Source: Candidatus Accumulibacter sp. ACC003 (GTDB taxonomy: Bacteria > Pseudomonadota > Gammaproteobacteria > Burkholderiales > Rhodocyclaceae). Taken from it: a stretch of 64,000 bases of DNA. Shown piece by piece: positions 1 to 64,000 of this stretch (positions are counted from its first letter, which is position 1; each line of letters begins with the position of its first letter). The stretch spans positions 518,428 through 582,427 of the forward strand of contig NZ_CAJQTX010000007.1 of the NCBI RefSeq assembly GCF_907163085.1, read 5' to 3'. A model generated the notes under the pieces. It was not told where the DNA came from. It searched no databases and was given only the letters and a program-made list of their open reading frames with translations. A program made the translations under genes and the position numbers.

Positions 1-1932
1 TATACGCTGATTCCGGCGACCAGCGAGGCGGTGCCGGTGGCACGCTATTACGATGCCCAGGGCCGCGAGCTGCCGGCCGACGCGCCGACCGCCGATATTG
101 CGACCAGCGTTTACGAGATTCGCATCCGTCCGGGTATCCGCTATCAGCCGCATCCGGCTTTCGCCACCGACGCGACCGGGCAGCCGCTCTATGGCGATCT
201 CGATGCCGAGAAATTGCGCGGCATCGAGCAGATCGCCGATTTCGCCGAGACCGGCAGCCGCGAGCTGGTCGCCGACGACTATATCTACCAGATCAAGCGC
301 CTGGCGCACCCGCGGCTGCACTCGCCGATCTTCAGCATGATGGGCGAGCGGATCGTCGGCTTGCGCGAACTCGGGACGACGCTGCACGAGGCCGCCCGGG
401 AGTTGCCGGCAGGTGCCTGGCTCGATCTCGATCGTTTTCCACTGGCCGGCGTCAGCCGCGTCGATCGCTACACCTACCGCATCGAGTTGCGCGGCAAGTA
501 CCCGCAGTTTCCCTACTGGCTGGCGATGCCCTTCTTTGCGCCGGTGCCGCGCGAGGTCGACCGCTTCTACAGCATGCCCGGGATGGCCGAGAAGAACCTG
601 ACGCTCGACTGGTACCCGGTCGGCACCGGGCCGTTCATGCTCACCCGCAACGACCCGAACAGCCGCATGGTGCTCGAGCGCAACCCGAACTTCCACGGCG
701 AGACCTACCCCTGCGTCGGCGAGCCGGGCGACGAGGCGGCCGGCCTGCTCGCCGACTGCGGCAAGCCCTTGCCGTTCATCGACAAAGCGGTTTTCGCGCG
801 CGAGAAGGAAGCGATTCCGTACTGGAACAAGTTCCTGCAGGGCTATTACGACGCTTCGGGGATCTCGTCGGACAGCTTCGACCAGGCGGTGCGGCTTGGC
901 GGCAGCGGCGACGTGCAGCTCACCGACGAGATGCGCCAGAAGGGGATCAGGCTGCTGACCAGCGTCAAGCCGTCGGTTTTCTACATGGGTTTCAATATGC
1001 TCGACCCGGTCGTCGGCGGCATGACGCCGGCGGCGATCAAGCTGCGCCAGGCCTTGTCGATCGCCATCGACCAGGAGGAGTTCATCTCGATCTTCATGAA
1101 CGGCCGCGGCATCGCCGCGACCAGCCCGCTGCCGCCCGGGATTTTCGGCTATCTGGAGGGCCAGGCGGGCAGCAACCCGGTGGTCTACGACTGGGTCGAC
1201 GGGCGCGCGCGGCGCAAGCCGATCGAGGTCGCCAGGAAGCTGCTGGCCGAAGCCGGCTGGCCGAACGGTCGCCACGCGGTCAGCGGCGAACCGCTGGTGC
1301 TCAGCCTCGACACCACCAGCGGCGGCATGGGCGACAAGTCGCGGCTCGACTGGCTGACGCGGCAGTTCGCCAAGCTCGACGTGCAGCTGGTCGTCCGCTC
1401 GACCGACTTCAACCGCTTCCAGGAGAAGATCCGCAAGGGCGCGGTGCAACTCTATTACCTCGGCTGGAACGCCGATTATCCCGACCCGGAGAACTTCCTG
1501 TTCCTGCTCGCCGGCTCCGAGGGCAAGGTCGCGGTGGCCGGCGAAAACGCCTCGAATTACGTCAACCCGGAGTTCGACCGCTTGTTCGAGAAGATGAAGA
1601 ACATGGAGAGCGACGGCCCGCGCGGCGCCGAGCGGCTGGCGATCATCCGCCAGGCGATCGCGATCCTGCAGCACGATGCGCCGTGGATCTTCGGTTTTCA
1701 TCCAAAGAGCTACACGCTCGGCCACGACTGGCTGCACAACCGCAAATCGACCGACGTCGGCAACAATACCCTGAAGTACCAGCGCATCGACGTCGGCCGC
1801 CGCGAGCGCTTGCGGCGCGAGTGGAACGAACCCGTGCTGTGGCCACTGCTGGCGGTGGTCGTTCTGCTGGTGGCGGTGATCCTGCCAGCAGCGATTGGCT
1901 ATCGCCGTCGCGAGCGCGGCACGGCCCGCTGA
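1..1932 (+). CDS. ABC transporter substrate-binding protein, family 5 (5' end outside window)
   Basis: Periplasmic solute-binding protein of the oligopeptide/nickel/microcin-C class, expected to deliver peptides to the permeases encoded just downstream. The reading frame is open from base 1, so the start and signal peptide lie upstream. The family-5 core is visible: the segment around YPVGTGPFML, a KLRQALSIAID helix, and a YYLGWNADYPDPENF motif near the end. Unusually, the C-terminus carries one hydrophobic helix (VLWPLLAVVVLLVAVILPAA) followed by an arginine-rich tail, which would anchor the binding protein in the inner membrane. It is followed after 89 bp by two permeases and a double ATPase, an order like yejABEF. 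The substrate is not known. Confidence 0.88.
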   Translation, partial: YTLIPATSEAVPVARYYDAQGRELPADAPTADIATSVYEIRIRPGIRYQPHPAFATDATGQPLYGDLDAEKLRGIEQIADFAETGSRELVADDYIYQIKRLAHPRLHSPIFSMMGERIVGLRELGTTLHEAARELPAGAWLDLDRFPLAGVSRVDRYTYRIELRGKYPQFPYWLAMPFFAPVPREVDRFYSMPGMAEKNLTLDWYPVGTGPFMLTRNDPNSRMVLERNPNFHGETYPCVGEPGDEAAGLLADCGKPLPFIDKAVFAREKEAIPYWNKFLQGYYDASGISSDSFDQAVRLGGSGDVQLTDEMRQKGIRLLTSVKPSVFYMGFNMLDPVVGGMTPAAIKLRQALSIAIDQEEFISIFMNGRGIAATSPLPPGIFGYLEGQAGSNPVVYDWVDGRARRKPIEVARKLLAEAGWPNGRHAVSGEPLVLSLDTTSGGMGDKSRLDWLTRQFAKLDVQLVVRSTDFNRFQEKIRKGAVQLYYLGWNADYPDPENFLFLLAGSEGKVAVAGENASNYVNPEFDRLFEKMKNMESDGPRGAERLAIIRQAIAILQHDAPWIFGFHPKSYTLGHDWLHNRKSTDVGNNTLKYQRIDVGRRERLRREWNEPVLWPLLAVVVLLVAVILPAAIGYRRRERGTAR

Positions 1933-2021
1933 TGTGGCGCTCGACTACTGCGCCGGCTGCCGCCGCGCGCGGCCGATCGTGCCGCGGCGCTTCGCCTCGG
2001 CTTGCGGTATAGTCGCCGACC

Positions 2022-2999
2022 ATGCTTGCCTACCTCGTTCGCCGCCTGCTCTACGCGCTGCCGATTTTGATCGGCGTTAACCTGATTACCTTCGCGCTGT
2101 TCTTCGTCGTCAACACGCCCGACGACATGGCGCGCATGCAGCTCGGCGTCAAGCGTGTGACGCCCGAAGCGATCGACAAGTGGAAAGCCGAGCGTGGTTA
2201 CGACAAGCCCTTGTTCATCAACGACGCCGCCAGCGGCAGCGCGGTGCTCACCGACACCATCTTCTTCAGCAAGTCGGCACGGATGTTCGCCGGCGATTTC
2301 GGGCGTGCCGAGGACGGTCGCGACATCGCTCGCGAGATCACCTCGCGGATGGGGCCGTCGCTGGCGATCGCGCTGCCGACCTTCATCCTCGGGCTGCTGG
2401 TGACCGTTTCGTTCGCGCTGCTGCTGACCTTCTTCCGGGCCAGCTATCTCGACTTCTGGGGCGTCGTGCTGTGCGTCGCGATGATGTCGATTTCCGGCCT
2501 GTTCTACATCATCGGCGGCCAGTTCCTGATCAGCAAGATCTGGCGGCTGGTGCCGATTTCGGGCTATGGCGGCGGCCTCGACGCGTGGAAGTTCGTGATC
2601 CTGCCGGTGCTGATCGGCGTCATTTCCGGGGTTGGTTCGTCGACCCGCTGGTATCGGACGATTTTCCTCGAGGAAATCTCGCGCGACTACGTACGCACGG
2701 CTCGCGCCAAGGGCCTTTCCGAACTGGTGGTGCTCTTTCGCCACGTCCTGCGCAATGCGATGATCCCGATCCTGACCGGCGTGGTGGTGGTCATCCCGCT
2801 GCTGTTCATGGGTTCGCTGCTCACCGAGTCGTTCTTCGGAATTCCCGGGCTGGGCAGTTACACCATCGACGCCATCAACGCGCAGGATTTTGCCGTCGTG
2901 CGGGCGATGGTCTTCATCGGTTCGCTGCTGTACATCGTCGGCCTGATCCTCACTGACGTCTCCTACACCTTCGTCGACCCGCGGATCCGTTTCAACTGA
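2022..2999 (+). CDS. ABC transporter permease (YejB/DppB-like)
   Basis: Inner-membrane permease of the binding-protein-dependent peptide importer family, 325 aa. It starts with the usual MLAYLVRRLLYALPILIGVN first helix. It has the coupling-helix region that contacts the ATPase (TARAKGLSELVVLFRHVLRNAMIP, EAA-type loop) and ends in VDPRIRFN, as YejB proteins do. Its TGA overlaps the ATG of the next permease (TGATG), so the two are probably translated together. A long periplasmic loop (about residues 30-100) is typical of YejB. No clear Shine-Dalgarno sits before the ATG. By gene order it pairs with the following permease and double ATPase. Confidence 0.9.
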   Translation: MLAYLVRRLLYALPILIGVNLITFALFFVVNTPDDMARMQLGVKRVTPEAIDKWKAERGYDKPLFINDAASGSAVLTDTIFFSKSARMFAGDFGRAEDGRDIAREITSRMGPSLAIALPTFILGLLVTVSFALLLTFFRASYLDFWGVVLCVAMMSISGLFYIIGGQFLISKIWRLVPISGYGGGLDAWKFVILPVLIGVISGVGSSTRWYRTIFLEEISRDYVRTARAKGLSELVVLFRHVLRNAMIPILTGVVVVIPLLFMGSLLTESFFGIPGLGSYTIDAINAQDFAVVRAMVFIGSLLYIVGLILTDVSYTFVDPRIRFN

Positions 3000-4471
3000 T
3001 GACCTTCCTTCCCGTCATTCTCTGGTCCGACGTGCTGATCTGGCTGCTCTTCGTCGCGGCCATCGTTTTCGGCGCGCTGTCGCTGCGCAATCCCCTGTGG
3101 CGGACGGCCTGGCAGCGCGTTGGCCGCAGTCGTGCGGGGATGGCGTCGGCGACGGTCTTGCTGGTCTTCGTCGGCGTCGGTCTGCTCGATTCGCTGCACT
3201 ATCGGCCGCGTCTGGAAAACGCCGCCGGGCCGCAGACGGCCACGGCCGCGCCGCCGCCGACGGCCACGGCCGCGCCGCCGCCGACGGCCTACGCCGTCGA
3301 AGTGCTGTCGCTGCTCGACGTGCTGCTGACGCCGCTACGCACGCGCAACGAGAAGACCTATTCGGAGCCGCTGGCGACACGCGCCTACGCCAAGGAATCG
3401 ATCGAGTCGCGCGACGCCGCCGGCGAGCTGCAGCAGAGCCGCGATTACCCGCGCCTGCGCCATGGCGGCGCGCATCTCGGCGCCGACGAGGCGCGCCGCG
3501 ATGGCGACGTCGGCGATCGCCTGCTGCGCGCCGTCAGCCTGGCCTTTCTGGCCTGGTGGGCGGTCGCCGCGGCGACGGCGGCCGGCGTGGCGCGCGCCGA
3601 GGCGTGCTCGGCGCCGGCAGCGTGGCGGCGAATCTGGAGCAACGAGAGCGATTTCGCCTGGAACGCGGTGCTCGCCGCGGTCGCCTGCCTGCTGCTGGTG
3701 GCGCTGCCGCTGGCGATGCTCGCCGGGCAGTACCACGTTTTCGGCACCGACAAGGTCGGTCAGGACGTCTTCTATCAGGTTCTCAAGAGCGTTCGCACGG
3801 CGCTGGTCATCGGTCTGGTGACGACGCTGGTGACCTTGCCGCTGGCGATCCTGCTCGGCATTCTGGCGGGCTACTTCCGCGGCTGGGTCGACGACCTGAT
3901 CCAGTACCTGTACACGACGCTCAGTTCGATCCCCGGCGTCTTGCTGATTGCCGCCGCGGTGCTGATGATGCAGGTGCTGATCGACAACCACCCGCAGTGG
4001 TTTGCTACCGCCGCCGAGCGCGCCGACCTGCGCCTGCTGGCGCTGTGCTTCATCCTCGGAGTGACCAGCTGGACCGGGCTGTGCCGCTTGCTGCGCGGCG
4101 AGACGCTGAAGCTGCGCGAACTCGAGTACATCCAGGCCGCGCAGGCCTTTGGCGTCACCGATCTGCGGATCATCGGCCGCCACATCGTCCCCAATCTGAT
4201 GCACATCGTGATCATCGCCCTGGTCATGGATTTCTCGAGCCTGGTGCTCGCCGAGGCGGTGCTCTCGTACGTCGGCATCGGCGTCGATCCGACGATGATC
4301 AGCTTTGGCACGATGATCAACAACGCGCGCATGGAACTGGCGCGCGAACCGGCGGTGTGGTGGTCGCTGAGTGCCGCCTTCGTTTTCATGTTCACGCTGG
4401 TGCTCGCCGCCAACCTGCTCGCCGACGCCGTTCGCGACGCTTTCGATCCGCGCATGGCCGGGTCGGCATGA
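2999..4471 (+). CDS. ABC transporter permease (YejE/DppC-like) with enlarged N-terminal region
   Basis: Second permease of the importer, 490 aa against roughly 340 for ordinary YejE/OppC. The C-terminal half (from about residue 240) is standard: a [17 protein letters not shown] motif, the EAA loop ([22 protein letters not shown]) and a final [10 protein letters not shown]. The extra length lies between the first helix and the transport core. It includes an Ala/Pro/Thr stretch made by a 24-bp tandem repeat, a charged segment, and an added hydrophobic helix near residues 175-195. Start ATG overlaps the previous stop; its own stop overlaps the ATPase start (ATGA). The extra region is probably periplasmic; its role is unknown. 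Confidence 0.87.
3236..3283 (+). repeat. 24-bp tandem repeat (two copies) inside the permease gene
   Basis: Two perfect adjacent copies of a 24-bp unit beginning ACGGCCACGG, with a partial third copy after them. In frame they encode TATAAPPP twice. This low-complexity linker sits in the enlarged periplasmic segment and is a likely site of slippage length variation. Confidence 0.85.
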
Positions 4472-6510
4472 GCGGCGCGGCCGGGGTGAGCGCCGAGTTG
4501 AGCGCCCAGTTGAGTGAAGACATCCTGCTCGAGGTGCGCGATCTGCGCATCTCTTTCGCCAGTGGCCGGTCGCTGCTGGCGGCGGTCGACGGCGTCGATT
4601 TTCGGGTCGCCGCCGGCGAGACGCTGGCGCTCCTCGGCGAGTCGGGTTGCGGCAAGTCGGCGACGGCGCTCGGCTTGCTGCGCCTGCTGCCGGCTGCCGG
4701 ACGGATGCCCGGCGGCGAGGTGCTTTTTGACGGCCGTGATCTGCTCGCGCTGCCGGAAGCCGAGATGCGCGGCGTTCGCGGTGGCGGCATGGCGATGATC
4801 TTCCAGGAGCCGGCGACCAGCCTCAACCCGGTGCTCACCGTCGGTCACCAGATCGGCGAGGTACTCGAGCGCCACCTCGGCCTGGCCGGACAGGCGGCGC
4901 GCGTGCGCGCGCTGGAGCTGCTCGCTGCGGTCGGCATCGCCGACGCCGAACGCCGCCTCGGCGAGTATCCGTTCCAGCTTTCCGGCGGCATGAAGCAGCG
5001 GGTGATGATCGCCGTCGCGCTGGCCGGCAATCCGCGCCTGTTGATCGCCGACGAGCCGACGACGGCGCTCGACGTCACCATCCAGGCGCAGATTCTCGAA
5101 CTGCTGCGGCGCTTGCAGCGCGAACGCGCGATGGGCATGCTGCTGATTACGCACGATCTCGGCGTCGTCGCGCAGATGGCGACGCGCGTCGCCGTGATGT
5201 ACGCCGGTCAAATCGTCGAAGAAGCGCCGCGCGAGGTCTTCTTTTCGGCCGCGCGCCACCCCTATACGCAGAAACTGTTCGCCGCCTTGCCCGACCTGGC
5301 ACGCCGCGGCGGCCGCTTGGAGACCATCCCCGGGCAGGTGCCGCCACTCGCCGAAATGCCGAGCGGCTGCCGTTTCGCCAGCCGCTGCGAGCACGCCTGG
5401 GAACTCTGTCGTCAGCAGGAACCGCAGGGGCGGCAGGTCGCCCTTGGCCATCGCCTGCGTTGTCATCTCGATCGCCTGCCCGACGCGCCAGGCGGCCGCC
5501 TGGCGGCGCCGGCTGCCGCTGGTGAGGCCGCGCTGGCGCCGGGTGCGCCGCTGCTCGAGGTGCAGGATCTGCGCGTCCACTTCCCGATCCGTCGCGGCAT
5601 CCTGCAGCGCACCGTCGGGCACGTGCGGGCGGTCGATGGCGTCTCGCTCGAACTGGCGCGTGGGCGGACGCTGGCGCTGGTCGGCGAGTCGGGCTGCGGC
5701 AAGACGACGGTCGGCAAGGCGATCCTGCAGTTGATCGCCGCCAGCGGCGGCAGCGTGCGCCTGCTCGGGCAGGAACTCGGCGGCGTCTCGGGCAAGGCCC
5801 GGCGACCGCTGCGCCGCCGCATGCAGATGATTTTTCAGGATCCCTTTGCGTCTCTCAACCCGCGCATGGCGGTCGGCGAGATTATCGGCGAGGGGATGAG
5901 CGCGCTGCGCATCGATATGCACCGGCAGGGCCGGGCGGCGGCGATCGCCGCCGTGCTGCGGCAGGTCGGTCTGGAGGACGCGGCCGCCGGGCGCTATCCG
6001 CACGAGTTCTCGGGTGGCCAGCGGCAGCGCATCGCCATCGCCCGCGCGCTGGCGGTGCAGCCCGACCTGGTGATCTGCGACGAGCCGACATCGGCGCTCG
6101 ACGTCTCGGTGCAGGCGCAAATCCTCAATCTGCTCGGCACGCTGCAGGCCGAGCTCGGACTGGCCTACCTGTTCATCACCCACAACTTCGCAGTGGTCGA
6201 CCACCTGGCGCACGAGGTGGCGGTGATGTATCTGGGCCGCATTGTCGAGCGTGGGTCGGTCGATGACGTCCTGCGTTCGCCACAGCACCCGTACACGCGT
6301 GCGTTGCTGTCAGCGGTTCCCAGTGCTCGTCTCGACGAACAGCCCGAGTTCATCCGTTTGCCGGGTGAGACGCCGTCACCGGCGAATCCGCCAGCGGGTT
6401 GCCACTTTCATCCGCGCTGCCGGCACGCCAGCGCCGCGTGTCGCGAGCGTTACCCCGAAACGACGACGCTGTCGAGCACGCACACGGTGCGTTGCCATCT
6501 CCACTCGTAG
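4468..6510 (+). CDS. ABC transporter ATP-binding protein, duplicated (YejF-like)
   Basis: Energises the peptide importer, 680 aa, two complete ABC ATPases in one chain. Each half has Walker A ([10 protein letters not shown] and [10 protein letters not shown]), a Q-loop in IFQEP or IFQDP, a signature (LSGGMKQR and FSGGQRQR), Walker B with ADEPTTALD or CDEPTSALD, and an H-loop in LLITHD or LFITHN. Each half ends with the oligopeptide-type cysteine cluster ([30 protein letters not shown]). The start is the ATG inside the ATGA overlap with the preceding permease; the frame is open further upstream, but that stretch overlaps the permease gene. The arrangement is that of YejF/DppDF fusions. Confidence 0.93.
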
Positions 6511-6528
6511 CACTCGTAGCGCTCGTAG
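6502..6528 (+). repeat. 9-bp tandem repeat over the ATPase stop codon
   Basis: Three consecutive units (CACTCGTAG, CACTCGTAG, CGCTCGTAG). The first unit contains the TAG stop of the ATPase gene, so each unit repeats an in-frame stop. Confidence 0.7.
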
Positions 6529-6574
6529 CATTTGTCGTGGGTTTGCTGCTCGCCGGGCAGAGCCGGCGCGCGGC

Positions 6575-8320
6575 TCAGGCGAGCCGCGTGGAGAGTTGCC
6601 TGACGAGACTTTGCCGGCCGCTTTGCGAGTTGACCAGCAGCTTGGTGCCGGAGGTCACCTGATCCGAGCGCAGTTTGTTGAGCTGCTTGAGTTCGCTGAC
6701 CGTCATGTCATAGCGCTGGGCGATGCCGAACAGCGTTTCGCCGCGGCGAACGGTATGCGTGCGGCGGGCGGGTTCGGCCTGGCGTTTGCTCGGCGTTGGT
6801 TCCGACTTGCTGGCGATCTCCGTCTTGACCCGCGGCGGCTGCTTGGCCGCTGGCGCCGCCGCTTCGCTGCTCGCCACGGTCAGCGTGCTGCCGGCGTTCA
6901 CTTGATTTGAGCGTAGCTTGTTGAGCTGCTTCAATTCCGCCAGGCTCATGCCGTAGCGCTCGGCTACTACGGCCAGCGTCTCGCCCTTGCGGACCGTGTG
7001 TTTGTGGCTACGGGTGAGCGTCGCCGGTGTCGGCGCGGCCGCCTCAACGGCCGGCGCGCGCGCTGCCGGTTCGACGATCGGTGCTGGCGCAGGCGTAGGC
7101 GCTGGCGCCCTCAGGCCGGCGGGTTCGGGTTCGCTCGCTTCGCCGGCGACCAGCAGCGTCGCTCCCGAAGCGAGCCTGGTGCGGCCCTGAATACCGTTGG
7201 CCGCCTTGAGGCCGGCCACCGTCATCCCGAACCGCGGTGCGACATTCTCGAGTTTCTCGCCCGGCTGCAGCGTGTAGGCCTGCCAGGACGACAGGGGCTT
7301 ATCGCCTTCCTCGTGCGCTTCGAGGTTGTGGTTGAAGGTTTCGACCTTGTCGGCCGGGATCACCATCGGTGTTTCGGATCGGATCACCGGGCGATTGTGC
7401 GAGGGGTTCAGCGCGACGAACTCCTGGACCGGCATTTCGGCAAGTTGCGCGGCCAGTTTGACGTCGATATTGCCGGGGTAGGTGACCGTCGCGAAGTAGG
7501 GGCGCATCGGGACGCCGAGCTTGTTGAGGTCGGCGAGGATGTTGGGGTTGCTGAAGATATTCTTCAAGGCCTGCAGTTTGGGAACGTAATTTCGCGTTTC
7601 CTCGGGCATCTTCAGGCTCAGGTAGTCGGTCGGCAGACCTTGCGCTTCGTTTTTCTTGATCGCCCGACCGACGGCACCTTCGCCCCAGTTGTACGAGGCG
7701 AGCGCCAGGTGCCAGTCGCCGTGCAACTCGTAGATGTATTGCAGGTAGTCGAGGGCGGCGCCGGTCGAGGCGATGATGTCGCGCCGTTCGTCCACCCACC
7801 AGTTCTGTTCCAGCTTGTACTGCTTGCCGGTTGCCGGCACGAACTGCCACAGACCGGAAGCATGACTGCGCGAGTAGGCGGTCGGGTTGTAGGCGCTTTC
7901 CACCATCGGCAGCAGCGCGATTTCCATCGGCATGCCGCGCTTCTCGAGTTCGATAATGATGAAATGCAGGTAGCGGCTGCTCCGCTCGACCATCCGGCGC
8001 AGGTAGTCCGGGTGGTTCAGATACCACTGCTGATGATGAAGAACCAGCTCGTTGTTGATGTTCGGCATCGAGAAGCCGCGCCGCAGGTGCTGGAAGATCT
8101 CGGCAGACTCGTAGGTCAGGTCGATCGTTTCGGGCATCGGCGCTGGCGCCTTGACTTCGATCACCGGCAAGGGCCCGTCGCTGCCCACCGGGACGGCCGC
8201 GGCGACTGGCTTGCTGGGCGCAGGAAGGCCTGCTTGCGGGTCTTGTTTGACTGCTTCTTCCGACCAGGCCGTAGCGCAGGCAAGAGAGAAAACAATGGTG
8301 TACACGATTCTTGGCGTCAT
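6575..8320 (-). CDS. mltD: membrane-bound lytic murein transglycosylase D, three LysM domains
   Basis: Cleaves the glycan strands of peptidoglycan in the periplasm. The protein of 581 aa starts at MTPRIVYTIVFSLACATAW, a signal peptide; a longer frame upstream lacks signal-like sequence, and an AGGA lies before this ATG. The SLT goose-lysozyme-type domain carries the catalytic glutamate in MVESAYNP, followed by SHASGLWQFVPATGKQY and ALASYNWGEGAVGRAI, typical of MltD. The C-terminal half has three LysM peptidoglycan-binding repeats (starting near YTLQPGEKL, HTVRKGETL and HTVRRGETL), the last two close copies, joined by Pro/Ala linkers. It is convergent with the ABC operon. Confidence 0.93.
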   Translation of the reverse strand: MTPRIVYTIVFSLACATAWSEEAVKQDPQAGLPAPSKPVAAAVPVGSDGPLPVIEVKAPAPMPETIDLTYESAEIFQHLRRGFSMPNINNELVLHHQQWYLNHPDYLRRMVERSSRYLHFIIIELEKRGMPMEIALLPMVESAYNPTAYSRSHASGLWQFVPATGKQYKLEQNWWVDERRDIIASTGAALDYLQYIYELHGDWHLALASYNWGEGAVGRAIKKNEAQGLPTDYLSLKMPEETRNYVPKLQALKNIFSNPNILADLNKLGVPMRPYFATVTYPGNIDVKLAAQLAEMPVQEFVALNPSHNRPVIRSETPMVIPADKVETFNHNLEAHEEGDKPLSSWQAYTLQPGEKLENVAPRFGMTVAGLKAANGIQGRTRLASGATLLVAGEASEPEPAGLRAPAPTPAPAPIVEPAARAPAVEAAAPTPATLTRSHKHTVRKGETLAVVAERYGMSLAELKQLNKLRSNQVNAGSTLTVASSEAAAPAAKQPPRVKTEIASKSEPTPSKRQAEPARRTHTVRRGETLFGIAQRYDMTVSELKQLNKLRSDQVTSGTKLLVNSQSGRQSLVRQLSTRLA

Positions 8321-8558
8321 TCGCAGGTCCTGTCTCGTTCTCGAGCGCTGCCAGCTGGTCCCGACCAGGTCGGGTGGCGTGGTCTTGTTTTCTGCTTCAA
8401 GCCCATGATTATAGAACAGGCTCCGGCTCGCCGTACTCTTCATCTGCGGCGCACAAGGCCGCTCTGGCGGTGCTCGGTGCCTGGCCGCCGGGGCAGCGAA
8501 GGGGGCGTCCTGGGCAGACTCTGCGCACTCGGCGAGGGCCGCGACGCGATCCGAAAAA

Positions 8559-8588
8559 GAAAAAAGCCCAGGCAGCTGGGCTTTTTCT
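8559..8588 (-). terminator. intrinsic terminator after tRNA-Asp
   Basis: An 11-bp stem (arms 8561-8571 and 8576-8586; core GCCCAG/CTGGGC) with a 4-nt loop, flanked by A-runs and T-runs on both sides. Read on the minus strand it lies directly after the tRNA and ends in a T-run. The symmetry means it could work in both directions. Confidence 0.85.
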
Positions 8589-8596
8589 TTGTGTGC

Positions 8597-8673
8597 TGGC
8601 GGAGTGGACGGGACTCGAACCCGCGACCCCCGGCGTGACAGGCCGGTATTCTAACCAACTGAACTACCACTCC
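8597..8673 (-). tRNA. tRNA-Asp (GTC)
   Basis: A complete cloverleaf on the minus strand, 77 nt including an encoded CCA. The acceptor stem GGAGTGG pairs with CCACTCC, the discriminator is G, the anticodon loop is CTGTCAC with anticodon GTC, and the T-loop is GGTTCGAGTCC. It is followed by a strong intrinsic terminator. Confidence 0.96.
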
Positions 8674-8824
8674 TTGATCCAAGTGCGCGTAGTGTAACGT
8701 GCGCTTTTGGGTGCTTCGTCGCTGGTGGCAGGTAGGCTGTGGCCACCAAGGAAGCTGCGCATTATAGCGGATTTCGCCGAGCAAGCAAGTGGAAAAACGC
8801 GCCTCGCCGTGGCTTGCCAAGCGC

Positions 8825-10264
8825 TCAGCGAATAGCGCCCAGCAGCGCCGCGATGTTTGCCTGCTCGTCGTGCAGATGTTGCAGGCACTCGTCCCAATGC
8901 CTGGCGCTCAAGGCCAGGCTGCCGAGCAGGGCGAGCCGCTCGGCGTCACGTTCCGCCGATCCTTCGGCGCCGCTCAGCGACGCGTAGGCGGCCTGATCGG
9001 CGAGTCCGATCAGTGCGCAGAAATCGCGTTCGTCGCCGGCGGCGTCGGGGTCGTGATGGTGGGCGATCGCGGCGACGTACTTCGCCGGCAGGTCCCAGCG
9101 CTCGGCGACCATCTCGCCGACTTCGGGATGGGTGAACTCGAACAGCGTTCGTTCGGCTTCAAGGCTGCTCATCGCCGCGCTGCCACGCAGCAGCTCAAGA
9201 ACCTGGTGGTAGCCGGGTTCGGCCTGGACGGCGAAGATCAGCTTGCCGATATCGTGCAGGATGCCGGCCATGAACGCTTCGTCGGCCGAGCAATGCAGCT
9301 GCCGGGAAAGAAAGCGCGCCGCCGTCGCCGTGGTGATCGAGTGTTTCCAGAAATCCAGCAGGTTCAGGCGCTCGGTACGGAAGGCGTCGAAGGCGCCGAC
9401 CGAGATGATCATCCCCTGCACGTTGGTGAAGCCGAGCACGCGAACGGCTTCGGCGATGGTGCCGACGCGTCGCGAGTAGCCGAAGAAAGCCGAGTTGGCG
9501 ACGCGCAGAATCTTGGCCGAGATCGCCAGGTCGTTGACGATTACCCGCTCGATCGCCCTGGCGTCGCTGTTCGGGTTCTGCAGTACCTTCAGCGCGTGCA
9601 CGACAATGGTCGGCAGTGTCGGCACTTCGTAGAGATCGAGCGGCTTGAAGCGAGCCATTGGCTCGGCCGTCAGCTTGCTGCCGCTGGACGTGTCGCCGAT
9701 CCCGCAGAGGTCGGGCGGCAGCCCGGGATGCATCAGCTGGAAGACGTGCATCGGCTGCGGCAGGTCGCGCAGGCGAAGCATGCCGGTGTCGCGCAGGCTG
9801 GTGCCGGCGGGCAAGGATTCGCGCACCAGCACCTCGGTCGGCGAGGTCAGCAGCGTCTGGCCGCCAAGCGTCACTGCCAGCAGGCGCGCGCAGCGATTGA
9901 CCGTCGTACCGAAGTAGTCACCGGCGCTCAGGTAGGCCGGGCCGGTGTGCAGCGCCGCGCGCACGCGCAGTCTGGCGCGTGCCGGCCAGCGCTCGGCGGC
10001 GAGGCTGGCCTGGATCTGGCAGGCCGCCCGGAGCGCGTCGGCGGCGTCGTCAAAAGTGACGCAGAAAGCGTCGCCGACGGTCTTGAAGACGTAGCCATGG
10101 TGGCGCTCGATCGCCGACGAGAGCAGCACGTTGTGCCGCTGCAGCGCGACGCGCATCGCTGCCGACTCGGTTTCCCACAGATTCGTCGACCCTTCGATAT
10201 CGGTAAACAGGAAGGTGACCGTGATCAGCGACGCGTCGCCCAGGGTAAGTTCTGCCGCTACCAT
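8825..10264 (-). CDS. class III adenylate cyclase domain fused to an HDOD domain
   Basis: Signal-transduction protein, 479 aa. Residues about 12-170 form a class III nucleotide cyclase: FLFTDIEGST carries the first metal-binding Asp, FKTVGDAF carries the adenine-selecting Lys and second metal Asp, and TTVNRCARL carries the Asn and Arg of the transition-state pair, so adenylate cyclase activity is likely. Residues about 205-430 form an HDOD domain (LPTIVVHALKVLQNP, AISAKILRVANSAFFG, GILHDIGKLIFAV, HPEVGEMVAERWDLP). The chosen start has GAGGCGG in front; a longer version would start at 10297. No membrane segment is seen. HDOD proteins often act in motility or second-messenger control; the partner here is unknown. 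Confidence 0.88.
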   Translation of the reverse strand: MVAAELTLGDASLITVTFLFTDIEGSTNLWETESAAMRVALQRHNVLLSSAIERHHGYVFKTVGDAFCVTFDDAADALRAACQIQASLAAERWPARARLRVRAALHTGPAYLSAGDYFGTTVNRCARLLAVTLGGQTLLTSPTEVLVRESLPAGTSLRDTGMLRLRDLPQPMHVFQLMHPGLPPDLCGIGDTSSGSKLTAEPMARFKPLDLYEVPTLPTIVVHALKVLQNPNSDARAIERVIVNDLAISAKILRVANSAFFGYSRRVGTIAEAVRVLGFTNVQGMIISVGAFDAFRTERLNLLDFWKHSITTATAARFLSRQLHCSADEAFMAGILHDIGKLIFAVQAEPGYHQVLELLRGSAAMSSLEAERTLFEFTHPEVGEMVAERWDLPAKYVAAIAHHHDPDAAGDERDFCALIGLADQAAYASLSGAEGSAERDAERLALLGSLALSARHWDECLQHLHDEQANIAALLGAIR

Positions 10265-10692
10265 GCACCGCCTCGCTTGCTGGTCACCGGGAATCATCAG
10301 CCGTCGCCGCCGGGTCGACGGGCGAGCGCTGATCGATGGTTGATGGGTTGATGGATCGGGGGTCAGGGATCAGGAAGTTGACCCCGCGCGTGAGAGTATC
10401 CGGGCTTCCGGCGCTTGCCGTCAATCGCCCGCACCAATTGGCTCCCGCTGTCGTTCTCTGGCGGAAGACCCGGCCTTGCGCGCCCTGGTCGCCATCGCGA
10501 TGGCAAGCTTTCCGTAAAAGAATACCCTCACGAAGGCAGGACAGGCCCTGGCGCTGGCTGCCATTGGGTGAAACTCGAAGGACGAGAGGCTCGGGCGATG
10601 GCGGAATGAGGCCGCCCTTCATGAGCATTTTCGAGCAGCGCCGAGCGTTGCCTGCGACAGAAAGGCCTTCGAAGCCGGCGAGCGAGTCGCGC
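10265..10692. other. gap without recognisable gene
   Basis: About 430 bp between the cyclase gene and the IS630 element. No frame shows a familiar protein or a good ribosome site. Simple palindromic patches around GATCGATGG and GATGGATCGG precede the cyclase promoter region. Confidence 0.5.
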
Positions 10693-11838
10693 TAGTGTTT
10701 AATTGCATAAATTAACGATAGTATTCCGCAGCTGCGCGCCCTTGACCTCTCGCTTTCGCCAGGCGAATGGGGCGGCGTTCTGGTTGTAAGCCGCGGTGAA
10801 GCTGTGAATGGCGGCAACGAGTTGATCCAGGCTCGAGAAGCTGGCGTTTCTCAGGGTCTTGCGCTGGAAGATGCCGAACCAAATCTCCACTTGGTTTAGC
10901 CAACTGGCGCTGGTGGGCGTGAAGTGAAAGGTGACGTTGGGGTGAGCGGCGAGCCACTCGTCGTTTTTCTTGTGCGTGTTGAGGTTGTCCAAGATGACGT
11001 GGATCTCACGGTCGACGGGTTCATCAGCGATGGTCTCCTCCATGAAGGCCTGGAAATCAGCGCGCTTCTTGGTTAGGGTAGTCTTGCCTCGAATGACGCC
11101 GGTGGCCACTTCGAGGGCGGCGAACAGGTTGACCGTGCCATGGCGTTTGTAGGTGCTTTTCAGTCCCTGAACCACCTTTCCGCTACTGGTTTGGACATAG
11201 CCGCGCCGACGCTCCAGAGCCTGGATCGAGGGTTTCTCGTCGACGCTCAGGACCAGCGCGTTTTCAGGTGGGTTAAGGTACAACCCGATGACATCCGCTG
11301 CTTTGGCGGCGAACTCTGGGTCCGTGCTCACGCACCAGGAGCGATGCCGCTGCAGCTGGATGCCCTCCCGACGCAACACGCGCCACACGGCATCGTCCGA
11401 TACTTCCAGCGCCTTCGCCAGCGAACCACCATCCCAACTTGCCATACCTTCCGGCGGTGTCCGTTCGAGTTGCGCCAGAATGCGGTCACGCAGATCCTGC
11501 CCGTACTTCGCCGGCTTGCCCGGCCGCGCAGCATCACGCAAGCCCGACAAACCATGCTCGGCAAAGCGCCGACGCCACAGCCCCACCGTGTTCGCACGTA
11601 CGCCAACTGCGCGGGCAACCTCGTCGTTTCGCAGACCCTCCAAACAACCCAGCACGATTCTCGCTCGCTCGGCCAAGCGAACCTCGCCACTGCGACTCCG
11701 TGACATACGCTCCAATTCCTCCTTCACCTCCGCTGTGCAAGACAGCGCCACCGCCACACGTCCCACCACATCTCCTCCACCACGAAGCAATGGAGAAGCA
11801 TGATAGTTACTACCGGTTAATAATGCAATTAGACACTA
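10693..11838 (-). mobile_element. IS630-family insertion sequence, apparently intact
   Basis: The ends are imperfect inverted repeats (left TGTTTAATTGCAT; the reverse complement of the right end reads TGTCTAATTGCAT), each preceded by CTAG. IS630/Tc1 elements insert at TA, and a TA lies at both ends (10693-10694 and 11837-11838). One transposase gene fills the element. Length is about 1.15 kb, usual for the family. Confidence 0.85.
10699..11790 (-). CDS. IS630-family transposase
   Basis: DDE transposase, up to 363 aa. The N-terminal helix-turn-helix region (RARIVLGCLEGLRNDEVARAVG, then NTVGLWRRRFAEHGLSGL) is typical of IS630, followed by a winged-helix part and the catalytic core: first Asp in VLSVDEKPSIQALER, second in HVILDNLNTHKK, and the Glu in SWLNQVEIWFGIFQRK. 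The true start may be a GTG eight codons in, because GGAGGAG lies just before it. The frame is uninterrupted, so the element may be active. Confidence 0.92.
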   Translation of the reverse strand: MLRGGGDVVGRVAVALSCTAEVKEELERMSRSRSGEVRLAERARIVLGCLEGLRNDEVARAVGVRANTVGLWRRRFAEHGLSGLRDAARPGKPAKYGQDLRDRILAQLERTPPEGMASWDGGSLAKALEVSDDAVWRVLRREGIQLQRHRSWCVSTDPEFAAKAADVIGLYLNPPENALVLSVDEKPSIQALERRRGYVQTSSGKVVQGLKSTYKRHGTVNLFAALEVATGVIRGKTTLTKKRADFQAFMEETIADEPVDREIHVILDNLNTHKKNDEWLAAHPNVTFHFTPTSASWLNQVEIWFGIFQRKTLRNASFSSLDQLVAAIHSFTAAYNQNAAPFAWRKREVKGAQLRNTIVNLCN

Positions 11839-11839
11839 G

Positions 11840-11990
11840 TGGGTCGGTCGGCTGCTCACCCGGAAGAGTATTTCGAGACTGTCGTGGGCGATGGCGACGA
11901 TGGCGTGCTTGTCTCCTCGTCGCCAGCGAAGCGCCGCGGACCTGGACTTGAAGGTACACCCGCTACGACTGGCGGCGTACGCGACCTGGC
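11840..11990 (-). pseudogene. IS110-family transposase remnant (C-terminal end)
   Basis: Minus-strand translation gives SRSGCTFKSRSAALRWRRG, then DKHAIVAIAHDSLEILFRVS, which resembles the C-terminal KxxxLxxRRGxKxAIxAIAH region of IS110 transposases. It ends at the IS630 border, and nothing of the catalytic domain is left. Identification is by motif only. Confidence 0.5.
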
Positions 11991-12811
11991 ATGGCAGGCG
12001 TCGGACCCAGGGGTGGGCTTTTCGTATCCGTCCAGTCTTGCGCTTCCCTTGTTGCCGGGATAAATACGCGCCCAGGAGGCCAGTCGATCAAGCGCGCCGA
12101 AGGCGCTCAGGCTATTGCCGATTGCGATCAGCAGCGAGGCCGCGTCAATGGCGGCGTTGGCGGTTGGCGGCGTTGGCCTACGAACTTGGTCTGGCGGCGG
12201 CTGTCGGCCACAACCTGCCGGTCGAGGTGGTCATCCAATTTGGATAGCCAAGGCGTTCCGTGACGCGGATGAATGTCCGGAATTCGGCAAGCAACTTGAT
12301 GCCTGCACTGTCTCGGCACGGCCAGGAAGAGACGTAGAGGCGGCGAAGAATCGTCAGGCGCGAACGTCGGCTAACTGATCCGGAACCCGCCGCCCGGCTC
12401 TGTTCGCTTTCGGTCCAGTTCTCGGCCATTCCTACCGTGCGGGCATCCACAGTTGGAGGTCAACAGTTCGCCGTCTACCTGCCGTCGATTCAGGAATCGG
12501 CAGTGAAGCTACTAACTCCAATCGTCCCCTCTTGCATGGTCACTGGCGCCGGAGAGTTCGAGGTCGATGACGCGTTTTGAGAATCTCGCAACAGATAGAG
12601 ATCGAGCCGACACCCATCGGCCGCGTCGGTAAATACCGTGCAACCGATTTCTGGCATCATGTCAGCAGAGTAATAACAGCAATGAATAACTCTTCGACGC
12701 CGTGGCGCGACTGCCTGCTTGAATTCATCAAGAGCTGACCATGAGGCTATCAGCGGTTGGCGCCTCGCGTCGCCCTAGTGCATCAAAATCACGCAAGGAG
12801 TGAGTAACAAG
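11991..12811. other. gap without recognisable gene; likely promoter region of the nuclease-like gene
   Basis: About 800 bp with no frame that has both recognisable sequence and a ribosome site. A 56-codon minus-strand frame at 12497-12672 has no Shine-Dalgarno and is not called. The last 100 bp are AT-richer and should hold the promoter of the following gene. Confidence 0.4.
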
Positions 12812-15643
12812 ATGGGCGCTTCAAACAGAACCACAGAGGGCGTTCGAGCTGGCCAGGCGGTGACCAACAATTTCCCGAGCCCACGAGAGCTGATGCGCTC
12901 AAGGCATCCCGACCTATTCTCGGACAGTGTCGTTGAGGAGCGTCCTATCCTTGCGCGACCTGTCTTTGAATATCACCTAGAAACCTTGACCGCTCGAAAG
13001 GAGGAGTATCAGTTCGAGCATTTCTGCCGGCTGATCGCCGAGAAAGAGATTTGCCCCAACTTGCGAGTGCAAACGGGGCCTACGGGCGGGGGCGATAGCA
13101 AGGTCGATTCGGAAACGTACCCTGTCGCAAAGGAGATTTCCAACCGCTGGTGGCTCGGTGAGCCTTCGGGCGGTTCTGAACGCTGGGCATTCGCCTTCAG
13201 CGCAAAAAAGGCCTGGAAACCAAAACTCGAAGCTGACGTCGACAATATTCTTTCAACCCAGCGCGACTACAAGCGAATCTATTTCTTTTCGAACCAATTT
13301 GTCAGCGATAAATTGCGGGCCAGTGCCGAGGATGCGCTGGCCAAGAAGGCCGGTATCCCCGTCCACATTGTCGACAGAAGCTGGCTTGTCGAGCGCGTCT
13401 ACGGCCATGGGCACCTGCAGATCGCCATCTCAGCCCTCCAAATCGACGACGCTTCCGCTGAGCGGAAGGCTCGACTCGGACCGAACGATACGGAACGCCT
13501 GGCGGACCTAGCAGAGCTGGATGCGCAGATATCTGACTCCTCGCGCTACGCGGGTGCGCAGTACCAACTAATCGAAGATTGTCTTCGCGCCGCGAGGCTC
13601 GCGCGTTCGCTCGACAAGCCCCGTCACGAGGTCGAGAGCCGATTTGTTATGGCTGACCGGCTGGCGCAGGAACTCGCTATCCCACAGCAGCAGTTGCGCG
13701 TTGCCTATCATCGTGCGTGGACGGCTCATTGGTGGTTCGAAGACTACGCTGAATTCCTCCTGTTCTACGAAGAAGTCGAGCACTTTGCCTTGCAGTCGCA
13801 AGAGGCTCACGATCAGGAACGCCTGGTGAACCTGAACCACCTGCTGGTGAGCATCGACGAGCGGGGAGTCCTGCCCAAGGACAAAACAAGGGTCGATGAC
13901 AGGCGGGTTGCGCTGGTCAAACACTTGGAGTCTCTTGAAGCGAATACCGCACGTCCGAACAACGCGCTGTACGCGCGCATGCTCAGGATTGTTGCGCGTC
14001 TAACCGACCTCATTCGAGCCCGCGATTTAAGCGCCGTCGGTGGGATTTGGAACGACCTCAAGGCGATTACACAGGAGTCGACGCAACTCGGGCAGTTTCC
14101 ATTCGAATCATTGTCATCAATGGTTCATGAAATGAGCAAGATGTTTGATAGCCCCGGGTTTGACAGCCTTTATGAAGTGGTCGTTAATGTTGAGCGCCAG
14201 CGAATCAGCGATGGCGTAGCCGGGGAGTCGTTTAGAGCCCGTGGTCTTCAAAAGCTAAAAAATGGCAAACCCTACGAAGCCATCCGTTGGATTGGTCGCG
14301 CGGAAGAACTGTTCGTCAAGGAGGAGTATCAGCGCGAGTTGATCCTGACCCTTGCAGCGGGGAGCTATGCATACCAAGAGGCTGGCTTGCTCTGGGCGGC
14401 GCGCAACAAACTCCTAGTCGCGATCGAGCGAGCCTTCCGCATGCTGAGTACGGAGGGCGAATTGCCGCTGATCTCTTACCGTTTGCTGCGGCGCCTGACT
14501 TGGATCGAACTGCAACTGGGCCGAATTCCACAGATTCTTCAGTCGCTCGTCTGGACCCGGTATTGCACCAGCTTGGTGAAACTCGAAGAGGACGACGAAG
14601 CCGGCGATAGAAACCACGAGGAGACGATGTTAATGCACGCCGTGTCCGGCATGTATTTCTTGAATGTTCCTTTCAATCGTTTGTCAGTGCTGGAACAACT
14701 GCCAGACGCGCTGCAGAGGCTTGGGCTCGACATTCCTCGGACGGCTGTCCTGTACGCATTGGGACACGAAAAGCGCGTGAATGAAGAGGATTTTCCAGAG
14801 GAGCCCAAGACGTCAGCCGAACTCCGCGATTTCTTCGAGAAATGGCAAGACCAACCAGCACGCCAGGACATGGCAGCCCAGCCGGTATTGAACGAGGGCT
14901 TCAGAACATCGCTTCGTTCGATCATATTGGGCGCCGAGTTCGTCATTGATTGCCCGAATGAACCCGCATCGGTTGGCGTCGCGGAGTCGCTATTGGGGGC
15001 CATGGAAGCATTCCTATCGACCAGCGATGAGGAGGACCTCTTACCCCATGCTGAACGGACGGTAATTCGTCTGCGTAAGGTCAAGGAACAAGCCACCGGG
15101 CCGACCTTTAGCTGGATTGAAGGTGCCCCAGGTGTGCACGCCGAGATACTGACTGGCGAAAACGTCACCTTTGATGATGCTGAGGCCCTGATGCAATTTA
15201 CCGATTTTCTCGGCCAGACATCGGCGGAAGTTGCCGCCCGCTGCTTCATCATCCGCTCCCCCATGGAGTGGATGACTCGAGTCGCAGGGGACGAGCGCGG
15301 CCTCGCGCGTGCCACCATGCTTGGCAATGTCCTCGCGATCGGCAGAAACCTGTTTGGAGGCGACGCCAAGGTACGCCTGACTGACTGGATCGATGCCGAC
15401 GACAAGTATTACGACTGCCTGCGGGATCAGTACTGGCGGCCCCCAACGCCGGCAGCGGCGGGTTCTTCGCCCCAAGGGCCTGCCAAGCGAGGTGAAGGGC
15501 CACCGCCGAAGGAGCTGTTTGATACATCTCAGCGAAAGCACTCCGAGCGACAGGTGCTGTCCCCCATCAATGTGCCGATCTGGGATCAGGCCGGTTGGGG
15601 CGGTACCTTCAGATTTCCTGATCCCGGCCGGGAATGTAGGTAG
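12812..15643 (+). CDS. large protein with N-terminal Mrr-like nuclease domain; 5' part of an IS-interrupted gene
   Basis: Native sequence runs to 15609; the last 11 codons belong to an inserted IS. Joined to 20715-21270 across the 5-bp target duplication, the original protein would be about 1,117 aa. Residues about 60-200 look like a PD-(D/E)XK nuclease of the Mrr type: EEYQFEHFCRLIAEKEICPN, then TGPTGGGDSKVDSE with the acidic residues, and WAFAFSAKKAW with the Lys. The rest is alpha-helical with TPR-like pairs and no visible NTPase motif. The ATG has AAGGAG 11 nt upstream; a GTG at 12800 is too close to it. Base composition is lower in GC than the neighbours, suggesting transfer. Probable role in anti-phage defence, by inference. 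Confidence 0.75.
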   Translation: MGASNRTTEGVRAGQAVTNNFPSPRELMRSRHPDLFSDSVVEERPILARPVFEYHLETLTARKEEYQFEHFCRLIAEKEICPNLRVQTGPTGGGDSKVDSETYPVAKEISNRWWLGEPSGGSERWAFAFSAKKAWKPKLEADVDNILSTQRDYKRIYFFSNQFVSDKLRASAEDALAKKAGIPVHIVDRSWLVERVYGHGHLQIAISALQIDDASAERKARLGPNDTERLADLAELDAQISDSSRYAGAQYQLIEDCLRAARLARSLDKPRHEVESRFVMADRLAQELAIPQQQLRVAYHRAWTAHWWFEDYAEFLLFYEEVEHFALQSQEAHDQERLVNLNHLLVSIDERGVLPKDKTRVDDRRVALVKHLESLEANTARPNNALYARMLRIVARLTDLIRARDLSAVGGIWNDLKAITQESTQLGQFPFESLSSMVHEMSKMFDSPGFDSLYEVVVNVERQRISDGVAGESFRARGLQKLKNGKPYEAIRWIGRAEELFVKEEYQRELILTLAAGSYAYQEAGLLWAARNKLLVAIERAFRMLSTEGELPLISYRLLRRLTWIELQLGRIPQILQSLVWTRYCTSLVKLEEDDEAGDRNHEETMLMHAVSGMYFLNVPFNRLSVLEQLPDALQRLGLDIPRTAVLYALGHEKRVNEEDFPEEPKTSAELRDFFEKWQDQPARQDMAAQPVLNEGFRTSLRSIILGAEFVIDCPNEPASVGVAESLLGAMEAFLSTSDEEDLLPHAERTVIRLRKVKEQATGPTFSWIEGAPGVHAEILTGENVTFDDAEALMQFTDFLGQTSAEVAARCFIIRSPMEWMTRVAGDERGLARATMLGNVLAIGRNLFGGDAKVRLTDWIDADDKYYDCLRDQYWRPPTPAAAGSSPQGPAKRGEGPPPKELFDTSQRKHSERQVLSPINVPIWDQAGWGGTFRFPDPGRECR

Positions 15644-15737
15644 AATTCCGGAATTGCACGTGGCACTTTATTTTGACGGCCATGATTTTCTTATGGCATA
15701 AACCAAGCTTCGCTAGGAGTGCAAGGAGGAGCAGACG

Positions 15738-17315
15738 TTGAGGCAATCGTGGCTTCCAGGGTTTCCGGATGGTGCGCAGAAAGTGGGAGAAGGGTTGGCG
15801 ATTCTGGAGAAGGATGGCCAAGCGATCTACTTTGTTGGGGGAGACAATTACTTCTCGCACCCCGTAGGAGACGACGCTGGCCGCAGGTTCGCTCTGACCA
15901 GCCTGATGGAGAACGGGCACGTCAAGGCGGTCGAACTGGAAAGGCCACCGCTGTGCATCCCGCACCGCACGCTGATGAACTGGGTGGGACAAAGCCGCAA
16001 AGCCGGGCCATCGTCTTTCTTTCGACCGGCGGCGGCGAGCCGGCCGCGGATCATGACGCCGGACAAGAGTGCCGAATGCGCGCGGCTGTTGAGCGAGGGA
16101 AAGCGTCCTGCCGAAGTGGCACGGCAGGTGGGCGTCCAGGAGTCGACGCTGCGCAAGGCGATCCGGCGCCAGGGCGTGCCGCAGTTGGCCGCCTTGCCGC
16201 AAGAGGCAGGGGAGTTGGAAGCGGCGAGCACCAAGAGTGAGCGCAGCCGGGCGGATGCGGAAGCCGCCGCGGGGATGGGCACCGCCTGCACGCGCGCCGA
16301 CGAGCGGATCCAAACGGCGCTGGGATTGGCGACCGGTGCGACGACGCGCTTCGAAGCGAGCCACGATGTGGCGATGGGGGGGCTGTTGGCCGGCTTGCCG
16401 GCCTTGTGCGCGAACGGGCTACTGACCGGCCTGGATCGCCATCTCAAGCTGCCCCGGGGATTCTACAGCGCCTTGCACATCCTTCTCGTCCTCGGCTTCA
16501 TGGCCCTGGGGCGAATCAAGCGGCCGGAACATCTGCGACAAACCTCGCCCGGAGAACTCGGCAAAGTCATCGGCCTGGACCGGGTACCGGAAGTCCGCAC
16601 CCTGCGGGAAAAGGTCCATCTGCTGGCCAAGACGGGTGACCCGGCAGCCTGGATGCGGGATCTCGCGAAGCTCTGGATGGAAAGCGAGCCAGAAGAAGCG
16701 GGTTACCTGTATGTCGATGGTCATGTTCGGGTGTATCACGGCGAGCAGGCCAGGCTGTCGAAGCGCTACGTCTCGCGCGAACGCCTGTGCCTGCGGGGCA
16801 CCACCGACTACTGGGTTAACGATGCCCTGGGTCGCCCGTTCTTTGTGGTTTCGCAGCCGCTCAATGACGGACTCGCCGAGACCCTGCTCAAGGACATCGT
16901 CCCCCAACTGCTGGAGATTGTCCCGGGACAGCCGACGCCGGCCGAACTGGACGCCGACCCGACCCTGCACCGGTTTGTCATGGTCTTCGATCGGGAAGGG
17001 GCCACCCAGAGTCTCCTCGGCAGACTCTGGAAACAGCGCATCGGCGCACTGACCTACCGCAAGAACGTCAAGGACCTCTGGTCCGAAGAGGTGTTTCAGG
17101 AACAGGAAGTCCATCTGCCGGCAGGCGGCAGCACCGGGATGAAACTCGCCATGCGCGAAACCCGACTCGGCACAGGCGATGGCAGCCTGGCCGTGAGCGA
17201 AGTTCGTCGGCTGACCCAGACGGGACATCAAACAGCCGTGATCACGACCGCCCGGCAACTCGGAAACACCACCATCGCTGGGCGGATGTTCGCCCGTTGG
17301 TGCCAGGAAAACTAC
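15738..17315 (+). pseudogene. transposase of the 2.4-kb IS, 5' part (interrupted by IS66)
   Basis: Starts with TTG behind a strong AAGGAGGA site (spacing about 7). It encodes 526 aa up to the insertion: a helix-turn-helix region (ECARLLSEGKRPAEVARQVG), then a DDE-like core with candidate Asp residues in YLYVDGHVRVYHG and FVMVFDREGA. The frame breaks after FARWCQENY where the IS66 element begins and resumes at 20040 with FAYMMEHYDIDG. The present reading frame runs on to 17423 with foreign residues. The element cannot move on its own in this state. Confidence 0.85.
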
Positions 17316-17364
17316 GTAAGTATTCGGCCAACCCGTAGCGCGCCAGCGCCATTGCCGAGGCGGG

Positions 17365-18222
17365 TTAGCGGCAGAGGACTGATCGGAAGGCTCTGTGAAG
17401 GGGGTAGAGCCAGATGTCCTTGATCGGGAGGATGGACTTGCTGGTGGGGCATTTCTTGCCTCGCCCGGCGGTTTGACCGACCTTGATCCAGTTGGCGGCC
17501 TGGTAGCAGGTGCCGCGATGGCGGGGCGTCTCGACGAAGGTTTCGAGCAGTACGGGGCGGTAGCCGTAGCGCGCCAGCCAGTCCTTGGGCAGTTGCCGCT
17601 GCATAAGCGAGAGGATCTTGGAGGCCAGGCCCTTGCACTGGATCCAGGGCAGGATCAGAAAGCGGGCATTGTTCACCACCAGTTGCAGGTTCCTTTGTCG
17701 CTGCTCATCGTGCCAACCGATGAATTGCTCGCGCGCGGCGAGTTTCCAGGCGCTGGCGCCGAAGCTGAGCAAGGCGACCAGGGTCTCGCCGGCGAAGACG
17801 AAGTAGCGGCTCTGACTGCCCGCCATGGGCGTGTGGCCGAGATAGTGGTAGCGGGCGATGTACTCGTTCCACAGACGCGAGTTCGCCGAACCGACGACCT
17901 GATGCAGACGCAGCGGCGGCAGTTCATGCACCGGCTGAGTGAGCAACGGTTGTGGATCGGTGGCGTGAGTAGGCAGATACTCGGGTTGGCGAGGAGCGGC
18001 CCGTCGTGCCGCCGGCAGGGTGAGCAGGCCGTCGGCCTGCATACGCAGCATGGCCACCCGGCAGGTCATATCCTTCAGCTCGCCATTGGGCTTACGCCAG
18101 TCGAAGAGCTCACACACCTGGCGCGACAGTTGCGCGCGGCTGCTGCCAGGATGGGCTTCGATCAGGCGGCAGAGGGCCTGCAGTTCGTCGTCGGTAAAGT
18201 GACGCCCGCAATAAGGCTTCAC
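17365..18222 (-). CDS. DUF4338 (DruA-like) protein carried by IS66 copy 1
   Basis: 285 aa. The conserved DUF4338 core is clear: RYHYLGHTPMAGSQSRYFVF, an EQFIGWHDEQRQRNLQLVV block, NARFLILPWI, LASKILSLM, LLETFVETPRHRGTCYQAAN and the Gly-rich VGQTAGRGK. An N-terminal helical region (ELQALCRLIEAHPGSSRAQL) looks like a winged-helix DNA-binding part. DUF4338 is the domain of DruA in the Druantia anti-phage system; no other Druantia gene is present. Its ATG overlaps the tnpC stop (ATGA), so the two are probably translated together. It stands where tnpA/tnpB accessory genes would be expected, suggesting a role in transposition or immunity. Confidence 0.88.
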   Translation of the reverse strand: MKPYCGRHFTDDELQALCRLIEAHPGSSRAQLSRQVCELFDWRKPNGELKDMTCRVAMLRMQADGLLTLPAARRAAPRQPEYLPTHATDPQPLLTQPVHELPPLRLHQVVGSANSRLWNEYIARYHYLGHTPMAGSQSRYFVFAGETLVALLSFGASAWKLAAREQFIGWHDEQRQRNLQLVVNNARFLILPWIQCKGLASKILSLMQRQLPKDWLARYGYRPVLLETFVETPRHRGTCYQAANWIKVGQTAGRGKKCPTSKSILPIKDIWLYPLHRAFRSVLCR

Positions 18223-19919
18223 GAGCTATCGATGGGACGGCTCTGATCGACCGGGATGCCACGCATCTGAGCCAGTCGATCGGTCGCCATCGCCCAGGGC
18301 AGAAAGGCACTCAAGTCCGTCGGCGGCAGGTTGCCGTTGGCGGCGCAGGCCTCCAGATACGCCGTCAGCCAGGTGCGCGGGTTGATTCCCCACAAGCGCA
18401 GCGTCAGCAGCAAGCTGAACATCGTCGCGGCGAGTGCGCCGGACCAGAGACTGCCCGACCCATAGAAGTTCTTGCGTGCGACCACCGGCGTGCGCTGTGC
18501 GCGCTCGGCGGCATTATTGTCCATCGCCACCTCGGGGCGGTCGACAAAGACGGTCAGGCCGGACCAATGTTTGCGCATGCTTCGCAGCACCTTGCTCGCC
18601 GGCATTTTGAGCGCCGGGTTCGCCAGTTCGCTTTCCCGTTGACTGGCCATTTGCGTGATCGCCTGCCGCAAGGCGCGGTCGCGTTCGGCCCACTGTACTG
18701 GGTCGCTACGGACTTCCAGGCGCCGTCCATTCAAGTGGTAGAGCTGAGCGATCTGCTCGACCCAGGCCAGTGCCCAGTCCGCGAGCTCCGGATGGGCGTT
18801 GGCCAGTTCCAGGAAATCACGCCGCTGATGTGCCCAGCAGAAAGCCAGAATGAAGTGGTCAAGGACTCGCGCGAGCTTCTTGTAGGCCGAATAGCGATCA
18901 CAGATGATGACTCCTCCGGCGCTACCGGAGAGCTCCCGGATCGGCACCGCCGCCGAGCGGCTCGGGTCGAGCACGAAGTGGATGACCGATGGGCCGTGGA
19001 ACACCCAGAAATACCAGCGATGTCCGACCTTCCCTTCGGTCTCGGCAAAGACCCGCCAGCGGGTCTCGTCTGCGTGCCACTGTTTCTCGCTGCGTAGTTG
19101 GCCAAGCAGTGCTTCTTCAAGCGGCTCGAACAGCGGTGCCAAGGCACGCAGTCCGCCGGCCACCGTTCCTGCCGAGAGCGTCAGTCCGTGGTCGGACAAG
19201 TCTCGCAGAAGCCGATGCGTCGGCTGGCCGTACAAGAACTTCGACAGCAGCAGGTGCACCCAGATCGACACGCCGTACTTTCCACGCGGGATCAATCGTG
19301 CCGGCGGTGGCGCGGTCAGAATACCCCGCGCGCCCGAACACTGACAGGTCCGCCGGTAGCGCCGCCGGCAGATCTTCCGGCGGTAGGCCTTGACCTCGAT
19401 CTCGAGGACTTCACTGTCTTCCGTGCCGGGAAAGTCGACGTAGCCCAGACCACAGTCCGGGCAATGCGGGCAGTCGATGTCGATGACCTCGATCTGCGTC
19501 GGCAAGTGACTTTCCGGGTTCCGCCCGTGACCCGCTGCTCCCGGTTGCTGACCTCGAGCTCGCGACGATTTTTGGTCCGCCGCCGGGTTCTTCTCGGCTC
19601 CCGAAGAGCGTTCTGACTTGCGACCAAACAGGCGTTTTTGCAGATCGCGGATCTTGCCCTTGGCCTGCTCCAGTTCGCTGCGCAAGGCCGCCTCGCGCGC
19701 CGCCGCTTGCGCCATTTCCACCCGATGAGCTGCCTCCGATTGCGCCAACCGAACCAGCGCTTGTCGATGTTGGCTCCGCCAGAAGCTGGCCTCCCAACGG
19801 AGCTTGATTTCCTGCTCCTTGGTTAGCGTCACCAACACCTCGGCGAACGGCGCCACTTGGCGGTGACTTGCCGCCGATCCTCCGCCAATGATGTCCGCAC
19901 CCGTGTCCATGCGCCGCAT
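18219..19919 (-). CDS. tnpC: IS66-family transposase TnpC, copy 1
   Basis: 566 aa. Order: N-terminal coiled coil (AAREAALRSELEQAKGKIRD), zinc-finger region (CPHCPDCG and further cysteines), then the DDE_Tnp_IS66 core with first Asp in WHADETRWRVF, second in VIICDRYSAYKKL, and the Glu in NNAAERAQRTPVVARKN. The C-terminal IS66 tail (NPRTWLTAYLEACAANG) is present. The frame is intact. It differs from copy 2 by a shorter coiled coil and scattered substitutions. Confidence 0.95.
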   Translation of the reverse strand: MRRMDTGADIIGGGSAASHRQVAPFAEVLVTLTKEQEIKLRWEASFWRSQHRQALVRLAQSEAAHRVEMAQAAAREAALRSELEQAKGKIRDLQKRLFGRKSERSSGAEKNPAADQKSSRARGQQPGAAGHGRNPESHLPTQIEVIDIDCPHCPDCGLGYVDFPGTEDSEVLEIEVKAYRRKICRRRYRRTCQCSGARGILTAPPPARLIPRGKYGVSIWVHLLLSKFLYGQPTHRLLRDLSDHGLTLSAGTVAGGLRALAPLFEPLEEALLGQLRSEKQWHADETRWRVFAETEGKVGHRWYFWVFHGPSVIHFVLDPSRSAAVPIRELSGSAGGVIICDRYSAYKKLARVLDHFILAFCWAHQRRDFLELANAHPELADWALAWVEQIAQLYHLNGRRLEVRSDPVQWAERDRALRQAITQMASQRESELANPALKMPASKVLRSMRKHWSGLTVFVDRPEVAMDNNAAERAQRTPVVARKNFYGSGSLWSGALAATMFSLLLTLRLWGINPRTWLTAYLEACAANGNLPPTDLSAFLPWAMATDRLAQMRGIPVDQSRPIDSS

Positions 19920-20039
19920 GGTGCCGGATTTCCGCTGCTGTGTCCAGTCCAGATTTCCGGTCTACCCGCCAATCGCTGACTGAACCACGCCGACCAAAAA
20001 AGCGGGGGCTACGGGTTCACCGAATACTTACAAAACTAC

Positions 20040-20672
20040 TTCGCGTACATGATGGAACATTATGATATTGATGGGCTTATCGAGTACGGAGACGAATCTC
20101 TTCCCGGCACTCACCAGGTCGTTAACCCCCGCTGGCGGGAACTCGACAAGGCCGTCAGGCAAACCCGCCAGAGCGAAAGAAAACTGCAGGCCGCAATCGC
20201 CAGGACGGCCTTGAACGACGGCGGCGAAATCCAGAAAAACGCCGAGTCTGTCGAAGCACTGCAGGCCGTTCAGGAGGAGCTCAAGCGACTTTGCGCGGCG
20301 CGCAAGGCAAGCCCCCGAAAGGTGACGATCGACAGTCTGCCCGAGGCCGAGCGACCGACCCAACTGCCGCCGCTGAACAAGATGCTCTGCGATACCGTGA
20401 AAATAGTCGCCTACCGGGCCGAGACCGCCATGGTGGCGCTATTGCGCCGCCACTTGAAGAAGGAGGACGACGCACGTGCGCTCATTCGCGAATTGTTCGT
20501 TTCTTCCGCTGACATCGAACCGAACGCGCTAGCCAACACCCTGACCATCAAAATTCACCGGATAGCCAGCCCAGCTCATGATCGCGCTATCGCCGCGCTC
20601 CTCGAGGAACTCACCCTGCAAGATTTTCCGCATCCGGAAACCGGGGCAAGAATGACCTTCACTCTTGTCTGA
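20040..20672 (+). pseudogene. transposase of the 2.4-kb IS, 3' part
   Basis: Continues the frame broken at 17315 and supplies the last 210 aa (FAYMMEHYDIDGLIEYGDE onwards), including a helical C-terminal region with many Lys and Arg. The stop lies 37 bp from the IS end. In the present sequence this part has only an internal ATG at 20049 and no ribosome site. Confidence 0.85.
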
Positions 20673-20709
20673 AGTGCCAACCCGGTTTCCTCCGAGATCA
20701 GGAAATCTG

Positions 20710-21270
20710 ACCTTGTACGGCTGGCCAGGATCGGCACCACCCTTCATGGGTCTGCTATTCCGAAACATGGAGGCAGCTACAGAGATTTTTTCTGAATGGA
20801 ACAACCGGTTTGGGCATGCAGACAAGGACGATGAGCTGCGTATCGCGATCATAACTGGAATCTCGAAGGCGAATCCGACCCACTATGCCTTAATCATTGG
20901 ACCCAATATCGACCGAATCGAGAGGACGCCGGAAATAAGCAAGACTTTTGTTTTGGTGTCGCGCGTTAACCGGATGACACCTGAGAGCACCAAGAATCTC
21001 GATGCTTTCCTGAAGGAGTTCGACAAATACGGCGCCTATTACCTAATGCCGGTCAAGCTGCCTGACAAGCCTGACGAAGTACCCCATCTGGAGTCCAAGC
21101 ACCATTTGCTCAAGGGGCATATCCATATCCGTCCTGCTTGGCAAATCGGCGAACACGATTTCGACATGGTGGCATTGGACGTAGACGAAGTCCCAGTCAT
21201 TCCCGACGGGATCACTGACGCGCCGGTGCTCAAAGCGATGGCGCGAAAGCGGGAGCGGTCAGGCAAGTAG
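20710..21270 (+). pseudogene. 3' part of the interrupted nuclease-like gene
   Basis: After the second ACCTT copy the frame reads LYGWPGSAPPFMGLLFRNME, exactly continuing WGGT of the 5' part. It encodes the last 185 aa: a mixed alpha/beta segment (RIAIITGISKANPTHYALII, FVLVSRVNRMTPESTKNLDA) and a basic end (KAMARKRERSGK). I do not recognise the fold. An accidental frame extends 15 codons upstream into the IS end, but expression would need a promoter in the IS. Confidence 0.82.
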
Positions 21271-21479
21271 GGTAGTACCCAAACGTGCATCGGCATTCAC
21301 GAGACTGCGATACAGCAACAAGGGCGCGTTCTCAGGTTGGCGCCACCCGGGCGAGACGCTCACTCTTGATCAATAGTTCGTGTTCGCTCAATCCGCAGGT
21401 CGAGCCGATGCTGGCGCTGCGCCGGGCGCCGGGCGCCGGGCTCCGGGCTCCGAGCTCAGGCCAAGGTCCTGGGCCCTAC

Positions 21480-21850
21480 TGAGAGTCTGATCGCCGAATC
21501 GGGCCTCGGCAGCAAGAAAAACATCCAGGTGCGCAAGGCAGCCAGCATCGAACGGTTGATTGCACTGACTCGTAACGAGCACCATCCGGACTCGCTGGAG
21601 CGGCACAGCTGCCGGAGAGTGCAACACCCGTGTAGGTCCTGTCTGTCGCATCGCTTGGAGGCGCAAGCGGGACGAGTGCTATACGCCTCGCGCAAGCAGG
21701 CGGTTGAGCCGGTCTTTGGTATCATCAACTTGTTCATCGATTTTTCCGGTTCGCGCTACACGGTTTGAAAAAAGCTACGACGGAGTGGACGGTGATCTGC
21801 TTGGCGTGAACTTGAAGCGCATGGCCAAATCGAGCCTTCAGTAGGGAAGA
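21480..21850 (+). pseudogene. IS1182-family transposase remnant
   Basis: Plus-strand translation gives AGRVLYASRKQAVEPVFGII, the C-terminal signature of IS1182-type transposases. It is followed, after frame breaks, by KKATTEWTVICLA and NLKRMAKSS, which match the usual W-x-L-x-C-x-A-x-N-x-K-R-x end. Several stops and frameshifts show it is long dead. No inverted repeats were found. Confidence 0.65.
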
Positions 21851-22152
21851 ACGACGGGGGAATCACCGAAAAAGCTAGCGAACCCGACGAAAGCTGGCCG
21901 CCGTATTCGACAACCTGAAAGCTGATCGTTTTCCCTAGGCCAACTCCAACAGGCTGCCAACCGCCGGATGCCCGCCGCACGTTCAGCGCCTGCCGGCCGG
22001 CAGCTTTATGATCAGCAAGCCGCCATTGAGTATGATAAATTCCTCAGGCAGCTTTGGGTCGTCAGCACTCGATGATGAATGGCCGCTTCCGGGAAGCGAA
22101 GCTTCACTGACCGCTTTCCGGCGACGAAGTCGACGAGAGGTCGGTCGCATCA

Positions 22153-22595
22153 CGACCCCTATGCGCAGTTCACAACTATGTGCAGGACGGATAGGGGACC
22201 CGAGCGAGATTGAGGCAGGGCAAGGCGCCAGGACAAGGTGCTCAAGAAAAATATGGACATAGTTTCCGCAGCCGCGCGCACAGCCACGCACTCGGACCAG
22301 GCCAACGCTCTGCTCAAGCTGTTCGTTATCGACTTGAAAGCTCAAGCGCAGTTCAGGTCCCGGTACTCTGCGTCGTCAGGCTTTGGGATAAAAAAGAGAG
22401 GACTACGATCCCAGACGCCACAATCTTAAGTTGAAACGAATCTGCCCATGACGCTTTCATGCAATTCCAGCGAACGCCAAAACTATGTCCAGCACACCCG
22501 TCTGAAAGGCTGCCAGGGCATCGAATGTGGGACCAACTGTGCATAGTTGAGAACTGCGCATAGGGGTCGCTATGGAAATCTTTGCATAGCGACCC
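22153..22595. repeat. nested inverted repeats with a terminal hairpin
   Basis: Outer arms at 22153-22180 and 22542-22569 are 28 nt with one mismatch (start CGACCCCTATGCGCAGTT). Inner arms at 22255-22265 and 22480-22490 are a perfect 11-nt pair (GGACATAGTTT). The right side continues into a perfect 11-bp hairpin (22564-22574 with 22585-22595, GGGTCGCTATG). The interval has no clear gene. It could be a small non-autonomous transposable element or an IS scar. Confidence 0.6.
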
Positions 22596-22665
22596 GTTGC
22601 AGTCATCAGCGCTACAAGGAAGCGGTCGTCCAGCGCAACTGATGAGACGGAGGCGAATAAGCGAC

Positions 22666-22694
22666 TTGCCAAATTTTGCCAAGAAGCCTAGTCT
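22666..22694 (+). promoter_or_regulatory. candidate sigma70 promoter of the ParDE-type operon
   Basis: TTGCCA (22666-22671), 17-nt spacer, TAGTCT (22689-22694). The direct repeat TTGCCAA occurs twice from the -35 box onward and could be an antitoxin binding site. Transcription would start close to the ATG at 22701, so translation may begin there with little leader or at the ATG at 22710. Confidence 0.4.
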
Positions 22695-22700
22695 GCGTCC

Positions 22701-22952
22701 ATGAGCACAATGAATATTTCCTTGCCCGACAGCCTGAAGTCCTTCGTGGACGAGCAGGTGAGCGAACGTGGCTACGGCACCAGTAGTGAGTACGTGCGCG
22801 CATTGATCCGCAAGGATCAGGATCGTCAGCACTTGCGTGGTTTGTTGTTGGCCGGCGTAGCTACTGCGCCGACGTCGCCGGCTGATGCCGCCTACTTCGA
22901 AAGTCTGCGTGGCCGGGTACACAAAGCCGCCAAGTCGGTTTCTCGCGGGTGA
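22701..22952 (+). CDS. type II antitoxin, ParD-like (ribbon-helix-helix)
   Basis: 83 aa. The N-terminus MNISLPDSLKSFVDEQVSER with GYGTSSEYVRALIRKDQDR is the ParD/CopG ribbon-helix-helix pattern, which binds its own promoter and masks the toxin with its C-terminal tail. The ATG at 22701 or, three codons later, 22710 may be used; the family normally begins at the second Met. Its TGA overlaps the GTG of the next gene (GTGA), as expected for an antitoxin-toxin pair. Confidence 0.9.
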   Translation: MSTMNISLPDSLKSFVDEQVSERGYGTSSEYVRALIRKDQDRQHLRGLLLAGVATAPTSPADAAYFESLRGRVHKAAKSVSRG

Positions 22953-23281
22953 AGGTCAAGCCCGTCGTTCCCCGTGAACGGGCAAACCAGGACGTCGACG
23001 ACGCGATAGCTTACTACCTCGAAGAGGCTTCCTGGGCGGTGGCGCTGGGCTTCATTGACGCACTGGAACGGAGCTATACCCAGATCGCGCGCTATCCTGG
23101 CACGGGTTCGCCTCGCTATGGGCATGAGTTGGACCTTCCCGGCCTACGCGCCTGGGCGCTGTCGTCCTACCCCTACCTCGTGTTCTACGTCGAGCAACCG
23201 AACCACATCGACGTCTGGCGCATACTGCATGGCCAGAGCGACATTCCCGCCTGGATGCAGGATCCAGACGTCTTCTCCTGA
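22949..23281 (+). CDS. type II toxin, ParE/RelE superfamily
   Basis: 110 aa, GTG start overlapping the antitoxin stop. The ParE pattern is present: ANQDVDDAIAYYLEEAS, a helix FIDALERSYTQIARYPGTGS, the central LPGLRAWALSSYPYLVFYV strands and the end IDVWRILHGQSDIPAWM. ParE proteins poison DNA gyrase; RelE relatives cut mRNA. The ParD partner favours ParE. The gene is intact, so the pair may be functional despite lying in decaying DNA. Confidence 0.9.
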   Translation: MKVKPVVPRERANQDVDDAIAYYLEEASWAVALGFIDALERSYTQIARYPGTGSPRYGHELDLPGLRAWALSSYPYLVFYVEQPNHIDVWRILHGQSDIPAWMQDPDVFS

Positions 23282-23860
23282 CGTGATCGCCGGGCACTCC
23301 ACGGGGCGGTTGTCACGGTCCGCTTATCGGAGCTCCGCTCCAGTGGCAGTTAATGGCCGGTAGGTTGAGGTCGCCAAGGGCCGCTTCGGAGCAGTCCAGT
23401 TCGCAGAATCTGGACCTGGCTGACTGGCCGGTTTGGAGAAAGCTGACCGACGGCTTGGGGTCGCTAGTCGCCTTCTGATTTCTGCATGGCATCTCGCCGC
23501 CAGCTGTGTCGGTAGTCATGGAAGTTGCGGCTTGTTCGCCGAGCTGGCACGAGGACTGAAGTGGAACTTTGCCTGGCCGGGGCGGGGTCGCGCGATCACT
23601 TCAAGCGCTCCGCGTGGCGGCGTCACGAGCGGGTGAGATGCGGCTGGATCGCTGCTGTAGGCGACGGCTCAGCGACGGGGTCAAGGCACAGCAACGCGGC
23701 CACCCATTAGTCGGCCCCGGTCAGGTCCTGACGTTTGCCAAAGGCATGGGGAACGACCTGACCGCGCTGGGCACCGTTTGGTCGATCATGGAAACCTCCA
23801 ACGGCACGGTTTTTTCAAGGGAAGCCCGCGGCGCTTGCTTTCGGCGACCTGGGCGTCAGG
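23282..23860. other. gap without recognisable gene
   Basis: About 580 bp of GC-rich sequence after the toxin gene. Short frames on both strands lack ribosome sites and familiar motifs. Nothing is called. Confidence 0.45.
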
Positions 23861-23864
23861 CATT

Positions 23865-24345
23865 TGAACGGCGTGGGTCGGGGCCTGGACGCCGTCGATC
23901 GAGCCGTCCATCGTCGGCGGCGATCGGTTCATCGCGACGATGAAAAATTCGCCGTGCGACGGCGATCGCTGCCTGTTTTCGATAGACGTGCCGATCGCCG
24001 CCAGCGAAGCCTGGAGCGGCTCGATCGGCCGCTGCATGCGCGTCGATCACGCTTCTATCTTTTTGATCCATTCTTCACCCTTGACGATCCAGTGCCGATA
24101 TTTTTTGATCCAGCGCTCGTACTTCCGCAGTCATCGTTGTATCGCTCACATGGAACGATCAATGCTCGACATCGATGGGGATCGATGCGCATCATCGATC
24201 GTTCCATCGCCACTATCGAACCGTCGATCGCGACGATGGACGCGTGGATGATTTTTGCCGGCGCGTGATACTTTTTCACTCAGGCTTTCATCGCGACGAT
24301 CCGGCGGCGATATTTCAGGATCGACGCTTTGATCTCGCGCCATGA
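23865..24345 (-). pseudogene. decayed heptad-repeat protein gene
   Basis: Minus-strand translation in successive frames gives seven-residue units: IVAIDGS, IVAMERS, MMRIDPH, then after shifts ISALDRQ, IVAMNRS, PPTMDGS, IDGVQAP. The consensus is near I-V-A-M-D-x-S with a 21-nt DNA period and many CGATCG-like words. Stops and frameshifts interrupt it, so no single frame covers the stretch. The pattern suggests a former coiled-coil-like repeat protein, perhaps of the KID-repeat kind. The function is unknown. Confidence 0.5.
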
Positions 24346-24642
24346 TCGTCGATGGCGCGCGTCCGAGCGGACGACGCGCGATGGTCAGCGGCGGACCTTC
24401 GTCGGCGCCCAGCTTAATCAGGAAGAGTGAGGATTTGGCGAGACTGAGCAAGGCCGCTCTGGCCCTTTTTTTGTTGCTCGGGGGTAAAGGTGGCGGCGAC
24501 GCCTGGAATGACCATGGGCGCCCGTCGCCGCCGATCGGGATCGCGCTCGCGATGGCCGGGGATGTCGCGCCGCGCCCGGAGTATCGCTGGCAGCACGGCA
24601 CCGCTAGAATACCTGACGGAACCTGTCACGCGAGGTGTCGAG

Positions 24643-25320
24643 ATGGCGATTACCGACTGGCCCGAGGACGAGCGGCCGCGCGAGCGGCTGCTGGCGCAAG
24701 GCGCGGCTTCGCTGTCGGATGCCGAATTGCTGGCAATTTTTTTGCGCGTCGGCAGCAAGGGCCGGAGCGCGGTCGACCTGGCGCGCGAACTGATCACCCA
24801 CTTCGGTAGCCTGACGCGCCTGTTTGCCGCCAGTCGGCTCGATTTCTCGGCGATACCCGGCATGGGGCCCGCCAAGTACGCACAGTTGCAGGCGGTCCTG
24901 GAGATGGCGCGACGGGCGCTCGGCGAGGAGCTCAAGCAGGGCGTCACCTTCGGCTCGCCGGGCGGCGTTCGCGACTACCTGCGGTTGCATCTCGCCGGCC
25001 TGCAGCACGAAGTCTTCATGGCCCTGTGGCTGGACGCGCAGAATCGCCTGATCGCCGCCGACGAGCTGTTTCGCGGCACCTTGACGCAAACCAGCGTCTA
25101 CCCGCGCGAGGTCGTCAAGCAGGCGCTGCGGCACAACGCGGCGGCGGTCGTGCTGGCGCACAATCACCCCTCGGGGGTCGCCGAGCCGTCGCGCGCCGAC
25201 GAGCTGTTGACCGCCGAGCTCAAGCAGGTGCTGGCGCTGGTCGAGGTGCGGGTGCTCGATCATTTCATCGTTGCTGCGCAAACGCCGCCACTTTCCTTTG
25301 CCGAGCGGGGGCTGCTGTAG
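24643..25320 (+). CDS. radC: RadC family JAB-domain protein
   Basis: 225 aa, starting at [17 protein letters not shown] with GAGG in front; a longer upstream frame has no such sequence. The N-terminal helix-hairpin-helix-like region ([20 protein letters not shown]) is followed by the JAB/MPN metalloprotease-like domain ([18 protein letters not shown], with the His and Asp that bind zinc). It lies just upstream of rpmB-rpmG, a conserved order in proteobacteria. The name says DNA repair, but the role in repair has been questioned, and the biochemical activity is not settled. Confidence 0.93.
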
Positions 25321-25430
25321 CGCCGATCGGCCGAATTAGCAACGATTGATCTGCCAAAACGCTTGAGTTTGACCCGCTGCCTGGACTAGAATTGCGGGTT
25401 TTCTTCCCACAGACAATTGGAGCGACAATC

Positions 25431-25664
25431 ATGGCGCGTGTTTGCCAGGTCACGGGCAAGGGCCCGATGGTGGGGAACAATGTTTCCCATGCCAACAATA
25501 GAACGAAGCGCCGCTTCCTTCCGAATCTGCAATATCGCCGATTCTGGATCGAGAACGAGAACCGCTGGCTGCGCTTGCGCGTGTCGAATGCCGGTCTGCG
25601 CACCATTGACAAGAATGGCATCGACGTCGTGCTCGCCGATTTGCGCGCGCGCGGCGAGATCTGA
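25431..25664 (+). CDS. rpmB: 50S ribosomal protein L28
   Basis: 77 aa. [20 protein letters not shown] and the following [14 protein letters not shown] match bacterial L28 throughout. The ATG is preceded by TTGGAGCG. It forms an operon with rpmG 14 bp downstream. L28 is a small protein of the large ribosomal subunit. Confidence 0.97.
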
Positions 25665-25678
25665 CAAGGAGAGCAGCC

Positions 25679-25834
25679 ATGCGTGACAAGATCAAGCTCG
25701 AGTCTACAGCCGGTACCGGCCACTTCTACACGACGACCAAGAACAAGCGCACGATGCCTGGCAAGATGGAGATCAAGAAATACGATCCCAAAGTCCGCAA
25801 GCACGTGCTCTACAAGGAAATGAAGCTGCGCTGA
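25679..25834 (+). CDS. rpmG: 50S ribosomal protein L33
   Basis: 51 aa: starts [20 protein letters not shown] and ends [18 protein letters not shown] lies 8 nt before the ATG. It lacks the cysteine pairs of zinc-binding L33, so it is the zinc-independent form. A terminator follows about 60 bp downstream. Confidence 0.97.
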
Positions 25835-25893
25835 GCGACTCTCGCGAGCGCCTGCTTGCGAGTGTTGAGCGGCAGCGGCGGCAGCAAAGCCGG

Positions 25894-25926
25894 CGGGGTC
25901 GCCGCGAAAGCGGTGGCCCCGCTTTC
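25894..25926 (+). terminator. probable terminator of rpmBG
   Basis: A 12-bp stem (25894-25905 with 25910-25921, two G-U pairs) with a GAAA tetraloop, followed by CTTTCTGTC. The T-tract is weak. It lies between the convergent rpmG and aroG genes and could serve rpmBG. Confidence 0.65.
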
Positions 25927-25975
25927 TGTCGTTCTTGCCTGGTGATTGCCCGGAGCGCTGGCGGCTGCCGTCGGC

Positions 25976-27055
25976 TCAGGCCGCGGCTTCGACCAGACGG
26001 CGTGCGCGCACGCCTTTGGCGAGTAGTTCGAGGACTGTTAGCGAGTCCTCCCAGCCCAGACACGCGTCGGTAACGCTCTTGCCGTACTCGAGCGCCTGCC
26101 CCGGCGCCAGATCCTGACGGCCTTCGACCAGGTGTGACTCGATCATCACGCCGATGATCCGCTCGTCGCCGGCGGCGAGCTGGCTGGCGGTGTCCCTGGT
26201 GACTTCGATCTGTTGCTTGAAGCGCTTGCTGCTGTTGGCGTGCGAGGCGTCGATCATCAAGCGCGCGGCGAGTCCGGCGGCAGCGATTTCCTGGCACGCG
26301 GCGTCGACCTGCGCGGCGCCGTAGTTTGGCTCTTTGCCGCCGCGCAGGATGACATGGCAGTCCTCGTTGCCGGCGGTCGACACGATCGCCGAGTGGCCGG
26401 CCTTGGTGACCGACAGAAAGTGATGCGGCGATTGCGCGGCGCGGATGGCGTCGATGGCGATCCGGATATTGCCGTCGGTGCCGTTCTTGAAGCCGACCGG
26501 GCACGACAGCCCGGACGCCAGCTCACGATGCACCTGCGACTCGGTGGTGCGCGCGCCGATCGCTCCCCAGGCAATCAGATCGGCGGTGTACTGCGGCGTG
26601 ATCGTGTCGAGGAACTCGGTCGCACAGGGCAGGCCCATGTCGTTGAGCTGCAGGAGCAGGCCGCGCGCCAGGCGCAGTCCTTCGTTGATCCGGAAACTGT
26701 TGTCGAGACGCGGATCGTTGATCAGGCCCTTCCAGCCGACCGTCGTCCGCGGCTTCTCGAAATAGACGCGCATCACGATCAGCAGATCGTCTTCGAAGCG
26801 CTTGACCTGTTTCTGCAGGCGGGTCGCGTATTCGACCGCTGAATCGACGTCGTGGATCGAGCACGGACCAATCACCACCAGCAAGCGGTTGTCGGCGCCG
26901 TGCAGGATGCGGTGGATGTTCTGCCGTGCCTCATAGGTTGTCGTCGCCGCGCGGACGCCGACCGGAAACTCGCGGAAGACGTGCGCCGGCGGCACCAGTT
27001 CCTTGATCTCGCGGATGCGAATGTCGTCGGTATTGGGCTTGCTCTGCAAGGTCAT
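25976..27055 (-). CDS. aroG: 3-deoxy-7-phosphoheptulonate (DAHP) synthase, class I
   Basis: First enzyme of the shikimate pathway: joins phosphoenolpyruvate and erythrose 4-phosphate in the cytosol. 359 aa, the full class I length. Motifs seen: VVIGPCSIHD, YFEKPRTTVGWKGLINDP (PEP and metal site), GARTTESQVHRELASGLSCP, and DASHANSSKRFKQQ. The N-terminal region with IREIKELVPP is the regulatory arm used for feedback inhibition by an aromatic amino acid; which one cannot be told from sequence alone. The gene stands alone and is convergent with rpmBG. Confidence 0.95.
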   Translation of the reverse strand: MTLQSKPNTDDIRIREIKELVPPAHVFREFPVGVRAATTTYEARQNIHRILHGADNRLLVVIGPCSIHDVDSAVEYATRLQKQVKRFEDDLLIVMRVYFEKPRTTVGWKGLINDPRLDNSFRINEGLRLARGLLLQLNDMGLPCATEFLDTITPQYTADLIAWGAIGARTTESQVHRELASGLSCPVGFKNGTDGNIRIAIDAIRAAQSPHHFLSVTKAGHSAIVSTAGNEDCHVILRGGKEPNYGAAQVDAACQEIAAAGLAARLMIDASHANSSKRFKQQIEVTRDTASQLAAGDERIIGVMIESHLVEGRQDLAPGQALEYGKSVTDACLGWEDSLTVLELLAKGVRARRLVEAAA

Positions 27056-27156
27056 CGGGCGGTCTCCTGGCTTTCGGCCTGATTGACCGCAGGCCTGATT
27101 CTAATGGAAACGCGGCCTGCCGGCGCACGCCCGCCGCATGTCTCTTGCATCGACGC

Positions 27157-28317
27157 TCAGGCCTCGCTCTCGGCGTGGCGCGCGGCGATCGCCAGGAATT
27201 CGCCCTGGCAGGCGAAAAAAGCGTCGACCACGCGCGCGTCGAAGTGGCTGCCGCGGCCGTCGGTGATGATCTGCAGCGCTTGCTCGAGCGGCAACGCGCC
27301 CTTGTAAACGCGCTGCGCGAGCAGCGCGTCGAAGACGTCGGCCAGCGCCATCAGGCGCGCGGAAATCGGTATCGCCTCGCCGGCGAGCCCCTCCGGATAG
27401 CCCGAACCATCCCATTTTTCATGGTGATAGTGCGCCACCTCCTTGGCCATGCTGAGGAATTCGATCGGCTGTTCGGCGTCGTGTTCGGCCTGTTCGATCG
27501 CCCGATAGCCGAGATAGCTGTGGGTCTTCATGATCAGCCATTCGTCGGCCGTCAGCTTGCCCGGTTTGCGCAGGATGTGGTCCGGGATGCCGACTTTGCC
27601 GAGGTCGTGCAAGGGCGCCGACTTGACCAGGATATCGATGTTGTGTGGCGTCAGGAAGGCGGCGAAACTCGGATGCGACGATAGTTCCTCGGCCAGCGTG
27701 CGGACGTAGCCTTGCGTCCGGCGCAGGTGGTTGCCGGTCTCCGGGTCACGAATTTCCGCCAGCCGCGCCAGCGCCCGGATGCTGACGTCCTGAATCTTCA
27801 TGTTGTCGGCGAGCCGCCGGGCGACCTGCAACTCGAGGTCGTGGTTGCGGTCCTGCAGCAGCTCACGGTCGGCTTCCAGGCCGCGGTTGCGGTCCTGTAG
27901 CAGCTCTCGCGCGGTTTCCAGGCTGTGGTCCTGGAGCAGCTCGCGCGCCGCCTGCAGTTCGAGGTGTGCACGGACGCGGGCGACAACGACCGCCGCCCGT
28001 AGCGGCTTGCTGATGTAGTCGGCCGCACCGAGTGCCAGGCCACGCTCCTCATCGTCGTCGCTGTCGACCGACGAGACGATCAGCACCGGGATCGCGGTGG
28101 TCGCCGGGTTTTCCCGCAGAGCCGCGAGCACCGCGTAGCCGTCCATGCCGGGGATTATGACGTCGAGCAGGATCAGGTCGGGTTGCGGCGGCCGTGATGC
28201 CACGTCCAGGGCGCGCTGCCCGGAATTTACCGCGCGGATATGATGCTGAGTGCCCAGTACCCGGCGCAGGAGCAGCAGGTCTTCCGGTGTGTCGTCGATG
28301 ATCAGGATATTTGCCAT
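27157..28317 (-). CDS. two-component response regulator with HD-GYP domain
   Basis: 386 aa, starting at MANILIIDDTPEDLLLLRR. Residues 1-120 are a receiver domain with the phospho-acceptor Asp in DLILLDVIIPGMDG and the Lys in YISKPLR. Residues about 125-180 are a coiled-coil linker made of 14-residue repeats (ARELLQD and DRELLQD units). Residues about 185-380 are the HD-GYP domain: HLRRTQ, APLHDLGKVGIPD, HHEKWDGSGYPEGL and ADVFDAL, so the c-di-GMP phosphodiesterase motifs are complete. An upstream Met would add 7 residues without support. No histidine kinase is adjacent. Confidence 0.93.
   Translation of the reverse strand: MANILIIDDTPEDLLLLRRVLGTQHHIRAVNSGQRALDVASRPPQPDLILLDVIIPGMDGYAVLAALRENPATTAIPVLIVSSVDSDDDEERGLALGAADYISKPLRAAVVVARVRAHLELQAARELLQDHSLETARELLQDRNRGLEADRELLQDRNHDLELQVARRLADNMKIQDVSIRALARLAEIRDPETGNHLRRTQGYVRTLAEELSSHPSFAAFLTPHNIDILVKSAPLHDLGKVGIPDHILRKPGKLTADEWLIMKTHSYLGYRAIEQAEHDAEQPIEFLSMAKEVAHYHHEKWDGSGYPEGLAGEAIPISARLMALADVFDALLAQRVYKGALPLEQALQIITDGRGSHFDARVVDAFFACQGEFLAIAARHAESEA
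27838..27960 (-). repeat. 42-bp repeats encoding the coiled-coil linker of the HD-GYP regulator
   Basis: Three imperfect units, two of 42 bp and one shorter, encode variants of LExxRELLQDRN. Two heptads per unit give a coiled coil between the receiver and HD-GYP domains. Copy number could change the linker length in two-heptad steps. Confidence 0.75.
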
Positions 28318-28392
28318 GGCGGCCCAAGGTTGCAGCACAGTTTGGGGAGCAGCGCGAAGGCCGTCGGCTGACAGCCATGCAGGAAGCCGTCG

Positions 28393-28779
28393 CTAGCGAG
28401 CAAAGCCAGCCTGGGCCACTTCGAACAATTCACGCTCTTCGAAGCGGACGTGCGCCGACAGCAGGTCGGCAAAGCGCAGCAGCGTTACGGCATCGCCAGC
28501 GGGCAGGTCGGTCAACAGCGCCCGCAGCGCGGCGTGCTCGGCCAGCGTGCGCGCCACCAGCTCTTGCTCGCCAGCCTGCGCCATCGCCGGCAGGAGGCTT
28601 GTTTCTTCGACGACAAAGTGTGGTTCGAGGCTGGCGGCAAAAACCTCGACGCAGTGGCTCGCTGTCGCAGCCACTTGCTGCGGGTCTCCCGAACTCGCTG
28701 CGCGGCGCGCAGCGAGGGCCAGGGCGAGCGCCGTGTGGTGCTCTCGTGACAGGTCCTGCAGGGTCTGATGACGCTTCAT
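28393..28779 (-). CDS. hemerythrin-like (HHE) domain protein
   Basis: 128 aa beginning MKRHQTLQDLSREHHTALAL. The metal-ligand pattern of HHE proteins is visible: His in SREHH, then HCVEVF, EPHFVVEETSLLP, TLAEHAALR and LSAHVRFEERELF. It probably binds a di-iron centre and handles oxygen or nitric oxide. An AGGAAAG lies before this ATG; the frame extends 67 codons further upstream without related sequence. It sits upstream of the HD-GYP regulator in the same direction, 75 bp apart. Confidence 0.88.
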   Translation of the reverse strand: MKRHQTLQDLSREHHTALALALAARRAASSGDPQQVAATASHCVEVFAASLEPHFVVEETSLLPAMAQAGEQELVARTLAEHAALRALLTDLPAGDAVTLLRFADLLSAHVRFEERELFEVAQAGFAR

Positions 28780-29063
28780 GGCAACGATCTTTCCTGATGA
28801 TGCGGTTTCAGGCCGGCTCCGGTCGCCGACCGGTCGTCGGCTGGCGACGCCTGCGGCGTGCGTCGTCGTCTGCGCTGCGACCATCGCTCCTTGAGCACCC
28901 GAGCCCGTGGATGGTCGCCGGGCTGGCCAATCCCACTTGCGGCGCTCGCCGATCGTCCGAGAGTTGCCGATTGTAGCCAATCACGGCGGCTGCACAAAGT
29001 CCGGCCAGGCGCTATGCTCGCATACTTTCGACCACTCCCCTTGCTAAAGCTGCGCCAGTCACG

Positions 29064-29813
29064 ATGATCGATTTAGACATTAAAGCACGGTGCCAGCGGC
29101 GCCAGCCGACAGGCGCTCGGTCTGGCGGGCCGGCGTCAGGCCATACGCGCAACTGCCGGCCCCTGCGCTGCAGTGGGCGTCGGCGTTGCCTGCAGATCGT
29201 CGGCGCCGCACTGGCGCTGGCTTTCAGTGGCAAGGTGCTGGCACAGTCCTCGATTGCCCCAACGGCCGACGTGGCGCTCGACGTGCTGCTCGACGACGAG
29301 ACCTACGTGGTGCACGCCAGCGCCCGACTGGCCGCCGACCAGCGGCTGGTCTGGAGCACGCTGACCGATTACGAGCGGCTGCGCGAATTCGTCCCCGGCG
29401 TGACCCGCGCCCGCGTTCTCGAACGCCGCGGCGAGCGGCTGACGATCGAGCAGATTGGCGTGTTCACGGTGTGGTTCGTCGACCTGCCCGTAAAACTCCG
29501 CCTGCTGGTCGAGCACACGCCGTACACGACGATCGTCGCCAAGCTCGCCGCCGACGCGGCGGCGCGCGACGAATCGACCTTGCGCCGCTTCACCGGCGCC
29601 TACCGCCTGACGCCGATCCGCTTGCCGCAGGGCGCCGGCGTGCGCCTCGATTACGACGCGAGCTTCGCGCTGGAGCGGCCGCTGCCGCCACTGATCGACC
29701 GGCTATTCGGCGTCGCCGCGGTGCGCCGTACGATGCGCGAACAATTCGACGCGATGTTGCGCGAGATCGCCCGCCGTCAGGCGGCACTCGCCGCCGCCGA
29801 GCCCGCCGGCTGA
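29064..29813 (+). CDS. SRPBCC (cyclase/dehydrase-like) protein, exported
   Basis: Up to 249 aa. An Arg-rich leader is followed by the hydrophobic LQIVGAALALAFSGKVLA and a likely cleavage at AQS, so the protein is probably periplasmic. The mature part has the START-like fold pattern of polyketide cyclase/coenzyme Q-binding proteins: VWSTLTDYERLREFVPGVTR, RGERLTIEQIG, and a C-terminal helix RTMREQFDAMLREIARRQ. It may bind a lipid or other hydrophobic ligand. The stop overlaps the start of the next gene (TGATG), so the two work as one operon. Confidence 0.8.
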   Translation: MIDLDIKARCQRRQPTGARSGGPASGHTRNCRPLRCSGRRRCLQIVGAALALAFSGKVLAQSSIAPTADVALDVLLDDETYVVHASARLAADQRLVWSTLTDYERLREFVPGVTRARVLERRGERLTIEQIGVFTVWFVDLPVKLRLLVEHTPYTTIVAKLAADAAARDESTLRRFTGAYRLTPIRLPQGAGVRLDYDASFALERPLPPLIDRLFGVAAVRRTMREQFDAMLREIARRQAALAAAEPAG

Positions 29814-31270
29814 TGCGTGCGCTGGCCATTACCCTGGGCTGCGCCGTCATCGTCGGCTGCGCCAGCGTCGACCCCTATCAGCCGCCGCCGGTGGCGCAGC
29901 GCCTGCAGCTCGACGACGCGCTGGGCGATTGCGCGCGCCTCTTTCAGGCCAGCGACGCGCTGATCGACGCGGCCGGAACGCGCGATGCGCAGGCGCCGCG
30001 TCTTGCCGGTTTCCCGCATTTGCGCGTCGACCGCTCGCTGGCGCTGCTGGCGACCAGCGCCGACGTCGCCAATGACGCGCCGCGCGCCAACGAGTGGACG
30101 GCGGCTTTGGCGGCGCTGGACGATAGCGCGCGCCGCATCGAGTTGCGCAACGCCGGTCAGCACGACGCCGAAGCCGCCGCCGCTCTGGCCGCCTGCCGGC
30201 GGCTGCTGGCGCGTGCCGACCGGCAGCAGCTCGCGGCGCTGCTCGCCGCCGCGCAGGTTGCCGACGATTACTCGACGACGCAGCGCGCGCTCGGCCTCTA
30301 CACGCTGACGCGCTATGCCTTCGCCGCCGGGATTCGTCGCTGGCAGCGCGACACGCTGGCCGATTTTGCCGCGGCCGCTGGCGCTAGCGGTCGAGCGAGC
30401 CTGCCGCAAGTTGCCTATTCCCCGGCGGCGCCACTGGGCGCGCTGCCGAGGCTGCCGCTGGCGCCCCAACTCGGGCTGCCGCCAATCCCCCCGGAGCGGC
30501 TGGCGGCGCTGCTCGTCCGCCATGCACCGCGGCTGCTGATCGCCACCGCCGACGACAACGATCGCCCCGGCGCGCTCGCCTGGCAGAGCGACAACGGCGC
30601 GCTGCGCATCGGCATCGCGGTCGAGCAGCCGGTGCTCTACGCGCGCGCCGCGTATACCCGGATGGGCGGGCGCTGGTTGCTGCAACTGGTCTATAGCGCT
30701 TGGTTTTCGGCGCGGCCGCCGGCGCACGCGCTCGACGTCGTCGCCGGCCGCCTCGACGGGCTGCTGTGGCGCGTGACGCTGGCCGACGACGGTGCGCCGC
30801 TGGTCTACGACAGCATCCACCCCTGCGGCTGCTATCACCTGTTCATCCCGACCGAGCGTGCGCGCGCGCGGCCGCAACCCGAAACCATGGACGAAGGCGC
30901 GTTCGTCCCGCAGAGCGTGCGCGCGCCGGCCGCCGACGAACGCGTCGTCCTGCACCTCGCCAGCGGCACGCACTATCTGCAGCGCGTCGACATCGCGCCG
31001 GCGGGTGGCGACGACGGCGTGCGCCTGGCCCTGCTCGACGACGACCAGTTGCGGGCGTTGCCGCTGCCCGCTGGCGGCACGCGCAGCGCTTTCGGCCCGG
31101 ACGGACTGATCGCCGGTAGCGAGCGTGCCGAGCGTTTCTACTTCTGGCCGATGGGTATCGCCAGCGCTGGCCAGATGCGACAATGGGGACGCCACGCGAC
31201 GGCCTTCGTCGGGCGGCGTCATTTCGACGATCCGACACTGATCGATCGCTCTTTCGAACGCCTGCCGTGA
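29813..31270 (+). CDS. hypothetical lipoprotein
   Basis: 485 aa. MRALAITLGCAVIVGCAS is a lipoprotein signal with the lipobox VIVGC. The rest is rich in Ala, Arg and Asp, with a mixed alpha/beta end (RLALLDDDQLRALPLPAGGT, RAERFYFWPMGIASAGQMRQ). I do not recognise a named domain. The start is the ATG overlapping the previous stop; the frame is open upstream only because of the GC-rich overlap with the SRPBCC gene. Co-expression with the SRPBCC protein suggests a shared envelope role. Confidence 0.75.
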   Translation: MRALAITLGCAVIVGCASVDPYQPPPVAQRLQLDDALGDCARLFQASDALIDAAGTRDAQAPRLAGFPHLRVDRSLALLATSADVANDAPRANEWTAALAALDDSARRIELRNAGQHDAEAAAALAACRRLLARADRQQLAALLAAAQVADDYSTTQRALGLYTLTRYAFAAGIRRWQRDTLADFAAAAGASGRASLPQVAYSPAAPLGALPRLPLAPQLGLPPIPPERLAALLVRHAPRLLIATADDNDRPGALAWQSDNGALRIGIAVEQPVLYARAAYTRMGGRWLLQLVYSAWFSARPPAHALDVVAGRLDGLLWRVTLADDGAPLVYDSIHPCGCYHLFIPTERARARPQPETMDEGAFVPQSVRAPAADERVVLHLASGTHYLQRVDIAPAGGDDGVRLALLDDDQLRALPLPAGGTRSAFGPDGLIAGSERAERFYFWPMGIASAGQMRQWGRHATAFVGRRHFDDPTLIDRSFERLP

Positions 31271-31304
31271 CGCCAGAGCGACGCGGCAACTACCAGGCCC
31301 AGCC

Positions 31305-32114
31305 ATGAAGCTCCGGGTTGCCACCTACAACATCCATAAAGGCGTCACCGGCATCCGCGGGCGGCCGCGCATCCACGACGTCCGCCAGGCCTTGCAGGCG
31401 ATCGACGCCGACATCGTCTTCCTGCAGGAAGTGCAGGAGTGCAACGAGCGGCTGGCGCAGCACCCCGACCAGCCACTCGGCACGCAGCTCGAGTTCCTCT
31501 CCTTTGGCGCCTACGCGCATCGCGCCTACGGCATGAATGCCGTCTACCCGCACGGCCATCACGGCAACGCGATCCTCTCGCGCCACCGCATCGTCAACTT
31601 CGTCAACCACGACATCTCCGACCACGCGCTCGAAAAGCGCGGCCTGCTGCACGCCGTGCTGCGCGTCGGCCCCGGCGAAGGCCAGGACGTGCACCTGCTC
31701 TGCCTGCACTTCGGCCTGATCAAGCGCAGCCGCGTCCGCCAGGCAACTTTCCTCGCCGACCTGGTGCAGCGCGAAGTCCCCGCCGACGCGCCGCTGATCA
31801 TTGCCGGCGACTTCAACGACTGGCAGCAGCGCGTCGATGGCCTGCTGCGCGACCGCCTCGGCGTCGAGGAAGTCGCCGTCGCCGCGCGGGCCGCGCCGCA
31901 ACCGCAAGGCATGCTGCAGTGGCTGCTCTCGTGGCGCACGGCCAATGACCCGCGCGCCAGCGTCTCGCGCACCTTCCCGAGCTTCGCGCCGTGGCTGACG
32001 CTGGACCGCATCTACGTGCGCGGTTTTCAGATTCTCGACATGCACGTCCCGAACGGCCGCGCCTGGGCGCGATGCTCGGACCATGCGCCGCTGATTGCCG
32101 AGCTGGAATTGTGA
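31305..32114 (+). CDS. endonuclease/exonuclease/phosphatase (EEP) family protein
   Basis: 269 aa. EEP motifs are complete: VATYNIHKG (Asn), IVFLQEVQE (metal Glu), YPHGHHGNAILSR, IIAGDFNDWQQR (Asp and Asn), and SDHAPLIAELEL (final Asp-His). There is no signal peptide, so it is cytoplasmic. Family members cleave phosphodiesters in nucleic acids or lipids; the substrate here is unknown. It lies 34 bp after the lipoprotein gene. Confidence 0.88.
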   Translation: MKLRVATYNIHKGVTGIRGRPRIHDVRQALQAIDADIVFLQEVQECNERLAQHPDQPLGTQLEFLSFGAYAHRAYGMNAVYPHGHHGNAILSRHRIVNFVNHDISDHALEKRGLLHAVLRVGPGEGQDVHLLCLHFGLIKRSRVRQATFLADLVQREVPADAPLIIAGDFNDWQQRVDGLLRDRLGVEEVAVAARAAPQPQGMLQWLLSWRTANDPRASVSRTFPSFAPWLTLDRIYVRGFQILDMHVPNGRAWARCSDHAPLIAELEL

Positions 32115-32198
32115 AACGTGCGATTGCTCGGGGATGAGACGACGACTGTCACGCATCGTAGCCCGCAAGAACAGGGTTGAGCCTCCGAGTCCCTGACC

Positions 32199-33116
32199 TT
32201 GAACGTGCTAGCTGATCCTGCGGCCCGCGTTCGCCTGACCGGCGTCGCTTTCATCGTTACCTCGGCGGCGGGGTTTGGGGCGATGCCGATTTTCGCCAAG
32301 CTGGCTTATGCCGATGGCGTCGACCTGCCGAGCATGCTGTTCCTGCGTTTTGCGCTGGCCGGCGGCGCGATGGCGCTGCTGATGCAGTGGCGCGGCATTG
32401 CCTGGCCGCGCGGGCGTAACCTCTGGCAGCTGCTGGCGATGGGCGCGATCGGCTACGTCGGCGAGTCGTACTGCTATTTCGCGGCGCTGCAGTACGCGAG
32501 CGCCGGGCTGACGGCGCTGCTGCTCTATCTCTATCCGGCGATCGTCACCGTCCTGTCGGCGCTACTGGCGCGGCGGCGATTGTCGGCGCTGCGCATGTCG
32601 GCGGTCGCTGCGGCCTTGTTCGGCACCGGTCTGGCGGTCGGCGGCAGTCTTGCCGGCAGTGCGCTCGGCATCCTGCTGGGGGTAGCGGCGGCGCTGATCT
32701 ACTCGGTGTACATCCTCGTCGGCGAACGGGTGACGCCGGTCAGCGGCGCGATTGCGTCGGCGACGGTGATCATGCTCGCTGCGGCGGCGGTCTTCGCCCT
32801 GATCGTGCTCTGGCGAGGCGCCGCGCTGCCGGCGTCGCCGGCGGCCTGGGCGGCGGTTGGCAGTATCGCGATGCTATCGACGGCGGTGGCGATCATCAGC
32901 TTCTTTGCCGGCATGGCGCGGCTTGGTGCGGCCGACGCGGCGACGCTGTCGACGCTCGAACCGGTGGTGACCGTCGTCCTGGCAGCGATCTTTCTCGGTG
33001 AGGCGATCGGTCCGTGGCAGAGCGTCGGCGGCGCGATCATCCTCGGCGCGGTGATCGTCCTGGCGCGTGCCGGCGACGGCAAGCGCCAGCCGGCTACGCT
33101 GCCGCCGCCGGCGTAG
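32199..33116 (+). CDS. EamA/DMT-family transporter
   Basis: Inner-membrane protein of 305 aa with about ten hydrophobic helices in two related halves. EamA signatures are present: FRFALAGGAMALL-like helix 2, ALQYASAGLTALLLYLYPAIVTV at the end of the first half, and ADAATLSTLEPVVTVVLAAI in the second. It probably exports amino acids or other metabolites. The first codon could be TTG at 32199 or GTG at 32205; no strong ribosome site decides. The 3' end overlaps the convergent hydrolase gene by 23 bp. Confidence 0.85.
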   Translation: MNVLADPAARVRLTGVAFIVTSAAGFGAMPIFAKLAYADGVDLPSMLFLRFALAGGAMALLMQWRGIAWPRGRNLWQLLAMGAIGYVGESYCYFAALQYASAGLTALLLYLYPAIVTVLSALLARRRLSALRMSAVAAALFGTGLAVGGSLAGSALGILLGVAAALIYSVYILVGERVTPVSGAIASATVIMLAAAAVFALIVLWRGAALPASPAAWAAVGSIAMLSTAVAIISFFAGMARLGAADAATLSTLEPVVTVVLAAIFLGEAIGPWQSVGGAIILGAVIVLARAGDGKRQPATLPPPA

Positions 33117-33921
33117 CCGGCCGGGCGAGGAAACGCAGCAACTGCTCGACGACCGCACGCGGCTGTTCGTTCATTATCGCGTGTCCGCAGTTGGCGATCT
33201 CGGCGCCAACGACCTGGCGCAGCGCCGCTTGCAAGGGCGGCAGGTTGCGGCGCGGCGTCATGCGGTCGCGCCGTCCGACCAGCAGCAGCGTCGGGCACGC
33301 GACTTGCGCCGCGGCTTCGAGGCCATGCCGGTAGTCGTTGCAGTTGGCGAGGTCGATCGCCAGCACGCCAGGCGGGCTGCGGCGCATGATCGCCAGCGTC
33401 ACGCCGGGTCCCCAGACGCCGTGTCCGCTGCTACCGGTGAGCAGGAACTGCTGCGTGTGCGAATACTCGGTCATCAGGCGACAGACGCTGTCCGGATGCG
33501 TCGCCGCGCGGCCGAGCAAGGCCTCGGCGACCGGCATCGGCGCCGAGGCGCCGAGCAGCGCCAGGCGGCTGACGCGTTGCGGCTGCCGCGCGGCGCATTC
33601 GAGGGCGACCAGCGAACCCATCGAGTGGCCGACCAGCACCGCCTGCTCGACAGCGGCGGCGTCGAGCAGTGCCGGCAGCCAGTCGGCGAGCGCTTCGATG
33701 CTGCGCAAGGGCGGCCCCGCCGACAGCCCGTGTCCGGGCAGGTCGGGCGCCAGCACCGCGCAGCCGGCGGCGGCCAGGCCAGCGGCGACGCTGTGCCAGC
33801 AGTCGCGGTCGTTGGCGGCGCCGTGAATCAGCAGCAGCGGCGGCAAGGCCGACGCCGCCGGGTCGAACGCGCGGCCGCCAGTGGCGACGCGGCAGCGCTG
33901 GCCGGCGACCTTCAGTTCCAT
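33094..33921 (-). CDS. alpha/beta-fold hydrolase
   Basis: 275 aa. HGAANDRDCW gives the oxyanion region, VLVGHSMGSLVA the nucleophile elbow (GHSMG), a later Asp in LLLVGRRDRMTP, and IANCGHAIMNEQP the catalytic His. These make a complete Ser-His-Asp triad. The substrate is unknown. The 3' end overlaps the end of the EamA gene on the other strand. Confidence 0.9.
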   Translation of the reverse strand: MELKVAGQRCRVATGGRAFDPAASALPPLLLIHGAANDRDCWHSVAAGLAAAGCAVLAPDLPGHGLSAGPPLRSIEALADWLPALLDAAAVEQAVLVGHSMGSLVALECAARQPQRVSRLALLGASAPMPVAEALLGRAATHPDSVCRLMTEYSHTQQFLLTGSSGHGVWGPGVTLAIMRRSPPGVLAIDLANCNDYRHGLEAAAQVACPTLLLVGRRDRMTPRRNLPPLQAALRQVVGAEIANCGHAIMNEQPRAVVEQLLRFLARPATPAAAA

Positions 33922-33969
33922 CGCGTGATTTTCGTCAGGCGCGTTCTTGAGCGCTCGGCGGCTGCGTGC

Positions 33970-34179
33970 TCAGGCCTGGACATCGGGCTCCAGAATGCCT
34001 TCAAGCTGAGTGATCCGGTCCTTGAGCAGCAGCTTGCGCTTCTTGAGACGGCGGACCAGGAGGTCGTCGGGCGGCGGGCTGAGCAGCAGGTGATCGATGA
34101 CCAGGTCGAGGTCTTGATGCTCGACCTGCAGTTCGGCGAGGGTGGCGCGGGTATCGGTGATCTCTTCTTCGGTAAGCAT
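33970..34179 (-). CDS. YdcH family protein (DUF465)
   Basis: 69 aa: MLTEEEITDTRATLAELQVE to the end LEGILEPDVQA. The pattern EHQDLDLVIDHL followed by LVRRLKKRKLLLKDRI is typical of the small, highly charged YdcH/DUF465 helical-hairpin proteins. The frame extends upstream, but the conserved part starts at this Met. The molecular role is not established. Confidence 0.85.
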   Translation of the reverse strand: MLTEEEITDTRATLAELQVEHQDLDLVIDHLLLSPPPDDLLVRRLKKRKLLLKDRITQLEGILEPDVQA

Positions 34180-34238
34180 GGTCGGCCTTATCGGTAAGTG
34201 GGTGAGTTGATCGGTTGCTTGCGGTGTGGTCATCACCG

Positions 34239-34580
34239 TCAGGTGAGCACGGCTTGCAGGCCCCACAGCGCGAGCATGCCGGAAACGACGGTCCACAAGG
34301 TGCTGCGTGTTCGCCAGGCGACCACCGCCGCCAGCGTGGCAGCAGCGATGCGTGGCAGGTCCGCGTTCATGGTAGGCGCGCCACTGGCAAAAAACAACGG
34401 CGGGCCAATGATCGCCGCCATCACCGCCGGCGGTACGTAGCGCAAGGCCCGCTTGAGCCATGCCGGCAGTTCGAAGCGCGACAGCAGGGCGATCGGCGCG
34501 AAGCGGATCAGGAAGGTGGCGACGCCGATGCCGACGATCATCGACCAGACGAACAGCTCGCCGGCGGGCTCGCTACTCAC
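34239..34580 (-). CDS. AzlD-family membrane protein
   Basis: 113 aa, GTG start. Four hydrophobic helices and the AzlD pattern (WSMIVGIGVATFLIRFAPI, then LKRALRYVPPAVMAAII). AzlD is the small partner of AzlC in branched-chain amino acid export. No azlC gene is present within the window around it, which is unusual; the partner may be elsewhere. Confidence 0.85.
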   Translation of the reverse strand: MSSEPAGELFVWSMIVGIGVATFLIRFAPIALLSRFELPAWLKRALRYVPPAVMAAIIGPPLFFASGAPTMNADLPRIAAATLAAVVAWRTRSTLWTVVSGMLALWGLQAVLT

Positions 34581-34757
34581 GCCCTGGCCTGCAAGTCGCG
34601 TCGGCGACGCAGCAATCGCCGTTCGCCGGATACGGGAGAACGCTCGCTGTTGCGGGAAATAGTCGTGGTTTTCATGATGCGGGGGTGTCTCGACAGGTCA
34701 TGAGCGTTAAGGCAGTGACGTTGACATGGCTTGGCCGAATGGACGTATCCGGCGGGC

Positions 34758-35567
34758 TCACATGAACAGTGCGCGTTGGCCGATGCGCAGCCAGTCGCCC
34801 GCGCCGAGCTGCGGCCGCTGCGTGAAGACGTCGCCGCGAACGTGGCGAATCCTCTCCAGGATGCGCAGGCCACCCTGGACCGTCAAGCGAATTTCCCAGC
34901 CCATCCGGCCCGGCAGCTGATGGACCAGCGGCGCGCCTTCGATCATCAGGGCGCGCGTCCGCTCGGTCTGGAAGGCGAGCAGTTCGGTCCACTCGGCGTT
35001 GCTGCGGCCGGCGGCAATCTGCTGCTCGGCAACGGCAAAGCGCTGCAGGTCGCCTTGTGGCAGATAGACCCGCTCCTTCTGCCAGTCGATGGCGATGTCC
35101 TGCCAGAAATTGACCAGTTGCAGGGCCGTGCAGATGCAGTCCGAGCGGCGCAGATTGTCTTCGCTGGCACGGTCGACGAGGTGCACCAGCAGGCGGCCAA
35201 CCGGATTGGCCGAGCGCCGACAGTAGTCGAGCAGCTCCGGGTAGTCGGCGTAGCGCTTCTTGACGACGTCCTGCGAAAACGCGTCGAGCAGGTCGCGGAA
35301 GAGCTGCAGCGGCAAGCGCCACTCTTCGATGACGTGTGCCAACTCCTGGAAGGCGGGCGTCGCCGGAACTTCGCCGGCCTCGATGCGCGCCAGCTCGGCG
35401 CGGTAAACGTCCAGGCCCTGCAGGCGCAGCGCATCGCTGATCTGGCCTTCGTCGGCGATGTCGTCGGCACCGCGGGCAAAACGATAGATGCTCTCGATCG
35501 GTCGGCGCAAGCGTCGCGGCAGCAGGAACGATGCAACAGGGAAATTTTCGTAATGGTCGACAGGCAT
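34758..35567 (-). CDS. hpnC: squalene/hydroxysqualene synthase HpnC
   Basis: Isoprenoid synthase of the squalene/phytoene synthase family, 269 aa from MPVDHYENFPVASFLLP, the usual HpnC start. The first Asp-rich motif is in RFARGADDIADEG, the second in NFWQDIAIDWQKERVYLP. HpnC works with HpnD and HpnE to make squalene from farnesyl diphosphate for hopanoids. hpnD and hpnE are not next to it within the window. A 32-codon upstream extension lacks similarity and a ribosome site. Confidence 0.88.
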   Translation of the reverse strand: MPVDHYENFPVASFLLPRRLRRPIESIYRFARGADDIADEGQISDALRLQGLDVYRAELARIEAGEVPATPAFQELAHVIEEWRLPLQLFRDLLDAFSQDVVKKRYADYPELLDYCRRSANPVGRLLVHLVDRASEDNLRRSDCICTALQLVNFWQDIAIDWQKERVYLPQGDLQRFAVAEQQIAAGRSNAEWTELLAFQTERTRALMIEGAPLVHQLPGRMGWEIRLTVQGGLRILERIRHVRGDVFTQRPQLGAGDWLRIGQRALFM

Positions 35568-35828
35568 CGTGGAGTTGCCGAGGAGCTTGATCGCGCAGGC
35601 GAGCGACGGGTAAGAGTGAGAGGAGGAGTTGGGCGATCGATCGCTGGCCGCCTGGGCGAGCAAGGCGCATGGTTTTCGTCGGCCGGCGGGCGTCGATGAG
35701 TCATGAGCATTTGGCAGCTGACAGTATAGGGCTGTCGCGAGTAGAATGCCGCTCTGGCGCAGGGCAGTCGGCGTGCCGACCGAGCCCTCGACGACGTGTT
35801 CAGTGTGTTCAGCGCTGTGCGCGCTAGT

Positions 35829-35913
35829 GCCCAGGTGGCGAAATTGGTAGACGCAGCAGGTTTAGGTCCTGCCGCCGCAAGGTGTGGGGGTTCGATTCCC
35901 TTCCTGGGCACCA
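35829..35913 (+). tRNA. tRNA-Leu (TAG)
   Basis: 85 nt with encoded CCA. Acceptor GCCCAGG pairs with CCTGGGC, discriminator A, anticodon loop TTTAGGT with anticodon TAG, a long variable arm (class II) and T-loop GGTTCGATTCC. A P4-type integrase gene begins about 160 bp downstream, so its 3' end is the probable attachment site of an integrative element. Confidence 0.96.
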
Positions 35914-36026
35914 AAGAACAGTCCAAAGCAATCCAAGATATGGCAAATACTCTATTAAATACAAGGAGTTTTGCTTTTCTTTGTCCACGAAAGACCCGGT
36001 CTGTCTATTGCAATCCGGAATCTTTT

Positions 36027-36075
36027 GGGGGCACAATCGGGGGCATATTGCTTTTGGCAGATCAAGGATGCCCCC
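36027..36075 (+). promoter_or_regulatory. GGGGGCA repeats before the integrase gene
   Basis: Two direct copies of GGGGGCA (36028-36034 and 36041-36047) and one inverted copy TGCCCCC (36069-36075) that touches the integrase ATG. Evenly placed repeats next to an integrase start are likely integrase or excisionase binding sites, or an autorepressor site. No experiment is implied. Confidence 0.45.
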
Positions 36076-37287
36076 ATGCCCCTAACGGACGTCACCCTTC
36101 GCAACGCCAAGCCAAGCGACAAACCTGTTCGAATGTTTGACGGTGGCGGGCTGTACGTGGAAATCGCACCCAGCGGTGGGAAGCTGTGGCGGTTGAAATA
36201 TCGGTTTGATGGAAAAGAGAAGCGGCTGTCCTTGGGGGTATACCCCGATGTGAGCTTGAAGGATGCCAGGGAACGTCGGGACGCAGCACGGAAGCTCTTG
36301 GCCAACGACGTTGACCCCGGCGTGACTCGGAGGGCGCAAAAAGCTGCGCGGGTGGAACGGTCAGTAAACACCTTCGAGGTCCTGTGCCGCGAATGGCTTG
36401 ATCAACGCAAAGGCACAGTGGAACCCGCACAGCACGTCAAAACGTTGGCACGGATGGAGAACGACGTCTTCCCTTGGTTGGGGGCGAAGGCAACTTCCGA
36501 GATTACAGCTCCCGACGTGCTCAGCGTGTTACGCCGAATCGACGAACGCGGTGCGCGCTACACAGCGCATCGAGTGCGCAGCGAAATCAGTCGGGCATTC
36601 CGATACGCGATCGCCACCGGCCGTGCTGAACGCGACCCTTGCCCAGATCTGAGGGGCGCAATACCAGCCCCAAAGGCTGAACACTTCGCGGCCATCACGA
36701 CGCCAACGGAGGTTGCTGCGCTCATGCGGGCGATCGACGCTTTCCGGGGGACATTCGTGGTCAAGAGCGCTTTGCTGCTCGCCCCCATGTTGTTCGTTCG
36801 CCCTGGCGAGTTGCGCCGGGCAGAATGGTCGGGGTTCGACTTGGACAAGGGTGAATGGCGTTATCTGGTAACGAAAACCAAGACTGAGCACCTTGTTCCA
36901 CTTGTGCCTCAATCCGTGGCGATTCTGCGTGAACTGCGCGCTCTGACCGGGCGCGGACGATACGTTTTTCCGGGACGGGATCCGCAGAAGGCAATGAGCG
37001 ACGCTGCGATTAATGCCGCCTTGCGGAGGATGGGGTACGACACCAGAACCGAGATCACGGGGCATGGTTTTCGGGCGATGGCGCGGACGATCCTCCACGA
37101 GGAATTACTCATCAAACCCGAAGTCATTGAACATCAGCTTGCCCATTCGGTACCTGACGCTTTGGGCACCGCCTACAACCGTACAAGGTTCTTGAAAGAG
37201 AGACGGGTAATGATGGAGCAATGGGCCGACTATCTGGACAGATTGAAGACGGGGCCGGCGGTCGTGGCCATAGCGACGGCAGTGTGA
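36076..37287 (+). CDS. int: P4-type tyrosine recombinase (integrase)
   Basis: 403 aa from MPLTDVTLRNAKPSDKPVRM, the standard start of the DUF4102 arm-binding domain (SGGKLWRLKYRFDGKEKRLS). The core-binding domain follows, then the catalytic domain: Arg in PGELRRAEWSGFD, Lys in VTKTKTEHLVPL, His-x-x-Arg in GHGFRAMARTI, His in HQLAHSV, and the nucleophile Tyr in GTAYNRTRFLKER. All catalytic residues are present. It catalyses site-specific integration and excision at the adjacent tRNA-Leu. An upstream in-frame extension of 35 codons overlaps the repeat boxes and is not used. Confidence 0.93.
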   Translation: MPLTDVTLRNAKPSDKPVRMFDGGGLYVEIAPSGGKLWRLKYRFDGKEKRLSLGVYPDVSLKDARERRDAARKLLANDVDPGVTRRAQKAARVERSVNTFEVLCREWLDQRKGTVEPAQHVKTLARMENDVFPWLGAKATSEITAPDVLSVLRRIDERGARYTAHRVRSEISRAFRYAIATGRAERDPCPDLRGAIPAPKAEHFAAITTPTEVAALMRAIDAFRGTFVVKSALLLAPMLFVRPGELRRAEWSGFDLDKGEWRYLVTKTKTEHLVPLVPQSVAILRELRALTGRGRYVFPGRDPQKAMSDAAINAALRRMGYDTRTEITGHGFRAMARTILHEELLIKPEVIEHQLAHSVPDALGTAYNRTRFLKERRVMMEQWADYLDRLKTGPAVVAIATAV

Positions 37288-37343
37288 TCGGCTGAGGGCT
37301 CCGGCCTCCCCGTGCTTACCAATCCTCTCAACTTAGCATTTCG

Positions 37344-38528
37344 TCATACCGGCTTGTAGGCGTGATACCGATGCGGTTTTCGCTGCGGCGGTCGAGGTTT
37401 GGAGCGGCCGGCGACAAACTTCTGGAGGTTGGCGGCGATCTCGTGAATGAGGGGCTTCAATCGCCGCGTCGTCGCACCGGCGGCGAGCAACCATCGGCCG
37501 ATCTGGCGCTTGATCTTGTCGATCGCCAAGGTACGGTTGATCTTCCATGGCGAATCGGGGTCCAGATGCGCGTCGGTGGCGACGTAGGCAGCCAGGGCAT
37601 TGAGGTTGTCGAAGACGGCCTTGGCACCGAAGTCCTGATTGGCCGCTTGCCAGGACAAGCCGGAGGTATGTTCGAGTCCCAAGCGATGCTTGAGCCGGCG
37701 AAATGCTTCTTCGATCCGCCAACGGCCGTGGTACAAAGCACCGAAGACGGCCGTCGGGAACGCGACGGCGTCGAGCAGCGAAGTCATCACCACATGTTGC
37801 CGCCCGTTCGGCGTGATCACCCGCACCAGGCGAACCGTTGTCGGCGTCGCCGGGCACTCGTAGTCCTGCGCATCGCGCGCGCTCGGCGCACGCAGGATCA
37901 CCAACTGCTCGCTCTGCCCCGAGCGCATGAACTCACGTACCACCTTGAATCCACGGGACATGTCACAGCGAATACAGAAAGGAATCCCGCGTGCGGTCAG
38001 TGCTGCCGCCAGCCAGCGGCAAGGAAAGCCGCGGTCAAGGACCAGCAGGTCGTCGACCTGCAGCCGCTCGATCACCTCGAAGAGCATCTGGCGCTCGTCA
38101 CACGCGCCATGCTGCAACGCGAAGTGAAGGAACATCTCAATTCCTGGCAAGTACAGGCCAAACGCCGCACCGGTAACGATCGACCGTACCCCGTCTTTCA
38201 TCGTCGTCAGCCGGACCGCCGCGGTATCGCTAGCCACTATCCGCAGACCCTGCCATCGCGGCACCGGCAGATGCTCTTCGACCAGGGCCATCAACTTCTG
38301 ATTGACGTCACCGAACACCAAAGCACCGATCTTGTAGCGCGCCTTGCAGAAAGCCTGGGCGCTCACCAAGCGCACCGAGTCCGCACGATTTCTCAGGTTG
38401 GCAAAGAACTGGTCCAGTTCACCTTGGACCGCACCCTGTACGCCCGACAGCAAGAAAGTCAGGACGGTTGGGAAGCTGAGCGTGCGGTTGCGGGTGAAAT
38501 ACTTCGGCTTGAGACGGGCGTTTTCCAA
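37344..38528 (-). CDS. IS4-family transposase
   Basis: 394 aa DDE transposase. First Asp in RIVASDTAAVRLTTMK, second in LLVLDRGFPCRWLAAAL, and the Y-R-E-K-type motif with the Glu in YHGRWRIEEAFRRLKHRL. The frame is intact. The nested IS66 element lies just upstream of its start and separates it from the IS4 end, so its expression may be altered. Confidence 0.93.
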   Translation of the reverse strand: MENARLKPKYFTRNRTLSFPTVLTFLLSGVQGAVQGELDQFFANLRNRADSVRLVSAQAFCKARYKIGALVFGDVNQKLMALVEEHLPVPRWQGLRIVASDTAAVRLTTMKDGVRSIVTGAAFGLYLPGIEMFLHFALQHGACDERQMLFEVIERLQVDDLLVLDRGFPCRWLAAALTARGIPFCIRCDMSRGFKVVREFMRSGQSEQLVILRAPSARDAQDYECPATPTTVRLVRVITPNGRQHVVMTSLLDAVAFPTAVFGALYHGRWRIEEAFRRLKHRLGLEHTSGLSWQAANQDFGAKAVFDNLNALAAYVATDAHLDPDSPWKINRTLAIDKIKRQIGRWLLAAGATTRRLKPLIHEIAANLQKFVAGRSKPRPPQRKPHRYHAYKPV

Positions 38529-38693
38529 TAATTCCTGTGAAAACAGATAGTTGGCAAGCCCGTTAATTACTTTAGCATATGAAGGGCGTCATACAATTAC
38601 CCTTTATAAACAATACGTTACAGCGCAATTATGCAATGAAAATGGTAAGTATTCGGCCAACCCGTAGTGAGCCAGCGCCGTTGGCGAGGCCGG

Positions 38694-39551
38694 TTAGCGG
38701 CAGAGGATTGATCGGAAGGCTCTGTGAAGGGGATAGAGCCAGATATCCTTGATCGGGAGGATGGGCTTGCTGGTGGGGCACTTCTTGCCTCGGCCGGCGG
38801 TTTGGCCGACCTTGATCCAGTTGGCGGCCTGGTAGCAGGTGCCGCGATGGCGGGGGGTCTCGACGAAGGTTTCGAGCAGCACGGGGCGGTAACCGTAGCG
38901 CGCCAGCCAGTCCTTGGGCAGTTGCCGCTGCATGAGCGAGAGGATCTTGGAGGCCAGGCCCTTGCACTGGATCCAGGGCAGGATCAGAAAGCGGGCATTG
39001 TTCACCACCAGTTGCAGGTTCCTTTGTCGCTGCTCATCGTGCCAACCGATGAATTGCTCGCGCGCGGCGAGTTTCCAGGCGCTGGCGGCGAAGCTGAGCA
39101 AGGCGACGAGTGTCTCGCCGGCGAAGACGAAGTATCGGCTCTGACTGCCGGCCATGGGCGTGTGGCCGAGATAGTGGTAACGAGCGATGTACTCGTTCCA
39201 CAGACGCGAGTTCGCGGAACCGACGACCTGTCGCACCGAGAGAGGCGGCAGTTCATGCACCGGCTGAGTGAGCAAGGGTTGTGGATCGGTGGCGTGCGTG
39301 GGCCGATACTCGGGTTGGCGAGGAGCGGTCCGTCGTGCAGCCGGCAGGGTGAGCAGGCCGTCGGCTTGCATGCGCAGCATGGCCACCCGGCAGGTCATAT
39401 CCTTCAGCTCACCATTGGGCTTGCGCCAGTCGAAGAGCTCGCACACCTGACGCGAGAGTTGTGCGCGGCTGGCGCCGGGAGGGGCCTCGATCAGGCCGCG
39501 GATCGTCTGCAGTTCGTCGGCGGTAAAGTGGCGCCCGCAATAAGGCTTCAC
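38694..39551 (-). CDS. DUF4338 (DruA-like) protein carried by IS66 copy 2
   Basis: 285 aa, nearly identical to the copy 1 protein. All DUF4338 blocks are intact (RYHYLGHTPMAGSQSRYFVF, FIGWHDEQRQRN, NARFLILPW, LLETFVETPRHRGTCYQAAN). Differences cluster in the N-terminal part (LQTIRGLIEAPPGASRAQL here) and in the middle linker. The ATG overlaps the tnpC stop, as in copy 1. Conservation of an intact frame in both copies argues that the protein is useful to the element. Confidence 0.9.
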   Translation of the reverse strand: MKPYCGRHFTADELQTIRGLIEAPPGASRAQLSRQVCELFDWRKPNGELKDMTCRVAMLRMQADGLLTLPAARRTAPRQPEYRPTHATDPQPLLTQPVHELPPLSVRQVVGSANSRLWNEYIARYHYLGHTPMAGSQSRYFVFAGETLVALLSFAASAWKLAAREQFIGWHDEQRQRNLQLVVNNARFLILPWIQCKGLASKILSLMQRQLPKDWLARYGYRPVLLETFVETPRHRGTCYQAANWIKVGQTAGRGKKCPTSKPILPIKDIWLYPLHRAFRSILCR

Positions 39552-41284
39552 GAGCTATCGATGGAAGGTGTCTGATTGACCGGGATGGCACGCATCTGGG
39601 CCAGACGATCGGTCGCCATCGCCCAGGGCAGAAAGGCGCTCAAGTCCGCTGGCGGCTGGTTGCCGTTGGCGGCGCAGGCTTCCAGATAAGCCGTCAGCCA
39701 GATGCGCGGGTTGATTTTCCACAAGCGCAGCGTCAGCAGCAGGCTGAACATCGTCGCGGCGAGAGCGCCGGACCAGTGACTACCCGACCCATAGAAGTTC
39801 TTGCGTGCGACCACCGGCGTACGCTGGGCGCGTTCGGCGGCATTATTGTCCATCGCCACCTCGGGGCGGTCGACAAACACGGTCAAGCCGGACCAATGCT
39901 TGTGCATGCTTCGCAGCACCTTGCTCGCCGGCATTTTGAGCGCCGGGTTTGCCAGTTCGCGTTCGCGCTGACTGGCCATCTGCACGATCGCCTGCCGCAA
40001 GAGGCGGTCGCGTTCGGCCCACTGTACGGGGTCGCTACGGACTTCCAGGCGCCGTCCATTCAAGTGGTAGAGCTGAGCGATCTGCTCAACCCAGGCCAGT
40101 GCCCAGTCCGCGAGTTCCGGATGGGCGTTGGCCAGTTCCAGGAAGTCACGCCGCTGATGTGCCCAGCAGAAGGCCAGAACGAAGTGGTCAAGGACTCGCG
40201 CGAGTTTCTTGTAGCCCGCGTAGCGATCACAGATGATGACGCCTCCGGCGCTACCGGAGAGTTCCCGGATCGGCACCGCCGCCGAGCGGCTCGGGTCGAG
40301 CACGAAGTGGATGACCGATGGGCCGTGGAACACCCAGAAATACCAGCGATGTCCGACCTTCCCTTCGGTCTCGGCAAAAACCCGCCAGCGAGTCTCGTCC
40401 GCGTGCCACTGTTTCTCGCGACGCAGTCGGCCAAGCAGTGCTTCTTCAAGCGGCTCGAACAGCGGTGCCAAGGCACGAAGTCCGCCGGCCACCGTTCCTG
40501 CCGAAAGCCTCAGTTGGTGGTCGGACCAGTCTCGTAGAAGCCGATGCGTCGGCTGGCCGTACAAGAACTTCGACAGCAGCAAGTGCACCCAAATCGACAC
40601 GCCGTACTTTCCACGCGGGATCAATCGTGCCGGCGGTGGCGCGGTCAGAATGCCGCGGGCGCCCGGGCACTGACAGGTCCGCCGGTAGCGCCGCCGGCAG
40701 ATCTTCCGGCGGTAGGCTTTGACCTCGATCTCGAGAACTTCACTGTCTTCTGTGCCGGGAAAGTCGACGTAGCTCAGACCACAGTCCGGGCAATGCGGGC
40801 AGTCGATGTCGATGACCTCGATCTGCGTCGGCAAGTGGCTTTCCGGATTCCGCCCGTGACCCGTTGCTCCCGGTTGATGACCTCGACCCCGCGACGACTT
40901 CTGGTCTGCTGCCGGGTTCTTCTCGGCTCCCGAAGAGCGTTCTGACTTGCGACCAAACAGGCGTTTTTGCAGATCGCGGATCCGGCCCTGGGCCTGCTCG
41001 AGCTCGCTACGCAAGGCCGCCTCACGCGCCGCCGCTTGCTCCGCCGCACGCGCCGCCGCTTGCTCCGCCGCACGCGCCATTTCCACCCGATGAGCGGCCT
41101 CCGATTCCGTCAAACGGACCAGCGCTTGCCGATGTTGGCTGCGCCAGAAGTTGGCCTCCCAACGGAGCTTGATTTCCTGCTCCTTGGTCAACGTCACCAA
41201 CACCTCGGCGAACGGCGCCACTTGGCGGTGACTTGCCGCCGATCCTCCGCAGATAATGTCCGTAGCCGTGCCCATGCGCCGCAT
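39548..41284 (-). CDS. tnpC: IS66-family transposase TnpC, copy 2
   Basis: 578 aa from MRRMGTATDII, matching the copy 1 start; the frame is open 26 codons further up to the IS end. It has the same zinc-finger and DDE motifs as copy 1 (WHADETRWRVF, CDRYAGYKKL, NNAAERAQRTP). The N-terminal coiled coil is longer because of two 24-bp units encoding AAEQAAAR. Intact and possibly active. Confidence 0.95.
   Translation of the reverse strand: MRRMGTATDIICGGSAASHRQVAPFAEVLVTLTKEQEIKLRWEANFWRSQHRQALVRLTESEAAHRVEMARAAEQAAARAAEQAAAREAALRSELEQAQGRIRDLQKRLFGRKSERSSGAEKNPAADQKSSRGRGHQPGATGHGRNPESHLPTQIEVIDIDCPHCPDCGLSYVDFPGTEDSEVLEIEVKAYRRKICRRRYRRTCQCPGARGILTAPPPARLIPRGKYGVSIWVHLLLSKFLYGQPTHRLLRDWSDHQLRLSAGTVAGGLRALAPLFEPLEEALLGRLRREKQWHADETRWRVFAETEGKVGHRWYFWVFHGPSVIHFVLDPSRSAAVPIRELSGSAGGVIICDRYAGYKKLARVLDHFVLAFCWAHQRRDFLELANAHPELADWALAWVEQIAQLYHLNGRRLEVRSDPVQWAERDRLLRQAIVQMASQRERELANPALKMPASKVLRSMHKHWSGLTVFVDRPEVAMDNNAAERAQRTPVVARKNFYGSGSHWSGALAATMFSLLLTLRLWKINPRIWLTAYLEACAANGNQPPADLSAFLPWAMATDRLAQMRAIPVNQTPSIDSS
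41026..41080 (-). repeat. 24-bp tandem repeat in tnpC of IS66 copy 2
   Basis: Two units containing GCCGCTTGCTCCGCCGCACG, absent from copy 1, extend the coiled coil by AAEQAAAR units. Confidence 0.75.
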
Positions 41285-41655
41285 GGTGCCGGATTTCCGC
41301 TGCTGTGTCCAGTTCAGATCTCCGGGCTGCCCGCCAATCGCTGACGGAAGCTCGCCCACCAAAAAAACCGGGGCTACGGGTTCACCGAATACTTACTGAA
41401 AATGGGCAGCATTCAAGCCGCGGTCGGAACTATGCATTTATGCTAAGTTGAGAGGATTGCCGTGCTTACCGGGACGGGCGGAGGACAGAGGCTCCGGTCG
41501 GAGCGATTTGATCGCGAAGCGGATTACACGTTTCTCGGCCTGGTCCAGCCAATCCGCGGTGATGTCGACGGCGGCGGCGATCATTGCGCTGATCACCAGC
41601 AAAGAGGCCACGTTCAGCCGTATTAGCCCTCTTTCCCAAAACCGCGTCCGTTCCT

Positions 41656-42312
41656 TCAGTCTCTTTCGGCGAGCTTTTCAGTCGCGACTTCTATCGCCAG
41701 CTCGTCAGCGTCCACCACCGGACCCTCGCTCGCGTCAGCCACCGTCTCGCTCGCCGTTTCCTTCCGCCGTGCCGCCAGCACCGCACGCGTAGCGAGCTGC
41801 CGGATCTGTCCGGCCAGACGAAGAATTCGCCGCTTCCATTCATAGACCCCGCGCGCGTACTGGCTGTCGGTGATGACGCATGACAGCCACAGCGCATCCA
41901 GGTGGGCCATCATCCCGTCGAACTCGCGGATGATCGCCAGGTACCTGATCGAGCGCGGCGAGGTGATCTGCACATCGATGGTCTTGGCACTGGTGTAGCC
42001 GATCGCAGTTTCGATGCCGTTCCCCTCGGCAACTTCCTTCAGCCGCAGCGACTCCTTGCGAATCTCCGCCAGTGTCTGGTCGATCTGAGTGTCGACCAAG
42101 GCATCGACTTCCTGCGCCTGCTCTTCGCTGCCGATGAATCGCAGGACCACGCTCAACGAGAACAGCGCGTTGGCGCACATCTCGTAGCCACGGTCGAAGA
42201 TCTGCTGCGCGTGCAGTGAATTGAGCAAGGCCTTCTGCGTCAGGAAGGGCCGGCTGTTGTCCTGCCGGACCGATGGAATGTGCGTCGAATCGTTCCTCTG
42301 TCGCTGTGCCAT
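41656..42312 (-). CDS. integrating conjugative element protein, PFL_4669/AcaB-like (DUF1845)
   Basis: 218 aa. The sequence (FDRGYEMCANALFSLSVVLR, QIDQTLAEIRKESLRLKEVA, YTSAKTIDVQITSPRSIRYL, FDGMMAHLDALWLSCVI) resembles the PFL_4669/DUF1845 family of integrative and conjugative elements. AcaB, a transcription factor of IncC plasmids, belongs to the same family. It is divergent from the ssb gene across about 260 bp, so it may regulate that module. The family call is from memory of the pattern. There is no membrane segment. Confidence 0.65.
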   Translation of the reverse strand: MAQRQRNDSTHIPSVRQDNSRPFLTQKALLNSLHAQQIFDRGYEMCANALFSLSVVLRFIGSEEQAQEVDALVDTQIDQTLAEIRKESLRLKEVAEGNGIETAIGYTSAKTIDVQITSPRSIRYLAIIREFDGMMAHLDALWLSCVITDSQYARGVYEWKRRILRLAGQIRQLATRAVLAARRKETASETVADASEGPVVDADELAIEVATEKLAERD

Positions 42313-42509
42313 CTGCCGTCTCCCGGAGTGTCGATCAAGCCCAGCGTATCGCTTGCACTGCGAGCGCGACCTTCGAAAAGCGCCCAGAAGCGCCGCATTT
42401 CAAACTCCTGCGAGGACCGTGGCGGCAGAGAATTCAGCCATCTCTCGTTCCGTCTATGACGATCGAAGTGAAGGTAGCTGGCCTTCTTCATAAACAGCAT
42501 TCTCTCCAA

Positions 42510-42572
42510 CCCCCGGCGGGGTAGCCCCGTCAGGATACGGCGGCGTCCCTGCCTTTCTTGTCAGGAGGCCAT
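42510..42572 (+). promoter_or_regulatory. structured 5' leader L1 (before ssb)
   Basis: CGGGG-TAG-CCCCG hairpin (42517-42529), then a CCGT/ACGG hairpin, a T/C-rich stretch and AGGAGG 5 nt before the ATG. It is the first of five similar leaders in this module, with a sixth, truncated one at 46238. Confidence 0.6.
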
Positions 42573-43022
42573 ATGCCCTCGTTGAACAGAGTCACCCTCA
42601 TCGGCCATCTCGGCGCCGACCCCGAGGTTCGCTACACCCAGAACCGAGAAGCGATCGCCACCATCCGGATCGCGACCACGGAGATCAGCAAGGACAAGTC
42701 GTCTGGTGAACGCAAGGAGACCACCGAATGGCACCGAGTGGTCTTCTTCAACCGTACAGCTGAAGTCGTCGGCGAGTACCTCAGGAAGGGCTCTCCGATC
42801 TACGTCGAAGGTCGCATCCAGACCCGCAAGTGGCAGGACAGCGCAGGTCAGGATCGCTACGTTGTCGAGATCATCGGCAGCGAAATGCAGATGCTCGGCG
42901 CTCGTCCATCGGCGAAGGACGCCAAAGCATCGGGTTCCGTCCCGCGTCGTTCCGACACGGTTTCGTCTGATCAGGCAAGCAGTGCAGCCGTCGACGAAGT
43001 GCCGGCCATGGAGCCGTTCTAA
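42573..43022 (+). CDS. ssb: single-stranded DNA-binding protein
   Basis: 149 aa from [20 protein letters not shown] with AGGAGG just upstream. The OB-fold core ([60 protein letters not shown]) is complete, and the acidic tail ends in AMEPF, close to the usual DDIPF tip. It coats single-stranded DNA, here probably for the element's recombination and transfer. It heads a run of genes with recE-like and recT functions. Confidence 0.93.
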
Positions 43023-43105
43023 GTCGGTCGTCACGTTTTTTCCCCACCGGGCGGTCATTCTCCCGGGCCGGGAGCCGACCGTCCTCTACCTCAGGAGGTT
43101 CGCTC
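43023..43105 (+). promoter_or_regulatory. structured 5' leader L2
   Basis: Two-part stem: CGGTC (43052-43056) with GACCG (43077-43081) enclosing CTCCC (43060-43064) with GGGAG (43070-43074). It is followed by CTCTACCTC and AGGAGG before the ATG. Confidence 0.6.
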
Positions 43106-43354
43106 ATGGAACGTGTCATTCTCGTCCTCGCCATGCTGGCAGGGCTTCACTTGCTTCTGTCGTTTCTCCGTTGCTCAGCACAGGGCCTCAAGAGCTTGTT
43201 GAACCGTAGACCCGAAGCGACGGCAGCGTCCGAACCGGTGAAGGTCACGAGCACCCTTTGGCAGCAATACGACCGACCGGCTTACCAGCGCCGGACCGGG
43301 ATCGACATCGATCCCGCCAAGAGCGGTGAGGCTTCGTTTGAAGTGATCGCCTGA
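43106..43354 (+). CDS. small membrane-anchored hypothetical protein
   Basis: 82 aa, with AGGAGG 8 nt before the ATG. One N-terminal hydrophobic helix (VILVLAMLAGLHLLLSFL) is followed by a polar tail (TLWQQYDRPAYQRRTGIDID). The family is not recognised. The strong ribosome site and its place between ssb and recT genes support that it is real. Confidence 0.7.
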   Translation: MERVILVLAMLAGLHLLLSFLRCSAQGLKSLLNRRPEATAASEPVKVTSTLWQQYDRPAYQRRTGIDIDPAKSGEASFEVIA

Positions 43355-43428
43355 ACGCTCATCCCCCTGCGGGGCATCGCCTCCGCATCAGGGGAGGGAT
43401 GCCCTTTATTTCTTAATGGAGGCATCTC
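43355..43428 (+). promoter_or_regulatory. structured 5' leader L3
   Basis: A perfect 7-bp stem GGGCATC (43372-43378) with GATGCCC (43398-43404), and a competing CCCC-TGC-GGGG hairpin just before it. It is followed by TTTATTTCTTAATGGAGG and the ATG. Confidence 0.65.
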
Positions 43429-43506
43429 ATGGCACTCGTTCTTCTTTCTTGCTGCATCACCGGCTGGATCATCAGCCGTCCGATCATTCGCGCGCTGGGG
43501 CTCTGA
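43429..43506 (+). CDS. 25-residue hydrophobic small protein
   Basis: MALVLLSCCITGWIISRPII then RALGL. TGGAGG lies 6 nt before the ATG, with a leader like those of the neighbouring genes. One short membrane helix is predicted by eye. The next gene starts 2 bp after its stop, so it could also serve as a translated leader for that gene. Confidence 0.5.
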   Translation: MALVLLSCCITGWIISRPIIRALGL

Positions 43507-43508
43507 AG

Positions 43509-43700
43509 ATGGCTTTCGACCCCGCACACGATCAAGTCGTGCAATCCAACCCGCTTCTCGTTCGGCTTTTTTCGGCGCTGTCGATGGCGCGTGCTTGCGA
43601 TCTCCACCAGAGACTCCAGGCAGGGCGCACCGACCCGGAAACCCGCCGGCTGCTCCGACGGGCTCTGATCCTCTCGAAGCAAGAACAAGCAGCGAACTGA
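43509..43700 (+). CDS. small hypothetical protein
   Basis: 63 aa: MAFDPAHDQVVQSNPLLVRL, ending LILSKQEQAAN. Helical and charged; family not recognised. It begins 2 bp after the 25-residue frame without its own clear Shine-Dalgarno, suggesting translational coupling. Its place in the ssb-recT run suggests an accessory role in the element. Confidence 0.6.
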   Translation: MAFDPAHDQVVQSNPLLVRLFSALSMARACDLHQRLQAGRTDPETRRLLRRALILSKQEQAAN

Positions 43701-43835
43701 ACCACGCCCCGGCTTGCCGGGGCTTTCCCGAGTGCGTTTCCAAAGCGCCCTCCGGAAAGCAGCCTTTGATCGAGCGATTCTTCGCCCGAGCAAGTCGCGG
43801 TAGCTGGCCGCACGAAACAAACAGCATTTTCATCC

Positions 43836-43901
43836 ACCCAGCCGGGGAGGCCATCTCCGGAAGGGGCAGGTGACTCCGGCTTTTTTTCTTCTGGAGGCAC
43901 C
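43836..43901 (+). promoter_or_regulatory. structured 5' leader L4
   Basis: A 7-bp stem (43842-43848 with 43854-43860, one G-U pair) with loop GGCCA, then GGTGACTCCGG, a run of seven T and TGGAGG 7 nt before the ATG at 43902. The T-run after the GC hairpin resembles a terminator. Confidence 0.6.
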
Positions 43902-44735
43902 ATGGACGTCAAACATCCTGGCCTGCTGCGCATGCCGGCCAAGCAATACCACGCGGATCAATCGATCGGCCATTCGGGAATCATCAAACTGCTCAAGAGC
44001 CCCGCGCATCTGCGCGAAGCCCTCGATCATCCGTCGCCACCCACGCCGGCGATGGCGTTTGGTACCGCGGTTCACACCCACGTCCTCGAACCGGATCGTT
44101 TTTCCGAAGAGTTCGCAGTGGTCGAGAAGTTTGATCGCCGCACCAAGGAAGGCAAGGAAGCCGCCGCCCGCTTCGAGCAAGAGAATCAGGGCAAAACCCT
44201 GATCACTTCCGACGACCTGGCGACATTGACCCGAGTGCGCGCCGCCGTTCACGCGCACGAGGGGGCGGCCCGCCTGTTCAAGCAAGGAGAAGCCGAGCTG
44301 TCGGCGTTCTGGACAGACCCGCTCACCGGGATCCCCTGTCGCTGTCGTCCGGACTGGTTCAACGGGACGGCCGTGGTCGATCTCAAGAGCTGTGTCGATG
44401 CCAGCAGTCGGGGCTTTTCTCGCGCCATCGCCAACCTCGGCTACGACATTCAAGCGGCGTTCTACGTCGATGGAATGAAAGCCGTGACCGGCACGGAGCT
44501 GCCCTTTCTCTTTGTCGCCGTCGAGAAGGAGGCACCCCATGCCGTGGCGCTTTACCGGGCTGACCCCGAAATCATCGAGGTCGGTCGCAAGAAGTACCGG
44601 GCAGCACTGCAGCTTCTGAAGTGGTGCCAGGATTCTGGCAGCTGGCCGGCTTACCAGCCCGGGGGTGAGATCGAATTGATCTCGCTACCGCGTTGGGCTG
44701 CCAACGCCGACGCCTTCGAGTTCGACGCCGCCTGA
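43902..44735 (+). CDS. PD-(D/E)XK exonuclease, RecE/DUF3799-like
   Basis: 277 aa. The domain start YHADQSIGHSGIIKLLKSPA and AMAFGTAVHTHVLEPDRF (His) are followed by the catalytic residues: Asp in CRCRPDWFNG and Asp-Leu-Lys in AVVDLKSCVDA, then YDIQAAFYVDGMK. This is the arrangement of RecE C-terminal and YqaJ-like nucleases, which resect double-stranded ends for RecT. The recT gene follows directly, so the two make a phage-type recombination pair. Confidence 0.88.
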   Translation: MDVKHPGLLRMPAKQYHADQSIGHSGIIKLLKSPAHLREALDHPSPPTPAMAFGTAVHTHVLEPDRFSEEFAVVEKFDRRTKEGKEAAARFEQENQGKTLITSDDLATLTRVRAAVHAHEGAARLFKQGEAELSAFWTDPLTGIPCRCRPDWFNGTAVVDLKSCVDASSRGFSRAIANLGYDIQAAFYVDGMKAVTGTELPFLFVAVEKEAPHAVALYRADPEIIEVGRKKYRAALQLLKWCQDSGSWPAYQPGGEIELISLPRWAANADAFEFDAA

Positions 44736-44756
44736 TCGGCGGCTATTTTTAGTTTA

Positions 44757-44829
44757 TCAACCCCGGCGGGGAGACCAGTCCCCGCTCCGGGAGGCATGGT
44801 GTCTCCGCCATTTGTATTTGGAGGAAACC
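44757..44829 (+). promoter_or_regulatory. structured 5' leader L5 (before recT)
   Basis: Two alternative stems share bases: GCGGGG (44766-44771) with CCCCGC (44780-44785), or GGAGAC (44770-44775) with GTCTCC (44801-44806). They cannot form together. ATTTGTATTTGGAGG and the recT ATG follow. Confidence 0.65.
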
Positions 44830-45891
44830 ATGTCTCAAACCTTGCGTAACATCCAGAGCGCCCGCCAGGGGAATACGACCAGCGTGGTGTCTTTTCCAGC
44901 GATGCTCGAACAGCTCAAGGGCGAAATCGCCCGCGCTCTGCCCAAGCATCTCAGTGCGGAGCGCATGGCGCGGATCGCACTGACTGCGTTTCGCATGAAT
45001 CCGAAGCTGTCTGAAGTGGAGCCACGCAGTGTCGTCGCGGCGGTCATCCAGTCTTGTCAGCTCGGTCTGCAAATCGGCCTGATGGGCGAAGCGCATCTCG
45101 TCGCCTTCGGTAGCCAGTGCCAGTTGATTCCCGGCTATCAGGGGCTCGTGAAACTCGCGCGCAACAGCGGCAGCGTGCAGGACATCTATGCGCACGAAGT
45201 GCGGATCAACGACAAGTTCGACATCGTCCTGGGCCTCAACCGTTCCTTGATGCACGAGCCGTTGAAGAAGAACGGCTTTCCGGCGTCCGACGACGAGCGC
45301 GGAGCGATCGCCGGTTTCTACGCAGTCGCGGTGTTCACGGATGGCTCACGCACCTTCCACGCCTTGTCGAAGGAGCAGGTCGAGTGGGTACGTGACCACT
45401 CCCGCGGGTACCAGATGGCGAAGAAGAACCGAAAAGAGAGTCCCTGGGACACGCATTTCGTCCCGATGGGCCTCAAGACGGCCATTCGCCGCCTGTGCAA
45501 TCTGCTACCGAAATCGCCGGAGCTGGCCATGGCACTGGCCATGGACGAACTCAACGAACGCGGTAAGACCCAGAACATCGGGATGGCCGAGGCGATCGAC
45601 GGCTCCTGGGCTCCGATCATCGACGACGAATCAAGTGAATCGAAGAGTAACGAGGCGGGGGCGGGCGACCAGAAGTCCGGTCGTGAAGGCGGCAACCCGC
45701 CGCTCCATGTGCTCCTCACCAGCATCAGCCAGGCCGCATCCGTTGATGACCTCGACGAACGCTACGCCAAGGCTGAAGACGCCGCCGACGACGGCGATCT
45801 TGAGCAGTTGCTTCGCGCCTATCGCAGCCGTAAGGCAGTGTTGACCGACACGGCTTCACCGGCCAGTGCGATTGTCGGCGTAGCGAAATGA
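44830..45891 (+). CDS. recT: RecT family single-strand annealing protein
   Basis: 353 aa. RecT core: MARIALTAFRMNPKLSEVEP, VVAAVIQSCQLGLQIGLMGE, LVAFGSQCQLIPGYQGLVKL, FVPMGLKTAIRRLCNLLPKS. It anneals complementary single strands after resection by the RecE-like nuclease upstream. TTTGGAGG precedes the ATG. The C-terminal tail is Asp/Glu-rich and less conserved. Confidence 0.94.
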   Translation: MSQTLRNIQSARQGNTTSVVSFPAMLEQLKGEIARALPKHLSAERMARIALTAFRMNPKLSEVEPRSVVAAVIQSCQLGLQIGLMGEAHLVAFGSQCQLIPGYQGLVKLARNSGSVQDIYAHEVRINDKFDIVLGLNRSLMHEPLKKNGFPASDDERGAIAGFYAVAVFTDGSRTFHALSKEQVEWVRDHSRGYQMAKKNRKESPWDTHFVPMGLKTAIRRLCNLLPKSPELAMALAMDELNERGKTQNIGMAEAIDGSWAPIIDDESSESKSNEAGAGDQKSGREGGNPPLHVLLTSISQAASVDDLDERYAKAEDAADDGDLEQLLRAYRSRKAVLTDTASPASAIVGVAK

Positions 45892-45915
45892 GCGCCCCGC
45901 GAGAAAGCGATCGCG

Positions 45916-46227
45916 GTGTCTCTATCCAGGGCCGATGGCCCGAGCCCACGACGAAAGGCGTCGGTCCGTGCACAGCGAGCAGAGGCACCTGACGAAGGTT
46001 ACCCGTGGGCTGACGATGACCTCGTCAGGCTCCACAGGCGCCTGCTGCACAAGTCGCTGCGCGCTCTGTTCGATTCGAGGGTCTGCGCCGCCACACGGGT
46101 GGAGATCCTCGACTGGCTGCTGTCCCCGTGGGATTGCTCGAACGCCTTCTCGTACTACGCGTGCTGCGCGCTCTCTGGCCTCGATCCCGAAGTGATTCGG
46201 GATCGGGTGCTGGAACGCTACCGGTGA
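45916..46227 (+). CDS. hypothetical protein
   Basis: Up to 103 aa with a GTG start. A basic N-terminus is followed by YPWADDDLVRLHRRLLHKSL and TRVEILDWLLSPWDCSNAFS, then LSGLDPEVIRDRVLERYR. The family is not recognised. The second half reads as a folded helical protein. It follows recT by 24 bp and probably belongs to the same module. Confidence 0.6.
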   Translation: MSLSRADGPSPRRKASVRAQRAEAPDEGYPWADDDLVRLHRRLLHKSLRALFDSRVCAATRVEILDWLLSPWDCSNAFSYYACCALSGLDPEVIRDRVLERYR

Positions 46228-46237
46228 CGCGATCCCC

Positions 46238-46300
46238 GATAAACCTCCGGCGGCAACGCCGGGCTTTCCCCAGAGGGGTGATGCAGCCCTTTGCGGAAAG
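46238..46300 (+). promoter_or_regulatory. structured leader L6 with no gene after it
   Basis: A perfect 6-bp hairpin CCGGCG-GCAA-CGCCGG (46247-46262), then CTTTCCCCAGAGGGG and CAGCCCTTTG, like leaders L1-L5. No gene or TGGAGG follows. This marks where the module was probably cut by a deletion. Confidence 0.5.
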
Positions 46301-47210
46301 CGGATCTTGGCGCTGGCGGGCCGGTGAAATTCTCCGTGTTGCTGCGAGGTTGTGCGCCCCAGGTTTGCACTTGGGAACGGACATGGTTCAGGCGAGAGGT
46401 CTTGCCTGACACAATCTGACGACAGACCGAGCTGCGGGCGCGCGGTGGACACAAGTAGCCAGGACTCTGCAGCCGATGGTTGCCGCGGGCCGGCAAGAGC
46501 TGTTCGAAGTGCTGCGACGTCAATTGTGACGCAAACGTCCGCTGTGCCGCGTAAAGGAGACGGGTGTGCGGTCGGCTTCAATGACTCCTCGTCGGCCGAA
46601 GCGGCCGTTGGCGGCACATCGGGCGGACGGCCGGTATAGCGCCTTGACCGGACGTACGGGAAGAAATTTCGCCGACCGGCTGCTTCGACTTTTCGGCCGT
46701 CATCAACGCGGTATCGCGCAGCCAGGTTGCCTATCTATTCGAGCTGGCCAGCGATCTGGATGACCAGATTTCCCACATGATGGCCAATCTGGAAGAGGTA
46801 CAGGCAACGCTATCGCAATTGACGGCGCTGTCCCCAGACAGCTTGTGCCATGGAGGCCTGGACGGCGGCGAATGATGGCTGGCCGCCCCTACTCTGGCCC
46901 ATCAAGCGTCCGGTCACAACGGCGGATCGCATCGCCAACCACAAGGGACGCAATCCGCAGGAACGCGCCTCCCTGAAAAAGCGCCTGCTGCGCAAGTGGA
47001 TGAGCAAATGAAGCTCCCGCTTGCTCCAAGGTGGAGGCTGGTGACACAACTGCTTGTTCTACCCCTGGTAAGTGCGCCCGTCGCGGATGTGATAAATCCG
47101 CCGGAAGGTCGGGGTGATCTCCTCGATTTGTGTGGGCAACCGGCATCGCACGACCGCCGGTGTGAAAAACACAGTGGCAAGGCTTGCGCTCACGCGAAGG
47201 GTCCGGACGG
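46301..47210. other. decayed stretch with one coding-like fragment
   Basis: No intact gene in about 900 bp. A frame at 46648-46875 without a start reads FDFSAVINAVSRSQVAYLFE then LASDLDDQISHMMANLEEVQ, which looks like the C-terminal part of a real helical protein. I cannot name it. The rest shows only short shadow frames. Confidence 0.4.
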
Positions 47211-47429
47211 CTAAACAGGCACCCGAACGTACCCGCGGCGAATTCTGACCTTCTCCATGGTCTCGATTATCTTCATGCCTTCCGCTTCGCTCGATACGAA
47301 GAGAGTCCGGAGCGCACCAAGACGATTGGTCTTGCCGCCCCTGGCGACGATCAGCACCCAATCCTGAAGCAGGTCACGCACCAAGCGGACCTCGTAGTAC
47401 CTATTACTCGTCTCCCAGCGAACGCGCAT
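47211..47429 (-). CDS. WGR-like small protein
   Basis: 72 aa from MRVRWETSNRYYEVRLVRDL with GAGAGG upstream. The pattern YYEVRLVRDLLQDWVLIVAR followed by GGKTNRLGALRT is that of WGR domains, small nucleic-acid-related modules found in poly(ADP-ribose) polymerases and as single bacterial proteins. Here it stands alone in mobile DNA. The function is unknown. Confidence 0.65.
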   Translation of the reverse strand: MRVRWETSNRYYEVRLVRDLLQDWVLIVARGGKTNRLGALRTLFVSSEAEGMKIIETMEKVRIRRGYVRVPV

Positions 47430-47744
47430 CGTTGCCTCTCCGCCACCCTGCATTGCAGACCATCATTGAACTCCGGCGTGTATGCGGGTGCCGGTACATT
47501 CATCTTTCATTGCAAAAGTGATTGACTTCTACATCTCACCCTTGGCAGACTAAATTTCGGGGGAAGCTCAAATTCTACTTTGTCAGATTGCGCGGCGTTG
47601 GCGCACTATTAGCAACATCTGATATACGATATGTTTGATTCCAGAACTTTGGTAACCGTTCACACCCCCTTAACAAACGCCGCCAACGCCATGCTTTTGC
47701 GGCATAATTCGTGATCATGACGACGACACGATAGCCGCGAAGAG

Positions 47745-49394
47745 ATGCGCCTGAGCAAGCATGATCTTTTCCAGATGGACGACGAGTGGCTGAAGAAGCT
47801 GCCGGCCGAGCTGTTGCTGGAAGTATCGAAGCGACTGCTGCACGACGTCAAGGCATTGCAGGATCAGCTGAATAAAAATCCGGGCAACAGCTCGCGGCCG
47901 CCGAGTACAAAGCCACCGTGGGAGAAGGCACGCGACCCAGACGTGAAGAAAGGCGTGCCAGCCGAGGCTGCCGCGGGCGCTGGCGATGGTGCTGCCGATG
48001 GCGCTGCCGATGGCGCTGCCGATGGTGCTGGCGATGGTGCTGCCGATGGCGCTGCCGTCACGGCAGACGGCCCGGCGCCGGCGAAAGAAACTGCCCCCCC
48101 GGCGACCGAGGAGTGCCCATTGCCCGGAGAGGACTCGGGGAAGCGGCCGGGCAAGCAAGTTGGCAGTCCGGGCCATGGTCGCACGCAGAAGCTGGCGGTT
48201 ACTGACAGTCGCGCGCACCGACCCGAGCACTGCGCGGCTTGTGGTGGCGCCCTGGCGGAGGATGCCGAGTCGCAGGCTTACACCGCCTGGGACGAGATCG
48301 ACATCGCGCCACCGGTCGAGGGCAGCATTGGGCTAACGTTCAGCGTCACGCGTCACACGCTGCTTGAAGTGCGCTGCGCCTGCGGGCACGTCAGCCGTGC
48401 CCGGCCTTGGCGGGCGCCGCCCGACGCCCAGTGGGAAAAGGTTGAGCTCGGTGAATGGCGCTTGGTGGGTCCTCGCCTGGCCGGCGTGATCGTTCTGCTC
48501 GCGCTGCGAATGCGCCTGTCGCGAGCGAGCATTCGCGAGCTCCTGCGGGAAGTCTTCGACCTCACGCTGAGCACCGGCGTGATCGATGAGACGATCCGCG
48601 AAGCGGGTCGTGCCAGCTTCCCGCTGGAGGACGCCCTGGTGGACGATATCGTGCAGGTGGCGCAGTTGCACATCGATGAAACGTCGTGGCCGGAATCCGG
48701 CGCGCTGTTGTGGTTGTGGGCGCTGGTCAGTCCCTCTTCGGTGCTCTACCTCATCGGCCCACGCACCCGGGAGATGCTTGAGAACGCCCTGCAAGACGGC
48801 TATACCGGCATTCTCGTCAGCGATGGTTACGCGGTCTACCGCAACTGGGAAAACCGCCTGCGCTGCTGGCCGCACCTGATGCGCAAGCTGCGGGGGCTGG
48901 CCGAATCGAGTGATGGCCGGGTGTCCCGGGTTGGGCAGGAGATGGAAGGTCTTCTGACAGCGCTGATGGCGGCCATCTACGCGGCGCGGCTCGATCCGCC
49001 GCCGCAAGCGCTACCCGAGCGCTACGCCGCCGAGGTCGAACGGCTGCGACACCTGTGCGAGGTGCATCGGACGGATCAACATCCGGCCCTGCGCAGTGTC
49101 GTGCGCGAATTCCTTTACGACTGGAAAGTCATCCTGCGTCCGCTCGCGGAGCCCCTGTTGCCGCTGTCCAACAACGCCGCCGAACGGGCGTTGCGACACT
49201 GGGTCATTTCACGCCGCATCAGTCACGGCACCCGTTCCGAAGCGGGATCCCGCGCCTTCGCCCTCCTGGCCAGCGTCATCGAGACCTGCCGCCGCCGCGG
49301 CGCCTCCGCGTGGCAGTACCTCGGCACCGTCATCGCTGCCGCTCGCAAAGGCTTACAGCTTCCCGCGCTCCCTGCTATCCCGGCTGCGGCATAG
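47745..49394 (+). CDS. IS66-family transposase (single-gene element)
   Basis: 549 aa. The N-terminal helix (LLEVSKRLLHDVKALQDQLN) is followed by NPGNSSRPPSTKPPW, typical of IS66, then an Ala/Asp/Gly linker made of 12-bp repeats, a zinc-finger region (CAACGG and CACGH cysteines) and the DDE core: Asp in LHIDETSWPESGALL, Asp in ILVSDGYAVYRNW, and the Glu in LSNNAAERALRHWVISRR. The frame is intact. It is only distantly related to the two DUF4338-carrying IS66 copies. Confidence 0.92.
   Translation: MRLSKHDLFQMDDEWLKKLPAELLLEVSKRLLHDVKALQDQLNKNPGNSSRPPSTKPPWEKARDPDVKKGVPAEAAAGAGDGAADGAADGAADGAGDGAADGAAVTADGPAPAKETAPPATEECPLPGEDSGKRPGKQVGSPGHGRTQKLAVTDSRAHRPEHCAACGGALAEDAESQAYTAWDEIDIAPPVEGSIGLTFSVTRHTLLEVRCACGHVSRARPWRAPPDAQWEKVELGEWRLVGPRLAGVIVLLALRMRLSRASIRELLREVFDLTLSTGVIDETIREAGRASFPLEDALVDDIVQVAQLHIDETSWPESGALLWLWALVSPSSVLYLIGPRTREMLENALQDGYTGILVSDGYAVYRNWENRLRCWPHLMRKLRGLAESSDGRVSRVGQEMEGLLTALMAAIYAARLDPPPQALPERYAAEVERLRHLCEVHRTDQHPALRSVVREFLYDWKVILRPLAEPLLPLSNNAAERALRHWVISRRISHGTRSEAGSRAFALLASVIETCRRRGASAWQYLGTVIAAARKGLQLPALPAIPAAA
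47975..48060 (+). repeat. 12-bp coding repeats in the transposase linker
   Basis: About six imperfect copies of GGCGCTGCCGAT or close variants encode GAAD/GAGD units. A slippage-prone linker between the N-terminal helix and the zinc-finger region. Confidence 0.75.
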
Positions 49395-49552
49395 GGGGAG
49401 TGAACGATTACAAACTTTGGGCGAGAACTCCACCTGTCCCCGTCCTACGTTATGCGGCAGGCGCAAGTTGCCAACCCTGACGAAGCGATTGAAGTCGGCT
49501 AGCCCGGCCGTCGGCGGCACTGCGGTCTGGCAATCGGGGAGCGCCGTCCAGT

Positions 49553-50488
49553 ATGCGTGATGCAAGCACCTGGGGAGGCATCTCTACGGCGCTCGCCATG
49601 CTGTCGGTCGCGGTCGTCGCCCTGCTCACCATCAATCACCTAATTCGCCGCAGCCTGGCCGCGCCGCGCGTTGCCGAAAGCGGGGTTCCCGACGGACTGC
49701 CGTGGCGCCAGGTGGCGTTCTCCAGCGTGCGCGGAAAGACTCTGTTTGGCTGGTTCATCCCGGCCGGCGAATGCGCACCGGCACTGGCAATTCTGCATGG
49801 CTGGGGTGGCAACGCCGAAATGATGTTGCCGCTGGCCAAGCCCCTGCACGCAGCAGGCTACGCCCTGCTCTTCTTCGACGCACGCAGCCACGGCCGTAGC
49901 GATGGCGACACCTTCGCTTCCCTGCCACGCTTTGCCGAAGATCTGGCGCACGCGGTCGATTGGTTGCGCGCCCAGGTGGACGTCGATGCATGCCGAGTCG
50001 GTGTCATCGGGCATTCCGTAGGGGCGGCAGCGGCTTTGCTGCTCGCCAGCCAACGACAGGACCTGGTCGCCGCCGTGACGCTGGCCGCTTTCGCCGATCC
50101 GGCAGCGATCATGCGGCGCTGGCTGAAAGCGCGGCGGATTCCCTATTGGCCGCTGGGGGCCTACATTCTGTACTACGTCCAGCACGTCATCGGCCATCGT
50201 TTCGCGGACATCGCACCCTGCCACACCATCCGCGCGGCAAGCTGCCCGGTGCTGCTCGTACACGGCACCGACGACGAAACGGTACCGGTCAGCGAAGCGC
50301 AGGAAATTTTCGCCAGGCGCCGTGATGAGCGGGTACGCTTGCTGCTGATCCCTGGTAGCCATGATCAGTACGGGGAAATGGAGCGCCACTTTGAAACGGT
50401 GATCGACTTTCTGGACGCTGCCACAAGACCATTTGCCGACCGACACGGCGAAGGATTCTCGCCACCAACAACAGGAGATGCAAGGTGA
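49553..50488 (+). CDS. membrane-anchored alpha/beta hydrolase
   Basis: 311 aa. An N-terminal membrane helix (LAMLSVAVVALLTINHLI) anchors the protein. The hydrolase fold follows: AILHGWGGNAEMM (oxyanion site), VGVIGHSVGAAAALL (GHSVG nucleophile elbow), LLVHGTDDETVPVSEA (Asp) and PGSHDQYGEM (His). It is similar in type to YqkD/BEM46-like peptidase-fold proteins; the substrate is unknown. The stop overlaps the GTG of the next gene. Confidence 0.88.
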   Translation: MRDASTWGGISTALAMLSVAVVALLTINHLIRRSLAAPRVAESGVPDGLPWRQVAFSSVRGKTLFGWFIPAGECAPALAILHGWGGNAEMMLPLAKPLHAAGYALLFFDARSHGRSDGDTFASLPRFAEDLAHAVDWLRAQVDVDACRVGVIGHSVGAAAALLLASQRQDLVAAVTLAAFADPAAIMRRWLKARRIPYWPLGAYILYYVQHVIGHRFADIAPCHTIRAASCPVLLVHGTDDETVPVSEAQEIFARRRDERVRLLLIPGSHDQYGEMERHFETVIDFLDAATRPFADRHGEGFSPPTTGDAR

Positions 50489-50904
50489 AGAAGCGCTACT
50501 GGATAATCATCATCCTGCTGTTGCTCGTTGGTCTCGACTGGGTAATCCGCGCGCCCGATTCGCGTTCTCGCCAGCTGACGGCAGTCATTGCGGCGCAGGG
50601 CAGCGCGAAGCTGCAGAGCTACCCCTACCAGTTCCGGGTCCTGAAAGTAACTGGCGAAACGGCGTTCATCAGTACGCCGCGCAACGTCCAGGTACCGGCG
50701 TTCAAGGCACTAGCCGTTCTCTATCCGGAAATCGATACCAAGAACGCCAACGATCCGGCGTTCATCGCCGCGCAAACGCTGCTCGGCGAAGTACAAGCTG
50801 AAGCGCGCGCGATCGTCCTCGCGCAGCCCGGGATCAAGGACGCGCGCTGGGAACTTGATCGTGAGTGGCTCGCCGCGCACCATATCGAAGTGCCCGAGAG
50901 GTAA
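50485..50904 (+). CDS. hypothetical membrane-anchored protein
   Basis: 139 aa, GTG start overlapping the hydrolase stop (GTGA), with GGAGATG upstream. One N-terminal membrane helix (YWIIIILLLLVGLDWVI), then a small soluble domain (SYPYQFRVLKVTGETAFIST, AFKALAVLYPEIDTKNANDP). I do not recognise it. The coupling suggests it works with the hydrolase at the membrane. Confidence 0.75.
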   Translation: MKKRYWIIIILLLLVGLDWVIRAPDSRSRQLTAVIAAQGSAKLQSYPYQFRVLKVTGETAFISTPRNVQVPAFKALAVLYPEIDTKNANDPAFIAAQTLLGEVQAEARAIVLAQPGIKDARWELDREWLAAHHIEVPER

Positions 50905-51029
50905 TTTCCAGCGCGGCAAGCGCGAAGACGCGGCGTGCTCGCTGCTGCCACGGATGGCTGCAGAAACCATTCTGGGATGCTGCGCTGTGGGTTTCAGCAC
51001 AACGATTGATGACCGGGGATATTCGTTCA

Positions 51030-51222
51030 ATGAGTCCGGAAGCGATGTGGCGCAATCGTTACCACGAAGCTGGCGAACAATATTTGTTTGGCACAGAACC
51101 GCTTCCTGGCGCACCGAGCAAGACTGCTGCAGGACGGACGAAGGGCGGTGTCGCTCGCCGAGCAGGGTCTCGAGGTCATTCATCAGGATCCGAGGCTGCT
51201 GATCGCCGACGAGAGCGATTGA
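51030..51222 (+). pseudogene. SAM-dependent methyltransferase remnant
   Basis: The first frame reads MSPEAMWRNRYHEAGEQYLF then GTEP. It continues in another frame as NRFLAHRARLLQDGRRAVSL then AEQGLEVIHQ, ending at a stop. Together they match the start of small class I methyltransferases (YxxxxxxYxxGTEPNxFL). A frameshift and loss of the SAM-binding part make it dead. Confidence 0.6.
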
Positions 51223-51525
51223 CGTCAGCGCCTCTTCAACGATTTTTTGCGGCGCCAGCGTTTCCGCCAGCGGCGGACTGCAGCAGCGGGTGGCCGTCGC
51301 GGGCTGGGAAGACGCCGTGGTGGTGGTCGAGATGACGACACTCGAAAAGAAATTCGTCCAGAGCTACCAGAGCGATGGCGGGAATGGACAACTCGTCATC
51401 TCCTCCGTGGCACAGGTTTCGGAAGGGCAGCCGGTTTCATACCCCCTCGTATATGACCGGCTCAAACCTGACCTAGGTGAGAAACAGGCGCGCCGGAACG
51501 TCAGCGCGGGACAAGGAGGAACGCG
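51223..51525. other. gap with an unidentified frame
   Basis: A frame at 51290-51529 reads VVVVEMTTLEKKFVQSYQSD then GNGQLVISSVAQVSEGQ; it has no good start and is not recognised. It may be a remnant. GACAAGGAGG at its end is the ribosome site of the next gene. Confidence 0.35.
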
Positions 51526-52024
51526 ATGAACATCCATTATCTGCAGCACGTGCCGTTCGAAGGACTCGGAAGCATCGAGGAGTGGATTCGGCGCGGTGGG
51601 CACGCACTCGGCGCAACGCGCCTCTACCGTGGCGATCCCCTGCCAGGCATCCACACGGTGGATCTGCTGGTGGTGTTGGGCGGCCCCATGAACATTTACG
51701 AAGAGGCTGACTACCCCTGGCTGGTGAACGAGAAGCGCTTCATCGAACGGGCCATCGCCGCCGGCCGGCGCGTGCTCGGCATCTGCCTCGGGGCGCAGTT
51801 GGTTGCCGATGTGCTTGGCGCAAGGGTCTACGCCAACGCCGACAAGGAGATCGGCTGGTTTCCGGTCGAAAAGACGGAGGCCGTCTCTGGCGACGGCCTG
51901 TTTGAAGCCTTCCCACGGCAAATCGATGTGTTCCACTGGCATGGCGACACCTACGACATTCCGACCGGCGCGGTGCGTGCCGCTCGGAGCGCCGGCTGCG
52001 CGAACCAGGCCTTCGTCTACGACG
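51526..52024 (+). pseudogene. class I glutamine amidotransferase, 5' part (split by an IS)
   Basis: MNIHYLQHVPFEGLGSIEEW with AAGGAGG upstream. VVLGGPMNIYEE and the nucleophile elbow RVLGICLGAQLVADVLG (Cys) are present, then HWHGDTYDIP. The frame is native to FVYD at 52024, then enters the IS and stops at 52131. Joined to 54415-54647, it would give a 243-aa GMP-synthase-like amidotransferase. The Cys nucleophile is now separated from its His-Glu partners, so it cannot be functional. Confidence 0.88.
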
Positions 52025-54404
52025 CTGGTCTTTACCCACACTTGAGTCCGTCACTGCCTATGGCGACTGTGAGGGCGGCAGATAGCCGTCGGGGTAGGAG
52101 CGCCAAGTCGTGGGAGGAGCAGAGCGGGTGAAGAGGACATACATCTGTGTCGCCGTATCGAGCAGCTGCAAGGCACGCCAGAGCACTTGCGGACCCGGCG
52201 GGCCGTCGCGGCGGCGGCCGAGGTGTCCGCCGATGGCGCCGAGCATGCGAGTCGCCTCGGCCATGCTGGGCGGCTCAGCCGGGGTCAGGGTGGTCTGGTG
52301 GTGATAGCAGTACAAGGCCTTCCATTCCACCTCCTCGAAGAAGGCGGTACAGGGGTGGTCGGGCATCTCCCGGCCAAGCATGGCCAAGTGGTAGATGCGC
52401 CACGCGACGACCATATCCACCCCCAGGCAAGCCTGCAAGCGTGTCGCACTGCCCAGTTGGCGGTCCTTGATGCGGCAGCCACTCTTGAGGGTGCGATGGA
52501 AGACCTCGATCCGCCAGCGCGCGGCATACCATTCGGTGCGCTCGACCGCCTCCGCGAAGGTCGTCACCGGGACGGTCGTCAGCAACATCCACTCGATCGG
52601 CTCGCCGTCGTCGGCGGCGGCGCCTTCAAGCAGATGGACAGCCCAGGCGCCGACGGACGGCAGCGCACTGTTCTTGGGCGCTTGCAGCGTCACCTCGGAG
52701 AAGCGCAGCGTGAGCTGCGCCTGACGCGCGCTGCGCTTTCCGCGCCGGGGCAACTGCAGCGTGAGTTCGCCGGCAAGCGCCTGGCGGCTCATGAAATCCC
52801 ACAGCGCTTCGTCCTCCACCCGCCGCGCGCGGGTGCGCTCGGCGCGCACCAACAGCTTGGGCCCTGCCGCATCGCGCGCGGCCAGGGCGAACAGATCGAA
52901 GACGTCGGCCTCGCGATCACCCATGCTCACCAGTTGCGTCTGCGGACACAGTGCCTGGATCTCGGCGAGCCTGGCGAAGCTCTTGAGCCACTTCATGCTC
53001 TCCTTCTTCTCGATCGGCAAGTCCTTGCGCTTCTGGCTCTTGCCCTTGTCGTCGGCATCGCGCGCCCAGCATTGCGCATCGAGAATACCCAGCGGCGTCC
53101 CCTCGACACTGAAGGCCAGCGTGTCGTGCAGCAGCAGGCCGGTGGATTGATCGCGCTGGGTGTTGACCGGCCCCAGCCCGTCGGTCGCGGGATGGTGGGA
53201 ATAGTTGAGCGTCGTCGTATCCTGCGGCGCCAGGACGACGCGGTGTTGCCGGATGCGCTCGATGGTGCTCTCGATGTGAGGCGTCAGGATGACCTGCATG
53301 TTCACCTTGGCGTTCTTGAAGAAACGATACGCCGCGACCGTGCGGGCCCGGGCGCCACAGGCTTCGGGGATACTCGCCTGCGAGTGATGATAGAAATCCT
53401 GGGCAATGGCACACAGGCGCTCTTTGAGCCGTCCATCGTACCAGCGGACACTGGCGAATTCCTCTGCGGCCCAGTTGGCGGGCGCCTCTGGCCGCGGCGG
53501 GGGAGCCAGACGCAGCGCCGGTGCGGCACACAGTTGCGCCTTCCAGCGCGCAGCGAGCGGATAGAGGAAGATGCGTTTTTCTACCCCATCGCGCCGGCCC
53601 GACGTCGCGCCGACGTCGATCCAGTTGGCCGCGCGATAGCAACCGCCAGTAAAGCGCGTCGGATCGACGAAAGTTTCGAGCAACAGCGGACGCGTGCCAT
53701 AACGCGCCTCCCAGTCCGCCGGCAGACGGCGGCTGGCCATCCCCAGCACATGCGAGGCCAGATTCGGCACCTCGACCCCTGGCACGATCAGAAAGCGGGC
53801 ATTGGCCACGATCCGGTGCAGGTTGTGGCGGCGGGCCGCTTCCTCCCAGCCGATATACGTATCCCGCTTGTGCAAGGCCCAACTGGCCGAGGTGAAGGCG
53901 AGACCGCCCAGCCAGCCGTAGTGTTCACTGCGGATCAGGTAGCGCAATTGCGCGCCACACAGCGGTTTGTCACCCAGGTAGTGATGCCGCTCCATCAGCA
54001 CCCGCCAGCGTTGCGCGTTTGGGCTGCGGGAAGCGCCGACGGCGACCAGTTCGATTGCGCCAAGCGCTTCGAGCGAGGCGCAGACGCTGACCTCGGCCAC
54101 TTCCAGATCCGGCTGCCGCCGTGGCGCAAACGGGGCCGCCGCGCGGGGAAGTTCGACGACTTGGCGCTGCGCCAATTGCGCCAAGGCCTTCCGACAGCCG
54201 CCTTCCTGCCAGGCACCCGCAGGCGTGCGCCAGTCGAGCCACTCGCACACCCGACGCGACAGCGCGCGGCGCGAGATCTCCGGCACCGAGGCCACCAGTT
54301 CCCGCAGGCGCTCCAGGATGTCAAGGGAGAATTCTTGGCCGCAGACTCGCATGGCCCTACAGTAGGCCGTCGCGGCGACGGAGTCAAGTGTGTGCTAAGA
54401 CCAG
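52025..54404 (-). mobile_element. IS4/Tn5-like insertion sequence with a DUF4338-transposase fusion
   Basis: Inverted ends start CTGGTCTT and share CACACTTGA (52025-52045; reversed 54404-54384). The 10-bp duplication GTCTACGACG (52015-52024 and 54405-54414) restores the amidotransferase frame when one copy is removed. The length is 2,380 bp with one gene. Confidence 0.93.
52058..54352 (-). CDS. fusion of DUF4338 (DruA-like) and an IS4/Tn5-type transposase
   Basis: 764 aa. Residues about 1-280 are a full DUF4338 domain: RHHYLGDKPLCGAQLRYLI, RDTYIGWEEAARRHNLHRIV, NARFLIVPGV, LLLETFVDPTRFTGGCYRAA. From about 293 comes the Tn5-type DNA-binding region (NWAAEEFASVRWYDGRLKER, ARTVAAYRFFKNAKV), then DDE residues in APQDTTTLNYSHH, VSMGDREADVFDLF and the Glu of WRIEVFHRTLKSG. 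The C-terminal Tn5-like dimerisation region follows. The frame is unbroken with no internal stop, so the fusion is real in this sequence. DUF4338 is otherwise a separate gene in IS66 elements in this window. Confidence 0.92.
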   Translation of the reverse strand: MRVCGQEFSLDILERLRELVASVPEISRRALSRRVCEWLDWRTPAGAWQEGGCRKALAQLAQRQVVELPRAAAPFAPRRQPDLEVAEVSVCASLEALGAIELVAVGASRSPNAQRWRVLMERHHYLGDKPLCGAQLRYLIRSEHYGWLGGLAFTSASWALHKRDTYIGWEEAARRHNLHRIVANARFLIVPGVEVPNLASHVLGMASRRLPADWEARYGTRPLLLETFVDPTRFTGGCYRAANWIDVGATSGRRDGVEKRIFLYPLAARWKAQLCAAPALRLAPPPRPEAPANWAAEEFASVRWYDGRLKERLCAIAQDFYHHSQASIPEACGARARTVAAYRFFKNAKVNMQVILTPHIESTIERIRQHRVVLAPQDTTTLNYSHHPATDGLGPVNTQRDQSTGLLLHDTLAFSVEGTPLGILDAQCWARDADDKGKSQKRKDLPIEKKESMKWLKSFARLAEIQALCPQTQLVSMGDREADVFDLFALAARDAAGPKLLVRAERTRARRVEDEALWDFMSRQALAGELTLQLPRRGKRSARQAQLTLRFSEVTLQAPKNSALPSVGAWAVHLLEGAAADDGEPIEWMLLTTVPVTTFAEAVERTEWYAARWRIEVFHRTLKSGCRIKDRQLGSATRLQACLGVDMVVAWRIYHLAMLGREMPDHPCTAFFEEVEWKALYCYHHQTTLTPAEPPSMAEATRMLGAIGGHLGRRRDGPPGPQVLWRALQLLDTATQMYVLFTRSAPPTTWRSYPDGYLPPSQSP

Positions 54405-54647
54405 GTCTACGACGGGCGGGTGGTCGGCTTGCAGTTTCACCTGGAAACGACCCTGGACAGCGCACAACAGCTAATCGCTCACGGCGCCAACGAACTCGTC
54501 CAAGGCCGCTACATCCAGATGCCGCAGGAAATCCTTGCGGACGCAAGCCGGTTCGATGCCATCAATCGTGTCATGCATGACCTGCTCGACAGGCTGGCGA
54601 CAAACAGCCCGGAACGGATCGCTCCAGCGGGTGGAGAAACAAGATGA
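54405..54647 (+). pseudogene. class I glutamine amidotransferase, 3' part
   Basis: After the second GTCTACGACG copy the frame reads VYDGRVVGLQFHLETTLDSA, with the catalytic His and Glu of the triad in FHLE, and goes on to a native stop. It overlaps the next fragment by ATGA. Confidence 0.88.
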
Positions 54648-54840
54648 ACATCACCCTTCTCGGCGCGGCGCAGCCCTGCGAAGTAACCGGTTCGTGCTAC
54701 TTGGCTGAGACCGCAGACACGCGCTTCCTGGTGGACTGCGGCATGGTGCAGGGCAGGCGCGAGGCACCGGCGCGCAACCGCACGCCGTTCGCATTCGACT
54801 CGGAATCCATCAATTTCGTGGTGCCGACTCATGCTAACAC
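54644..54840 (+). pseudogene. MBL-fold RNA/DNA-processing exonuclease, N-terminal fragment
   Basis: MNITLLGAAQPCEVTGSCYL, then FLVDCGMVQGRREAPARNR and INFVVPTHA. This is the start of beta-CASP type metallo-beta-lactamase nucleases (GAAxEVTGSCxLVET, LTHAHIDH). The zinc motif is cut after THA: the expected H-x-D-H is missing and unrelated sequence follows. The ATG overlaps the amidotransferase stop, so the two were once an operon. Confidence 0.75.
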
Positions 54841-54975
54841 CAGTCCGTGGCGACCGCTGTCGCCGAGAAGCTGGCGGCCATGAACACCGCGACGTTCTTC
54901 GCTGAACTGACGGCTTTAACGGGCTCAACAATGGATCTGCTCACGAAACGGGAAAAATCGTACGATAAGGTAAAA

Positions 54976-55004
54976 TTGACGAGTACGGCAGGCTGCCGTA
55001 CTTT
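54976..55004 (+). promoter_or_regulatory. promoter and palindromic operator of the TacAT-type operon
   Basis: TTGACG (54976-54981), a spacer of 17 nt, and TACTTT (54999-55004). The perfect palindrome AGTACGGCAG-G-CTGCCGTACT (54982-55002) fills the spacer and enters the -10 box. This is the classical place for toxin-antitoxin autorepression. Confidence 0.75.
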
Positions 55005-55025
55005 CATCGTCAGGAGGACAACACT

Positions 55026-55307
55026 ATGCCCGCAGCCATTTCTACCGCCCGCCTCGAAGCCAGGATCAGCACCGATCTGCATTCGATGCTCAAGCGCGCT
55101 GCTGAACTTCAGGGGCGGACCATGACCGACTTCGTGATCACCGCCGTTCAAGACGCAGCACAACGCGCCATCGAGCAAGCCGAAGTTATCCGCCTGTCCA
55201 TGGCCGATCAGGAGTGCTTTGCTCAGGCGCTGCTGTCGCCACCTCAGCCGTCGCCGGCCCTGGAACGTGCTTTCGCTCGTCGTAGCAAGCTGCTGCGCGC
55301 TGAGTGA
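55026..55307 (+). CDS. DUF1778 antitoxin (TacA-like)
   Basis: 93 aa from MPAAISTARLEARISTDLHS with CAGGAGG upstream. The ribbon-helix-helix part (ARISTDLHSMLKRAAELQGR, TMTDFVITAVQDAAQ) is that of DUF1778/TacA antitoxins. The C-terminal tail (ALLSPPQPSPALERAFARRS) would wrap the acetyltransferase toxin. The stop overlaps the toxin GTG. It should repress its own promoter through the palindrome upstream. Confidence 0.92.
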   Translation: MPAAISTARLEARISTDLHSMLKRAAELQGRTMTDFVITAVQDAAQRAIEQAEVIRLSMADQECFAQALLSPPQPSPALERAFARRSKLLRAE

Positions 55308-55825
55308 ATAGCGCGCCGTTCCGGCTCGCGCCGCTCGATGCGACACATGACCGAACGAAGTTCAACAGTACTTCCGAGCCGCTAGACCGCTACTTGCGGG
55401 AACACGTCACTCAGGATGTTCGCCGACGCGTTGCCGCCTGTTTTGTCGCGTTGGCTGAGGGGCACCGCATCGCGGGCTACTACACATTGGCGTCGGCAAG
55501 CCTGTTGCTCGCCGATCTTCCGGCCAGCACCGGCAAGAAGCTACCGCGCTACCCGACCGTGCCAGCGGTACGCATGGGCCGCTTGGCCGTCGATCAGGGA
55601 TTCAAGGGGCAAGGTCTAGGCGGTGCGCTACTGGCCGATGCGCTCGACCGTGCCGCTCGCTCGGAGATCGCTGCTTATGCCCTGATGGTAGACGGTAAAG
55701 ACGAGGAGGCAGTGGCCTTCTACCGGCATCATGGATTTATCGCTTTGCCCGACTCTCCGCTGACGCTGTTCCTGCTCCTGGCAACCGCTCTTTCCGCTCG
55801 GAAAACGGACAACAAGGCACGCTAA
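55304..55825 (+). CDS. GNAT-family acetyltransferase toxin (TacT-like)
   Basis: 173 aa, GTG start overlapping the antitoxin. TacT hallmarks: SEPLDRYLREHVTQDVRRRV (substrate region), IAGYYTLASASLLLADLP, VRMGRLAVDQGFKGQGLGGALLADAL (acetyl-CoA-binding Q/RxxGxG/A: KGQGLG) and EAVAFYRHHGFIALP with the active-site Tyr. Such toxins acetylate aminoacyl-tRNA and stop translation. The pair is intact. Confidence 0.93.
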   Translation: MNSAPFRLAPLDATHDRTKFNSTSEPLDRYLREHVTQDVRRRVAACFVALAEGHRIAGYYTLASASLLLADLPASTGKKLPRYPTVPAVRMGRLAVDQGFKGQGLGGALLADALDRAARSEIAAYALMVDGKDEEAVAFYRHHGFIALPDSPLTLFLLLATALSARKTDNKAR

Positions 55826-55860
55826 GGCAGACGTTCTCGAAACGCGCCCTTTGGCGGCGA

Positions 55861-57159
55861 CTAGATCGAGAACGATTTTCGAGAACACATCAGCCGGTGC
55901 TCCAGCCATGAACCACCAAGCGCGCCGGCCAGCAAGGCCAGTGCCACGCGCAGATCGTTGAGCGCCGCCGGTGCAACAAGCAGCAGAACGCCCAGTCCCA
56001 GCATCATGCTGCCGGAAAGCAGTTTGAGGAACCGCCCTTCGCTCTCGGACATCTTGCGCGAGCCGAGGGTCCAGGTGAACACCAGTGTGATGATCATCAG
56101 CGGCATCACATAGACCAGATTGTAGAGTCCCAGATAGGCGTAGTGCTGCCAGGGGGACAAGTCAGACAAGGTCAGCAGCCGCGTATAGACCATCGGGAAT
56201 CCGGCGGTACACAGCAGCTCATAGGAATTTGCCGCCACCGCCAGGGCAACCGTGCCGAGCGTCAGCGCCGGCATGCTGTCCGCCCGCAGCAGCCCGCGCA
56301 CGTGCCGGTAGAGCCTGGGCTTGGCCGTGTCGGAGATGCTCAGCGAGATCCCCTTCTTGAACCAGAAATAGTCCTTGATATTGATCAGCGCGATGATTAT
56401 CGCCAGCATCCCTGCCACCGTCGTAACCATCGCGATCTCGCCCAGCCAGCGGAAAGCGTTCAGCCAGGCAGCCATGAACACGAAGTAGATCAGGCCCGAG
56501 AAGGAGAGGAAGACGGCGCCGATGAACAGCATGCGTCGGCGGCTGCCCGCATGGACGAGCAGCGAAAGCAGGAATAGGAGCACAAAGAAAGCGCAGGGAT
56601 TAAAAGCATCGAGTCCGGCGATGATCAGGGTGAAAACTGGCAACGACAGCTGCTCGCCCGTCACCCTGCCGAGCAACGGGAGATCGACACTCGGCACCCG
56701 CGCCATTGCCGCAGCGGGCTCAAACGTTGCCGGCATGCCCGTTTCGCGACACAAGCGCAGTCCTTCCTCCAGCGCGTGCCCGGTTCCTTCCGGCCGATCG
56801 AAACCGACGGTCATGCGGCCACAGAAGATAAAGGCTGGAACGCTACTCGCTTCTTGACTCAGAGCCTCCGCCATGGCGACATACGCCTTGGCCGCTTCCG
56901 CGTCGCTGCTGACGTCGCCACTGTGCACCAGCAACCATGGATAGCGGGCCGACAGCGCCTCGACGAACGGAGTCGCCGCCTGGCAATGCGGGCAGCTCCG
57001 AGTCCAGAAGAAGTACAAATGCACCTGCCGTTCGCCAGCGGTGTCGTGGTCGATCCACAGCGACGCATCGGCAGCGACTGGCGAGCAATAGACAGCGGCG
57101 ACAGTGAGCAGGCAGATCAGGCGCAAGACCCGAAGCAAGCCGGTGAGTCGTGTTCTCAT
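55861..57159 (-). CDS. thioredoxin-like/DsbD-type membrane fusion protein
   Basis: 432 aa from MRTRLTGLLRVLRLICLLTV (signal peptide). A periplasmic thioredoxin-like domain with CPHC (FFWTRSCPHCQAATPFVEAL) comes first, then six or more membrane helices of the CcdA/DsbD kind; a Cys lies in the first (GLDAFNPCAFFVLLFLLSLL) and one near the end (ELLCTAGFPMVYT), the pair used to pass electrons across the membrane. It probably moves reducing power to periplasmic targets. AAGG precedes the chosen ATG. Confidence 0.88.
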   Translation of the reverse strand: MRTRLTGLLRVLRLICLLTVAAVYCSPVAADASLWIDHDTAGERQVHLYFFWTRSCPHCQAATPFVEALSARYPWLLVHSGDVSSDAEAAKAYVAMAEALSQEASSVPAFIFCGRMTVGFDRPEGTGHALEEGLRLCRETGMPATFEPAAAMARVPSVDLPLLGRVTGEQLSLPVFTLIIAGLDAFNPCAFFVLLFLLSLLVHAGSRRRMLFIGAVFLSFSGLIYFVFMAAWLNAFRWLGEIAMVTTVAGMLAIIIALINIKDYFWFKKGISLSISDTAKPRLYRHVRGLLRADSMPALTLGTVALAVAANSYELLCTAGFPMVYTRLLTLSDLSPWQHYAYLGLYNLVYVMPLMIITLVFTWTLGSRKMSESEGRFLKLLSGSMMLGLGVLLLVAPAALNDLRVALALLAGALGGSWLEHRLMCSRKSFSI

Positions 57160-57350
57160 CGCGTACCTTGCCGATAGTGAGCCGGCCGTGCTGGCTGAAT
57201 GCCGCCTCGTCGCGGCCGGAGCTTCGACAGGCATGGCGGAAGGTTTCAGACTGCGCCTGTCATTCGCATCCCGCCCGGTCCCTTTCTTCTCTCTTTCTTC
57301 ACCGGCGCTGGTCGATGCAGAGCCAAAACCGATGGCTCGTGGTCAGGCGC

Positions 57351-57770
57351 TCACCACGACAAGGTCTTGGTGTCGTCCTTGAACAAGGCGTTACCAAGCA
57401 GATCCGGGCTGCCGATCTTGAAGCCCGGCAACAAGTCCGACGCTTCGACGTCGAATTGCTGCATGCAGTAGTGGCATATCAATACCGTCGCACCCTTGCT
57501 CATCAGTTCGGCGAGCGCAGCTTGATGATTGGCATGCTTCTCCGTGTACTTCCTGGACGCGAGAAGGATGCCGCTCTCGTTCAGCCAAATCGTCAACGAG
57601 TGTCCTCTGGCGCGTTGAAGCTCGGCAAAATGCAGAACGTGGCCAACCCGCCGTGTCGCATCGCTCGATAAAGCGATGAACAAGGGATCCTTATCCCCGG
57701 CGAAAACGGGGTTCGACAAACCGGAAACGATGAGCGCCAGGGCCATCAAGATAGTCTTGAAGAACTGCAT
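57351..57770 (-). CDS. periplasmic DsrE-like protein
   Basis: 139 aa. MQFFKTILMALALIVSGLSN is a signal peptide cut near VFAGDKD. The mature part has the DsrE fold pattern (PLFIALSSDATRRVGHVLHF, GHSLTIWLNESGILLAS, LMSKGATVLICHYCMQQFDV). The Cys pair in CHYC is in the usual active-site position. GGAGG lies 5 nt before the ATG. It may carry sulfur or redox groups together with the DsbD-like protein downstream. Confidence 0.85.
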   Translation of the reverse strand: MQFFKTILMALALIVSGLSNPVFAGDKDPLFIALSSDATRRVGHVLHFAELQRARGHSLTIWLNESGILLASRKYTEKHANHQAALAELMSKGATVLICHYCMQQFDVEASDLLPGFKIGSPDLLGNALFKDDTKTLSW

Positions 57771-58018
57771 ACCTACCTCCGTGGAAAGCGGGTGGAATAT
57801 TTGATCGTCGGCAATCACGACGAACGGCTATCCCAAGTATGCCCGGCCAGCGACCAATCGTCGTGTGGCATCTTGTCGCCTCTCAGATCAGCAAGAGTGG
57901 CCCCCGACCTTCAGGCGGGCCTGTGCTTTACGACGAGAGAAATGGCCTCGGGCTCCGCTGGCGAGATCCCTCAGCTCAACAAACCGCCTACAGGTAGGAC
58001 AGGACAATCGCATGTATC
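57771..58018. other. gap without recognisable gene
   Basis: About 250 bp before the ISAs1 remnant. Nothing recognised; it should hold the promoter of the DsrE gene on the minus strand. Confidence 0.4.
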
Positions 58019-58265
58019 TTATACAAGACCCAGGAGCTCGGCACGGAAGGAATCGGAAGTAGCGGCGATCAGGCGCTGAGTCTTGAGGCCACCCTTGCGC
58101 TTCACCGGGGGAAGGCGGAGGAGATTCAAGACGAACTGGCGCAGGACAGCCAAGTTGTGCGCGGCATGATCGGTGCAAGCCCGCATCTGATCGTCGCCAA
58201 AGACCACATCCATGCACCAGTGCGGCTGTTCCCGACACGCCAGTGCAGGCGAACACTTTTGTTCA
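58019..58265 (-). pseudogene. ISAs1-family transposase remnant
   Basis: Minus-strand pieces VRLHWRVGNSRTGAWMW, then in another frame MDVVFGDDQMRACTDHAAHN followed by LAVLRQFVLNLLRL and KGGLKTQRLIAATSD match the C-terminal end of ISAs1 transposases (HWxIENSLHWVLDVxFxED, AVLRHIALNLL). A frameshift separates the pieces and the catalytic start is gone. Confidence 0.7.
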
Positions 58266-58370
58266 TGCGCTGCGCGTCAGGTACCCAGCACCAGGAAAGA
58301 CAGGTAGCATGACCCACCACCCTTTGGAATACGAAAAACCAAGGGCACCTCAACCGGAGAGGAAACGTCC

Positions 58371-58658
58371 ATGTCAAGTGTTGGCTACCACGAACCCGTT
58401 GAAGAACTATCTGATGAAACGCGCGACATGCATCGAGCAATCGTGTCTCTAATGGAGGAGCTTGAGGCAGTCGATTGGTACAACCAACGTGCAGATGCCT
58501 GCAAGGATCAAGACCTGAAGGCGATTCTCGAACACAATAGAGACGAGGAAAAAGAGCATGCCTCGATGGTGTTGGAGTGGATCCGTCGCAAGGATCAAGC
58601 GTTTTCGAAGGAACTGAAGGATTACGTCTTCACCGACAAGCCGATCGCGCACAAGTAG
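58371..58658 (+). CDS. encapsulated ferritin-like protein (EncFtn family)
   Basis: 95 aa with GAGAGG upstream. The sequence HRAIVSLMEELEAVDWYNQR and HNRDEEKEHASMVLEWIRRK matches EncFtn proteins, which form ring decamers inside encapsulin shells; the di-iron ligands are the Glu of MEELEAVDWY and the Glu-x-x-His of EEKEH. The C-terminal tail (YVFTDKPIAHK) is short and lacks a clear encapsulin-targeting extension. No encapsulin shell gene is next to it in the window, which is unusual for this family. Confidence 0.88.
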   Translation: MSSVGYHEPVEELSDETRDMHRAIVSLMEELEAVDWYNQRADACKDQDLKAILEHNRDEEKEHASMVLEWIRRKDQAFSKELKDYVFTDKPIAHK

Positions 58659-58823
58659 CCATAACCAGCCATCGCCGTTCATCCGTCGTTGTCGGCAGCA
58701 GGACTTTCTGGTAGCCGTGGTCGCACCCCGAGAGTATGTGATCAAGCGCGCAACGGCACTCTCGGGTGTCGCCTGGCGGTGATCGTGATCGTCGTGCTGC
58801 TAAGCGTGCCGCGTCAGGCCCTG

Positions 58824-59271
58824 CTACCGGCTGGGTCGAGGTCCCCGACGTCCGTAACCCGACGAACGTTGCGCACAACGTCGAAACGCAGCCAGGTGGC
58901 GCTGCTGCGAAGCGTCCTGGAGATTGCACAACTACGGCAACAATGTTCTGGTGCTGGATCACCTTCAGCAGTCGATCATACATTTCTCCGTTGGCGATCT
59001 CGGCGACCACGCCCGCTTCGCACGCTTCCTGCAGGCTGGCGTAGCGCGTAACAGTTTCCAGGTTCCAGGGATTCCCGGGAACGGGCAGTCGGTAGTGACC
59101 GAACAGCGCGCACAGTGCCTCGATATGGCGCGCTTCGGCCGCCCGGATGTTGGTGAACGGGCGCACGTTGCCGAAGTCGGCAATCACTTGGTCGTATGTT
59201 GCCCAGGCGCGGTATTCATCGTCGAGTGCCTCGTTCAAGGCATGGATTTCTGCTTCGGACAGGTCGTTCAC
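58824..59271 (-). pseudogene. DUF2202 ferritin-like protein gene with a frameshift
   Basis: Starts MNDLSEAEIHALNEALDDEY and keeps the ferritin-like pattern (EALDDEYRAWATYDQVIADF, NIRAAEARHIEALCALFGHY). Near 58930-58940 the frame breaks: the expected end (NLQDASQQRHLAAFRRCAQR) is in another frame, stopping at 58824. The uncorrected frame runs to 58630 with unrelated residues. Either a one-base indel killed the gene or the sequence has an error. Confidence 0.8.
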
Positions 59272-59274
59272 GAG

Positions 59275-60012
59275 TCATCCTCCGTGGTGAAAAATGGCGA
59301 TGGTAGCGATGCCCGCGAGCAGCAGCATCAGCTGACGCACCGAAGCGGTGGGGCTCACCTGTCGGTGTAGGCCCGGAATGAGGTCGGCCGCGGCGATGTA
59401 GATAAAGCTCGCTGCTGAAAGCGCCAGAATATAGGGCACCGCGGCGCCCATTTCACCGAGCCAGAAATAGGCCAGGACAGCGCCGGGCAGCGTGCTGGCT
59501 GATGAAAGGCCATTGAGCAGCAGCGCCTTCCGGCGGCCATAACCACTGTCCAACAGGATCGCGAAATCGCCGACCTCCTGCGGTATCTCGTGCGCGATCA
59601 CGGCCAGCGCCGCGGCGATCCCCAGGGGAATCGAAGTCAGGAAGGCTGCGGCGATCACCATGCCGTCGACAAAGTTGTGGAAAGCGTCGCCGATCAGGAT
59701 AAGCGGCGCAGCGCGGCCATGCACCTCGCAGCCACTGTCGTGACAATGGCGCCAGAGCACAAGCTTCTCCAGTATGAAGAACAGCACCATACCGGCCAGT
59801 ACTGTCGCGCTGACGGCAATTGCCGGTGCCTGTTTCAGGGCTGCGGGAATCATGCCAAGGAAAGCCGCGCCGAGTAGTGTGCCCGTCGCATAGCTGATCA
59901 GGCACGGGACGAGACCTCTTCGGATGCCTTCGGGAAACAACAGAAACAAGGCCGCGCCTCCCACAGCCCCGACGCTGCCCAATAAGCTGAATCCGACTAT
60001 CCATGGCAACAT
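59275..60012 (-). CDS. ZIP family metal transporter
   Basis: 245 aa from MLPWIVGFSLLGSVGAVGGA, behind AGGGGGCT; a TTG at 60039 is a less likely start. Eight hydrophobic helices. The metal-site helices are clear: IGDAFHNFVDGMVIAAAFL (helix IV) and IAHEIPQEVGDFAILL (helix V). The loop VLWRHCHDSGCEVHGRA is His/Cys-rich. It probably imports zinc or iron and lies next to two ferritin-like genes. Confidence 0.9.
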   Translation of the reverse strand: MLPWIVGFSLLGSVGAVGGAALFLLFPEGIRRGLVPCLISYATGTLLGAAFLGMIPAALKQAPAIAVSATVLAGMVLFFILEKLVLWRHCHDSGCEVHGRAAPLILIGDAFHNFVDGMVIAAAFLTSIPLGIAAALAVIAHEIPQEVGDFAILLDSGYGRRKALLLNGLSSASTLPGAVLAYFWLGEMGAAVPYILALSAASFIYIAAADLIPGLHRQVSPTASVRQLMLLLAGIATIAIFHHGG

Positions 60013-60035
60013 TCCGAGCCCCCTGAGAATCTCTG

Positions 60036-60851
60036 TCAATCACGCGCTTGCGCGGTCGCGCCTGGCAGCATCCGGGCGAGCCAGTCAGCCATGGTGTCGG
60101 CGGCCGCTTGCCAATGTGCATCGAGCATCAGCGTATGGCCCGCAGCCGGGATCACCGCCGCTTCGGCTTGCCAGCGCAAGGCAGTCAGGCCCAGCAGAGC
60201 AGGCGGGAAGACCGCGTCCGCCTCGCCTCCGACGACCAGAACCGGCAGCGTCGGCCGGCGCCTGCCAAGGCGCATCGCCAGCAGCGACAGGTCCAGGATG
60301 GCGCGGCGGGACTCGGACTGGAACCAAGCGGCGAAGCGCATCAGGTCGTCGATCTCGGTCTCGCCTGAGTAGTACACGCCGCGCATCGTGCGCGCGCTTT
60401 GCTCACCGCCGGCAGGGTGAAGCTGTTCGCTGAAGAAAGCGGGTTGGGTCAGGGCAATTTTCATCGATGCGCCGAGTATGCCCCCGGGAGGCACCGGAGC
60501 CATGAGGATTGCTGCGCACGCTGCATTCTGTTCGAGAAAGCGTTCGACGACGACGGTGCCCATCGAATGACCGATGACGATCGCCGGTGCAGGCAGTTCC
60601 TGTGCGACCTGTGTCAGATCCTCGACATAATCGTCGATTCCAAACCGGTCAAGCCGCTCGCGGCCCTCGCTGTCGCCATGGCCCGAGAGGTCCAGCGCAT
60701 GGCAGTCGAATCCTCGGTGGTTGAAATAGGGCAGAAAATACTCGTCCCAACAGCGCGCCGTGGCGTAAGCGCCGTGGACAAAGAGCAACGGTGGAAGCGA
60801 TGTCTGGCTGGCAGCCGGACGGTGCAGGGTGTGGATGCGTCTAGACGTCAT
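60036..60851 (-). CDS. alpha/beta-fold hydrolase
   Basis: 271 aa from MTSRRIHTLHRPAASQ, or 281 from an upstream Met. LLFVHGAYATARCWDEYFLP (oxyanion site), AIVIGHSMGTVVVERFL (GHSMG nucleophile), VLVVGGEADAVFPP (Asp) and IPAAGHTLMLDAHW (His) form a full catalytic triad. The substrate is unknown. It ends 24 bp before the ZIP start in the same direction, so the two may be co-transcribed. Confidence 0.9.
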   Translation of the reverse strand: MTSRRIHTLHRPAASQTSLPPLLFVHGAYATARCWDEYFLPYFNHRGFDCHALDLSGHGDSEGRERLDRFGIDDYVEDLTQVAQELPAPAIVIGHSMGTVVVERFLEQNAACAAILMAPVPPGGILGASMKIALTQPAFFSEQLHPAGGEQSARTMRGVYYSGETEIDDLMRFAAWFQSESRRAILDLSLLAMRLGRRRPTLPVLVVGGEADAVFPPALLGLTALRWQAEAAVIPAAGHTLMLDAHWQAAADTMADWLARMLPGATAQARD

Positions 60852-61066
60852 GTGGATTCCAAAGAAAGAACAAGGCTGCACGCCGGGTTTCGGCTTGCGG
60901 CCAGGAAATGTGCCACTGTCCTGTGCCAGTGATTGCGCGGCGGCATGGCCACCAGGATGGCAGGTGACGGGTGCCGGCGGCGATCCGCTGTCCGAAACGG
61001 CTACACTGCCAGGTGTAATTCCGAACCCGACAGCTGTGTGCCGCCAATCAACTCGCCAATGTCAAA

Positions 61067-61651
61067 ATGTCTGTAGTCAATAGAATCGCCATGGCGCTGG
61101 GTTTTTCTCCCCGCGACCAGCGAAGTCGTCGACTGGTGGCAGTCATCGAATGCGCCCTTAACCAGAATGCCCGCGATGCCGGCGCCGCCAGCTATCCGGC
61201 AGTCAACAAAGCGCTCCTCACACTCTGCATGCGATACGACGTGGGCGTCGTGCAGATTCCCTGCCCGGAGATGCGTTTCATGGGGCTTTCCCGGGAAAGG
61301 CCGCCCGGAAAATCCATCCGTGAAGTGCTCGATACCGCGGCAGGCTGCCAGTGCTGCCTGGCGATCAGCCTGGAACTGGTCAGCACCCTTCGGGACTACC
61401 AGAACAACCACTGTCGATTGCTGGCTATCCTCGGAGGAAATTCGCAGAGCCCGGGTTGTGCGGTCCACGTGCAGTGCGACACGGCTGATCCGGGGCGCCT
61501 TGCCGCACCATCGGGCGTTCTGATGCGCATCCTCCAGGAGGAGTTGCGCAAGCAAGGAATCGACGTTCCTTTCAAGGGCATGCGCGATTGCGATCAAGAC
61601 TTGTTGCAGCAGGACTTGCGATGGCTGGAAGCGTTATTCAAGAACACGTAA
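61067..61651 (+). CDS. TudS-related (CD3072-like, DUF523-type) protein
   Basis: 194 aa, or 186 from the Met at 61091. The motifs LVAVIECALNQNARDAG, VGVVQIPCPEMRFMGLSRER and SPGCAVHVQCDT place conserved cysteines as in DUF523/TudS desulfidases of the CD3072 subgroup, which use an iron-sulfur cluster. A role in removing sulfur from thio-compounds is inferred. It is divergent from the hydrolase. Confidence 0.7.
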   Translation: MSVVNRIAMALGFSPRDQRSRRLVAVIECALNQNARDAGAASYPAVNKALLTLCMRYDVGVVQIPCPEMRFMGLSRERPPGKSIREVLDTAAGCQCCLAISLELVSTLRDYQNNHCRLLAILGGNSQSPGCAVHVQCDTADPGRLAAPSGVLMRILQEELRKQGIDVPFKGMRDCDQDLLQQDLRWLEALFKNT

Positions 61652-61726
61652 GCAGGACTCAGGCAGCAGAGCGACACCTTCGACAAGGCGGTTCGCGCCG
61701 CCGCCCCCCTATTCGATACGGCAAGC

Positions 61727-62683
61727 TTAGGGGTTCGATGCACGTTCCTGTCCCAGATCCAGCACGTCACCGTTACCCAGGAACAAATCGGTCTGTGACC
61801 CGTTTCGGGCTGTTCCCCGCTGTACCGGCAAGCCGCTGGCCAGCATCTTCTCGACGGTCGTACGCCCCGTGCAATGGTTGCAACCGATCCTGGCGATGCC
61901 ATAGCCGGCCAGGGCCTTGACGATCTCGTCGCGCTGGTTGTCCCAATCTTCCAGGGGCGACAGATGCAGCCCGCCATAGATCGCGTGGATGTGCTCGCCA
62001 CCGGCGAAGGTACGACGCGCATAGTCCAGCAAGTTGAGGACCCCGCCGTGACCGCAGCCGGTAATCATCGTCAAACCCTGATTCTGCAGGTTGGCATAGA
62101 GGACGTTTTCCCCGTTCACCTGTAACAGCGTGCTCATCGGGAAACTGGCCAGAGCCAGACCCGGAAGCAGCACCAGCGCTTGCTCGGTGGGCACGGTGAT
62201 CACCCTGCCGGTATGCCCCTGTTGCTGGATGAATTCCAGGCCGGAGGGATGGAAGCCTTCCGGCAGGTAGATCGGAATATCCGGACAGTGCTTGAGCGTC
62301 GAGCCAATCCCCCAGAAATGATCGAAATGCTCGTGGCTGACGATCAAGGCCTCGATCTTGCTCTCCTGCAGCAGGCGGTCGATGCCCTCTTCGGCGAAGC
62401 GGCGGTCCATCCAGTCGGGGTTCCAACCGGTATCAAAGAGCAGGCGGCGCACGCTGCCATCGAGCGCCTCGGTTTCCAGCAGCGCCGAGAAGCCGGCAGC
62501 GTTCTCGGCGTGCAGTGATCCAAACGGCGGCCAGGGGATGGCGTATTGATCAATCTGGGCACCACCAGCGGCGCGAATGTCGTCGAAGACAGTGGCCGTA
62601 TCAAACCAGCCAGTTTCCGAGATACAGAGAATTCGTAGGCGCTTCAGGGCGCCAATATCAAGCTTGGGAGAGGTCGTGGCCAT
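61727..62683 (-). CDS. MBL-fold metallo-hydrolase
   Basis: 318 aa. Zinc motif HEHFDH in IVSHEHFDHFWGIGSTL, then LTMITGCGHGGVLNLLDYAR and AIYGGLHLSP. The Gly-Cys-Gly-His pattern is that of the dihydropteroate-synthase-like (RFA-P-synthase-related) MBL subgroup. The C-terminal part has IGCNHCTG with conserved Cys-His. The gene ends within 5 bp of nothing else known; the NifX-like gene starts just upstream in the same direction. Confidence 0.88.
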   Translation of the reverse strand: MATTSPKLDIGALKRLRILCISETGWFDTATVFDDIRAAGGAQIDQYAIPWPPFGSLHAENAAGFSALLETEALDGSVRRLLFDTGWNPDWMDRRFAEEGIDRLLQESKIEALIVSHEHFDHFWGIGSTLKHCPDIPIYLPEGFHPSGLEFIQQQGHTGRVITVPTEQALVLLPGLALASFPMSTLLQVNGENVLYANLQNQGLTMITGCGHGGVLNLLDYARRTFAGGEHIHAIYGGLHLSPLEDWDNQRDEIVKALAGYGIARIGCNHCTGRTTVEKMLASGLPVQRGTARNGSQTDLFLGNGDVLDLGQERASNP

Positions 62684-62688
62684 GGTCT

Positions 62689-63069
62689 TTACCTCGCGAC
62701 GTGGGAGGAATGGCCGCGCTCATGGCAGTGACCGCCCCGTGGAACAGGCAAGCGTTCGAGGCGATTGCCGAGCATCGCCGATACCGCGGCATCGGGATCT
62801 TCCTCCATCGTGACCACGGGAAGGATTCCGCTCTGCATCAGGCGTTCAAAAAGCCCCGGGCCCATGCCGCCCGTAATCAGCGTACTGATTCCGGCCAGCG
62901 GTTCGGCAAGCTGGTGGTGGCTGGCGTGCAAGCTCTGTTCGATGGAAAGCTCGACCAGGCGCTTGCCGCTCACCACGCCCTTTTCAACATCGTAGATCCA
63001 GAATTTGCGGCACTTGCCGGCGTGCTCGGTGATAGTTTTGCGGTTCTGGCTGGTGACTGCGATTTTCAT
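62689..63069 (-). CDS. NifX/NifB-type dinitrogenase cofactor-binding domain protein
   Basis: 126 aa from MKIAVTSQNRKTITEHAGKC with AAGGAC upstream. The pattern IAVTS, HAGKCRKFWIYDVE, and STLITGGMGPGLFERLMQSG is that of the dinitrogenase iron-molybdenum cofactor (NifX/NafY-like) domain. The tail is His-rich (GGHCHERGHSSH). Such stand-alone proteins are often found with metal or sulfur genes and need not be linked to nitrogen fixation. It ends 5 bp before the MBL gene. Confidence 0.88.
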   Translation of the reverse strand: MKIAVTSQNRKTITEHAGKCRKFWIYDVEKGVVSGKRLVELSIEQSLHASHHQLAEPLAGISTLITGGMGPGLFERLMQSGILPVVTMEEDPDAAVSAMLGNRLERLPVPRGGHCHERGHSSHVAR

Positions 63070-63153
63070 GATCTGTCCTTTCATATCCATTTTTTAGCGT
63101 CAGGGCGAAGTGGCCGCCTGCTGTTGCGAAATGCCGTGTCATCGGCTGGGCAG

Positions 63154-63774
63154 TCAGGCGTGCCCGCGCGTGTCGCTACCGATCAGCAGGCGGCTGTCGG
63201 TGAGGTAACTGTGGGGAGGAATTTCCAGGTTGGTCGGCGCCGGTTTGTCCTTGAAGACGCGGCCGGCGAAATCGAAGGTCGATCCGTGGCAGGGGCAGAG
63301 GAAGCCGCCGGGCCAGTCCGCGCCCAGAGCCGGGTCGCCAGCCTCGAAAGCCTTGCTCGGCGAGCAGCCGAGATGCGTGCAGATGCCCACTGCGACGAGA
63401 TACTCCGGCTTGAGCGAGCGCTGCTGGTTAAGCGCGTATTCCGGTTGCTGTGGCACCTTCGAGCCTGGATCGGCGAGCCTCGCTTCGGCGTTCTCGAGAG
63501 AGGCGAGCATTTCTGGCGTACGGTGCAGAATCCATACCGGTTTGCCGCGCCATTCGACGACCATCATTTCGCCGGGCGCAAGCGTGCCGATGTCGACTTC
63601 CACCGGGGCGCCGGCGGCCTTGCCCGTTCGGAAGGCAGCAGGCTGGCGACGAAAGGAACGACTGCTGTCAATGCCAGCGCGCCGCCGAGTCCGGCGGTAG
63701 CCAGCAGCCACCGCCGTACGAGCCGGACTGTCGGTGACGACGAATGATTCGCCTTGGCAGACAATTTTGTTCAT
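63154..63774 (-). pseudogene. petA: Rieske iron-sulfur protein (PetA-like) with two apparent indels
   Basis: The start ATG at 63774 has AGGGA upstream, but the next codons must shift frame to give KANHSSSPTVRLVRRWLLAT then AGLGGALALTAVVPFVASLL, a twin-arginine-like or membrane leader. A second shift near 63620 is needed to enter GAPVEVDIGTLAPGEMMVVE and the Rieske centre (CTHLGCSPS, CPCHGSTFDFAGRVF). An A-run and a G/C-run are the likely indel sites. The cluster ligands are intact. Either the gene is newly dead or the assembly has homopolymer errors. No cytochrome b or c1 gene is visible. Confidence 0.78.
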
Positions 63775-64000
63775 GTTGATTTCCCTGGTAAGTGGTCCTA
63801 TTCTCGGTCGCCGGTCTCGCTGCTATTTTTCTACCGACTGAAATGAGACCAATATCAGTGAACACTTATCAAGATTCGTGCCAGCCTTCAAGCAAGAGAA
63901 ACGAAAGACAAAAAAACAAGGACTTGCGAGTCTCCCGCCCAGACGCGGACGATTGTTTTTTGCCAGGCTCTTGCCGATATGGCAGTATTTGGCAGCCGAG
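63775..64000. other. end of window, no gene seen
   Basis: About 225 bp upstream of the Rieske gene, AT-richer than the neighbours. Probably the promoter region; no clear sigma70 boxes could be fixed. Confidence 0.4.

Follow-up and report, generated by a model that had tools for sequence, protein, structure and literature searches.

Elements carrying DUF4338 in the window

The window (the whole 64,000-nucleotide stretch of Candidatus Accumulibacter sp. ACC003 that was analysed) contains three complete insertion sequences encoding a DruA/DUF4338 domain (PF14236): two elements of the IS66 family, designated A1 and A2, and one IS4/Tn5-type element, designated B (Table 1). The first-pass annotation, which had identified two IS66 elements and one IS4/Tn5-like fusion with this domain, proved accurate in this respect: a chance match is of no concern, since the PF14236 scores (122.0-140.7 bits) lie far above the gathering cut-off of 27 bits.

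Table 1. Coordinates and properties of the DUF4338-carrying elements and their genes.
Feature	Position	Strand	Properties
IS66 element A1	17316-20031	-	2716 bp; inverted repeats 21/23; 8-bp target duplication AAAACTAC
A1 DUF4338/PF14236 gene	17365-18222	-	285 aa; GTG start; PF14236 140.7 bits
A1 tnpC, IS66 transposase	18219-19919	-	566 aa; PF03050 201 bits; NF033517 302.1 bits
IS66 element A2	38645-41396	-	2752 bp; inverted repeats 21/23; 8-bp target duplication TGAAAATG
A2 DUF4338/PF14236 gene	38694-39551	-	285 aa; PF14236 138.7 bits
A2 tnpC, IS66 transposase	39548-41362	-	NF033517 296 bits
IS4/Tn5-type element B	52025-54404	-	2380 bp; inverted repeats 24/28; 10-bp target duplication GTCTACGACG
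B fusion ORF	52058-54352	-	764 aa; PF14236 122.0 bits over residues 107-253; Tnp_DNA_bind 293-350; IS4 transposase 340-738; Tn5 dimerisation 648-731

A1 and A2 have the features of the IS66 family, i.e. a TnpC exceeding the NCBIfam cut-off (NF033517, 180 bits), terminal inverted repeats (GTAAGTATTCGG..., with 21 of 23 bases inverted) and an 8-bp duplication. B resembles elements of the IS4 family (IS50/Tn5 group), which generate target duplications of 9-12 bp: its transposase scores 407.3 bits with NF033590 (NCBIfam cut-off 160), and the element has inverted repeats and a 10-bp duplication. The target duplications of all three elements are exact. A1 is inserted into a PF21804 transposase gene, which is matched by this profile on both flanks, and B into a GATase gene.

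In both IS66 elements tnpC is located first and the DUF4338 gene downstream, with the GTG start codon of the latter overlapping the tnpC stop codon as GTGA; the overlap had been described previously, but with the sequence ATGA. It had also been supposed that DUF4338 occupies the place of tnpA/tnpB. This is not the case, since DUF4338 is transcribed after tnpC, whereas in classical IS66 elements tnpA and tnpB precede tnpC. There is no place for tnpA/tnpB upstream of tnpC in A1, where the tnpC start is only 112 bp from the element end. The real start of A2 tnpC is probably located further inside the ORF than the TTG at 41362.

Part of the IS66 family lacks tnpA/tnpB, and elements with tnpC only form the ISBst12 group. 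A1 and A2 share with such elements the absence of tnpA/tnpB and the 8-bp duplication, but differ in having a translationally coupled, Mom-like gene (see below) behind tnpC. B, in turn, contains the Tnp_DNA_bind, DDE and Tn5 dimerisation domains of IS4/Tn5 (IS50) transposases, but has approximately 290 additional N-terminal residues bearing the Mom-like module.

Recurrent association with transposases

The first-pass annotation was right to name two transposase families, but this understated the extent of the pattern: 83 PF14236 matches, in at least five element types, are present in the same 5.39-Mb genome. A sorting by the range of the profile match and the length of the frame, with Pfam scans of one or more representatives per type, gives (i) 32 matches of the IS66 type, (ii) a single IS4 fusion like that of B, (iii) three fusions of a second IS4 type (L034, L037, L033), (iv) 25 matches that combine the domain with DDE_Tnp_1_assoc in one fusion, followed by the DDE domain on an ORF that overlaps in a different frame (L031), (v) 19 in which it forms a separate ORF ahead of the transposase (L032) and (vi) three fragments. 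Types (iv) and (v) belong to the DDE_Tnp_1_assoc group, which goes by the name ISAs1; a plasmid annotation agrees with this. Inverted repeats beside matching flanks were found for six copies of type (iv) (flanks of 8-12 bp) and three copies of type (v) (9-12 bp), which places the DUF4338 gene inside the mobile unit. For the second IS4 type, two copies with inverted ends were found, and a search of their flanks revealed no duplication.

The genome encodes 29 TnpC relatives that align over at least 550 of the 566 residues. All 29 are followed on the same strand by the DUF4338 gene, at an identical distance in 28 cases, and 20 are identical in protein sequence; these 20 copies represent a recent burst. 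The closest named relatives of the IS66 DUF4338 gene are those of Accumulibacter (L043, L049). Comparison of A1 with A2 yielded dN/dS values of 0.146 for the DUF4338 gene and 0.185 for tnpC; with four further elements that gave a computable synonymous distance (L043, L045, L046, L048), the values were 0.15-0.26 and 0.16-0.29, respectively, and with another four this distance was saturated. Purifying selection acts on the DUF4338 gene as it does on the transposase.

The domain was also surveyed in genomes of four phyla: that of the window (17 of 398 genomes positive for PF14236), that of L101 (Acidobacteria by title; 19/199), that of L095 (Planctomycetia; 19/199) and that of L106 (Lentibacillus; 29/249), each count including the centre genome. 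Without the centre genomes there were at least 153 matches, from which 86 regions were fetched. These represent 68 transposon-clade and 18 Druantia-clade loci, the latter consisting of 12 full-length and five split Druantia-type genes together with L274. A transposase-like partner, in the same ORF or within 420 bases on the same strand, was found at 55 of the 68 transposon-clade loci, and none of the 68 had an antisense partner only. The partners were of the IS66 (18), ISAs1 (13), IS4 (12), IS4_1 (2), IS701 (2), ISKra4 (1) and IS1634 (1) types, of the DUF772 group (1) and of four further DDE groups (one each); one belonged to a group with no Pfam match. In 17 loci the domain forms the front part of a transposase fusion; where it is encoded separately, its gene precedes that of the transposase in 33 loci and follows it in five. 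For comparison, 10600 random intervals were drawn in the same 68 regions, none of them closer than 1.5 kb to the domain; 1452 lay similarly near a labelled transposase, which is an overestimate, since the partner itself can extend that far. At the 18 Druantia-clade loci no transposase partner was present up to 600 bases away, whichever the strand (the Pfam/PADLOC scans covered some of the neighbours). Among the 80 closest relatives from named genomes, 67 had such a partner, and the complete Arenicellales chromosome OY282380 carries 52 PF14236 matches in one replicon.

In an unrooted tree of 182 rows, the 18 Druantia-type, split and L274 rows are separated from the 164 others with a support of 100. 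The joint tree with DruA, proposed in the first-pass annotation, does place both sets of proteins in one phylogeny, but as two clades divided by a long, fully supported branch. The partner labels require 18-20 changes across the transposon clade. AU tests with 60 dereplicated rows rejected a single clade for the IS66 (p 2.0e-6), IS4 (p 0.003) and ISAs1 (p 0.004) partners, which indicates that partners were swapped repeatedly, with weaker support at single branches within each family. The same follows from close relatives that have different partners: L056 (IS66) and L073 (another DDE transposase) share 66% identity, L290 (IS4) and L087 (ISKra4) 63%, and L057 (IS4, gene behind) and L063 (IS66, gene in front) 61%.

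Unrelated DDE transposases have therefore gained or exchanged DUF4338 on many occasions. The independent recruitment suggested earlier is borne out, with at least six named IS families involved and a single clade rejected for three of the partners. The alternative, one recent clade spread by recombination, was not observed: the IS66 and IS4 domains of the window are 41% identical and fall into different supported sets.

Relationship to Mom and to DruA

The protein encoded at 17365-18222 has a predicted GNAT fold (model pLDDT 91.5), preceded by a small, helical, weakly HTH-like N-terminal domain that is possibly DNA-binding. The best re-scored structural match of the model is Mom, and the profile relation to Mom (PF25680) has an hhalign probability of 94.3% (E 9.5e-8). 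Direct PF25680 scores of the two IS66 copies (18.2 and 15.2 bits) are below the gathering cut-off of 27.1, and the Pfam scan listed no PF25680 match in the IS4 fusion.

The Mom crystal structure (PDB 8bv8; the entry names Mom a methylcarbamoylase) is that of the inactive mutant S124A, the altered residue being Ser114 in the 231-residue Mom used here. In both alignments this serine pairs with Ser201 of the window protein. The hhalign alignment further pairs (i) His48-Tyr49 of Mom with His126-Tyr127, (ii) Arg101 with Arg187, (iii) Asp139 with Glu231 and (iv) Tyr149-x-Ala-x-Asn with Tyr240-x-Ala-x-Asn244. Across the transposon clade, omitting rows with gaps, the counts are His126 163/163, Arg187 162/164, Ser201 162/164, Glu227 163/163, Glu/Asp231 153/163 and Tyr240 160/162, with Tyr127 found in only 138/163. 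Since the named loci had been found by patterns including Arg187 and Tyr240, the 63 rows from the draws were recounted alone; they gave His126 63/63, Arg187 63/63, Ser201 62/63 (one Thr), Glu227 63/63, Glu/Asp231 59/63, Tyr240 62/62 and Tyr127 50/63. In the Druantia clade, where the motif around these positions is well aligned, all 18 rows have Val or Thr instead of Arg187, and Ser201 is replaced by Gly in 17 rows and by Ala in one.

The equation of DUF4338 with DruA of the Druantia system, made in the first-pass annotation, holds at the level of the Pfam family but is otherwise misleading, given the separate clades and the absence of the Mom-like residues from DruA. The transposon proteins and Druantia type I DruA (PADLOC PDLC00001, PDLC00002) share PF14236 and a profile-profile probability of 96.8%, whereas DruA, which forms a clade of its own, has neither the Arg nor the Ser of the Mom type and no adjoining transposase model matches. 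The PADLOC scores of the window proteins are 14.6-18.2 bits, those of the five Druantia-type rows examined 304-701 bits. PADLOC labelled as DruA the six Druantia-clade members checked (five full-length, one split), and the sole neighbouring helicase checked, which adjoins L288, is DruE. Neither DruE nor other Dru genes are present in the elements of the window, which consist of tnpC and DUF4338 (IS66) or one fused gene (IS4).

Phage Mu is a transposing phage, and its Mom is, like the proteins described here, encoded on DNA that transposes. Mom and Mom-like phage proteins share with the latter the GNAT fold, the aligned His-Tyr, Arg, Ser and Asp/Glu residues, the Tyr-x-Ala-x-Asn motif and Gly positions. 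The window protein differs in scoring below the Pfam Mom cut-off and in its extra N-terminal domain; proteins of this type are located on insertion sequences and are often fused to a DDE transposase. By the Pfam cut-off, the transposon DUF4338 protein is not a member of the Mom family, and its place in the tree, its residues and its neighbours distinguish it from Druantia DruA; by analogy, it would function most like Mom. A GNAT domain labelled DUF4338 and fused to DndF is described in PMC10853773; it has the same Pfam label and fold, but is part of a phosphorothioate-linked defence protein and not of a transposon.

Proposed function

We assign a probability of about 0.5 to the reading that transposon DUF4338 is a Mom-like DNA-modifying GNAT enzyme that serves the transposon by shielding or marking DNA. 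A Mom-type active site on the GNAT fold, behind the N-terminal helical domain, would transfer a group to DNA, most likely to adenine as in the case of Mom. The target may be the element's own DNA and its transposition intermediates, or the DNA of the cell at large; that the protein is fused or translationally coupled to the transposase speaks for an action at the transposing DNA. The benefit could be protection from host nucleases, as Mom shields Mu DNA against restriction (PMC6483171), or a marking of DNA that favours transposition. It might also consist in self-protection on entering a new host, in guarding of the cut ends during transposition or in an effect on methylation-sensitive steps. 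Each of these benefits, taken singly, falls short of even odds.

The conserved residues bear on the alternatives as well. A protein acetyltransferase that tunes transposition by modifying the transposase or DNA-binding proteins of the host is rather unlikely, since the residues are of the Mom type and Mom is both the top re-scored structural match and a strong profile match. A DNA-binding or targeting accessory with a catalytically dead GNAT part would suit the weakly HTH-like N-terminal domain and the position of the domain ahead of the DNA-binding transposase domain. We nevertheless consider it improbable, since the active-site positions are near-invariant in very divergent rows (Ser201 in 162/164), and such residues are not expected to persist without catalysis.

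It is no more probable that the protein modifies RNA or a small molecule as a passenger without a role in transposition, in view of the recurrent pairing with DDE transposases and the in-frame fusions to them. GNAT toxins acting on charged tRNA exist, and the high copy number of the elements might suit an addiction-type gene stabilising them in the cell. This is very improbable: the 2.7-kb IS66 elements are too small for an ordinary-size gene beyond tnpC and DUF4338, the regulation of a toxin fused to a transposase would be difficult, and the conserved residues track Mom.

The Mom-like DNA-modifying enzyme may be placed, with more reserve, in a broader scheme, to which we give somewhat less than even odds. 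At least six DDE families would have repeatedly gained one Mom-type DNA-modifying enzyme coupled to transposition, giving insertion sequences a DNA hypermodification arm of their own. The coupling takes the form of a separate gene before or behind that of the transposase, or of a fusion, either in frame or apparently by frameshift. In this scheme DruA arose later as a relative of the enzyme and lost the Mom-type active site. The earlier proposal of a transfer of the domain from mobile DNA to Druantia fits these results, in that the transposon clade provides the link to Mom, but an unrooted tree gives no direction of descent.

An insertion sequence is usually viewed as two repeats with a transposase gene in between. 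If unrelated transposase families have exchanged one conserved enzyme, this would imply a shared, so far unexplained need. The resemblance to Mom, with which phage Mu disguises its DNA, suggests that transposons may modify DNA chemically to aid their own movement or survival. If this is true, transposons possess a DNA-modification counter-defence of their own, as phages do, and the origin of DruA becomes open to study. A search of the open-licence literature by title and abstract revealed no earlier description linking DUF4338/DruA or Mom with insertion sequences. The finding is best filed as the occurrence of Mom-like modification enzymes, themselves already known, as a new part of insertion sequences. 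If the Mom-like function holds, the 'DUF4338/DruA' annotations would need to be divided into a transposon (Mom-like) and a Druantia clade. In the databases, such proteins are annotated as 'ISAs1 family transposase' or 'DUF4338 domain-containing protein'.

IS66 transposase without a DUF4338 gene

The third IS66 transposase of the window contains PF03050 and a weak match to DUF6444. Of the three PF14236 matches in the window, none adjoins this gene; the DUF4338 gene is therefore optional in the IS66 family. Elsewhere in the window a tRNA-Leu gene is directly followed by a phage-type integrase, and the pair probably marks the start of a genomic island.

Coordinates of the features described
Feature	Sequence	Position	Strand
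Third IS66 transposase	window	47745-49394	+
tRNA-Leu and integrase	window	35829-37287	
Overlapping ORFs (ISAs1-type)	L031	2226-4012	-
Interrupted DUF4338 gene and beta-CASP nuclease-like ORF	L108	3940-7214	
700-aa ORF and transposon-clade gene	L117	2548-6005	
700-aa ORF and transposon-clade gene	L120	534-3972	

Overlapping, interrupted and split genes

In the ISAs1-type element (about 25 copies) of the locus L031, the DUF4338-transposase ORF shares 37 bases with the DDE ORF, which is in another frame; this arrangement looks like a programmed frameshift. The DUF4338 gene of L108 has an internal stop and is followed by a large beta-CASP nuclease-like ORF.

Druantia-type DruA occurs in split form, with frames of 700-1300 aa, at five loci (L263, L264, L265, L335 and L336), which constitute a separate supported clade. 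L265, the one locus of the five that was checked, matches PADLOC PDLC00001 (DruA of Druantia type I).

Other neighbours of transposon-clade genes

At L117 and L120 a 700-aa ORF precedes the transposon-clade gene at a distance of a few hundred bases, and the ORF of L120 has a weak radical SAM match; no transposase was recognised in either region. Nor was one recognised at L122 or L325, where the gene adjoins an ORF of 350 aa that matches AAA_13 weakly, an arrangement that is perhaps a different kind of unit.
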